39,093 bases of DNA from Candidatus Sulfopaludibacter sp. SbA3. Its GTDB lineage: Bacteria > Acidobacteriota > Terriglobia > Bryobacterales > Bryobacteraceae. The stretch is taken from positions 1 to 39,093 of the forward strand of contig CAMDED010000067.1 in the NCBI GenBank assembly GCA_945893365.1, given 5' to 3'. The translations under genes and the position numbers were made by a program. How positions within the stretch are numbered: the first letter of the stretch is position 1; every line of letters begins with the position of its first letter. The notes beneath the pieces were generated by a model, which saw nothing but the letters and a program-made list of their open reading frames with translations, searched no databases and was not told where the DNA came from. Of the stretch, positions 1-39,093 are shown piece after piece.

Positions 1-321
1 CGACACCTCTTTGAACTGGATGCCGACTATGCGGAGGCCCTCTGGGCCTTGGACCAGTCTTCCGGAACTCTGGACCTCAAAATCATGCTCCGCGATACTC
101 TGGCCGCTCTCGAACAGTTACCGGAAGCCATGGCTCGATTCCGAAAAAACCTCCCCCGGCGTGCACATCCCGCCCTGGCACAACTGGAAGCCACCGTTCG
201 CCACACTCTGTCACCGGCAGAGGCGTACACCATGCTCCCAGGTCGTGATCCCCAAATCGGTCAAGCACCTGGATTCTCTCACCCACCGGAAGGCGCCGAC
301 GCCACTTGCTATGCTAGCCCC
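1..321 (+). other. C-terminal part of an unidentified reading frame, open at the left edge and lacking its own stop
   Basis: Frame 1 is open from the first base. Roughly its first 85 codons read like real protein: acidic and Leu/Ala-rich helices, with the pieces [20 protein letters not shown] and [16 protein letters not shown] do not recognise the family. From about position 255 the composition becomes intergenic-like, yet no stop codon occurs, and the frame continues into the sulfatase at 322. Either the upstream gene has lost its stop and is a remnant, or it ends in another frame after a frameshift. A true fusion to the sulfatase is unlikely, because the sulfatase has its own complete Tat signal at 322. 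The 5' part lies outside the window. Confidence 0.4.
310..315 (+). promoter_or_regulatory. Candidate extended -10 for the sulfatase
   Basis: TATGCT is preceded by TG one base upstream (TGn extended -10 form). It ends 6 nt before the ATG at 322, so a standard initiation distance would place +1 at the ATG. No Shine-Dalgarno sequence is visible. Confidence 0.35.
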
Positions 322-1830
322 ATGGCTACGCATCCGTCCCGCCGCGACCTCGTTCGCACCGCAGTTGCGGGTACAGCCCTCGCAACGGCCAGACAGCCCC
401 TCCGCTCTCAAGCGGCCCGGCGTCCGAATATCCTCTTCGTCATCGCCGACGATTGGGGCCATGGCCACGCCGGCGCCTACGGCTCGAACTGGGTCAAGAC
501 GCCGAACTTCGACCGCGTCGCACGGGAGGGCGTCCTCTTCTCAAACGCCTTCACCTCCAACCCGAAGTGCAGCCCCTGCCGCGCCACCATCCTCACCGGC
601 CGCAACACGTGGCAGCTCAAGGAAGCCATCAATCACTTCAGCATTTTTCCGAACGACTTTGCCGTGTATCCCGACCTCCTCGAAAAGGCCGGTTACTTCG
701 CCGGACTCACTGGAAAAGGCTGGGGGCCTGGCGACTTCAAATCGACAGGTTTCGAGCACAACCCCGCGGGAAGGGAATACCGGAAGCACACGCTGAAACC
801 TCCCGCCTTGGGCATCGCGCCTCTCGACTACGCCGCCAACTTCGAAGATTTTCTCAGCCAAAAGCCGAAAGACAAGCCTTTCTGCTTCTGGTTCGGCGGA
901 CAGGAGCCTCATCGCCCCTATGAACCGGGTTCGGGTCTCCGCGCGGGCAAGAGGCTTGAGGACGTCACCCTTCCGGCCTACTATCCGGACAATCGCATCA
1001 TTCGCAGCGACATGCTCGACTACGCACTCGAGGTCGAGTGGTTCGACCAGCACCTCGGCCACGCCCTCAGGAAACTTGAAGAGACCGGCGAACTCGACAA
1101 CACGTTCGTCGTCGTGACGTCCGATCACGGCATGCCGTTCCCGCGCGTAAAGGGCCAGATCTACGAGCACGGATTCCACATTCCGCTCGCGGTACGCTGG
1201 GGCGCGAACATCAAGGGCGGGCGTGTGATTGACGACTTCATCAACACCCGCGACTTCGCGCCCACCTTCATGGAACTGGCCGGCCTCAAGCCCGCTGGGT
1301 CGATGACGGGCCGCAGCTTCCTCGATGTTCTGCAGTCCGGCAAGTCCGGGACCGTCGACGCCGGACGGAATGTGATGCTGGCCGCGAAGGAGCGCCACGA
1401 TCTGGGACGGCCGAACGACAAAGGTTACCCTGTTCGGGCGATTCGCACGCCCGAATATTTGTATATCCGCAATTACGAACCAGACAGTTGGCCCGCCGGA
1501 AACCCCGAAACGGGCTATCGCAACGTGGACGACAGCCCGACCAAGGAGTTCCTGCTCTCCGGCTTCGACGAGTTCTACCGGCTCTCATTCGGCAAGCGGC
1601 CGGCCGAGCATCTCTACCTGATCAAGACCGACCCCGATAACGTCAAGGACGTTGCACGAGACGTGAAGTACGCGCTCGTGAAGCGGCAATTGCGCGACCG
1701 CATGGAAGAAATGCTGCGTGGCGAGGGCGATCCGCGCATGCTCGGCCGCGCCGACTTCTTCGACACCATTCAGTACACTGGCCCGCGCAAACACGCCTAC
1801 GAGGAGTGGCTGAAGTTCAACAAGCCGTGA
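322..1830 (+). CDS. Secreted sulfatase (formylglycine-dependent arylsulfatase family)
   Basis: Hydrolyses sulfate esters, probably of sulfated polysaccharide or small glycans, outside the cytoplasm. The protein is 502 aa from the ATG at 322, chosen because it begins a twin-arginine signal ([12 protein letters not shown], about residues 6-17) right before the conserved [14 protein letters not shown] strand that carries the metal-binding Asp pair (43-44). The sulfatase signature CSPCR is at 83-87, so Cys83 should be converted to formylglycine. The second metal site TSDHG has Asp268 and His269. A C-terminal subdomain follows to residue 502, a normal length for the family. The frame is open upstream to the window edge, but that stretch is not sulfatase-like. 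The gene stands alone with a gap of 182 bp after it. The substrate cannot be told from sequence. Confidence 0.9.
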
Positions 1831-1997
1831 CTTTCCCGGCCGAAGCCTCGCCGCCACGGCCAACGTGACTATCGGTTGTTTAAGTAGCTTGACCGGCAGC
1901 ACGTCGTGAATTGCTCCATTCAACAGAGATCCGGGAGCGCACATGGTCGCCCGTACAAAGAAGCGGGCATGTCTCTTTGGCGGGAACACGGCTCCGC

Positions 1998-2003
1998 GAT
2001 AAT
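1998..2003 (+). promoter_or_regulatory. Candidate -10 for the hypothetical gene at 2013
   Basis: GATAAT lies 9 nt before the ATG at 2013, with TTGGCG (1977-1982) as a possible weak -35 at a short 15-bp spacing. There is no Shine-Dalgarno. The gap from 1831 to this point holds nothing else I can identify. Confidence 0.3.
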
Positions 2004-2012
2004 TAGAGAACT

Positions 2013-2513
2013 ATGGGATTTCACCGGGTCACGGATGCCACCGGCGAACCGATCAACTGGAAGATCACGCACTTCGCCAATATCAGCGGGTCGGAAGAGT
2101 TCATCGCCCAACTGGTCATGGAAATGCCTGAGCTCGTGGATGCATCAATGATTTACGGCGAGGAGCGGGACAAGCTGAAGGAGGCCATTCTCATCGTGTC
2201 GATGGAAGGCCTGATGCCCGCGTTCGAGCATCTGAAGAAGATCCGGGCGTCCGTGGGCCTGAAGATGCCGGAACTGAACCGCAGGCAGCTATTCGAGGAC
2301 TTCCAGGGGCGGCTTTGGCATGAATATAAGGACCTGATGCAGAAGGCCGCAAAGCGGATGGAGCCTGAGATCGGGTTCCGGTTCCAGCAGAAAGACGCGC
2401 AATTCGAAGCCGGACTACTGGCGTGGGAGAAGAAGCGGCCGAAGCTGGCGCAGGCGGTGGCGCCATACTTGCGCAAGCAGCGAAGTGACTGGCAGGAAGA
2501 CCTGAGAGAATAA
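2013..2513 (+). CDS. Conserved-looking hypothetical protein, 166 aa
   Basis: Not recognised. The protein is soluble, mostly helical and charged, without a signal peptide or membrane segment. It has an N-terminal stretch with ITHFANISGSEEF, a hydrophobic helix around ILIVSMEGLMPAFEH, and a basic C-terminal half ending in LRKQRSDWQEDLRE. Codon use and amino-acid balance look coding, and the reverse-strand frames over it look like shadows. The ATG at 2013 is the first in frame after the intergenic gap. A second reading frame (2506-2730) overlaps its last codons and could be a downstream partner or a displaced tail. Confidence 0.6.
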   Translation: MGFHRVTDATGEPINWKITHFANISGSEEFIAQLVMEMPELVDASMIYGEERDKLKEAILIVSMEGLMPAFEHLKKIRASVGLKMPELNRRQLFEDFQGRLWHEYKDLMQKAAKRMEPEIGFRFQQKDAQFEAGLLAWEKKRPKLAQAVAPYLRKQRSDWQEDLRE

Positions 2514-2730
2514 GGACGACCGCGACCCGAGCGTCTTTGCCGGTCGATATGACGCAGCGCATTCCGAGAAGTTGTTCGCGTCCGTGTGGCGCACAATTGG
2601 GGATGTCCTAGCGATGCTTGTCAGCCTGCACTTCCCTCCGGGTACTGTGCTGCAGGAGATTCCACGCGAGGAGCGTGACCTCGTGCGGCCCCGGCGGTTT
2701 CGGTATGCGGTCAAGGGTATTACTTACTGA
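2506..2730 (+). other. Possible short coding remnant without a clear start
   Basis: The frame beginning after the stop at 2503 is open for 74 codons to a TGA at 2728. It has protein-like composition, including the segments FASVWRTIGDVLAML and FPPGTVLQEIPREERD. No ATG occurs before 2614. A GTG at 2584 is the other option, and neither has a Shine-Dalgarno. It overlaps the end of the 166-aa gene by 8 bp in a different frame, so it may be a frameshifted tail or a decayed gene. No family is recognised. Confidence 0.3.
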
Positions 2731-2768
2731 CCTGCACATGGGATTGCCATGAAGGTTATTACATAGCG

Positions 2769-3020
2769 ATGGACCTCAAACAGGAAATCGAAAACGCCCT
2801 TGAGACACTGGAGGCATTCTATTTCTTCACGCAGGGTCTGAAGAAAGAGGAAAACGAGCACCTGGATAAGACTCCGGTGGGGATTCAGCCACCTCTTGAC
2901 TGGGGGCTATCCGAACCTGTTGGCGGACATCCAAAGTGCCGCAATTGTCAGTCAAGCACGACGGCTGATCCAAGGACCCTGTCCCAGTCTTCGCTATCGT
3001 ATCGAGCGGATTTCCAGTGA
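2769..3020 (+). CDS. Small hypothetical protein, 83 aa
   Basis: Not recognised. The first 45 residues look genuine, with a helical, acidic start (MDLKQEIENALETLEAFYFF) followed by a Lys/Glu-rich turn. The last third, which contains CRNC, is antisense to the end of the DUF429 gene and overlaps it by 73 bp tail to tail. There is no good Shine-Dalgarno before the ATG. It may be a real small protein with a chance tail or a decayed gene. Confidence 0.35.
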   Translation: MDLKQEIENALETLEAFYFFTQGLKKEENEHLDKTPVGIQPPLDWGLSEPVGGHPKCRNCQSSTTADPRTLSQSSLSYRADFQ

Positions 3021-4090
3021 CCGCTGCTCGGCCGTTCGTCAGTTTTTGCCACCACGAAACTGTCGAGGCGAACCATCCCCAAACCCGGCAGTTCCAGCGG
3101 CGGCGTCCTTTTGGCAAGAGCCACGACCCGGTTTACGTATGCCTGTGACCATTTGTCATACGAAGTGTTGAAGACGTACCGATAGGTCCACGAGTAGGTG
3201 CATACCTCAGGCCTACCATCCAGTGCCCGAAGGATCAATCGATTCAGGAGCGCGTTCGCGCGGTCACTCGGCAGACCGTTGTCTGATGCCACCTGTTTCC
3301 GGGGATCAGCCGCAACGACGTCGATGGTCGGTATCTTGCGGAGGAGTTCGAAAATCAAGGATCGCGTTTCGGACGCGACCTCGGGAATGACCATCAATCC
3401 CTCCCTGAGAGTGCCATCGGGATCGATGGACAGTGGAACGCCGATGGCTGTGGCATTCAAGCCCGGAACCTTGCCATCGGCAGCGGCCGCCAACAAGGCC
3501 GCGACGCAGGCGTCATTCTGATCGTGGGTTGGCAGCAGCGGCAGACATGAAACCCCAAGGGCTTCGAGAATGTTCTTTCGCCCGATACGACCCTGCTCAG
3601 TAGACTTATTTGGCAGAGCGCGGCGGCCCGACAAGATCGTCCAGATGTGTCCGGGGTACATTTCGGACACCCCGCCCAGAAACCGAGCGGGACTGATCTC
3701 GACGCCTGCCTGTTTCAGTGCGGCGAAAATATCCAGCGATGAACGGATAAAGCCGGCAAAGGGTCTGGTCAAAGATGGCAGGCTGTCTCCGGTCTTGCCG
3801 ACTGCGGCAGACTGCCGCTCGCAGGCGCGAAGATCTTGGCCTCTCGTAGCAAGCCCCTGTGGACCGTCGAACGTCGCGGCTCTTGCCGCCTTCAGTTCAC
3901 TTGAGACCACGCTCACATCGAGGGTTCCCGGCCCCGCGTCCCACTGCCATAACCAAAACTTGGCGGCGAGCTTATTGTTCTCGTCGGATGAAAGGCCGCA
4001 GACATCTATGCTGCGGCAAGCGTTGGAATAGCGGTCCGAAAGGTCGGCACCAATGTACTCGGGAACACCGGTCTTGCGTGTGGAATTCAC
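2948..4090 (-). CDS. DUF429-family protein, predicted RNase-H-fold nuclease
   Basis: The 380-aa protein matches the DUF429 pattern of an RNase-H-like fold. An N-terminal strand carries Asp16 (YIGADLSDR), a second strand carries DGPQG at about 75-79, then SEMYPG with Glu143, and a late THDQNDACVAAL segment with Asp190 and Asp193. These acidic residues would make the metal site. The C-terminal 150 residues are not assigned. The GTG at 4090 is the first usable start after an in-frame TAG. DUF429 proteins are not well characterised biochemically, so nuclease activity is inferred from fold only. Compared with its neighbours the gene and its flanks look less GC-biased, which could mean recent acquisition. 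Confidence 0.65.
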   Translation of the reverse strand: MNSTRKTGVPEYIGADLSDRYSNACRSIDVCGLSSDENNKLAAKFWLWQWDAGPGTLDVSVVSSELKAARAATFDGPQGLATRGQDLRACERQSAAVGKTGDSLPSLTRPFAGFIRSSLDIFAALKQAGVEISPARFLGGVSEMYPGHIWTILSGRRALPNKSTEQGRIGRKNILEALGVSCLPLLPTHDQNDACVAALLAAAADGKVPGLNATAIGVPLSIDPDGTLREGLMVIPEVASETRSLIFELLRKIPTIDVVAADPRKQVASDNGLPSDRANALLNRLILRALDGRPEVCTYSWTYRYVFNTSYDKWSQAYVNRVVALAKRTPPLELPGLGMVRLDSFVVAKTDERPSSGHWKSARYDSEDWDRVLGSAVVLD

Positions 4091-4099
4091 TAACTAACT

Positions 4100-4105
4100 A
4101 TTTTA
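4100..4105 (-). promoter_or_regulatory. Candidate -10 for the DUF429 gene
   Basis: On the minus strand TAAAAT ends 9 nt before the GTG at 4090, with no Shine-Dalgarno between. The 255-bp divergent spacer 4091-4345 contains no other convincing gene. The short ORFs on both strands there look random. Confidence 0.35.
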
Positions 4106-4333
4106 GTCCGTTGAATCAAGGGTTGAAATGCTCGTGGATAACCGACTCGTTGGTAAACGACAGACGGGCCCGGCGGACATCCAGACTCGCAGCCGCAACA
4201 CCGGATCCTCGACGACGCGTGCGGGCGGACTTTCCATGTCCGCGTCGGCGCGCCAAGCACAGAAAAAGCGAATATGGCCTCATGTGGCACGGCGAGAAAT
4301 GGCGGTCCGCGAAGATCTATTCCTGTTCGGTGA

Positions 4334-4339
4334 TAGAGT
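4334..4339 (+). promoter_or_regulatory. Candidate extended -10 for the CE15 esterase
   Basis: TAGAGT is preceded by TG one base upstream and ends 6 nt before the ATG at 4346, so +1 would fall on the start codon. No clear -35 or Shine-Dalgarno is seen. Confidence 0.35.
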
Positions 4340-4345
4340 ATCTCC

Positions 4346-5632
4346 ATGTTAAACCGAAGCGTCGTTTCCGCAACGCTCGCGTTCGCCGCCCTTCTATCGT
4401 GTTTCCCTGCAAGAGCGCAGACCCCGAATCCGCCGGAAATCCCGGTGAACTACGAGGAGTCGCAAGTAGCAACCTATGTGCTGCCCGATCCGCTTGTCCT
4501 TACCAATGGGGAAAAGGTTCGTGACTCCGATACCTGGTTCTCCAAGCGGCGGCCGGAGATCCTGCGGCTCTTCGAGACGAACATGCACGGAAAAAGTCCG
4601 GGCCGTCCGGAGGCGATGACTTTCGACGTGTTCGACAAGGGCACGCCCGCGTTGGACGGCAAGGCTCTCCGCAGGCAGGTGACGGTGAATTTCTCCGGCT
4701 CGAAATCCGGACCGAAGATGGACATCGTCCTCTACCTTCCGGCCGACGCCGCGAAGCCAGTCCCGCTATTGCTGTGCCTGAATTTCTCCGCGAACGCGGT
4801 CGCGGACACTGGAGCCAGAGAAGGTGAAGTGTGGGGCAGGGACAAGACGAGGATGCCCGCCGCCAAGGGCCTAGGTTACGGCAAACTTCAGATCGACAAA
4901 TTCCTTGCCCACGGCTTTGGCGTGGCCACCATCTACTACGGCGACATCGATCCGGATTTCGCCGGCGGCATCCCGCATGGCGTGCGCAGCGTGTTTCTGA
5001 AGCCGGGGCAGAAGGAGCCCGCGCCCGATGAATGGGGATCGATCGCCGCCTGGGCGTGGGGTCTCAGCCGCGCCATGGACTACCTCGAAACCGATAGCGG
5101 CGTGGATGCGAAGCGCGTCGCGATTCTTGGCGTCTCCCGGCTGGGGAAAACGGTGCTATGGGCTGGCGCCCACGACACTCGCTTCGCGATGGTCATCGCC
5201 AGCTGTTCAGGCGAGGGCGGAGCCTCGCTCAGCCGCCGCAATTACGGTGAAACGGTGAAGCATCTAAACGCGAGGTTCGGCTACCAGTTCGCGGGAAACT
5301 ACCAGAACTTCGGCGGCCAGGTCGACCGGCTGCCTGTCGATTCCCACATGCTCCTCGCCCTGATCGCGCCCCGGCCGGTGTACCTCAGCACGGGCGATCT
5401 GGACCGGTGGTCCGATCCAAAGGGCGAGTTCCTCGCCGCAGTCGCGGCGGAACCGGTGCACCAACTGCTCGGCAAGCAAGGCCTCGGGACCGCTCAAATG
5501 CCTTCCGCCGGACAGCCGGTAATGCATACTATCGGCTATCACATGCACGCGGGTGGGCATGGGACTAATCCATCCGACTGGGAGCACTACCTGGAGTTTC
5601 TGAATCTTCACTTCGCGCAGGCGAAGAAGTAG
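4346..5632 (+). CDS. Glucuronoyl esterase, carbohydrate esterase family 15
   Basis: CE15 enzymes cleave the ester between 4-O-methyl-glucuronic acid side chains of xylan and lignin alcohols. This 428-aa protein has a Sec signal peptide (residues 1-24, ending in ARA), so it acts outside the cytoplasm. The alpha/beta-hydrolase nucleophile sits in GVSRLGK with Ser264, the family's GxSRxG elbow. The catalytic His405 is in HAGGHGTN. Two positions known to supply the acid in different CE15 enzymes are both acidic here: Glu290 in SGEGG, and Asp357 in WSDPKGEF. Length and motif order are normal for bacterial CE15. It is convergent with the next gene, overlapping it by 68 bp. Solibacter-type acidobacteria are known to carry CE15 enzymes. 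Confidence 0.85.
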   Translation: MLNRSVVSATLAFAALLSCFPARAQTPNPPEIPVNYEESQVATYVLPDPLVLTNGEKVRDSDTWFSKRRPEILRLFETNMHGKSPGRPEAMTFDVFDKGTPALDGKALRRQVTVNFSGSKSGPKMDIVLYLPADAAKPVPLLLCLNFSANAVADTGAREGEVWGRDKTRMPAAKGLGYGKLQIDKFLAHGFGVATIYYGDIDPDFAGGIPHGVRSVFLKPGQKEPAPDEWGSIAAWAWGLSRAMDYLETDSGVDAKRVAILGVSRLGKTVLWAGAHDTRFAMVIASCSGEGGASLSRRNYGETVKHLNARFGYQFAGNYQNFGGQVDRLPVDSHMLLALIAPRPVYLSTGDLDRWSDPKGEFLAAVAAEPVHQLLGKQGLGTAQMPSAGQPVMHTIGYHMHAGGHGTNPSDWEHYLEFLNLHFAQAKK

Positions 5633-6455
5633 TCAATCCATAGAACTCGCAGGCCGTTTCGCCCATGATCTTGTTGCGCACCGGCGTCGGCACCGGCGCG
5701 AGCGCCTGTGTGAAACCGGCCAGCGCGCGTTTGAAGTTCCCCGCGAGCAGGCATACCGGCCAGTCGCTGCCGTACATCAGGCGGTCCGGCCCGAACAGCG
5801 TCAGGATGAACTGGACGTATGGGCGCAGGTCGGACGCCACCCAGTTCGGCGCGGCCTCGGTGATCATTCCGGAGAGCTTGCACCATACCTGCGGAATCGC
5901 GGCGGCGCGTTCCATATCGCGCGCCCAGCCTTCCATCGATCCCGCCGCGATCGGCGGCTTCGCGATATGGTCGATGACCATGCGGAGATCCGGCACGAGC
6001 TCCGCGAGCTTCGCGACGAGCGGCAGATGCCGTGGACGAAGCAGCAGATCGTAGGGCAGTTGCCGTCTCGCGACCTCGCGGAGACCGCTGATTACGTCCG
6101 GGCGCAGCAGCCAGTTGACGTCCCCCTCATCGTGAACCGGGTGGCGGACGCCCTTAAAGCGGGGATGCCGCTGAAATTCGTCAAGGGCCGCGCCGACGCG
6201 CGGGTCCGTCAGGTCCACCCAACCCACCACTCCGCGGATAAAGGCGTTCGCCGAGGCGAGTTCCAGCAGCCAGCGCGTCTCTTCGACGATCGTATTGGCC
6301 TGCACGAGGACCGAGCCGTCGAAGCGGTTCAGGTCCAGAAGCGGCGCCAAGTTTTCCGGTAGAAAATCGCGGTGGATCCGGGACGGAGGCGGCGGCATCC
6401 ACGCGTAGTGAAAGCGGCCAAGATCCCAGAAATGCTGGTGGGAATCGATGCGCAT
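5565..6455 (-). CDS. Amidohydrolase_2 family protein, L-fuconolactonase/rhamnonolactonase-like
   Basis: The 296-aa protein starts with MRIDSHQHFWD, the metal-binding HxH start typical of sugar-lactone hydrolases of the COG3618 type. It continues with the TIM-barrel landmarks GVVGWVDL, FKGVRHPV, VIDHIAKP, WCKLSGM and YGSDWPV (the last carrying the conserved Asp). Known members open L-fucono- or L-rhamnono-lactone in aldonate pathways. The exact sugar here is not determinable. I chose the ATG at 6455 because the HxH motif begins right there; the open frame extends further upstream but without family-like sequence. The last 20 or so residues, beyond the usual FYGL end, are antisense to the CE15 tail and may be dispensable. 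It lacks a signal peptide, so it is cytoplasmic. Confidence 0.8.
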   Translation of the reverse strand: MRIDSHQHFWDLGRFHYAWMPPPPSRIHRDFLPENLAPLLDLNRFDGSVLVQANTIVEETRWLLELASANAFIRGVVGWVDLTDPRVGAALDEFQRHPRFKGVRHPVHDEGDVNWLLRPDVISGLREVARRQLPYDLLLRPRHLPLVAKLAELVPDLRMVIDHIAKPPIAAGSMEGWARDMERAAAIPQVWCKLSGMITEAAPNWVASDLRPYVQFILTLFGPDRLMYGSDWPVCLLAGNFKRALAGFTQALAPVPTPVRNKIMGETACEFYGLTTSSPARSEDSETPGSAPSRMD

Positions 6456-6462
6456 CGATTCC

Positions 6463-6468
6463 AGTCTA
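6463..6468 (-). promoter_or_regulatory. Candidate -10 for the amidohydrolase
   Basis: On the minus strand TAGACT ends 7 nt before the ATG at 6455, with no Shine-Dalgarno. The spacer to the divergent cupredoxin gene is only 73 bp. Confidence 0.35.
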
Positions 6469-6528
6469 CCTGCTCTGGCACGGACCCCCCGAACCGCGTG
6501 TTTCACTTTTTCGCCGCTTTCCGCCGAT

Positions 6529-7242
6529 ATGACATATATGACGTGGACTTCGGTGACGATATTCCTCATCCTGATCTGGGCCAACGCTCCGGTTGCCCTC
6601 GGCGGCGACGTGTTGGGGAAAATCACGATAACCAAGCGCCTTACGCCCAAGCGCGTGCTGCTTGCGGCCTACGAGCGCCGGGGAGCGGTGCTGCCTCCGG
6701 TTTCCGCGGCCGGTTCCAAAGACGGTGGCGCAAGCGCGTCCGAAAGCGAAATGGACCGTGTGGTGGTTTATCTGGAAGGTCCCAAGGACCGGGCGCAGCC
6801 GGAGCGGGTGGTCTTGAACCAGAAAGGTAAGCGGTTCGATCGGGAGATCGTCGCCGTTCCGCTCGGATCGACTGTCAGTTTTCCCAATCTCGATCCGATT
6901 TTTCATAACGTCTTCTCGCTTTCGAGAATCAAGGCGTTCGACCTCGGCTATTACGGGGAAGGGAAGTCGCGCGAGGTCACGTTTGAGAAGCCGGGAGTCG
7001 TCACGGTGTACTGCCATCTGCATCCGAACATGAGCGCGGCCATTGTCGTGACGCCCAACGCCTGGACGGCGCGGCCGGACTCTGGTGGTGAATTCCACCT
7101 TCGCGGCGTCCCCGCGGGCTCGTGGAAAGTGGTGGTGTGGCACAAGTCGGCTGGCCACTTTCGTTCGACTGTCGATGTAACCGGCGCCGGGACCGCGGGG
7201 GTGGCGTTCGAGATTCCGGTACAGGAGGGAGCAACCAGGTGA
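6529..7242 (+). CDS. Secreted cupredoxin (plastocyanin-like) with carboxypeptidase-regulatory-like tail
   Basis: A 237-aa exported blue-copper-type protein. I chose the ATG at 6529 because it opens a clean signal peptide (MTYMTWTSVTIFLILIW, cleavage near ALG). An ATG at 6538 is nearly as good, and the ATG at 6448 adds non-signal-like sequence. A type 1 copper site is readable: His126 in FHNVFS, then Cys162, His165 and Met168 in YCHLHPNM. After this the sequence GGEFHLRGVPAGSWKVVVWH resembles a carboxypeptidase-regulatory-like beta sandwich. Such proteins are often labelled methylamine utilization proteins in databases without evidence. Its stop overlaps the GTG of the HD-GYP gene, so the two are coupled. 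Role as an electron carrier or copper/redox probe is inferred. Confidence 0.75.
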   Translation: MTYMTWTSVTIFLILIWANAPVALGGDVLGKITITKRLTPKRVLLAAYERRGAVLPPVSAAGSKDGGASASESEMDRVVVYLEGPKDRAQPERVVLNQKGKRFDREIVAVPLGSTVSFPNLDPIFHNVFSLSRIKAFDLGYYGEGKSREVTFEKPGVVTVYCHLHPNMSAAIVVTPNAWTARPDSGGEFHLRGVPAGSWKVVVWHKSAGHFRSTVDVTGAGTAGVAFEIPVQEGATR

Positions 7243-8864
7243 AGCGTGTCCTGTCGCTTTCGACACGAATATTTCTCGTGTCGTCTCTACCGGTTTGCGT
7301 CGCGCTGATCGGCGGCTTTCTGGCAGTGCGCGCATCCGTCGAGCAACAGGCCAGGAACGGGTTGCGGCAGTCGCTTCGGGAACTGGGGATGGCGCAGCAG
7401 AACATGCGCGCGGATTACGACCGGCGAAACCAGCGCCTGGCGGCGATCCTGGGCGAAAACGCCGTATTGAAGGCCGGCATCAATCTTTTGCGGGAAGGAG
7501 CGAGGGGCGAGGCGCGCGAAACGGTCCAGGATCAACTTCAGGAAATGTGGGGCGGTCTGGACTACGATCTGCTCGTGGTGTCCGACAGCCAAGGCAGGCC
7601 GGTTGCGGGACTGGTTCGGGAGAGCGGTTCGGCGGCCATCCTCGGGCGCGAGGAGACCGGCTCTATCGATTCGGCCATTCTCCCCTTGCGCGGGCGGCTT
7701 TACGAAGTGACGACGGCTCCTGTCAATCTGGAGTCCGAGAATATTGGCCGAATCACTGCCGGAAAGTTGTTCGACATCGAACGCCAGCGCGGATCCGGAC
7801 ACGCCCTGCTACTTCGGGGAAGCCGTGTCGTCCGCTCCAGTTTCAACGGAGGCAATACCGCGGAAATTGAGCGGGCTTTGGCCGCGGCGTGCAACGGCTC
7901 CGGTCCGGAATGCGAAGTTCGGATCGGTGGCGAGTCCTATCTGGCTTTTTCGCTACCAATGGACGATGGGTATAGAATCCTGAATCTCCAGTCGGCCGGA
8001 GCGGCAGCGGCGCAATTTCAAAAGGAAGTGCTTCGTATTTTTACCGGACTGGGGGCGTTCGCCCTGGCTTCGGTGTTCATCCTATCCGCCCTGGGATCGC
8101 GTTCCGTGGCCCTGCCGCTTAAGAAGCTGATCGCGCGGCTGAACGAAGCCGAGCTCACGGGCCAGTTGCAGTGCGGTCTGGCCGCCGGCTCCGGCACTCT
8201 CGAAGTGAATCAGCTCGCGCTCGCGTTTGACCGCGCCGCCGAGTCGATTGCCGAAGGGCAGCGCAACCTGAGCCAAGCTCACCTCGAATTTGTGGAAGCC
8301 ATGGCGCGGACCCTTGACGCGCGGGACAGCTACACCTTCGGCCATAGCGACCGCGTGGGCGAATATGCGATGGCTATCGGCCGCGCGCTGAACCTGCCCG
8401 ATGCGCAGATCGAGATCATACGCGTGGGAGCGCAGCTTCACGATATCGGAAAGATCGGAGTCCCCGACGCGGTGCTCCAAAAACCGGGTAAGCTAACCGT
8501 GGAAGAGTTCGATTTGATCCGCCAGCATCCGCAGATAGGATTCCGAATCCTCGGGAAAGTCGGAAGGTTCGGTCCCTTTCTGCCGATCGTCGAATTGCAT
8601 CACGAGGACCACGACGGCGGCGGCTACCCCTACGGGCTTCGCGGCAACGATATCCCTATCGAGGCGCGCATCGTGCACGTGGCCGACGCCTTCGACGCGA
8701 TGACGAGCGACCGCCCCTATCGTACCGGAATGTCGTTCGCGACGACGATGGGAATCATTTTGGAGAATGCGGGCCGGCAGTTCGATCCGGACGTCGTCGC
8801 GGTGTTTGTGAAGGTGATGGGTCAACGACAGAAGGCAATGGAGGAAGATTGTGCCGTGGCGTAA
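7239..8864 (+). CDS. Membrane HD-GYP c-di-GMP phosphodiesterase with periplasmic sensor
   Basis: 541 aa. The GTG at 7239 overlaps the preceding stop (GTGA) and has GGAGGG (7224-7229) 9 nt upstream, which fixes the start. The layout is a membrane segment at about 10-29, a periplasmic sensor of roughly 240 residues, a second membrane segment at about 272-296, a short HAMP-like linker, and an HD-GYP domain from about 345 to the end. The domain has intact catalytic motifs: HDIGK with His401 and Asp402, and HHEDHDGGGYP at 454-464. HD-GYP proteins hydrolyse c-di-GMP to pGpG or GMP. Its coupling to a cupredoxin suggests the sensor region responds to copper, redox state or the cupredoxin itself; this is inference. 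Confidence 0.88.
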   Translation: MKRVLSLSTRIFLVSSLPVCVALIGGFLAVRASVEQQARNGLRQSLRELGMAQQNMRADYDRRNQRLAAILGENAVLKAGINLLREGARGEARETVQDQLQEMWGGLDYDLLVVSDSQGRPVAGLVRESGSAAILGREETGSIDSAILPLRGRLYEVTTAPVNLESENIGRITAGKLFDIERQRGSGHALLLRGSRVVRSSFNGGNTAEIERALAAACNGSGPECEVRIGGESYLAFSLPMDDGYRILNLQSAGAAAAQFQKEVLRIFTGLGAFALASVFILSALGSRSVALPLKKLIARLNEAELTGQLQCGLAAGSGTLEVNQLALAFDRAAESIAEGQRNLSQAHLEFVEAMARTLDARDSYTFGHSDRVGEYAMAIGRALNLPDAQIEIIRVGAQLHDIGKIGVPDAVLQKPGKLTVEEFDLIRQHPQIGFRILGKVGRFGPFLPIVELHHEDHDGGGYPYGLRGNDIPIEARIVHVADAFDAMTSDRPYRTGMSFATTMGIILENAGRQFDPDVVAVFVKVMGQRQKAMEEDCAVA

Positions 8865-9948
8865 TTCAAACCTAAGGTGTGGCGTTACTTGTCTACTGGC
8901 GATTGCGGTTCGCGGAATGGCCCAGGAAGCGGAGGCGGGCTTTACGATGCCGGTTACGGTGTCGGCGGGGGGAATGCTGACGCACCGCCTGCAAAGCGCC
9001 GCGCCCTCGGCCACGAACCGCGCCGCCGCTTTTCGCGCGGTGCTGTATCCCTCGGTGAAGCTTAACGAACACTGGTTCGGCTTCGCGGCCGTTCAGGTGC
9101 ATTCGACGCCGAACTTTTACGAACAGTTGAACTCGACGGAGCGCGCGTTGAATACGGACGTGCTGCAAGCTTACCTCGGCTACTCGCGTTCGTTCGGAAC
9201 CACTAGCGTCACCGTTAAGGCGGGCCAGATGTCGTCGGCCTTCGGGTCGTTTCTCTCCCGTTATGACGACGCCGACAATCCCTTGATCGACCTTCCTACC
9301 GGCTACGGCTACTATTACAAGCCGATCGGCGTTTACGGTCTGGCCGGAGTCGAAGTCGACGTCGCTTCGACTCGCGCGGACGCGCGCCTGCAATTCGCGA
9401 ATAGTTCTCCGGGCAACCCGCACAATCTGCTTTCACCCGAGCAGCATCCCAATCTGGTGGCGGGCGGCGGATATGCATTGACGCGCGGTTTGAGAGTCGG
9501 AGCGTCGTTCCATCGCGGGCCCTATCTCAATCGCGTGAACAAGTGGCTGCTTCCGGGAGAGCGGCCTGAAGACTCTCCCGGCACGGGCGCGGGTGTCGAC
9601 GTCCAGTGGGCGCGAGGCCGGTTGAGCACGAACGGCGAATGGCAGCGGTTTTATTTCGACTACCCGCGAGTTCCGGCCGCTATCGGATCTTTCGGTTATG
9701 CGGAGGCGAAGGTCATTCTTACTCCCCGGCTCTATGCCGCCGTGCGCGCAGGCTATCAAACGTACAACCTGTATAATCCCTCGCGTCAGTCGTACGAAGT
9801 CGCTCTGGGATACCGCCCCAATCGCCTGCAACTCATTAAAGTAGGCTACCTGGCGGTCTCGGGAGATCGCGTGCGTGGCACTTTGCAGAATGTGCTCGGC
9901 GTACAGGTTGTCATGTCCATTCCGTCGCTGACGAAGGCCTGGCGCTAA
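8851..9948 (+). CDS. Putative outer-membrane beta-barrel (porin-like) protein
   Basis: 365 aa from a GTG at 8851 that overlaps the HD-GYP gene by 14 bp. A signal peptide (residues 1-24, ending GMA before QEAEAG) is followed by alternating amphipathic strands rich in Tyr, Gly and Arg, for example LYAAVRAGYQTYNLYNPS and YEVALGYRPNRLQLIKVGYL, as expected for a beta-barrel. There is no TonB box or plug domain. It is the third gene of a coupled cassette with the cupredoxin and HD-GYP proteins, so its expression is tied to them. The substrate is unknown. It converges on the next gene with only 20 bp between. Confidence 0.65.
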   Translation: MPWRNSNLRCGVTCLLAIAVRGMAQEAEAGFTMPVTVSAGGMLTHRLQSAAPSATNRAAAFRAVLYPSVKLNEHWFGFAAVQVHSTPNFYEQLNSTERALNTDVLQAYLGYSRSFGTTSVTVKAGQMSSAFGSFLSRYDDADNPLIDLPTGYGYYYKPIGVYGLAGVEVDVASTRADARLQFANSSPGNPHNLLSPEQHPNLVAGGGYALTRGLRVGASFHRGPYLNRVNKWLLPGERPEDSPGTGAGVDVQWARGRLSTNGEWQRFYFDYPRVPAAIGSFGYAEAKVILTPRLYAAVRAGYQTYNLYNPSRQSYEVALGYRPNRLQLIKVGYLAVSGDRVRGTLQNVLGVQVVMSIPSLTKAWR

Positions 9949-9968
9949 GTCCCAATGCAAGCGCTGCG

Positions 9969-10460
9969 CTAATGCAGCTCCGCGACGGCCCCGTCCAGCT
10001 CCACGATTTTCAGCGTAATCTTCGTACGCTCCGTGATGCGGGACTCCGGCGCTTCAAAACGGACCGCGACCATTCGATCCACGGTCTCATGCGGGCCGAT
10101 CCGGTCCTTCTGCTTAATGGCGTCGTTGAACCTCTGTCCCAGCACCGGGTAGATCTCGAATACGCGCCTCGCGTCCGATTCCGCCGCCGTCGCCGCGTCT
10201 ATCGTCCCCTCCGCGATGTCCGCACTCACCTCGACGCTCTTCACGATCCACGGATAATCGGAAGGATTCGTGACGCGGAAATCGAGGATCGCCACGCACC
10301 CAATCGCGTCCGTCGCCTGCGTGCGCACTTTCAGAATCGAGCCCTTCAACTCCAGATGGGCGTCCTTCTGCGCGTACAAATAAAGCCCAAGCCCCGAGGC
10401 GACCAGCCCGAGGCCGATGCCGAGCGCGAGCAATTGTTGCCTGTTCAGAGGGAACGCCAT
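9969..10460 (-). CDS. Membrane-anchored hypothetical protein, 163 aa
   Basis: Not recognised by name. One N-terminal membrane segment (about residues 9-27, LLALGIGLGLVASGLGLYLY) anchors a soluble beta-rich domain. The domain contains ILDFRVTNPSDYPWIVKSVEV and ends with VELDGAVAELH, a pattern resembling small Ig-like or LEA-like accessory domains. It begins 3 nt after the stop of the TIM-barrel isomerase gene, so the two form an operon. It has no obvious catalytic residues. Confidence 0.6.
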   Translation of the reverse strand: MAFPLNRQQLLALGIGLGLVASGLGLYLYAQKDAHLELKGSILKVRTQATDAIGCVAILDFRVTNPSDYPWIVKSVEVSADIAEGTIDAATAAESDARRVFEIYPVLGQRFNDAIKQKDRIGPHETVDRMVAVRFEAPESRITERTKITLKIVELDGAVAELH

Positions 10461-10463
10461 GCC

Positions 10464-11399
10464 TCAGATCTCGTCCACGATGCGCAGGATTTCCTTGATC
10501 GAAACGTGCGCGGCCTCGATCAGCGTGCCGTCGAAGATATGCGTCTCGAGGCCGATCCGCTGCGAATATCCGTCGTTCTGAAGAGCCTGCAGGATAGCCT
10601 TCCAATCCAGCCGTTCGGGACTCCCCGGCATGATGCCCTTGCCTTTGATTTGCACATTGCCGATTCTCTTCTTGGGAAGGAGGTTGTAGCCGTCGGGAAA
10701 TGGAATCTGCTTGAGGCCCAGTTCGTTTTGCGGGTCCCAGTTGAGACCGAGCGCCTTCGAAGGAACCAGCTTCAGGAAGTCGGCCAGCTCCGCCGACGTG
10801 CCGATATTGCACGAGCCCTCGTTCTCAACCAGCAGCGTGACCTTCTCGCGTTCGGCGATCTGCGTCATCTCGCCGATGACGTCGGCGATCCGCGGGAAGA
10901 GCGAGCGCGGATCGTCAACCCGAAGACCTGTAAAGACGCGGATCCTGTCCGCGCCCAGGATGTGGGCGGAGCGGATGGCGTGTTTCAGATCTTCCAACCG
11001 ATTTCCGAATCGCTTCCCCTCAGTCTCGATACGCTTCGCCTTAGCCTCGGGTGTTTCGGCGCGACGCCGCACGGGCTCGGTACCCGGCCATGAGAATTTC
11101 AGAAGTGACGTATTGAGGAACGACACTCTCAGTTTGCGCTCCGCGTAACCGACCGCGGCGGCCTTCACTGCCGCCTCCGGGAGAAATGCGTATTCCTGCC
11201 TGTTGCCGGGCACGCTTCGCAGCTCGATCCACTGCAATTCGTAACGCTTGGCGAACGCCAGCGAATCTTCCGGCGTCTTTCCGATTTCGTCCGTGATCGC
11301 GGAGATCGCCGAGCGCCGGATGCGAGTCTTGGCGAATAAGGGACTGGCGGCCGCCGCGCCCGCCGCCGCGGCCCCGGAAAATAGCTCTCGACGTGTCAT
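10464..11399 (-). CDS. Tat-exported sugar phosphate isomerase/epimerase-like TIM-barrel protein
   Basis: 311 aa. The N-terminus MTRRELFSGAAAAGA is a twin-arginine signal ending near LFAKT, so export is expected. The body fits the xylose-isomerase-like TIM barrel: GADRIRVFTGL, then LLVENEGSC with a metal-type Glu, then LGLNWDPQNE, VQIKGKG and IGLETHIF near the end. Such proteins are common in Acidobacteriota and Planctomycetota, and their substrates are mostly unknown. It precedes the small membrane protein and diverges from the phosphomutase, with only 23 nt between the start codons. Confidence 0.8.
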   Translation of the reverse strand: MTRRELFSGAAAAGAAAASPLFAKTRIRRSAISAITDEIGKTPEDSLAFAKRYELQWIELRSVPGNRQEYAFLPEAAVKAAAVGYAERKLRVSFLNTSLLKFSWPGTEPVRRRAETPEAKAKRIETEGKRFGNRLEDLKHAIRSAHILGADRIRVFTGLRVDDPRSLFPRIADVIGEMTQIAEREKVTLLVENEGSCNIGTSAELADFLKLVPSKALGLNWDPQNELGLKQIPFPDGYNLLPKKRIGNVQIKGKGIMPGSPERLDWKAILQALQNDGYSQRIGLETHIFDGTLIEAAHVSIKEILRIVDEI

Positions 11400-11406
11400 T
11401 CGTTGG

Positions 11407-11414
11407 ATTATAAT
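11407..11414. promoter_or_regulatory. Palindromic, apparently bidirectional -10 element
   Basis: ATTATAAT is self-complementary and gives a perfect TATAAT on each strand (11409-11414 forward, 11412-11407 reverse). It lies between the ATG of the isomerase at 11399 (7 nt away) and the ATG of the phosphomutase at 11423 (8 nt away). Usual spacing would put +1 at about 11400 and 11421, one or two bases before each ATG. Neither gene has a Shine-Dalgarno. Confidence 0.55.
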
Positions 11415-11422
11415 TCTTGTTT

Positions 11423-12769
11423 ATGCTCAAAGCTACCATCTTCCGCGAGTACGACATTCGCGGTATTGCCGATGAGGAACTGCAAGACGAGGGCGTCGAG
11501 CAACTTGGACGCGCCGTCGGAACCTACCTGCAGCGGAACAATGGCAAAAACATCAATTTGGGACGCGATTGCCGCCTCAGTTCCACGCGTCTGCGTAATG
11601 CGCTAATCCGGGGCCTGGTTGCGAGCGGATGCGACGTCACCGACATCGGCATCGTCCCCACGCCCTTGCTCTATTACTCGGTCTTTCAGCTCAAAGCCGC
11701 AGGCGGCGTGATGATCACAGGCAGCCACAACCCCGCCGAGTACAACGGATTCAAGGTCGTCTCGGGCGCATCCACCATCCACGGCGAGCAGATCCAGGAA
11801 GTACGCGAGTTGATTGAAAAGGAAGATTTCCTCAGCGGCCCGGGCGCCGAGTCGTTCGCCGATGTCTCCGACCCCTACGTGAAGGAGATTTCGGCGCAGT
11901 TTCAACTTGAACGGCGCGTGAAGGTCGTCATCGACGCGGGCAACGGGACTGGCGGCCCTTTGATGCACCGGCTGCTTCAGAACCTCAACTGCGAGGCGAC
12001 CGAACTTTTCTTCGACATGGACGGGAACTTTCCGAATCACCACCCCGACCCGACCGTGCCGAAGAATCTCAAACATCTCATCGACACCGTGCGCGAAAAG
12101 GGTGCGGACCTCGGCATCGCCTTCGACGGCGATACCGACCGCATCGGCGCGGTGGACGACGAGGGAACCGTCATTTTCGGCGATCAGCTTCTCATCATTT
12201 ACGCCCGCGAGATCCTCACGCGCAAACCCGGCGCGACTTTCATCGGCGAAGTGAAGTGCTCACAGCTTCTTTACGACGACATCAAAGCCCGCGGCGGCAA
12301 CGCCATCATGTGGCGCACCGGACACTCGCTCATCAAAGCGAAGATGAAGCTCGAGCATGCCGAGCTCGCCGGCGAGATGAGCGGCCACATGTTCTTCGCC
12401 GACCGCTACTACGGCTTCGACGACGCTCTCTACGCAGCGTGCCGGCTGATTGAAATCGTATCGCGTTCCGGGCATCCGCTTTCGGCGCAGCTCGCCGATC
12501 TGCCGAAGACGGTGACGACGCCCGAAATCCGCGTCGACTGCGCCGATGAGGCCAAGTTCGGCGTCGTCGAGCGGGTGACGGCTCACTTCCGGAAGCTCTA
12601 TCCCGTCGTCGACGTCGATGGCGTGCGCGTCCTGTTCCCGAAGGGATGGGGTTTGGTGCGCGCTTCAAACACGCAGCCCGTGCTGGTGCTGCGCTTCGAA
12701 GCTACAACCCCCGAGTTGCTCGACCAGTATCAAAAGGAAGTCGAGGCGGCGGTCGAAGCGGCAAAGTAG
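11423..12769 (+). CDS. Phosphomannomutase/phosphoglucomutase
   Basis: 448 aa, a normal length for bacterial PMM/PGM. It interconverts hexose 6- and 1-phosphates to supply sugar nucleotides for surface polysaccharides. All four family signatures are present: the phosphoserine loop TGSHNP with Ser101, the Mg-binding DGDTDR with Asp235, Asp237 and Asp239, the sugar-binding GEMSGH at 317-322, and the C-terminal phosphate-binding RASNTQPVLVLRFE. The start MLKATIFREYDIRG is the usual one. A TTG two codons earlier is possible but not needed. Mannose versus glucose preference cannot be told apart. It converges with the PIG-L gene, with 4 bp between. Confidence 0.93.
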   Translation: MLKATIFREYDIRGIADEELQDEGVEQLGRAVGTYLQRNNGKNINLGRDCRLSSTRLRNALIRGLVASGCDVTDIGIVPTPLLYYSVFQLKAAGGVMITGSHNPAEYNGFKVVSGASTIHGEQIQEVRELIEKEDFLSGPGAESFADVSDPYVKEISAQFQLERRVKVVIDAGNGTGGPLMHRLLQNLNCEATELFFDMDGNFPNHHPDPTVPKNLKHLIDTVREKGADLGIAFDGDTDRIGAVDDEGTVIFGDQLLIIYAREILTRKPGATFIGEVKCSQLLYDDIKARGGNAIMWRTGHSLIKAKMKLEHAELAGEMSGHMFFADRYYGFDDALYAACRLIEIVSRSGHPLSAQLADLPKTVTTPEIRVDCADEAKFGVVERVTAHFRKLYPVVDVDGVRVLFPKGWGLVRASNTQPVLVLRFEATTPELLDQYQKEVEAAVEAAK

Positions 12770-12773
12770 GCTC

Positions 12774-13553
12774 TTAGCGCCCCATCCGCACCTGTGGTCC
12801 GCGTTCCCCTCCCAGCAACTCCTCAAGCAGCGGGGAAATCGGATATGGGTGTCCCTTATAGTGCTGGAAACCCTCGGCAAGCTCAACGCCCGCCCGGTGT
12901 CCCGCTTCGCGCGTCCAGCGTTCGGTCATCGCCAGATAATCGTCGATTCCGTGATGTTTCATCAGCCACTGCCGCTGGCTGGCGTGTTGGGCGAGCATCC
13001 GCATCTTCAGATCGAACGTACGTCGGATGTCGACATAAAAATCGACGGGCGCGGGCTTGCCGTCGCGATCCTGGCCTCCGATAGGAGACATGAAATAGAG
13101 GTGCGGGATATCCGCCGCGGGAGACGCGGGATTCGCCGCGCCCGTCGAGTAATTGCGGGCCGGGGCGGCGAAGCAGGCGTCGCGGACAAGTAGACTCGTC
13201 GCCTCGTGGTCGCACATGTAATCCACCGGAGCCGCCGTTAGGACCAGATCCGGCTTCACTTTTCTCAGTACCTCAACCACTCGCCGCCGCGAAGCGTCGT
13301 CCGAAAAAATCGCCAGATCCCGAAACTCGGCGCAGAAATACTCGGCGCCGATTCGCGACGCCGCCGCGGCCGCCTCTCTCCGCCGCAGATCGGCGATGTC
13401 TTCGGGCGGAAGCTCCGCCGAGCCGCAATCGCCCGGCGTCATCGTCACGATCGTAATCCTGTGCCCGGTCTCGGCGAGAATCGCGAGCGTGCCTGCCGCC
13501 AGGATCTCCACATCGTCGGGGTGCGCGTGTATCGCCAGTATGTTCTTGTTCAC
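12774..13553 (-). CDS. PIG-L/LmbE-type zinc deacetylase
   Basis: Removes N-acetyl groups from sugars or related metabolites (GlcNAc-PI, mycothiol and bacillithiol precursors in characterised relatives). 259 aa from the GTG at 13553. This start overlaps the preceding stop (GTGA) and has AGGAG about 5 nt upstream, and it puts the zinc motif HAHPDD at residues 9-14. A downstream CDHEAT segment supplies the third metal ligand. There is no signal peptide. It is translationally coupled to the large secreted propeller/PHP protein, suggesting a shared pathway. The substrate is unknown. Confidence 0.85.
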   Translation of the reverse strand: MNKNILAIHAHPDDVEILAAGTLAILAETGHRITIVTMTPGDCGSAELPPEDIADLRRREAAAAASRIGAEYFCAEFRDLAIFSDDASRRRVVEVLRKVKPDLVLTAAPVDYMCDHEATSLLVRDACFAAPARNYSTGAANPASPAADIPHLYFMSPIGGQDRDGKPAPVDFYVDIRRTFDLKMRMLAQHASQRQWLMKHHGIDDYLAMTERWTREAGHRAGVELAEGFQHYKGHPYPISPLLEELLGGERGPQVRMGR

Positions 13554-16387
13554 GGTCTCCTGATCCAGATCGGAGACGACCACGCCATCTGGTCGTCAGC
13601 CTGCATCACTCTTACATAGTAATAGCTCTCGCCCCGCGTCGGCTGACGGTCGGTGTACGTGAAGCTCACGTCGTTCTCCATCGGCTGGATGTTGTGGATG
13701 AACCGATTATTCCTGATGATGTCGATCTGCCGGATCGGCGCCGTGCCCAGCGCTTTCACGCTCAGCTTAAAATCGCCGCTTACGTTCTCCACAATGTCGC
13801 CCTGCAGGTACTCCGTTCCGCCCGTCTGCATGCGGTAATCGAGAACGATGTTATCCGTCGCTCCGTAGGAGTGCCGCTTGCGCATGGCGTCGAGCAGCCC
13901 TTGGCGCGTGGAGTCCGCGGCGATTGTGCACGCGTACGAAATGTGCGTGGATAAATGGTCCGAACTCACTTGCACGCCAAGCTTGTATCCCTTGGCCCAG
14001 GCATTCCACACGTATCCGGCCGGACGGAAACCCCCGGGCGCCGACGCGATATTGCCGCGGTGCGCCGCCTTCGGCGCGCCCTCGTATTCCGCTGAAACGC
14101 GGTCGCCCTGATACATTTCGACCAGCGGCTCGACCGCCGGATCGTTGTCCCGCCAGTCCGTTCCCATGCTGCTTGCCGAGGTGTGCGAAATCGCGATTCC
14201 GTCGTACTTCTTCAAATACTCGTAGAGCATCTTCGCGCCGGTCTCACCCTTAGCCTCAGACGCTGGTATCGGCAGGGTCGGGTTGCCGCGTTTGGCAAAA
14301 ATCACATTGCGATGCCCGTTCGGATAGCCAAGGCTGCGCTCATAGGCGTACAACGGCACGAACTTCGTTCCGAGGGTCCAGACGTCCGCCGCTTGCTGCT
14401 GGAGCCACGCAATGTACTCCTCGTCGGGACCGCCGAGGCCGTTATGTTCGCTCACTCCGAGAAAATCGAGATCCGCCGCGTCGATCGCGTAGCGGTACGT
14501 CTGCGCAAGCGTCCCGTCGTTGTTGCCGTCCATCGAGAACTCGGTGTGCCGGTGAGTGTCGCCGCGATAGATGCGGTAGGTCTTTCCCGCGGATTGGATC
14601 TCGTACGATCGAATTCGCTTGAGGTCGCCCGCTTCGTCCGAATGCGCCGTGAAGGTCTTCAACTCGGGCTGGATGCGGGGTTGCAGCGTGGCGCTCCGCG
14701 GCGCGCGCCCCTGTGCGGCCGGTGCAGGGATCTTCGCCGTGTAAACGTCGGAGCGCTTGAAGAGAAAATCTTCGTAGTCGCGGTTATCGGTTGCCCACGC
14801 CGCGTGGAGATTCCCATCCGCATCGCGCGCGAATCCGCCGCGCACGTCCGTACGCCCCTGGCTAAAGGGGACCTGGATGGGGGCGGTCCACCGCGAGCCG
14901 TCGTAGGATGTGCCGTAAATCTCCCACGCCGCGCGGTGCGCGGGCGCGTTATCATGCACGTCGCGCATACGCGCGAGGCGGTGGCGGAAGAAAACCCACG
15001 GGCGTCCCGATCCGTCGGTCTCGATAACGGGAAAATCATTGTACTCGCGGAGGTCCGCGGGCAACGACTGGTTCACGTCCGCGACCGGCTCTTTCCATGC
15101 GCCGCCTTCATAGACGGCGACCGCCATCGTCCGCCACTGGTAGAGCCGCGTGGCTTCTTTTCGCAGCAGAAATCCGGAGTCCTTCCCCCACTGCGAGCCG
15201 CTCTCGTTCCACGCGGCCCACAAGCGATCCTGTCTATCGATTGCGAGAGTGACGTGCGCTTCGTACTTCGGCGTTGACGCGACGTCCACGACATCCGACC
15301 ATTTGCCGTTCGACCACGAACGCATCGCCACATCGTAATTGCCTTTGTCGTAGCTGTCCCATGCCACGTAGACTCGCCCGGCGGAATCGGCGGCGATGGC
15401 CGGTTCCCAGTCGTTCGAGGGCGACTCCGAGACGCGCTCGGCCGCGGACCACGCCGACCCATCGAAACGCCGCGCGAAAATATCGGACTTTCCATTCCGG
15501 AATCCCTGCCATGCGACCCAAAGATTGCCGTTCGAATCAGCCGCCATGTTGTGATAGACGTCCGGCTGCGGCTCGCTCGTTAGCCTCTCGACGCCGGACC
15601 ATTCCTTACCGTTGAACCGCCGCGCGTACAGATCCCAGTTTCCATCCACTTGTTCGGACCAGACCGCCCACATGTGCCCGTTGCGGTCGCGGCCTTGTTT
15701 CACGTGAAAAACGTCGCCGGGCTTTGTCGTGACCTTCTGTGGCAGATCCCATTGGCCGCTTTTCAGACGCCGCACGAAAACCTCATTGCCTTTATCGCGG
15801 TATCCGACCCAGGCTATCCAAAGCTCGCCGTTCGCGCCCGCGGCTATCGATGGAAAATCGTTCTGATAGCCGGGCATCGAGATGTCGAGCGCGGCAGGGG
15901 CGCTGTCGATGACGACGGCTCCGCCCAGAGCGAGCAGCGGGGCGGCCCGCGACTTCGCCTCAACCTGGAATTCGCCCTGAGCCGTCTTGAAGCTCAATTT
16001 CGCACCCGCTTTGGCATCGACCACCAGGCCCGGCTCGTTGACGTACGGCACGGGAGCCGTGGGAAGTTCAGGCTCCCAGGCGCGGCGGACGAAGTTGACG
16101 CCCTGTTTGGTCGAGAAGGACCATCCGGTTTTCCCGCCGATCTTGTCCCCGGGCCGTGGCCGCCAGTTACGCAGCGCGATGACGGAGCCGCGCGAAGCCG
16201 TTACGGATCCGTCCCAATTCTTCGGCGCGGTGTCGGTGACGCCGAAGCGAATGCGGAGCGAAACGGCCGAGTCGTCAACGCCCACGGCTGCCGGCGCTTC
16301 CGCCCGCTGCGAGAACACCGCGACCAGGGCAAGCGATGCCGGCACGATGGCGAGCAGCGCTGTTCGCAAGACCCGAGTTGATGCCAT
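13550..16387 (-). CDS. Large secreted protein: sialidase-like beta-propeller followed by a PHP-like (DUF3604-type) domain
   Basis: 945 aa with a Sec-type signal (residues 1-30, ending in AEA). At about 170-400 there are at least four repeats of about 50 residues, each with a pattern like GNLWVAWQGF...FARRFDGSAW, as in sialidase-type propellers. From about 600 the sequence IYRGDTHRHTEFSMDG begins a PHP-like metal-dependent hydrolase domain, continuing with LDFLGVSEHNG and ISHTSASSMGTDWRD. The last 100 residues form a beta-rich tail with FKLSVKALGTAPI and the end YVRVMQADDQMAWSSPIWI. DUF3604 proteins have no settled function; a phosphoesterase or other hydrolase role is possible. It heads an operon with the PIG-L deacetylase. 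Confidence 0.75.
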   Translation of the reverse strand: MASTRVLRTALLAIVPASLALVAVFSQRAEAPAAVGVDDSAVSLRIRFGVTDTAPKNWDGSVTASRGSVIALRNWRPRPGDKIGGKTGWSFSTKQGVNFVRRAWEPELPTAPVPYVNEPGLVVDAKAGAKLSFKTAQGEFQVEAKSRAAPLLALGGAVVIDSAPAALDISMPGYQNDFPSIAAGANGELWIAWVGYRDKGNEVFVRRLKSGQWDLPQKVTTKPGDVFHVKQGRDRNGHMWAVWSEQVDGNWDLYARRFNGKEWSGVERLTSEPQPDVYHNMAADSNGNLWVAWQGFRNGKSDIFARRFDGSAWSAAERVSESPSNDWEPAIAADSAGRVYVAWDSYDKGNYDVAMRSWSNGKWSDVVDVASTPKYEAHVTLAIDRQDRLWAAWNESGSQWGKDSGFLLRKEATRLYQWRTMAVAVYEGGAWKEPVADVNQSLPADLREYNDFPVIETDGSGRPWVFFRHRLARMRDVHDNAPAHRAAWEIYGTSYDGSRWTAPIQVPFSQGRTDVRGGFARDADGNLHAAWATDNRDYEDFLFKRSDVYTAKIPAPAAQGRAPRSATLQPRIQPELKTFTAHSDEAGDLKRIRSYEIQSAGKTYRIYRGDTHRHTEFSMDGNNDGTLAQTYRYAIDAADLDFLGVSEHNGLGGPDEEYIAWLQQQAADVWTLGTKFVPLYAYERSLGYPNGHRNVIFAKRGNPTLPIPASEAKGETGAKMLYEYLKKYDGIAISHTSASSMGTDWRDNDPAVEPLVEMYQGDRVSAEYEGAPKAAHRGNIASAPGGFRPAGYVWNAWAKGYKLGVQVSSDHLSTHISYACTIAADSTRQGLLDAMRKRHSYGATDNIVLDYRMQTGGTEYLQGDIVENVSGDFKLSVKALGTAPIRQIDIIRNNRFIHNIQPMENDVSFTYTDRQPTRGESYYYVRVMQADDQMAWSSPIWIRRP

Positions 16388-16697
16388 AGCGCCTAGAATT
16401 ATCGCATGCTCGGGCCGTGTAGTTCCTTAGCGAAACCCGGAGTTGGCTCCGCGTAGACGATTCGCCTCAGCTCCCGATAGGGTTGCCGCTCCGGAGCCCG
16501 GATCACGCGAAGTTGAGAGCGGTCGCAAGCTTATCCGGAAAAGGCTCGCACGTCGTGGCGCTCAGGCGACGGATCGTACTTCCGCGGAGGGATGTACCTG
16601 TGGGGCGAGGCGTCGATGCAGAGAAGAAATAGACTGGACGCCAGGTGAGTCGCGCGGGCGTCTTGCACGCGGTTCGGAGCGACTTCGTAAAGAGGCT
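16388..16697. other. 310-bp spacer without a clear gene
   Basis: It lies between the starts and ends of two minus-strand genes. On the minus strand, one frame from about 16697 down to a stop at 16531 reads like protein (CIDASPHRYIPPRKYDPSPE), but it has no start codon and continues the shifted frame of the MFS gene tail. It may be a decayed C-terminus or chance. Close to 16388 is the candidate -10 listed separately. No hairpin with a T-run was found. Confidence 0.3.
16398..16403 (-). promoter_or_regulatory. Candidate -10 for the propeller/PHP gene
   Basis: On the minus strand GATAAT ends 10 nt before the ATG at 16387. This would give a leader of about 4 nt, and there is no Shine-Dalgarno. 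Confidence 0.3.
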
Positions 16698-17903
16698 CTA
16701 CGTCGCGGTCCTTCTTTCCCCGCGGATCAGCAGGAACACCAGAGCGGTCGCAATCAGCGGAATAATGCTCGCTCCGATGAGGATCGGCTCGAATGAGTAG
16801 CGATCGGCGACGCGGCCGATAATGAGCGTCGAGAGGATGGTTCCGATTCCCGCGCCGGTGCCGCTCATGCCGCTCACCGAGGCCACGCTCCGCGAAGGAT
16901 ACAGGTCGGCCGGCAGCGCCAACGCCATCGTCGACCAAGCCGCGTACGCGAACGTCGAAACCGCGAACAGCGCGATGAGGACCGCGAAATTCGAGGCAAA
17001 CGCGGCGAAGGCCAATAGCGACATACCCAAGCCGCAAATCAGAATCACGAATTTGCGCGCCGCGGCCACGCTCCAGCCACGCCGGATGAGCCAACTCGAC
17101 AGCCCGCCTCCAAAGAAATTGCCCAGGTCGGCCGCGAGGAACGGAACCCAGAAGCCGAGAGCGCTGTCTTCGATTTTGAATCCCTTCGAGACAAGGTAAA
17201 TCGCGAACCAGTCCGTGACGAAGAACCAAACGGGGTCCGTCAGCGACTTGCCAAGAATAATGCCCCAGGTTTTCGGCATGCGCAGCAGCGTGGACATGGC
17301 TGCGGGGCGCTCGGATGCGGCATCGGCGGCGGTCGCGGGCGGTTTCGCGGGAACCGCGGCGCGCCAGGCGATCACCCAGAGAAAGCCGAGTGTCCCGGTG
17401 ATCAGGAATGCCGGCCGCCAGCTTCCGAACGTCTTGTAGAGCCAGATCACAAGAACCGGAGCGATCGCGCCGCCGACCGCGGAGCCGCTGTCATAGACCG
17501 CCACCGCCCAGCCGCGCTCGGAGGCTGGAAACCATTCGGCGACGGTCTTCGCCGCCCCGGGCCAGTTAGCCGCTTCACCGAGCCCGAGCAGGAATCGGAA
17601 GGCGGCGAAACTCCGCAGGCCCGTGGCGAGCGAAGTCGCCATGGCAGCCGTGGAATACCACAGGACTGAGAGAGTGAGGCCCTTCCGCGTGCCCAGGCGA
17701 TCGAGTACGCGGCCGGCTGCCGTTTGTCCGGCCGCATAGGCGATGCGAAAGGCCACCACGATGAGCGCGAAGTCCGAATTCGTCCAAGTGAATTCAGTCT
17801 TCAGATACGGCGCGAGAACGCTGAGCGTCTGGCGGTCGATGTAATTGATTGTCGTGGAGGCGAACAGCAGGCCGCCAATCCACCAGCGCGTTCGTGAGTT
17901 CAT
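16698..17903 (-). CDS. MFS transporter, ACS (anion:cation symporter) family
   Basis: A 401-aa permease with about 12 membrane segments. The first segment carries the ACS signature [16 protein letters not shown]. Further markers are the cytoplasmic loop [12 protein letters not shown] after helix 2 and [17 protein letters not shown] in helix 4. Characterised ACS members import hexuronates, glucarate, galactonate and related organic anions with protons. It lacks an adjacent catabolic gene, unlike the second ACS permease at 20532. The ATG at 17903 is the natural start before helix 1. There is no recognisable -10 near the ATG. Confidence 0.85.
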
Positions 17904-17969
17904 GGCCTCGCTTCAAAACCAAGGGCCACGATACGCTACCGGACGCCGCAAACGCAACGCCTGTTTTCG

Positions 17970-18851
17970 TTAACGGGCTTCGATCCGTCCCATCAATCCG
18001 TTCTGATAGTCCTGAAACGCCTGGTAGATTTCGGCTTTCGTGTTCATCACAAATGGACCGGCGCGCGCGACGGGTTCGCCGATCGGTTCGCCCGCGATGA
18101 ACAGAACATCCAGAGGAGCGCCGCTCTCGTTCGCGATCGGAATCGAGCCGCCATCCCGAAGGAAGGTTGCGTAGTCGCCGGCGGCCGCCTTGACGGAACC
18201 GGCGCCGAGCGAAGCCTCCCCTTCGATCACGTAGACCAGGGCGTTGCTCCCGGGCTCGGCGGCTTGCAGATACCGCGCTCCCGGCTGCAGCGTGAGATGA
18301 AGGTACGCGATCTCCGTTCGCGACTCGATGACGCCCTTCCGTCCGAGCGCCTCGCCGGCGATGATTCTCGCCTTCACGCCAAGGTCCGCGTCCACCGCGA
18401 CGGGAACCTCCGCGGCGGGAATTTCCTGATAGCGCGGCGCGGCCATCTTGTCCCGGCGCGGTAGGTTCACCCAGAGCTGAAAAGCGTGAAGCCGTCCACC
18501 CGACTTCGAGAACTCGGCGCCCGGCATTTCCGAATGCACCAAACCCGAGCCGGCGGTCATCCACTGCACGTCTCCCGGACCCAGCGTTCCGTGGTTGCCC
18601 CGCGAGTCGCGGTGCTCCATTTGGCCTTCGATCACATAGGTGACGGTTTCAAAGCCACGATGCGGATGGTCCGGAAAACCCTTCGCCTCACCGGGCGCGA
18701 AATCGACCGGCCCAAGATGGTCGAGCAACAGGAACGGGTCCAGTTCTCTCATTTCACGAGAAGGGAACGCCCTGCGGATGCGCATGCCCTCTCCCTCCAA
18801 CATTTCCACCGCCGGCACAATACCGGCGACACTGCGAAGCTTCGTGTTCAT
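17970..18851 (-). CDS. Pirin-family bicupin protein
   Basis: 293 aa. The N-terminal cupin carries FPDHPHRGFETVTYVIEG, with the metal-binding His pair, and then HSEMPG. It is followed by the pirin landmark LHAFQLWVNLP and a C-terminal cupin ending in FVMNTKAEIYQAFQDYQNG. Pirins bind iron, and some act as quercetin dioxygenases or redox-responsive regulators. The ATG at 18851 overlaps the DoxX stop (ATGA), so the pair is coupled. The longer open frame upstream is antisense or shadow sequence of DoxX. With the divergent MarR and nitroreductase it suggests a redox or quinone-stress module. Confidence 0.9.
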   Translation of the reverse strand: MNTKLRSVAGIVPAVEMLEGEGMRIRRAFPSREMRELDPFLLLDHLGPVDFAPGEAKGFPDHPHRGFETVTYVIEGQMEHRDSRGNHGTLGPGDVQWMTAGSGLVHSEMPGAEFSKSGGRLHAFQLWVNLPRRDKMAAPRYQEIPAAEVPVAVDADLGVKARIIAGEALGRKGVIESRTEIAYLHLTLQPGARYLQAAEPGSNALVYVIEGEASLGAGSVKAAAGDYATFLRDGGSIPIANESGAPLDVLFIAGEPIGEPVARAGPFVMNTKAEIYQAFQDYQNGLMGRIEAR

Positions 18852-19195
18852 TTTCCTCCCCATTTTCCCCACACCACAAACAGCATTGCGGCCAATAACA
18901 CCAGGGCCATCGCCGGGCTGCCGCCCACGATGAATATATGCGTGGCGGCGGCTCCCACCATCACCGGCACCAGCAGAGCCGCGCCGTATAGCGCAAGGGG
19001 CGTCACGAGAAGGATGGCCCCGAGCGCTTCGAGCACCCCGGTGAAGTAGCGAAACCACTGGCCGAGACCTATCTTGGCGAACACCTCGGCGTCGCCGCCG
19101 GTAAGCTTGGCGCTTCCCGCCATTAAAAATAGAGCCGCGCTTGCGATTCGTACGATCCACAGGGCAGCCGTTTTCAGAGTGAAGTTCATTGACAT
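18848..19195 (-). CDS. DoxX-family membrane protein
   Basis: A 115-aa protein with four membrane helices. The first is IVRIASAALFLMAGSAKLTG, with the DoxX-type GxxKL motif. Later helices contain FTGVLEALGAILLV and ALLVPVMVGAAATHIFI. DoxX proteins are small quinone-linked or redox-associated membrane proteins whose biochemical role is largely unsettled. The start may be the ATG at 19195 or the in-frame ATG at 19189 two codons later. The latter would be 8 nt from a TATAGT on the minus strand. It is coupled to pirin and divergent from MarR. Confidence 0.85.
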   Translation of the reverse strand: MSMNFTLKTAALWIVRIASAALFLMAGSAKLTGGDAEVFAKIGLGQWFRYFTGVLEALGAILLVTPLALYGAALLVPVMVGAAATHIFIVGGSPAMALVLLAAMLFVVWGKWGGK

Positions 19196-19219
19196 CGACT
19201 ATATTGATGTGAAGATAAT
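19189..19219. promoter_or_regulatory. Divergent promoter/operator region between DoxX and MarR
   Basis: The forward strand has TTGACA (19189-19194) and GATAAT (19214-19219, 19-bp spacing), ending 7 nt before the MarR ATG at 19227. The reverse strand has TATAGT (19203-19198), 8 nt before an ATG at 19189. An imperfect inverted repeat CATCGA...TTGATG (19193-19209) overlaps both and is a candidate MarR operator for autoregulation and control of doxX-pirin. Confidence 0.4.
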
Positions 19220-19226
19220 TAAAAGG

Positions 19227-19700
19227 ATGCAAAAAGCGCCGGCGATTCATCTATGGCTTGTGCTGTGGAAGGCGCACGATGCGCTTCGTGAGCACGCGGT
19301 CCGGGACATCTCCGCCACGGGCCTGGGCTTCTCGGACTTTGCGGTTCTCGAAGCGCTTCTCCACAAGGGCCCGATGCCGGTCAATGCGATCGGCCCCAAG
19401 GTCTGCCTGACTCCCGGGTCCATCAGCGTGGCGATCGACCGCCTGGAGCGCAAGGCGCTTGTCGAAAGAAAACTGGACCCGGACGACCGGCGCGCCCGCA
19501 TCGTGCATCTGACGGCCGATGGTTGCGCGCTGATCGGCGGAGCCTTCGCCGGTCATGAAGCCGCGATGGCGCGTGCCGTTTCGGGGCTATCCGCGGTGGA
19601 GCGCGCCGAAGCCGTCAAGCTGCTGCGGAAGCTGGGAAAGAAGGCGCGGCTGCTTCTCGATGAGTCCGATGCGCGCCTGAAGGCATCGAATATTCAATGA
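19227..19700 (+). CDS. MarR-family transcriptional regulator
   Basis: A 157-aa winged helix-turn-helix repressor. The core runs from LGFSDFAVLEALLHKGPM through the recognition region (LTPGSISVAIDRLERKAL) to the wing KLDPDDRRARIVHLTADG, a classic MarR signature with the DxRR motif. The start at 19227 is chosen because the domain begins MQKAPAIHLWLVLWKAHDAL. Earlier in-frame starts lie in the promoter or antisense to DoxX. Its stop overlaps the nitroreductase ATG (ATGA). It most likely responds to phenolic or quinone compounds and represses itself, the nitroreductase and possibly the divergent pair. Confidence 0.9.
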   Translation: MQKAPAIHLWLVLWKAHDALREHAVRDISATGLGFSDFAVLEALLHKGPMPVNAIGPKVCLTPGSISVAIDRLERKALVERKLDPDDRRARIVHLTADGCALIGGAFAGHEAAMARAVSGLSAVERAEAVKLLRKLGKKARLLLDESDARLKASNIQ

Positions 19701-20326
19701 CAACACTACCCAACCCGCAAGACCTGACGCGAAGCAAACTCGCTCAGACTTCAGCCGGTGTCCATGCTTTGGTCCGGCAGCGATGGAGTCCGCGATCTTT
19801 CTCCAGCCGGGAGGTCCATCCCGACGACTTGAAGCTGATGCTCGACGCGGCGCGGTGGGCTGCTTCCTGCTTCAACGAGCAGCCGTGGCGGTTCATCGTG
19901 GGGGCGAACCCGCGGACGGCTACGTATAAAAAACTGCTCGAATGTCTGGTGGAGGCGAACCGGCAATGGGCCAAAGCCGCGCCCGTCCTCATGCTCACAC
20001 TTGGAAAGCGCACGTTCACTCACAATGCGAAGCCTAACCACTATGGACTGCACGACGCGGGGTTGGCGCTCGCGGGCGTTATGCTTCAGGCCACGTCGAT
20101 GGGCATTTTCGTTCATGGGATGGGCGGCTTCGAACACGAGAAGGCCCGCACGGCTTTCGCCATTCCGGACGACTACGAGATGGGCGCGGCGGTTGCGATC
20201 GGCTATTTGGGCGATCTTTCAGGACTGACTGGAAAGACTCTCGACCAGGAACTCGCGCCGCGCACGCGGAAGCCTCTGGAAGAGATCGCATTCGAAGACT
20301 CGTTCGGGCAGGCGCTGGCTCTCTGA
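19697..20326 (+). CDS. Nitroreductase-family flavoprotein
   Basis: 209 aa. An FMN-dependent NAD(P)H reductase fold for nitro compounds or quinones. It has the FMN-binding start VRQRWSPRSFSSREV, the ARWAASCFNEQPWRFIV segment, the GLHDAGLALAGVMLQATSMG helix and GYLGDLSGL near the C-terminus. The ATG overlaps the MarR stop, so both are co-transcribed. No separate promoter is needed. The 205-bp spacer after it (20327-20531) contains no supportable gene. Confidence 0.88.
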   Translation: MTTLPNPQDLTRSKLAQTSAGVHALVRQRWSPRSFSSREVHPDDLKLMLDAARWAASCFNEQPWRFIVGANPRTATYKKLLECLVEANRQWAKAAPVLMLTLGKRTFTHNAKPNHYGLHDAGLALAGVMLQATSMGIFVHGMGGFEHEKARTAFAIPDDYEMGAAVAIGYLGDLSGLTGKTLDQELAPRTRKPLEEIAFEDSFGQALAL

Positions 20327-20531
20327 CTACCCTGAAAGAATTCATGCTGCGATGGGGGACCGCCCTCCCGGCGTGTCGCAGTATCCGATGGGAACCTGAG
20401 GTGCGGACGATACGCGAACCGATCCGCTGTAGCGCCGCAAGTACGCGCCGCACCTTTGCCGGCGGGCCACACGCTTATGCGGCGATGGAAAACCGCAGCG
20501 TGTCGGAACCTGCGGCATTGCTTGGCATAGT

Positions 20532-21767
20532 TCATCGAGCCGGACTTCTCGATCCCCGCACGGTCCCCATCACAATCCCCGTCGCCACCACGTGCAGGAA
20601 GCCCATCACCCAGAATACGCTCTGATAGCCAAACGCATCCACAATCCGGCCCACCACCGGCGTCGAGAGCGCGCCCGCCAGACCGCTTCCCAGGCCCACG
20701 ACCCCCGCCGCCGACCCCACCATCGAGACCGGGAAAATGTCGTTCGTCATCGTCATCAGGTTCGTCTTCCATGCCATGTGGCCGAACGTCACAACGCAGA
20801 TCGCGGCCAGTGCCGGCGTCGAGGGCAAATAGGCGACCAGAATTCCAACCGGCATCAACAGCGCCGCCGGAATCATCACGCTGCGCCTCGCTTTCAGGAC
20901 CGGTGTGCCGCGGGCGATGAAACGTCCCGATAACCAACCTCCGAAGATCGACCCAAGATCGCCCGACAGGTACGGAATCCAGGCCACCATGCCGATCTCC
21001 GCAAGCGTGAACTGACGAACGTCCTGTAAATACTTCGGCAGCCAGAAAAGGTAGAACCACCATACCGGGTCGGCGAAGACTCGCGAGACCAGTAGTCCCC
21101 AGACGTGCCGGGAACGCAGCAGTACACGGTAGGGAATGCGTTCCTGCTTCTCCGCTCCGCGGCCTTCCAGGATGTATGCGCGTTCGGCGGCGGAAATACG
21201 CGGGTGCGCCGCAGGCAGCCTGTAATGCACCAGCCAGAACGCCAACCACAGAAAGCCGAGCCCCCCGGTTAGCACGAACGCGTACCTCCACCCGAACCGC
21301 AGCGTCATCCAGGCGATTAGAGGCGGCGAGATCACCGCGCCCGTGGCCGCCGCCGCATTCACCAAACCGTTCGCGATGGCTCGTTCTTTAGCCGGAAACC
21401 ATTCGGAGACGGCCTTCCCGGCCGCCATGAAATTTCCCGATTCTCCCATCCCAAGCAGGAAGCGGAACACGCTGAGATCCATCGCCCCGCGCGCCAAGCC
21501 GTGGAGTGCGTTGGCGGCGCTCCACCAAGCCATGAACACGGCCAGCGCCGCACGCGTGCCCCAGCGGTCTACCAACCATCCGGAGACGATGTACATCGCC
21601 GTATACGGAACCAGGAACGCCGTCAGGATATTCGAATACTCGGTGTTGGAAATCCCCAGCTCGCGCGTCAGAGCCGGCGCCGCGACGGAGAGCGTCTGGC
21701 GGTCGACGTAGTTGATCACCGTGGCCAGAAACAGCAGCCCGGCGACGCGCCAGCGATAGTTCGTCAT
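20532..21767 (-). CDS. MFS transporter, ACS family, sugar-acid uptake
   Basis: 411 aa with about 12 helices. The first helix carries INYVDRQTLSVAAPAL, nearly the same ACS signature as the permease at 16698. RFLLGMGESGNFMAAGKAVS marks helix 4, and WWFYLFWLPKYLQDVR lies in the second half, as in hexuronate permeases. It is the last gene of the operon of GntR, DHDPS-type lyase, enolase-superfamily dehydratase and permease, and overlaps the dehydratase stop by 4 bp. Together these suggest import and catabolism of a hexuronate, aldonate or aldarate. Confidence 0.88.
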   Translation of the reverse strand: MTNYRWRVAGLLFLATVINYVDRQTLSVAAPALTRELGISNTEYSNILTAFLVPYTAMYIVSGWLVDRWGTRAALAVFMAWWSAANALHGLARGAMDLSVFRFLLGMGESGNFMAAGKAVSEWFPAKERAIANGLVNAAAATGAVISPPLIAWMTLRFGWRYAFVLTGGLGFLWLAFWLVHYRLPAAHPRISAAERAYILEGRGAEKQERIPYRVLLRSRHVWGLLVSRVFADPVWWFYLFWLPKYLQDVRQFTLAEIGMVAWIPYLSGDLGSIFGGWLSGRFIARGTPVLKARRSVMIPAALLMPVGILVAYLPSTPALAAICVVTFGHMAWKTNLMTMTNDIFPVSMVGSAAGVVGLGSGLAGALSTPVVGRIVDAFGYQSVFWVMGFLHVVATGIVMGTVRGSRSPAR

Positions 21768-22882
21768 GGCATGCGCACGCCGATGCCGAGCCCCGGCCCG
21801 CGCGGCGTCACGTAGTTCGCGCCTTCCAGACGGATGGGCTCTTCGAGGAAGCTGTTGGCCACTTCCAAAACTCGCGGGTTGTACTCCGCCAGGTTACAGC
21901 CGGGTGCGGCTGCCGCGAAATGCAATGCGGCGGCAACCTGAGGGCCGAGCGCGATGCTGATGTGCGGGACCACCGTCGCGCCAGAGGCAACCGCCATCCC
22001 GGCCAGACGCATGCCCTCCGTGATGCCGCAGCGCCCCAGGTCGGGCTGATATACGGAAAGCGCCCGCGCGCGAAAGAATGGCGCCATTTCGTAGCGCGTG
22101 CGGTAGCTCTCTCCGAGCGCAATGGGGGTCGCGAGCCGCGCCGCCAGTTCGCCATGCGCCTGCGGGTCTTCCGGAGGCAACGGCGCTTCGAACCACAGCG
22201 CGCCGCGCGCGTCCAACTCACGGCCGAACGCCAGCGCGGATTCCGGGGTGTGCCGCCACAGGGCGTCGACGGCGACGCGTGCATCCTTCACAGCGTCCAT
22301 GCGCGGCCAGAACTCATCAGCAGTCGTCGTATCGTAAAACAGCTTCACCTTGTCGAAGCCCAGTGTATCGCTCGACCCTGCCGGCAGGCCGCTCAAATAC
22401 GCGGGGATCGTCCGCTTCGGCGCGTCGCAAAGCAGCTCGCAGACGGGCAGACCGCGCGATTTGCCGGCCAGGTCCCACAGCGCAATATCGATCGCCGAAA
22501 TCGCATCGATCATGAAACCGCCCGTCTGGCCGCGGACGCGCATCGTCGCGTACATGCGCTCCCACAGCGCTGCGATCCGTTCCGCCGTCCCGTCAAGCTC
22601 CGTGCCAATGAGCCACGGCGAGAGCAAGCGGTCGATAATGACGCAGGCGGCTTCGGGAAGCAGCGGGGCCTGCGCTTCGCCCCATCCTTCGATGCCCGCA
22701 TCGGTCGCGATGCGAACGAGCGCAGTCTCGATGTTCACCGAATATAAACACGGGTACACTTGCGACCAACGGTAGTCGCCGGCGCCAGGAGCGAGCGGCG
22801 TGGGAGATCCCGCCGTGCCGGTAGCCGCGCTCAGGTCGCGGCGCAGGCGAACCGGCACCGCTTCAATCGACGTGATCTTCAT
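21764..22882 (-). CDS. Mandelate racemase/enolase-superfamily sugar-acid dehydratase-like protein
   Basis: 372 aa from MKITSIEAVPVRL, the usual family start. This start overlaps the upstream lyase gene by 20 bp. Catalytic positions can be read: KVK at 178-180, metal ligands Asp206, Glu232 (FEAPLPPED) and Glu258 (LGES) with the exact 26-residue spacing of mandelate racemase, the Asp281 of QPDLGRCGI, and general acid/base His307 in VPHISIALG. The capping domain lies at 1-125. Members dehydrate galactonate, gluconate, glucarate and related acids. Adjacent KDG-aldolase-like and ACS permease genes favour an aldonate or aldarate dehydratase. The specific acid is unknown. Confidence 0.85.
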   Translation of the reverse strand: MKITSIEAVPVRLRRDLSAATGTAGSPTPLAPGAGDYRWSQVYPCLYSVNIETALVRIATDAGIEGWGEAQAPLLPEAACVIIDRLLSPWLIGTELDGTAERIAALWERMYATMRVRGQTGGFMIDAISAIDIALWDLAGKSRGLPVCELLCDAPKRTIPAYLSGLPAGSSDTLGFDKVKLFYDTTTADEFWPRMDAVKDARVAVDALWRHTPESALAFGRELDARGALWFEAPLPPEDPQAHGELAARLATPIALGESYRTRYEMAPFFRARALSVYQPDLGRCGITEGMRLAGMAVASGATVVPHISIALGPQVAAALHFAAAAPGCNLAEYNPRVLEVANSFLEEPIRLEGANYVTPRGPGLGIGVRMP

Positions 22883-23759
22883 GCAGGCGCCGCAGGGTTT
22901 CGAGCTCACGCAGTCCGTCGGTATTCAGCGCGGAAGTTGGATGGCGTACTCTCGCCGAGTGGATTACGCCCTTCGCCAGAAGGTTGTGCTTAGCGGCGGA
23001 AACGCCCAGCCCCGGCTGAAGCTCGAAACGGATCAGAGGCAGGGCGGCGGTAAAGGACCGCCAAGCCGCGGCGTGCTCGCCCCGCTCCAGGTGGTTCCAG
23101 ATTTTCACGTACGTGGCGGTGATGTCACTCGAGGGCATGATTCCGCAAGCGCCGCGCTCGTACTCCTCGATTAAGAACTGGCCATTCAGCCCGCCAAAAA
23201 TGGCGAAGTCGCCGGCGCCGTTCAGTGCGGTTTTGAGGACGCCGATCTTCGGTGCGGTGGGCGGCGCTTCCACCTTGGCGGAACGCACGTGCTCAATATC
23301 CCTTGCCATTCGCGCCAGCAACGCCGCCGGCATGGCGACTCCGGTCATCAACGGCGCATCCTGAACCATGACCGGCACACGAACCGCCTTCGAGATCGCC
23401 TCAAAGTAAAACAGCAGTCCGTCTCCATCCGGCTTCAATAGATAGGGAGGCAGCACCATAAGCGCCGACGCGCCCAGCTCCTGGGCTTCCACGCTGAGCG
23501 CGACCGCCGCATCGGTTCCCGTGTGCCCGCTCGAAACCACCAGCGGGACCCGTCCATCGACACGCGCCGCGATGCGCTTCAACATCCGGGCCCGCTCGTT
23601 CCCGAGTAGCGTGTAGCCTTCGCTGGCGTTGCCGAACAGGCCCAGGCCGTGCGCGCCCTGTTCGATCAGGTATTCCACCAGCCGGTCGAGCGAGTCATAG
23701 TCAACGCCGCCATCTTCGTGAAACGGAGTGACGACAATCGGATAAACGCCTCTAAGCAT
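22863..23759 (-). CDS. DHDPS/N-acetylneuraminate-lyase family protein, 2-keto-3-deoxy-acid aldolase or dehydratase-like
   Basis: 298 aa, a TIM barrel of the class I pyruvate-lyase family. The Schiff-base Lys is Lys162 in SAKVEAP, and the phosphate or carboxylate loop is GNASEG (43-48). The position of the usual catalytic Tyr (Tyr133 in E. coli DapA numbering) is Gln133 in MVQDAP, so the mechanism probably differs from classical DHDPS. The ATG at 23759 starts MLRGVYPIVVTPFHEDG, the usual N-terminus, and overlaps the GntR stop by 8 bp. Given the context, a role in cleaving or dehydrating a 2-keto-3-deoxy sugar acid is likely. Confidence 0.82.
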   Translation of the reverse strand: MLRGVYPIVVTPFHEDGGVDYDSLDRLVEYLIEQGAHGLGLFGNASEGYTLLGNERARMLKRIAARVDGRVPLVVSSGHTGTDAAVALSVEAQELGASALMVLPPYLLKPDGDGLLFYFEAISKAVRVPVMVQDAPLMTGVAMPAALLARMARDIEHVRSAKVEAPPTAPKIGVLKTALNGAGDFAIFGGLNGQFLIEEYERGACGIMPSSDITATYVKIWNHLERGEHAAAWRSFTAALPLIRFELQPGLGVSAAKHNLLAKGVIHSARVRHPTSALNTDGLRELETLRRLHEDHVD

Positions 23760-24435
23760 GCTGAGTCGAAACTTCCGCGAGGGTGTGGATAAGCGAAGCC
23801 TTGGCACGTAGAATGTGGTTCCGCAGCGCGCACTGGAGGCGGCCCGCATCCCTGGCTTCGAGCGCCGCAACGATTTCCGCGTGCTCGGCCTGCTCCATGT
23901 CGAAGCGACCGCCGCGGTAGCCTTCCACAACGTGCACGCGCGCAATCTGAATATTCGCTTTCAGGCTCTCATGAATTTCCCGCAGACGCCGGTTCCCGGA
24001 CGCCCGGACAACGGTGGCATGCAGCTCCGAGTTCAATCGCTCATGCCGCCGAAGGCCTTCTTCATCGACGGATTCCTGTCGCAGCCCGGCCAGCAGTTCA
24101 TGCAGCCGCTCCAGTTCCTGCTCCGTGATATGTCGGACCGCCGTTTCCGCGGCTAGACACTCAAGGGCACAGCGGATATCGAAGGTCTCCTCGATATCAT
24201 GGACCGCCAGCGTCGCCACGTAAGTCCCGCTACGGGGATGCACTTCCACCAGACCCTCGGTCGCTAATTTCTGCACCGCGTGACGGATTGGCGTGGGACT
24301 AACACCAAGTTTTTCAGCGATTTCCGGAATCTGGAGGCGATCGCCGGGGCCGAAAACACCGGACAGGATCGCTTGCCGGAGCGAATCGTATACGTCATCG
24401 GTCGCGCGGCGCCGCGCGAGCTTGGCGAGTTCCAT
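23752..24435 (-). CDS. GntR-family regulator, FCD (FadR-type) subgroup
   Basis: 227 aa. The winged helix DNA-binding domain occupies about 10-75, with VYDSLRQAILSGVFGPGDRL, then IAEKLGVSPTPIRHAVQKL, then VEVHPRSGTYVA. An all-helical FCD ligand domain (about 90-220) follows, with metal-site style Asp and His residues in DIRCALE, HATVV and HAEIVAALEARD. FCD regulators typically sense sugar acids. It is first in the operon with the lyase, dehydratase and permease. I chose the ATG at 24435, which has AAGGGG about 12 nt upstream; an upstream in-frame start adds 18 non-family residues. Confidence 0.88.
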   Translation of the reverse strand: MELAKLARRRATDDVYDSLRQAILSGVFGPGDRLQIPEIAEKLGVSPTPIRHAVQKLATEGLVEVHPRSGTYVATLAVHDIEETFDIRCALECLAAETAVRHITEQELERLHELLAGLRQESVDEEGLRRHERLNSELHATVVRASGNRRLREIHESLKANIQIARVHVVEGYRGGRFDMEQAEHAEIVAALEARDAGRLQCALRNHILRAKASLIHTLAEVSTQHA

Positions 24436-24460
24436 CCCGTTCGGATCCCCTTGAATGGGA

Positions 24461-24490
24461 ATTGTATCACGCAGAGCGGGCTCGTACAAT
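24461..24490. promoter_or_regulatory. Inverted repeat overlapping the GntR promoter, candidate autoregulatory operator
   Basis: ATTGTA (24461-24466) and TACAAT (24485-24490) form a perfect inverted repeat 18 bp apart. On the minus strand TACAAT (24466-24461) serves as a -10, with TTGTAC (24489-24484) as a weak -35 at 17-bp spacing. This would put the start about 19 nt before the GntR ATG. A third TACAAT occurs at 24522-24527 on the side of the TonB receptor. Confidence 0.4.
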
Positions 24491-24519
24491 ACTGAAATCT
24501 GAAATTTTTTATTTTAAAC

Positions 24520-24548
24520 TTTACAATAGATTCGTCTTGAGATACTAT
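24520..24548 (+). promoter_or_regulatory. Candidate promoter of the TonB-receptor operon
   Basis: TTTACA (24520-24525) and TACTAT (24543-24548) are separated by 17 bp in an AT-rich stretch that stands out from the GC-rich surroundings. The predicted leader is about 49 nt. Confidence 0.4.
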
Positions 24549-24559
24549 TTTCACTAGAC

Positions 24560-24578
24560 TGGCGCGCAAGTCGCGCCA
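24560..24578. promoter_or_regulatory. Perfect inverted repeat in the leader of the TonB-receptor operon
   Basis: TGGCGCG (24560-24566) and CGCGCCA (24572-24578) are separated by 5 nt. They lie between the candidate promoter and the receptor ATG at 24604. It could be an operator or an RNA hairpin near the ribosome site; it has no T-run. Confidence 0.4.
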
Positions 24579-24603
24579 AGACTCATTTCAGGGGTATTAT
24601 TCC

Positions 24604-27600
24604 ATGTCGAAGACTTTGCGACTCGCCGCGCTTTTGCTTACTCTCGGGATCGCCCTCCTTGCCCAGCAAGGAAGAGGAACCATTCAGGGACTTGTTTCCG
24701 ATCCCAGCGGGGCGGCCATACCCAGCGCTCAAGTCAAGGTGACCAACGTCGCCACAAACCAGTCTTTCCAGACGGAAAGCAACAACGATGGCCTGTACAC
24801 GGCGCCGAATCTGGCCGTGGGCGAGTACGTGGTAACCGTCGAAAAAGCGGGATTTCGCCGCTCCGTCCGCTCCGGCGTTCAACTCCAGGTGGATCAACGC
24901 GCTCAGGTGAGCGTCAAGCTGGATGTGGGCCAGGTTTCCGAAACGGTCGAGGTGATAGCGGAAGCGCCGCTCGTCGATACAAGCAACGTGTCCCTGGGAA
25001 AAGTCGTGGACCAGCGCCGTGTGGCTGAGCTTCCGCTAAACGGCAGGAGCGCCCTTGCCCTGACTCTGTTGACTCCGAGCGTCAAGTCGAATGCCGGTCC
25101 AACGGCTTCCGGCTTCGCGGACCGCGGCATCCAGCTCTCATCGATATCGATCAACGGAGGCCCCAATGCCATGAACGGCCAGTTGCTCGACGGCGGCAAT
25201 AACATTCAGAGCTACATTGGTGAAGTGGCAATCAATCCCGGTGTCGATTCGGTCGAAGAGTTCAAGGTGCAATCCGGCGCAATGTCGGCGGAATTCGGCT
25301 TCACAGGCGGCGGGGTCATCAACATGGTGACGCGTTCGGGCACCAATCAACTGCACGGTTCGTTCTACGAATTCCTGCGCAACGACGCGCTGGACGCGCG
25401 TAACACGTTCGCCACCGTAAAGCCCCCGTTCCGCTACAACCAGTTTGGCGTGTCGGCGGGAGGCCCCATCATCAAGAACCGCACGTTTATCTTCGGTAAC
25501 TGGGAAGAGTACCGCTACCGGCGCTCGCAGCCGCGCATCGGCAGTTTTCCCACGGTAGGACAGCGCGATGGCAACTTCTCCGATCTGCGCGACAACCAGG
25601 GGCGTGTAATCCCCATCTATGATCCGTTTACGACCCAGGGTTCCGGCGCCGCCGCGACGCGCCAGGTGTTCCCCGGCAACGTGATTCCGGCCAACCTGAT
25701 CGATCCGGTGGCGAAGAACATCAACCAGTTTTACCCCATCCCGAACCGGGCCCCGACAGACGCATTCACCAACGCCAACAATTTCCAGACGCTATCCTCT
25801 GAAATCCAGGCCATGCGCCAGTACACCTTTAAGGCCGATCATCGCTTCTCGAACTCCAATTCCATGTTCGGCCGCTATTCGTTCTTCAACCACAAGACGG
25901 ATAATGGCGCGGGAGGCGCCACCGTTTATCCCGACGAGGTCGTGGCGAAGCGCGACGACAACTTGAAGAACTGGAACGTGGTGCTTTCGGACACGCACAT
26001 CGTGTCGCCCTCGGTGGTGAATGAATTGCGGATCGGCGCCACGCGCGGCTACTTCCCGTTCGTGGTGCGCAGCTTCGGCGGCGGCTGGCCGGCAAAGCTC
26101 GGGCTGCCTTCCATCGTGCCCGCGGATACGGTACCCACGATCAACAACGGACTGACCGGCTTCAACACCGGGACCGCCGGATTGCGCGGGTCTCTGAACT
26201 GGCAGTTCCTCGACCAGGTGAATGTCATTCGCGGCGCGCACTCGCTCAAGGCCGGCTTCGACCTGCGCCTGTTGCAGGGACACAACCTTCAGCGCTCGTC
26301 GCCATCCGGCGCGTACACCTTTAATGCGGGATTGACCGGTAACCCGATCACCCCCGCGGGCACGGGCTCGGCCTACGCGACCTTCCTGCTGGGCGCCGTG
26401 CAAAGCGCCAGCGTCACCACGCACACCGGCGAGTCGCAAGTCGCGCACACGATCAGCGGATTCGTTCAGGACGACTGGAAGTTGACGCGGCGGCTGACCC
26501 TCAATCTGGGACTGCGCTATGACTTCCAGTCGCAGGCGCTGGAGCGTAACAACGGCTCGAGCAACTTTGATCCGACCTGCAAACTGCCGAATGGTCTACC
26601 GGGTTGCACGGTCTTTGCGAACGTGGACGGCCAGCCGCACACCTGGCGGAAGAACGACTATACGAATTTCGGTCCGCGCCTTGGCTTCGCCTACGACGTG
26701 TTCGGCAACACCCGCACCGTGGTTCGCGGAGGGTACGGGATCGTCTATCCGTCGCAAATGTGGCGCGAAAACTATGCGAATGCAAACGGATTCGCGCAAA
26801 CATCCACCAGCTATCCGCAGGCGGACGCGAATCGTCCGGCGTTCCTGCTGCGCCAGGGATTTCCGTCCGCGCCGATTCAGCCTCAAGGAAAAGCCCTTGG
26901 GCCGGCGGCGTTTCTCGGCCAGAGCGTGGCCTATGACGAAACCGACGGCAGCACGCCGATGTCTCAGCAATTCTCCCTCTCCGTGCAACGACAGTTGGCG
27001 AGCAACTGGTTGGTGGAGGCCTCCTATTCTGGAAACCTCGGCCGCGGATTTACGGCGGGTGGTTACGATATGAACCAACTGGATCCGCAATATCTGCCGC
27101 TCGGCGCGGCGTTGAACCAGCAGGTCCCGAATCCCTATGCCGGCTTGGTTCCGGGAGCGTTGGGAGGCGCTACGATCTCGCGCGAGCAATCCCTGAAGCC
27201 CTTCCCCTACTACAGCGCGATCACCGTACGGAACCCGCGTCTGGGCAGTTACAATTCTCACCTGTTCTTGTTGAGCGTCGAAAAGCGCATGTCGCGAGGG
27301 CTGACATTACTGGTTTCGACGACGGCGGGCAAGGTCATTAGCGACAGCTTGGCAACTCCGGTCAACTTCGGCCCCATCGAGCAAGCCTCGATCGTGGGTT
27401 ACCAGAACGGGAAGTTCAATCGCCGTGCGGAACGCTCGCTCGATCCCACGGACGTATCGAAGCGCGCGACGATGAGCCTGCTCTACGAACTGCCGTTTGG
27501 CCGCGGGCAGCAGGGCTTTCATCGCTTGATCGGCGGATGGCAGATCAACACCATCGGGATCATGCAGACCGGCATTCCGCTGAATGTGACCGGCGCTAAC

Positions 27601-27984
27601 AACCAGCGGGCCAACCGGCCCGATTCGACGGGCGCATCCGCGCAGCTCGACGGTGGTACGGCGCAGCGCTGGTTCGATACCACGACGTTCATTAACCCCG
27701 CGCCATTCACTTTCGGCAACATCGGGCGTACGCTACCCGACACGCGGGCGCCGGGAACGGTGAACTGGGACATCTCGTTCATCAAGAACACCAAGATACT
27801 GGAACGGGTAAACGTGCAATTCCGGGCCGAAATGTTCAACTTCCTGAATCACGTGAACCTTGGAATACCGGCCACGGCGTTCTCGCCCGGTGCGGATGGC
27901 AGGAACACGTCGGGCTCCTTCGGCACGATTACGTCGGCACGCGACGCCCGAACCATCCAGGCGGCGCTGAAGGTGAGCTTCTAA
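24604..27984 (+). CDS. TonB-dependent receptor, Oar-like, with N-terminal carboxypeptidase-regulatory domain
   Basis: A 1126-aa outer-membrane transporter typical of Acidobacteriota. A signal peptide (1-20, ending LLAQQ) is followed by a carboxypeptidase-regulatory-like beta sandwich (about 25-110, with GRGTIQGLVSDPSGAAIPSA). Next is a plug-type region (about 115-240, with VDQRRVAELPLNGRSALALT and GGVINMVTRSGTNQLHGS), then a large barrel containing the usual FGRYSFFNHKTDN, FVQDDWKLTRRLTLNLGLRY and WDISFIKNTKI strands. It ends in Phe (LKVSF), as outer-membrane barrels do. It probably imports a poly- or oligosaccharide or another large nutrient. The next gene starts 2 nt after its stop. Confidence 0.92.
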   Translation: MSKTLRLAALLLTLGIALLAQQGRGTIQGLVSDPSGAAIPSAQVKVTNVATNQSFQTESNNDGLYTAPNLAVGEYVVTVEKAGFRRSVRSGVQLQVDQRAQVSVKLDVGQVSETVEVIAEAPLVDTSNVSLGKVVDQRRVAELPLNGRSALALTLLTPSVKSNAGPTASGFADRGIQLSSISINGGPNAMNGQLLDGGNNIQSYIGEVAINPGVDSVEEFKVQSGAMSAEFGFTGGGVINMVTRSGTNQLHGSFYEFLRNDALDARNTFATVKPPFRYNQFGVSAGGPIIKNRTFIFGNWEEYRYRRSQPRIGSFPTVGQRDGNFSDLRDNQGRVIPIYDPFTTQGSGAAATRQVFPGNVIPANLIDPVAKNINQFYPIPNRAPTDAFTNANNFQTLSSEIQAMRQYTFKADHRFSNSNSMFGRYSFFNHKTDNGAGGATVYPDEVVAKRDDNLKNWNVVLSDTHIVSPSVVNELRIGATRGYFPFVVRSFGGGWPAKLGLPSIVPADTVPTINNGLTGFNTGTAGLRGSLNWQFLDQVNVIRGAHSLKAGFDLRLLQGHNLQRSSPSGAYTFNAGLTGNPITPAGTGSAYATFLLGAVQSASVTTHTGESQVAHTISGFVQDDWKLTRRLTLNLGLRYDFQSQALERNNGSSNFDPTCKLPNGLPGCTVFANVDGQPHTWRKNDYTNFGPRLGFAYDVFGNTRTVVRGGYGIVYPSQMWRENYANANGFAQTSTSYPQADANRPAFLLRQGFPSAPIQPQGKALGPAAFLGQSVAYDETDGSTPMSQQFSLSVQRQLASNWLVEASYSGNLGRGFTAGGYDMNQLDPQYLPLGAALNQQVPNPYAGLVPGALGGATISREQSLKPFPYYSAITVRNPRLGSYNSHLFLLSVEKRMSRGLTLLVSTTAGKVISDSLATPVNFGPIEQASIVGYQNGKFNRRAERSLDPTDVSKRATMSLLYELPFGRGQQGFHRLIGGWQINTIGIMQTGIPLNVTGANNQRANRPDSTGASAQLDGGTAQRWFDTTTFINPAPFTFGNIGRTLPDTRAPGTVNWDISFIKNTKILERVNVQFRAEMFNFLNHVNLGIPATAFSPGADGRNTSGSFGTITSARDARTIQAALKVSF

Positions 27985-27986
27985 AC

Positions 27987-28784
27987 ATGCTGTTCCTTGC
28001 CGCCGCTTTCGTATCGACTGGCTTTCTGGCTCTCCCGCCCGGCGAGGAAATCGGCGCCATGTCGGCAGTCGCCATCGGCCGCGACGACCGGATTTACGTG
28101 CTGCATCGTGGACCCAAGCCCGTAGTGGCCTTTAGTCCGGATGGAATGTTCCTGCGGAGTTGGGGCGCGGGCATGTTCGAACAGGCGCATGGGCTGCGAG
28201 TGGCGCCGGATGGGACCGTTTGGACCACCGACAACAAGAACAACCGGCTGCGCCAGTTCTCGCCGGAAGGCAAGCTTCTGCGCACCATCGAAGCCGGATT
28301 CCTCGCTCCCGACGATCTTGTTTTCGCCTCTACCGGAGAGATTGTGGTGGCGGACGCCGGCAATGCCAGGATTGTGAAGCTGTCGCGCGAGGGAAGCGTA
28401 ATCGCTTCGTGGGGCCGCAAAGGGAAGGGACCCGGCGAGTTTTCCGCCGCACACGGACTGGCGATCGACAAGCGCGACCGCATCTATGTAGCGGACCGCG
28501 GCAACCAGCGCGTGCAGGTCTTCGATTTCGGCGGCAAGTTTCTGGCGGAATGGACCGGCTTCGGCAATCCGTTCGGGCTGTTGGTGGTAGGCGCCGAGCT
28601 TCTGGTTTCCGATGGCGAAGGACACCGCATCACGCATCTTTCGCTCGATACGGGGAAGATCGAAGAGCAGTGGGGCGATCCGCAAATTTTCCAGCTCCCC
28701 CACTTGATGGCGGTCGATTCCCGCGGCCGGCTTTATGTTGCCGAAGTCAATGGGAAGCGTGTGCAGATTTTCAAAAGGAGATAG
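27987..28784 (+). CDS. NHL-repeat six-bladed beta-propeller protein
   Basis: 265 aa with a short hydrophobic N-terminus (MLFLAAAFVSTGFLAL), probably a signal sequence, so it is likely periplasmic or exported. NHL-type blades recur about every 40 residues: AHGLRVAPDGTVWTTDNKNN, then FSAAHGLAIDKRDRIYVADR, then LMAVDSRGRLYVAEVNGKRV. No catalytic site is assigned. Such propellers bind ligands or partner proteins. It starts 2 nt after the TonB receptor and is followed 2 nt later by the DUF1549 gene start, so it belongs to the operon. Confidence 0.8.
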   Translation: MLFLAAAFVSTGFLALPPGEEIGAMSAVAIGRDDRIYVLHRGPKPVVAFSPDGMFLRSWGAGMFEQAHGLRVAPDGTVWTTDNKNNRLRQFSPEGKLLRTIEAGFLAPDDLVFASTGEIVVADAGNARIVKLSREGSVIASWGRKGKGPGEFSAAHGLAIDKRDRIYVADRGNQRVQVFDFGGKFLAEWTGFGNPFGLLVVGAELLVSDGEGHRITHLSLDTGKIEEQWGDPQIFQLPHLMAVDSRGRLYVAEVNGKRVQIFKRR

Positions 28785-28786
28785 AA

Positions 28787-30613
28787 TTGAAAGCGGTCAT
28801 GCGATACGTTTACGCGTTGATAGCGCTCCCCTTACTGGCGCAACAGCCGGAGCATCCCGAGGACCGCATCGATGCGGCGCATCGCGGTCTGTATCAGGCT
28901 GGAAAAGACCCAAAGAAGACTGCGTCATCGGTAACCGAGCAGGTTTCCGCGGCGCGCGCCGGCACGGCTGCAACGTCCGCGCCGGTCGTTCGCAGGAACT
29001 TTATCGACGATTACATCTTCGGGCGCATGGAAAAGGATCGAGTCCCGCACGCGCCGCTCGCATCCGATGAAGAGTTCGCGCGGCGTGCCTGGCTCGACGC
29101 CACCGGACGTATTCCCGCATACAGCGAGCTAACCGCGTTTCTTAACGGCCGCTCGCCGGATAAACGCGAGAAACTCGTCGACCATCTACTTGCAAGCGAC
29201 GGCTTTGTGGACAAGTGGACCTATTATTTCGAGGACCTGTTCCGCGCAGGCCAGCGCATGGGGCCTGGACTGAACCTGTTTCACTACTGGCTGCGCGAAT
29301 GGCTGAAGCTCGACCGGCCGTATAACGAAGTGGTCACCGATTTGCTGACCGGCGGCGGGAAGACCAGCTTCTCCGTCCCCGGCGGCCTTTACTTCGCCCG
29401 CGATTTCGTGAAGGCCAAGGACGATCCGGAGGCTCCGGACGCCTTGGACCTGGTGAACATTCCCGATACGGTGGACGAATTCACCATCACCTACTCCAAG
29501 GTGTTCCTGGGACTGAATCTCGGCTGCATCTCCTGCCACGACGGCCGGAATCACCTGGAAAAGGTGAACGTGTTCATGGCGGCCAAAAAGCGCGAAGACT
29601 TCTTCCGTCAAGCCGGATTCTACGGCAAGACGCGCCAGATCATGAACTGGGAAAACGGCGCGCAGGCAAACACGGAGTATACGGTTGACGACCTGGCGCC
29701 GGGCTACGATACGAAGTCGGAAAGCATTCTGCGCATGCCGCGCTCGGGAGGCTCCGGCGCGCCGCGGTTCATTCTCGGCGGCGAAACGCCGCGCCCTGGA
29801 CGGAACGAGCGTGACGAGCTGGCGCGACTGCTAACCAGTCACATCCAGTTCTCCCGCGCCACCACAAACCGGGTCTGGGCTGAGCTGATGGGCTTTGGAA
29901 TTGTCGAGCCGCTGGAAGATTTCGACCTGGGCCGCTATTACGCGAAGGACGTGCCCGCGGGGTGGCCACGACAGGCTACGAACCCCGAGTTACTGGACGC
30001 TATGGCTGTCGACTTCCAGACCAGCGGATACAGTTTCAAGAAGCTGGTGCGGCGCATCATGACTTCATCGGCTTACGGGCTCTCGTCGAATTTTCCGGGC
30101 GAGTGGCGCGAAGAGTATGCGGCGTATCACGCCCGCAAGTTTGTACGCATGCTGAGTGGAGCCGAGCTTCACGATGCGATCACGATGGCCACCAGCCGGC
30201 CCGCCAAGCTGTCCAGTGGCGCGGAGAAGGTCGCCATGGCGCAGCAGATGTCCGAGCCGAAGAAGGCCGGCCGGGACGTGCAGGGATTCATGCGGACGTT
30301 CGGCCAGTCGAATCGCGACGAGATGCCCAGGAAGACCATGCCGTCGTCGCTACAGGCGATGCTGCTCATGCAGTCGAAGGTGGTTACGGACCGTGTGCTG
30401 GCGATAGGCGGCAGCCGCGTGGATACGCTGCTCAAGGAAGTGGCGGACGACCAGGCGCTTCTCGACCGGCTTTACATGGAGACGCTTTCGCGGTGGCCCA
30501 CGGCGCCTGAGAAGGAAGTGGCGTTGCGAGCTCTGGCCAAGGACCGTAGGCGCGGCGCGGAAAACTTGCAATGGGCTCTGATCAACAGCCCGGATTTCAT
30601 TTTCAACTACTGA
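28787..30613 (+). CDS. DUF1549/DUF1553 protein with a c-type heme motif
   Basis: 608 aa. I chose the TTG at 28787 because AAAAGGAG (28773-28780) lies 6 nt before it; the ATG at 28799 would be 18 nt away. A weak signal sequence (MRYVYALIALPLLAQQ) suggests export. The DUF1549 part (about 70-270) contains DEEFARRAWLDATGRIP and ends with a CxxCH heme site, Cys247-Cys250-His251 in GCISCHDG. The DUF1553 part (about 325-600) has TNRVWAELMGFGIVEPLEDF, TNPELLDAMAVDF and LSRWPTAPEKEVALRAL. These proteins are abundant in Planctomycetota and Acidobacteriota, nearly always followed by DUF1501, as here. No function is established. Confidence 0.88.
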   Translation: MKAVMRYVYALIALPLLAQQPEHPEDRIDAAHRGLYQAGKDPKKTASSVTEQVSAARAGTAATSAPVVRRNFIDDYIFGRMEKDRVPHAPLASDEEFARRAWLDATGRIPAYSELTAFLNGRSPDKREKLVDHLLASDGFVDKWTYYFEDLFRAGQRMGPGLNLFHYWLREWLKLDRPYNEVVTDLLTGGGKTSFSVPGGLYFARDFVKAKDDPEAPDALDLVNIPDTVDEFTITYSKVFLGLNLGCISCHDGRNHLEKVNVFMAAKKREDFFRQAGFYGKTRQIMNWENGAQANTEYTVDDLAPGYDTKSESILRMPRSGGSGAPRFILGGETPRPGRNERDELARLLTSHIQFSRATTNRVWAELMGFGIVEPLEDFDLGRYYAKDVPAGWPRQATNPELLDAMAVDFQTSGYSFKKLVRRIMTSSAYGLSSNFPGEWREEYAAYHARKFVRMLSGAELHDAITMATSRPAKLSSGAEKVAMAQQMSEPKKAGRDVQGFMRTFGQSNRDEMPRKTMPSSLQAMLLMQSKVVTDRVLAIGGSRVDTLLKEVADDQALLDRLYMETLSRWPTAPEKEVALRALAKDRRRGAENLQWALINSPDFIFNY

Positions 30614-30620
30614 GGCGCTC

Positions 30621-32021
30621 ATGCGGACACGAATCAGCGACGCTTTTCCCGCCCGGCGCGACATCCTGCGTTTAGGCGGCTATGGCCTTCTCGGCGCCTT
30701 CGCCGACCAGGCGTTGACGCCCGTGCAAGCTCGGGCGGCCGGTAAGACAAATCCGCGGGGTTCGGCGCGCTTCGCCGTTATCATCGAGCTCGCCGGAGCG
30801 ATCAGCCATCTGGACACCTTCGACTTCAAGGAAAGCGAGGGCACGCCTAAGGACCTCGACATCCGGAAGGTCCGCGGAGATCTGTATCTCTCGCACCGTC
30901 TTTTTCCCGAGCTTTCGAAGGAGATGGACCGGATCGCGATCGTGCGTTCCATGCGCAGTCACGAAGTGGTGCACTTCCGAGGGCAGTATTACACGCAGGC
31001 TGGGCGTCCGCTCAATCCGGCGCAGGCGTCCGAGATTCCGTCGGTCGGGTCCGTGGTATCGCATGAGTTCGAAGGCGCGCGGCGCCAGACGGACACATTC
31101 CCCACGTACGTCGGATGCAATCTGGATACGTCGGGCTGCGGCGCCCTCTCTACCGGGTTTCTGCACCCGCGTCATTCGGCGATGGACATCAATCTGAAAG
31201 CGGGCATGGGCGGAACGGCCGTGGATGGGGAAGCGCTGCAGGTATTGCAGGAGCGCTACCGGCTGCTGGGAGAATTGGACGAATCGGTGCGGTCCTCACG
31301 CGAGGGGCGCGACCGGCGATTCGCATCGTTCCATGATTTTCAAGCGTCGGCCTACCAGATCCTCGGCGATCCGCGCTGGCCGCAGGCGTTCCAAATGTCC
31401 ACGGACGAGCGGGGGCGCTACGGCGAGAACGAAGCCGGGCTGGCGTGTCTATTGGCTCGCAACCTCGTGAAGGCGGACGCCGGCACGCGCTATATCCACA
31501 TCACGCACCCGGACTGGGATCATCACGGGAACATCTTCGACCACAGCGTGAAGTCTAATCACTACGTGCGATGCAACGAGTTCGACCTGGGGATGGCGAA
31601 TCTGATGCGCGACCTTGCCGCCGCGCCTTCTCCGCGACAGGCCGGCGCGTCTCTGCTGGATGAAACCCTGATCGTGATGGTGACCGAGTTCGGACGTACG
31701 CCCGGCGCGCTGAACGGACGCAAGGGCCGCCATCATTACAATCCCGCCTACCTTTCCTTGTTTGCCGGAGGAGGCGTGAAGGGCGGCCGCATCCTGGGCA
31801 AGACGGATGCCGACGGCGCGCAGGTGGTGGACACGGGCTGGAAGTACAAACGCATGCAGCCGCGCACCGAGAATGTCTACGCGACCATCTACTCGGCGCT
31901 CGGAATCGACTGGAAGAAGGAGATCGCGAACACGCCTTCGAAGCGTGCATACCGATACGTCGATTTCCTGGGCGCGACCGAGATCGTCAGCGACGACGAG
32001 CTTTCGGACTTGTTCGTTTGA
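30621..32021 (+). CDS. DUF1501 protein (Tat-exported, alkaline-phosphatase-like fold)
   Basis: 466 aa. A twin-arginine signal (ARRDILRLGGYGLLG, about 11-25) indicates export in folded form. DUF1501 landmarks are AVIIELAGAISHLDTFD, IAIVRSMRSHEVVHFRGQYY, HITHPDWDHHGNIFDH and LIVMVTEFGRTPGALNGRKG followed by RHHYNP. They resemble the sulfatase/phosphatase superfamily, but no activity is established. Start MRTRISDAFPARRD lies 7 nt after the DUF1549 stop. The stop overlaps the SUMF1 ATG (TGATG). The DUF1549/1553 plus DUF1501 pairing is a known co-occurrence. Confidence 0.9.
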   Translation: MRTRISDAFPARRDILRLGGYGLLGAFADQALTPVQARAAGKTNPRGSARFAVIIELAGAISHLDTFDFKESEGTPKDLDIRKVRGDLYLSHRLFPELSKEMDRIAIVRSMRSHEVVHFRGQYYTQAGRPLNPAQASEIPSVGSVVSHEFEGARRQTDTFPTYVGCNLDTSGCGALSTGFLHPRHSAMDINLKAGMGGTAVDGEALQVLQERYRLLGELDESVRSSREGRDRRFASFHDFQASAYQILGDPRWPQAFQMSTDERGRYGENEAGLACLLARNLVKADAGTRYIHITHPDWDHHGNIFDHSVKSNHYVRCNEFDLGMANLMRDLAAAPSPRQAGASLLDETLIVMVTEFGRTPGALNGRKGRHHYNPAYLSLFAGGGVKGGRILGKTDADGAQVVDTGWKYKRMQPRTENVYATIYSALGIDWKKEIANTPSKRAYRYVDFLGATEIVSDDELSDLFV

Positions 32022-32773
32022 TGCGTTGCCTTCTTTTCCTGTGTGCGGCTTCGGCCATGGCCCAGAACGCCCCGGACATGGCGCTCATCCCAGCGGGCGA
32101 GTTCACCATGGGCCGTGCAAAACTAACGCCGGACGACAAGACCGGTATGCGTCCCGTGGTGCTGCTGGACGACCGGCCGGACCACAAAGTGCGGATCGAC
32201 GCGTTTTCAATCGAAAAGACCGAAGTGACGCACGGCGCTTACGCGAAGTTTCTGGCGGCTACCGGACGCAAGCCGCCCTATCATTGGGCTCAGCGGCCGG
32301 CGGACAACGTGCCGGTTTACAACGTCGATTGGGAGGATGCGCACGCCTACTGCGGTTGGGCCGGAAAACGTCTGCCCACCGAAGCCGAGTGGGAGCGCGC
32401 CGCGCGCGGCGGAATCGACGGGGCGAGTTACCCTTGGGGCGAAGATAAGCCGGATGCGAAGCGCGCGCTGTTCAACGTGGAGACGGGTGCGGGTCCGGCA
32501 GCCCGGTATCCGCCCAACGGATTCGGCGTTCACGACATGGCGGGTTCTCTCAGCGAGTGGACTGCGGACTGGTTTGCACGCGAATACTACAAGGCATCAC
32601 CGGTGGCGAATCCAAAAGGGCCGGACGCTGGAGAGTACAAAGTGATTCGGGGAGGCGGCTGGCCGGACCAGCCCTCGCGCATCACCGTGTTTTTCAGAAA
32701 TTGGGTGCGGCCGAATCAGCGGACTCCCAATATCGGGTTCCGGTGCGCGCGGAGCGGGGTGTCCTTTCGGTAG
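32021..32773 (+). CDS. Exported SUMF1/formylglycine-generating-enzyme-fold protein lacking the catalytic Cys pair
   Basis: 250 aa. Signal peptide MRCLLFLCAASAMAQ, then the SUMF1 fold: MALIPAGEFTMG, FSIEKTEVTHGAYAKFL, WEDAHAYCGWAGKRLPTEAE, GFGVHDMAGSLSEWTADWF and VIRGGGWPDQ. The end IGFRCARSG is typical of the fold. In formylglycine-generating enzymes the catalytic Cys pair sits shortly before this end, and here that segment reads FFRNWVRPNQRT with no Cys. Sulfatase activation is therefore unlikely; a structural, binding or other oxidase-like role is more probable. It is last in the TonB-receptor operon. Confidence 0.85.
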   Translation: MRCLLFLCAASAMAQNAPDMALIPAGEFTMGRAKLTPDDKTGMRPVVLLDDRPDHKVRIDAFSIEKTEVTHGAYAKFLAATGRKPPYHWAQRPADNVPVYNVDWEDAHAYCGWAGKRLPTEAEWERAARGGIDGASYPWGEDKPDAKRALFNVETGAGPAARYPPNGFGVHDMAGSLSEWTADWFAREYYKASPVANPKGPDAGEYKVIRGGGWPDQPSRITVFFRNWVRPNQRTPNIGFRCARSGVSFR

Positions 32774-32821
32774 GGCTGCGTTAGTCGATGAAAGCGTCAA
32801 CCAATCTGTCGTCCGCGCCCT

Positions 32822-32836
32822 GGTCCTCTCAGGACC
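32822..32836. terminator. Short hairpin after the SUMF1 gene, possible weak terminator
   Basis: GGTCCT and AGGACC form a perfect 6-bp stem with a 3-nt loop, 48 bp after the SUMF1 stop. No T-run follows, so intrinsic termination is doubtful. The rest of 32774-32926 holds nothing I can assign. Confidence 0.2.
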
Positions 32837-32926
32837 GTTCGACGTGGGAAGAGTAACAGGGCGGCCACTCGATGAGGATGCCTAATGCGGCTATCCGCCG
32901 GTTTTCAGCTCGTAACGGCATAAGTC

Positions 32927-32957
32927 TTGACAAAATATCACATTAGATATAATCTAA
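32927..32957 (+). promoter_or_regulatory. PerR promoter with overlapping PerR-box-like palindrome
   Basis: TTGACA (32927-32932) and TATAAT (32948-32953) are 15 bp apart. The -10 lies inside the inverted repeat TTAGAT-ATA-ATCTAA (32943-32957), whose layout resembles a Fur/PerR box (TTATAATnATTATAA). The -10 ends 11 nt before the ATG at 32965, so the leader would be about 5 nt. A bound PerR would block the -10. Confidence 0.6.
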
Positions 32958-32964
32958 ATCCTTC

Positions 32965-33420
32965 ATGGTCGCCGAGTCAATTAGACGGTCCCTGGAGGCT
33001 GGCGGGTTGCGATGCACTCCGCAGCGCTACGCCGTGATGGCATTCTTGACGGAACACGCCAGGCATCCCACTGCTGCGGAAATCTTCGAAGGCGTGAACC
33101 TCGTGGATCCGCGCTCTTCGAGGGCCACGACGTATAACAATCTGCGGGACTTGGTGAAGGCGGGTTTGGTGCGTGAAGTGGCCGTCGAGGGCCGCGCCGC
33201 GCGATTCGATGCGAAAATCATGCGGCATCACCACTTCATTTGCGACCGCTGTGGCAATGTTGAGGACATGGAGTGGTACGACGTACCCAGGCCTGCCTCG
33301 GGCTCCCTCGGTAAGCGGGTCCTTCGCGAATGCGAACTCATTTTCCGGGGGTTCTGCACGAAGTGCGCTCCGCGGCGCGCTTCCCGTTTAGACGCCGCAA
33401 GGCGCGTGGATGCCGGGTGA
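32965..33420 (+). CDS. perR: Fur-family peroxide-responsive regulator (PerR-type)
   Basis: A 151-aa metal-dependent repressor. The winged helix occupies about 10-75, with LRCTPQRYAVMAFL and RATTYNNLRDLVKAGLV. Structural zinc cysteines are Cys93 and Cys96 (CDRC) and Cys131 and Cys134 (CTKC). Regulatory-metal ligands by comparison with B. subtilis PerR are His34, Asp82, His88, His90 and Asp101. The Asp at 101 (C-G-N-V-E-D) is the residue that distinguishes peroxide-sensing PerR from Fur (Glu). It directly precedes katG, the classic PerR target, and its own promoter holds a PerR-box-like palindrome. So autoregulation and control of katG are likely. Confidence 0.85.
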   Translation: MVAESIRRSLEAGGLRCTPQRYAVMAFLTEHARHPTAAEIFEGVNLVDPRSSRATTYNNLRDLVKAGLVREVAVEGRAARFDAKIMRHHHFICDRCGNVEDMEWYDVPRPASGSLGKRVLRECELIFRGFCTKCAPRRASRLDAARRVDAG

Positions 33421-33503
33421 ATGGCGCGTCGGCAAGCGCGGCCGGCGGCGATTGCAAGAATCGAAAGCCAAGACGGCGTCGCAGCCGTCGCGATATTTTT
33501 TGA

Positions 33504-35768
<2,265 letters not shown>

Positions 35769-36341
35769 GTTCGGCGGAAAAGAGAGCTGTCAACTTCGTA
35801 CGACGCGTGTTGTTTGGATCGGCTAAACCGAAGTTCGCTTACCTTGACTCGCGGGGGCGCATGGCGCGCCCTCTCGTGACAGGCTGAACGAGACCGACTG
35901 GGGACAGGCTTAGATTCGGCTGGAGAAAACAGACGCCGCGACGCCCGGTATTGCGGACGCCCTTCATGATCTCATCGATTCGGTGGAGCCAATGGAGGAT
36001 GGGGTGGGTGAGAGTCGCAGGGCGTCGTATCCGATGAACGCCGCCAGTGAGAGAACGGAGACTGGGAGATTGGGCGACCTTTGCTGGTGAAAACGCTTGA
36101 CAATCGTTAATCCCCGTCACGGAATTTCCCGAGGCATACTGAAGTGCATGCCGTTTCCCCGGTATTCGCGAAAAATGTCCATCAATTTCCGGATTCTCGC
36201 TATGTTGAACCCTCGCGGGAAACACCAATGAGCCTGGTAGCCGCGAACCGACGTCCGTTCTGCGCAAGTCGCGGGGCGACGCGCTCGTCCAGCCGTTCAT
36301 CCGGCTGGCTGTCTTCCGTCGATAGCCGGTCCTTCCGAGAC
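35769..36341. other. Spacer of 573 bp with no supportable gene
   Basis: Runs from the katG stop to the isomerase start. A minus-strand open frame of 153 codons (35839-36300) crosses it, but it is Arg/Ser/Pro-rich and lacks domain-like sequence. The open frame upstream of the isomerase (36144-36341) is also not signal- or domain-like. No hairpin with a T-run, no tRNA and no direct repeat was spotted. Confidence 0.35.
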
Positions 36342-37187
36342 ATGATGACGCGCCGCGCCTTGATCGCCGGCACGGCCGCCGGCGCGGCTGTTAAAGCTTA
36401 CGGCCGCTTCGGCTCCGTCGAGTTGGGCGTGTGTGAGCCGGCGGCGCACTTTGAGCGGGCGGTCGCATTCGGCTTCGACTACTATGAGCCCGAAGCCTCC
36501 GAGATCGCCGCGATGGATGACGGGGCCTTCACGCAATTCAAGGCGCGCGTGCTCGCCTCGCCCATCCGCTGCAAGGCGTTCCGGAGTTTCATCCGCGGCC
36601 TCAAGGTCGTGGGCGGCGACGTTCGCCCGGACGACCTGCGCGCCTACGTGGACCGGACCATGGCGCGCTGCCGCGAAGTCGGCTGTGAAGTGATGGTGTT
36701 CGGAAGCGGGGGCGCGCGCAACGTGCCTCCGGGCTTCCCACGGGAGCGCGCGATGGATCAACTTCGCAGCTTCTTGCGCGATGCCGGCGATGCCGCGCGC
36801 CGCCACGACATGGTGATCGGAATCGAACAACTAAGAAAGGAGGAAAGCAATGTGATCAACACAGTGGGCGAGGCGCTCGCGCTCGCACGCGACGTGGACC
36901 ATTCGAACGTGCGGATCATCGTCGACTTCTACCACCTTCGTAAGGCCAATGAAAACCCGGACGTAATGTGGGAGGCTCGCCGCGATATCGTGCACATGCA
37001 CTTCGCCAACCCCTCCGGTCGCGTCTGGCCCAAGCGTCCGGACGAAGATCCTGAGTATCGTCACTTCTTCCGCGTCGTGCGCGAGATGGACTATCGCCGT
37101 GGCCTCACCATTGAGGCCCCCAACGGCAGCATGGAAAAAGACGCTGAAGCGAGCCTTCGATTCTTTGCGGAAATGCTCGCCGGCTGA
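36342..37187 (+). CDS. Sugar phosphate isomerase/epimerase-like TIM-barrel protein with Tat-like N-terminus
   Basis: 281 aa from the first of two adjacent ATGs (36342, 36345). TRRALIAGTAAGAA is a twin-arginine-type signal. Barrel elements include FGFDYYEPEASEI, CEVMVFGSGGARNVPPGF, DMVIGIEQLRKEESN with the metal-type Glu, RIIVDFYHLRKANE with Asp and His, IVHMHFANPSG, and GLTIEAPNGS with the final Glu. These are the four metal-ligand positions of the AP-endonuclease-2/isomerase family. The substrate is unknown. The longer upstream frame is non-family sequence. It converges on the Gfo/Idh/MocA gene, a frequent functional partner in inositol or keto-sugar pathways. Confidence 0.8.
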   Translation: MMTRRALIAGTAAGAAVKAYGRFGSVELGVCEPAAHFERAVAFGFDYYEPEASEIAAMDDGAFTQFKARVLASPIRCKAFRSFIRGLKVVGGDVRPDDLRAYVDRTMARCREVGCEVMVFGSGGARNVPPGFPRERAMDQLRSFLRDAGDAARRHDMVIGIEQLRKEESNVINTVGEALALARDVDHSNVRIIVDFYHLRKANENPDVMWEARRDIVHMHFANPSGRVWPKRPDEDPEYRHFFRVVREMDYRRGLTIEAPNGSMEKDAEASLRFFAEMLAG

Positions 37188-37318
37188 TTTGAGCGGCAGA
37201 GTCTCCCGCACCGGGTCAAAACCGCGGACGCCGTTTCTGCAAGAACACGATTTCGCCCAGTTCGCTAAAGCATCCTCGTTCGAATATTCTTGTTGAGGCT
37301 GCCCCGGCCGCCAAGAAT

Positions 37319-38449
37319 TCAAGCGTGTCGCGGGAGGCTCACCACGTCCCGCGAAGCCGCCGCTCGGTAGGCGCCGAACAGCGCTTCTAACACGTGTACC
37401 CCGTCGGCGATGGAGACCTCCCCGTCGCGGCCCTTGTCGAGCGCATCCAGGAACGCGGTTTGATCGGATACGGTTACACCCGGGATCGCCCACTCGACGG
37501 CGCCCGACTTACGCTGATCGCTCGACGACCAGAACGCCGCCGGATCGTCGGGATTCTCGGGTGGCGTTCGCCAGAAGGCTTGCCGGCCGCCAGTGATTTC
37601 CGCCCGCGTTGCGAAGCCGTCGATGAATGCCGACCCTCTCGTGCCTATGAGCTTGGTGCGATTGGTCCCGCCGCCGGGGTGGCTCTTCCAGCCGGTCCGC
37701 CCCGACGAAATCGTCGCCACGATGCCGCCGTCGAGCGTCAGCGAGAGTACGCCGAAGTCTTCGTAATCGCGGCGTGCGTTGTTTTCGAAAAAATAGTTCG
37801 CCGTGATGGCGCTCACCGTCCTGAAGTCGCGCCGCGTGAGCCAGCGGAACATCGCAAGCGAATAAACGGCGATGTTGAACATCTCGCGTTTCGCGTCCGG
37901 CACGAGGAACGTCTTTGGCTCGGACGTCTCCGTTCGCGGTTTGAGCGGCAATTCCTTCGTGTAGCCCTTCGCGAAATGCAGGTCGTGATGAATGGCCCGC
38001 AATTCGCCCAGAGACCCCGAAGCGATCAATCGTCTGGCGCGTTGCGCGGGCGGGAACAGCACCTGTGTGAACATCTGGCTCCGCAAGTTCTTCTTTCGCA
38101 CCAGAGCTTCCAGTTGCCGTGCTTCCGCGAGCGAGCCGGCCACGGGTTTGTCGATGTAAATATGCTTGCCCGCCTCGGCGCAGCGGATCGCCACTCGGCC
38201 TTGCCGATGATGCTCCGTGCAGACGGAGACGACGTCCACTCCGCGCCGTGCAAGGGCCTCGTCAAGATCGCGGATGTAGGGAACGCGCAACTGATCGGCC
38301 AGTTTTTGATTCAGCCGCGCCCGGCGCTCGTCGACGTCTTTCTCGTCCGAAACCGCCACCACGTTCGAGCGTTTGTCCTGCTGGAATCCCAGCGCGTAGT
38401 TCTCCTGATGAGACATTGCGCCGGTCGCGATCAACACTCCGTACGGCAT
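37319..38449 (-). CDS. Gfo/Idh/MocA-family NAD(P)-dependent oxidoreductase
   Basis: 376 aa. The N-terminal Rossmann fold begins PYGVLIATGAMSHQENYALG and has an acidic strand end, VVAVSDEKDVDERRA. The family catalytic Lys is in HIYIDKPVAGSLAEA (DKP replacing the more common EKP). The C-terminal beta-sheet domain contains DFGVLSLTLDGGIVATISSG, TKLIGTRGSAFIDGF and ends HVLEALFGAYRAAASRD. There is no signal peptide. It follows the 150-aa gene with a single base between stop and ATG, and acidic and purine-rich sequence there provides a ribosome site. It probably oxidises a sugar or cyclitol; the substrate is not identified. Confidence 0.87.
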   Translation of the reverse strand: MPYGVLIATGAMSHQENYALGFQQDKRSNVVAVSDEKDVDERRARLNQKLADQLRVPYIRDLDEALARRGVDVVSVCTEHHRQGRVAIRCAEAGKHIYIDKPVAGSLAEARQLEALVRKKNLRSQMFTQVLFPPAQRARRLIASGSLGELRAIHHDLHFAKGYTKELPLKPRTETSEPKTFLVPDAKREMFNIAVYSLAMFRWLTRRDFRTVSAITANYFFENNARRDYEDFGVLSLTLDGGIVATISSGRTGWKSHPGGGTNRTKLIGTRGSAFIDGFATRAEITGGRQAFWRTPPENPDDPAAFWSSSDQRKSGAVEWAIPGVTVSDQTAFLDALDKGRDGEVSIADGVHVLEALFGAYRAAASRDVVSLPRHA

Positions 38450-38450
38450 G

Positions 38451-38903
38451 CTACTCCTCCTCCGCGCGCGCCGGCTTGCCTAAGGCAAGAGACCGCTCGA
38501 TCGAGCGCCGGTAACCTGGCGTGGGGCTTTCAATCGTCTGAACGAGCAGCCTCGGGTCCGGAAAATCGTCAAAGCGCAGCGTGCCGTTTTGTCCGGCGAG
38601 CAGCAATTGCACGGCGGGTTCGCCGCCATGCGTCAGCTCCGCAGTGACGAGCGAAGTTTGACCCTGTGCGAACTCCACTTGAAGGGATACGGTTCCTTGC
38701 TTCACGCCGCCGAGCGCATAGATGCTTCGCACCGGCGCGCCGGCCAGCCGGCTGACGATTGCCACTCCGGCCTCGGAAATAGGAATCAGCAGCCCGTGGT
38801 CGGCCGTCAGTTCGAGGTGCGCGCGCACGAACACGGGCCGGCCAATCGGATTCCCGGCGAGCGCGGCTCCGATGGTCTTCTCGAGCCATGAGAAATATTG
38901 CAT
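38451..38903 (-). CDS. Hypothetical protein, 150 aa, first gene of the Gfo/Idh/MocA operon
   Basis: I do not recognise the family with certainty. It has no signal or membrane segment. The composition (LELTADHGLLIPISEAGV, VSLQVEFAQGQTSLVTAEL, AVQLLLAGQNGTLRFDDF) resembles the C-terminal beta-sheet half of Gfo/Idh/MocA proteins. This suggests either a stand-alone accessory domain or the remains of a second oxidoreductase. Ends in an acidic EEE tail that overlaps the ribosome site of the next gene. Confidence 0.6.
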   Translation of the reverse strand: MQYFSWLEKTIGAALAGNPIGRPVFVRAHLELTADHGLLIPISEAGVAIVSRLAGAPVRSIYALGGVKQGTVSLQVEFAQGQTSLVTAELTHGGEPAVQLLLAGQNGTLRFDDFPDPRLLVQTIESPTPGYRRSIERSLALGKPARAEEE

Positions 38904-38910
38904 GGAGTCG

Positions 38911-38916
38911 ATTCTA
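38911..38916 (-). promoter_or_regulatory. Candidate -10 for the 150-aa gene and oxidoreductase
   Basis: On the minus strand TAGAAT ends 7 nt before the ATG at 38903, putting +1 within a base or two of the start codon. There is no Shine-Dalgarno. Confidence 0.4.
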
Positions 38917-38979
38917 TCCGAGTTCCATGGAGGCGGTATTCCATGGGTGCGCGAGATGGAAATGATGAAGGATCGTTAA

Positions 38980-39093
38980 TCAAGCGCGCCGAGCCTCCCA
39001 GTAGTCCTCAAAGCGGCCATTGATATGAGAGCAGCGGAGTGTCAGGAGGGCGTTGGCTCCGCGCACCGTCCAGAACATGCCCGACTGCTTGCA
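38980..39093 (-). CDS. C-terminal end of an ISKra4-type transposase (cut by the window edge)
   Basis: On the minus strand the last 37 codons before a TGA at 38980-38982 read SGMFWTVRGANALLTLRC, then GRFEDYWEARRA. This is the characteristic C-terminus of ISKra4-family transposases. The rest lies beyond the window. Whether the element is whole or a relic cannot be judged. Its end lies within 80 bp of the start of the 150-aa gene, so the element boundary or inverted repeat should fall around 38904-38980; I could not identify one. Confidence 0.7.
   Translation of the reverse strand, partial: CKQSGMFWTVRGANALLTLRCSHINGRFEDYWEARRA

Follow-up and report, generated by a model that had tools for sequence, protein, structure and literature searches.

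Promoter-like −10 boxes adjoining the start codons of lead genes in an uncultivated acidobacterium, and compact divergent gene pairs that may use one in common

Few members of the soil phylum Acidobacteriota have been cultivated. How do the first genes of their transcripts acquire a translation start? According to the accessible text of Zheng et al. 2011 (PMC3160421), leaderless genes are predicted in three of three Acidobacteria, at a mean of 13.3% (9.7–19.4%). In the TA-led leaderless genes of that paper a TANNNT precedes the start by around 12 bp, counted from the first T; the motif has a high-GC form with a weak middle, and only the proximal gene of a transcript can be leaderless; the genes described below resemble them in all three respects. 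The leaderless pattern is thus already known in the phylum and is not new. That work gives phylum-level numbers, whereas here one uncultivated genome is analysed by gene position and by comparison of orthologs. In Deinococcus-Thermus an ORF-adjacent TANNNT has been found by experiment to act as the −10 element and to yield leaderless mRNA (PMC12340547, accessible text). That is another phylum, and the present system is known from sequence alone; the main text of that paper, as accessible, has no word beginning ‘acidobacteri’.

Less ordinary are compact divergent gene pairs around one palindromic ATTATAAT. The closest described relatives are the bidirectional promoters of E. coli and Salmonella, in which one near-symmetrical −10 element is read both ways; 18 bp is the most frequent distance between the start sites, and distances of 10 and 23 bp are common too (PMC10268837, PMC12825309, accessible text). 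For ATTATAAT with 7-nt gaps arithmetic gives 23 bp, and the sequence of the pair described below predicts start sites 23–24 bp apart, the range of the class being 7–25 bp. Unlike the enteric promoters, the predicted start sites here are both start codons, so that no more than 23 bp separate the two genes; the word ‘leaderless’ does not occur in the accessible text of PMC10268837. The divergent lysG/lysE pair of Mycobacterium tuberculosis has overlapping promoters and one leaderless transcript (PMC5648196, accessible text). It differs in its 108-bp intergenic region and in having a second promoter, instead of a common box, as the source of the leaderless transcript.

The window, that is, the whole stretch of 39,093 nucleotides of Candidatus Sulfopaludibacter sp. 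SbA3 that was analysed, has 16 lead genes by our own count by eye. For eleven of these a first-pass annotation had named a −10-like hexamer shortly before the start codon, and all eleven are present at the given distance. We coded its rule as A at position 2, T at position 6, at least four of six matches to TATAAT and a gap of 6–11 nt to the start codon. Such a hexamer precedes 12 of the 16 lead genes, the twelfth being DoxX (19189), which was absent from the earlier list. The features are as follows; posteriors come from the mixture model described below and refer to its −10-adjacent class unless stated.

310..315, forward strand: TATGCT, −10-like, 6 nt before ATG 322 of a sulfatase (Pfam Sulfatase; posterior 0.97), with an extended −10 (TGC) directly 5′ of it
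1998..2003, forward strand: GATAAT, 9 nt before ATG 2013 of a hypothetical gene (166 aa; posterior 0.94)
4100..4105, reverse strand: TAAAAT, 9 nt before GTG 4090 of a DUF429 gene (Pfam match; posterior 0.92)
4334..4339, forward strand: TAGAGT, 6 nt before ATG 4346 of a glucuronoyl esterase (CE15-like; Pfam GCE_fung), with an extended −10 (TGA) directly 5′ of it
6463..6468, reverse strand: TAGACT, 7 nt before ATG 6455 of an amidohydrolase (Pfam Amidohydro_2 for the frame)
11407..11412, reverse strand: TATAAT, 7 nt before the isomerase 11399 (posterior 0.99)
11409..11414, forward strand: TATAAT, 8 nt before the phosphomutase 11423 (posterior 0.98)
11407..11414, both strands: ATTATAAT, putative −10 box for both divergent genes, within intergenic 11400–11422
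16398..16403, reverse strand: GATAAT, 10 nt before ATG 16387 of a propeller / DUF3604 protein
19198..19203, reverse strand: TATAGT, 8 nt before ATG 19189 of DoxX (Pfam DoxX_2; posterior 0.89)
19214..19219, forward strand: GATAAT, 7 nt before ATG 19227 of MarR (Pfam MarR)
28775..28780, forward strand: AAGGAG, Shine-Dalgarno site of TTG 28787, a DUF1549/DUF1553 gene (Pfam PSCyt2/PSD1; contrast case)
32943..32957: inverted repeat TTAGAT-N3-ATCTAA, covering the −10 of the FUR-family gene 32965
32948–32953: TATAAT, 11 nt before the FUR-family gene 32965 (Pfam FUR)
32950–32955: TAATCT, alternative −10 of the same gene, gap 9
33513..33519, forward strand: AAGGAGG, Shine-Dalgarno site of KatG, ATG 33528 (Shine-Dalgarno posterior 0.95; contrast case)
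38911..38916, reverse strand: TAGAAT, 7 nt before ATG 38903 of a 150-aa gene (posterior 0.98)

The four lead genes lacking such a hexamer are the forward-strand gene ending at 7242, GntR (24435/24489), OMP (24604) and KatG. As the earlier annotation had stated, Shine-Dalgarno words are missing from the listed genes: none of GGAG, GAGG, AGGA or AAGG occurs at −7 to −15 in any of the 12 (eleven were scanned and the amidohydrolase was judged from its upstream sequence). MarR has AAGG at −4, beyond the range scanned; it and DoxX are divergent, with 37 bp between them. Strict TAnnnT at −12 to −15 is present in nine of the 12 and is lacking in the three GATAAT genes, whose hexamers, at gaps of 7–10, are weak as single promoters. 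The gene caller chose later starts for the glucuronoyl esterase (4445; model there 0.00 leaderless, 0.78 Shine-Dalgarno) and the propeller gene (16345; leaderless 0.03), picked GTG 19179 for MarR (leaderless 0.01), and missed the amidohydrolase and the FUR-family gene altogether. At the last of these, TTGACA lies at 32927–32932, 17 bp 5′ of TAATCT, and we infer that the inverted repeat is a putative operator.

Is 12 of 16 more than chance would give? The rule is lax. Applied at five shifted offsets to the 256 lead genes of the larger set below, it selects 18, 35, 26, 25 and 25 of them, or about 10%; one or two of the 16 would be expected. The resulting p of about 1e-9 is optimistic, since the window starts were curated by eye. 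In 1.19 Mb of the window’s own genome (256 lead genes, 311 internal genes), gene calls and starts were set by coding score, blind to upstream sequence. A fitting hexamer at gap 6–11 occurs in 66 of the 256 lead genes, above the level at shifted offsets, and the common spacing that the earlier annotation had found striking holds up. Among internal genes the figure is 12 of 311, no excess over shifted offsets (6 to 14). The positional profile of lead versus internal genes, proposed earlier as a check, points the same way. Of the 256 lead genes, 42 have a TAnnnT whose first T falls between −12 and −14, where 11 are expected (Poisson p about 1e-12), the highest of 64 XYnnnZ patterns; the 311 internal genes have no TAnnnT peak, and their top patterns are Shine-Dalgarno-like.

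Bases that played no part in selecting the sites also suggest a promoter, of the extended −10 kind. Across 73 TAnnnT sites the positions between TA and T are A in 56% and A in 50%, and G stands two bases 5′ of the first T in 57% (p 1e-7 to 1e-10). In-frame TAA or TAG before the start could bias the counts at −12 and −15; against this, TAC or TAT opens about 61% of the 73 boxes, and −13 and −14 also belong to the peak. ATG starts are not clearly commoner in this class (59 of 73, versus 241 of 311 internal genes). TTG at a spacer of 16–18, in a first look a candidate −35 (12% of the 73), was contradicted by a later test. Because the TTGACA match in 129 model-selected genes is no better than in shuffles (z 1.1), we treat the −35 as absent or weak. 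TATAAT itself leans only weakly to gaps 6–8 (3, 4 and 2 of 59, with 3 at gap 11 and 3 at gap 19 as well). When all 9030 TAnnnT sites are counted regardless of gene calls, no ATG peak is visible, the coding background being too heavy. The assembly lacks a 16S rRNA gene and hence an anti-Shine-Dalgarno tail to read.

A two-signal mixture model assigns the −10-adjacent class a share of 0.37 in lead genes, 0.19 in each of the far and mid same-strand classes, and 0.00–0.01 in internal genes. Shine-Dalgarno sites account for about 73% of internal and about 37% of lead genes, the remaining lead genes having neither signal in the model. With the motif fixed and moved to six shifted positions, the lead share drops to 0–0.13. 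Retraining on shifted sequence gave motifs that carry little information yet take large weights (0.41 and 0.32 in lead genes); these weights are unfit as a control, so fixed motifs were used instead. A posterior above 0.5 for the −10-adjacent class is reached by 173 of 928 genes, 11 of the 311 internal ones among them. The model made at least one misjudgement: it scored a later ATG of the DUF1549 gene (28799) as leaderless at 0.79, which we take as model error. The contrasting Shine-Dalgarno sites claimed earlier for three operon-internal genes are borne out for HD-GYP (posterior 0.97; start 7239 overlaps the upstream stop at 7242) and for DUF1549 (AAGGAG 6 nt 5′ of TTG 28787, the upstream stop at 28784 just before it), and are doubtful for PIG-L (0.46).

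Does the signal extend to relatives? In 18 other genomes of the family (the set labelled fam19) the motif learned on the window’s genome gives a lead share of 0.44, against 0.04–0.12 when shifted. The effect is weaker in G008, a genome of the same family in two contigs: the share is 0.146 against 0–0.02, and 14 lead genes have the box at −12 to −15 where 7.1 are expected. Internal genes of relatives are not clean, at 3 of 84 in G008 (0.3 expected) and 4 of 67 in the 18 genomes (0.7 expected; model share 0.07). Stretches under 3,000 bases were omitted (L134, L158, L166), which is why fam19 comprises 18 genomes; four low-GC genomes of the phylum were profiled (8 lead genes, 0 boxes at −12 to −15) and left out of the model.

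Orthologs of the phosphomutase provide a single gene to follow. In the family, TAnnnT lies at −12 to −17 in 19 of 29 genomes (controls 0–3 of 29), and a Shine-Dalgarno word at −8 to −15 in none; four of the 29 have one at −5 to −7, hence 4 of 29 for −5 to −15. The 42 best named relatives, grouped by identity rank and not by taxonomy, have the box in 18 and a Shine-Dalgarno word in 4 at −8 to −15 (6 at −5 to −15); five upstream sequences are common to this set and the other family set. The strict box is thus missing at −12 to −17 in 10 of 29 and 24 of 42. Elsewhere in the phylum the relation is reversed (box 3 of 26, Shine-Dalgarno 21 of 26), as it is at named loci that are further removed (box 1 of 36, Shine-Dalgarno 29 of 36). 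At −12 to −14 the box counts are 16 of 29, 13 of 42, 0 of 26 and 0 of 36. It recurs in orthologs despite otherwise differing upstream sequence. Five loci were omitted: L119, L120 and L226 (match begins beyond query residue 10), L122 (no nearby start codon) and L231 (too little upstream sequence). At the level of sequence, then, we could demonstrate a motif with a set spacing that is nearly restricted to possible first genes, transfers within the family and recurs at one ortholog.

Where a −10 box stands immediately ahead of the start codon, the first base of the mRNA probably coincides with the protein start and leaves no leader for ribosome binding. We propose, at a probability of about 0.86, that about a third of the lead genes in this Bryobacterales genome are served by such a box and give leaderless mRNA and translation. 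The promoter would be short and of sigma-70 type, essentially an extended −10 ([C/T]GnTAnAAT) with no detectable −35 element, and the first T of its box lies 12–15 nt upstream of the start codon. Transcription would then begin at, or 1–3 nt before, the first base of that codon, and the 5′-terminal AUG or GUG would serve for ribosome initiation without Shine-Dalgarno contact. Operon-internal genes, having no free 5′ end, would retain their Shine-Dalgarno sites. For any one gene, a promoter with a leader elsewhere is possible. That lead genes have −10 boxes placed to start the mRNA at, or within about 3 nt of, the start codon is well supported at sequence level by the enrichment, the spacing, the extended −10 and the orthologs; the ‘routinely’ of the earlier view is too strong, the class reaching only about 37% and Shine-Dalgarno sites serving about a third of lead genes.

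Could the hexamers be promoters of a slightly different kind, with a leader of 5–15 nt lacking a Shine-Dalgarno site? The three GATAAT boxes, the FUR box at gap 9 or 11, and the spacing weight at −16/−17 (about 10%) lean that way. Against it, 71% of the weight falls on −12, −13 and −14 (85% with −15), which at the usual spacing of 6–7 nt puts +1 on the start codon or within 3 nt of it; a short leader is an unlikely general account. Still less likely is a role of the A/T-rich word in translation, as an unstructured stretch or one that binds S1, for instance. It does sit at the usual ribosome-binding position, in window genes without Shine-Dalgarno words, yet its base pattern is that of an extended −10, including the G two bases upstream, and it is missing from the genome’s own internal genes, which also need ribosome binding. 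The least credible explanation is that A/T-rich intergenic DNA yields such hexamers by chance, aided by start choice. It draws on the lax rule and the curated window starts. It does not account for a peak at a single spacing that weakens at shifted offsets, is absent from the genome’s own internal genes and holds with starts chosen blind, nor for boxes that recur at orthologs whose upstream sequences otherwise differ. The reading we prefer remains a −10 box adjoining the start codon.

What of the divergent pairs? ATTATAAT at 11407–11414 is its own reverse complement, one −10 sequence legible on both strands, in the 23-bp intergenic region (11400–11422) between the isomerase (−) and the phosphomutase (+). 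Some back-to-back gene pairs appear, from such sequences, to use one symmetrical −10 box in common. The pattern CATN{6,9}ATTATAATN{6,9}ATG has nine sites in 7 of 61 family genomes, versus none with gaps of 13–16; relaxed to ANTATANT it has 52, versus 24 with gaps of 13–15 (p about 0.001), and the reversed pattern has 10. We consider it an even bet that pairs in the family have been compacted until one self-complementary, −35-independent −10 box fills the gap, about 20–26 bp in length, with the start codons as transcription starts and both mRNAs leaderless; the binding orientation of RNA polymerase would pick the gene. Candidate examples would be 11399/11423 and C2:120691–120713, which has an FGGY-family kinase on one side and, on the other, a gene with no family match. 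A third case in the same genome, C9:12449–12473, was set aside: it needs a TTG start, doubtful because the protein appears to begin 12 residues later. Nor do we draw anything from 14 more sites in 9 of 59 other genomes of the phylum, counted without a spacing control. Eight of those nine genomes are of 1.9–3.1 Mb, and one of them, G103, has 42% GC in the piece measured; base composition may lie behind palindromes outside the family.

If the proposal is true, start prediction based on Shine-Dalgarno sites would be wrong for about a third of the lead genes of this acidobacterial lineage. Most of the phylum’s sampled families have a Shine-Dalgarno-led phosphomutase, and one family has it −10-adjacent; since one ortholog thus has both start modes, a tree can be used to trace the switch between them. 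Should the compact pairs be confirmed, they would rank as very small promoters for two genes and allow polymerase competition to be tested cleanly.

How do the lead genes of the window, those likely to stand first in a transcription unit, begin translation? The eleven -10-like hexamers that the first-pass annotation reported 6–11 nt before start codons all lie where it placed them. It had also claimed that such genes lack a Shine-Dalgarno sequence, and we found a Shine-Dalgarno word at -7 to -15 in 0/12 of the window genes that pass its rule as we formalised it (A at position 2, T at position 6, at least 4/6 matches to TATAAT and a gap of 6–11 nt to the start codon). For the amidohydrolase at 6455 this was read off its upstream sequence; MarR has AAGG at -4, outside the range. 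One gene is additional to the eleven:

19189 (ATG), minus strand: DoxX gene, TATAGT, gap 8

Pfam matches agree with the names sulfatase, DUF429, glucuronoyl esterase, xylose-isomerase-like, phosphomutase, propeller/DUF3604, MarR and amidohydrolase; the name PerR is supported as far as a FUR-family protein. By eye we counted 16 lead genes in the window, of which 12 satisfy the rule, and 9 of those 12 have a strict TAnnnT at -12 to -15 (first T, counted upstream from the start codon). Four genes fail: the plus-strand gene ending at 7242, GntR, OMP 24604 and KatG; AAGGAGG lies upstream of KatG. At shifted offsets the rule is satisfied by 18, 35, 26, 25 and 25 of 256 lead genes, a chance level of about 10%. 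The gene caller missed or mis-started the CE15, propeller, MarR, FUR and amidohydrolase genes, whose starts are those of the first-pass annotation and ourselves, not of the model.

The assembly (7.88 Mb, 299 contigs; completeness 96.65%, contamination 0.77%) contains the window as C67:1-39093, and a search of its contigs found no 16S gene. The left end of the window (1-269) is 99% identical to positions 1-269 of contig C294, and parts of it match contig C29 twice at 76–77%; it is perhaps a repeated or mobile stretch. In a sample of 1,190,930 bases, window included, 942 genes were called on dicodon statistics, with upstream information unused. A gene counted as lead if its upstream neighbour lay on the opposite strand (n = 256) and as internal if that neighbour was co-oriented and no more than 20 nt away (n = 311).

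In this sample the box is enriched at fixed spacing before lead, not internal, genes. TAnnnT whose first T is at -12, -13 or -14 precedes 42 lead genes against 11 expected, which makes it the strongest among the 64 XYnnnZ patterns; before internal genes the patterns are instead Shine-Dalgarno-like. When any plausible start is allowed, the lead count is 65/256 against 25–35 at shifted positions, and the internal count is flat (13/311 against 5–13). In 73 selected sites, drawn from lead and same-strand separated genes, the unselected hexamer positions are A in 56% and A in 50%, and G stands two bases 5' of the hexamer in 57%. This bias is promoter-like, and a G at that place marks an extended -10; in 129 genes, no -35 element is conspicuous (z 1.1).

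We then fitted a mixture model of three components (-10 box, Shine-Dalgarno box, neither), in which the coding score set the weight of each plausible start. It converged on [C/T]GnTAnAAT at -12 to -15 and on AGGAGG.

Mixture-model shares, and genes with posterior >0.5 for the -10 (predicted leaderless) class.
Gene set; -10 share; Shine-Dalgarno share; posterior >0.5
Lead; 0.37; 0.37; 88/256
Same-strand far; 0.19; 0.42; 42/204
Same-strand mid; 0.19; 0.61; 32/157
Internal; 0.01; 0.73; 11/311
Total; –; –; 173/928

With the motifs fixed, six shifts lower the lead -10 share to 0.13, 0.12, 0.06, 0.05, 0.00 and 0.02; genuine promoters that leave a short leader may contribute to the values 0.13 and 0.12.

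Is the trait shared? Applied to G008, a same-family genome of 2 contigs, the own-genome motif gave a lead share of 0.146 against 0, 0 and 0.02 when shifted; 18 further family genomes gave 0.44 against 0.12, 0.10 and 0.04. Outside the family, 13 GC-rich genomes gave 0.28 against 0, 0.09 and 0, on just 42 genes; the trait therefore probably extends beyond the family, which agrees with publications. The relatives show more boxes before internal genes than the window's own genome does: strict boxes at -12 to -15 occur in 3/84 in G008 (0.3 expected) and 4/67 in the 18 family genomes (0.7 expected), where the internal -10 share is 0.07. We conclude, with a probability of about 0.86, slightly reduced because of these internal box counts, that the best explanation would be -10-adjacent promoters giving leaderless starts at part of the lead genes. 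The earlier claim that lead genes are routinely leaderless was right in kind but too strong in degree, the -10 and Shine-Dalgarno classes having equal lead shares of 0.37.

The phosphomutase was followed across the phylum. Its closest named relatives come from genomes titled Bryobacterales, Bryobacteraceae, Candidatus Solibacter, Candidatus Sulfopaludibacter, Terriglobia and Acidobacteria bacterium; the more distant named loci are titled mainly Deltaproteobacteria, Desulfobacterales and Desulfobacteraceae, with four Acidobacteria among 37 before filtering. The aligned start is ATG in 28/29 family orthologs, whose upstream sequence is otherwise dissimilar.

Phosphomutase loci with TAnnnT or a Shine-Dalgarno word (GGAG/GAGG/AGGA/AAGG) upstream; the other-family loci are the usable ones of L098-L126.
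Group (n); TAnnnT at -12 to -17 (controls); strict box at -12 to -14; Shine-Dalgarno word at -8 to -15; at -5 to -15
Family orthologs (29); 19 (3, 1, 1, 0, 0, 0); 16; 0; 4
Named relatives (42); 18 (1–5); 13; 4; 6
Other families of the phylum (26); 3 (1–4); 0; 21; 21
Distant named loci (36); 1 (4–7); 0; 29; 31

Judged by these upstream regions, the predicted initiation mode of the phosphomutase differs between the window's family and other families, and has changed between them.

In the window the isomerase (11399, minus) and phosphomutase (11423, plus) diverge across 23 bp, whose middle 8 bases, ATTATAAT, are identical on both strands and supply TATAAT with gaps of 7 and 8, respectively. The same palindrome lies in the 23 bp of a second own-genome pair (contig C2:120691-120713), flanked on one side by an FGGY-family kinase; the other side is without a Pfam match. 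Whichever way the shared box is read, initiation would be of this one extended -10 type, and binding in one orientation would preclude the other. Among 128 divergent pairs, both genes fall in the -10 class in 0/4 with gaps <15 bp, 5/7 at 15–39, 7/19 at 40–69, 1/16 at 70–119 and 6/82 at larger gaps (15–69 against ≥70 bp, Fisher p ~1e-5), a count that depends partly on start choice and in which short intergenic space puts any promoter near both starts. Across 61 family genomes CATN{6,9}ATTATAATN{6,9}ATG has 9 sites, and 0 with gaps of 13–16. The relaxed ANTATANT pattern has 52 sites against 24 in the control and 10 reversed (51 against 22 with duplicates removed); chance may therefore lie behind up to half of its matches. 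The predicted start-site distance of 11399/11423, 23–24 bp, agrees with one of the common distances (18, 10 and 23 bp) that PMC12825309 gives for E. coli bidirectional promoters. Leaderless pairs with one common box are not described among the matches listed, which were titles and abstract openings of mostly non-subscription literature, so that their absence is unproven.

The window contains another compact divergent pair, DoxX (minus) and MarR (plus), across 37 bp (19190-19226). Each gene has its own -10-like box, TATAGT and GATAAT respectively, and the two boxes are 10 bp apart. At 6448-6455 the self-complementary ATGCGCAT yields overlapping divergent ATGs, that of the amidohydrolase (6455, minus) and a possible start at 6448 (plus). 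At 32915-32965 the FUR-family gene is preceded by a perfect TTGACA with a spacer of 17 bp, and its -10 is covered by the inverted repeat TTAGAT-N3-ATCTAA; KatG (33528), with a strong Shine-Dalgarno, comes next; the two look like an autoregulated peroxide-response pair. Streptomyces coelicolor furA is listed among documented leaderless genes in PMC3160421.

How does this compare with known systems? Zheng and colleagues predict leaderless genes from TANNNT ~12 bp upstream in 207/953 bacterial genomes, argue that only proximal genes of a transcript can be leaderless, and report 3/3 Acidobacteria positive, at 9.7–19.4% of genes (PMC3160421); the ~19% of the window genome lies at the top of this range. 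In Deinococcus, according to PMC12340547, experiments show TANNNT working as the -10 for leaderless mRNA. In the mostly non-subscription literature searched, we found nothing on leaderless genes in Solibacter and eight matches for Acidobacteria. Because of those predictions and that experiment, the predicted leaderless lead genes here are already known in kind, and are a well-resolved new case. One sub-pattern deserves experiment, the palindromic box common to two predicted leaderless neighbours.
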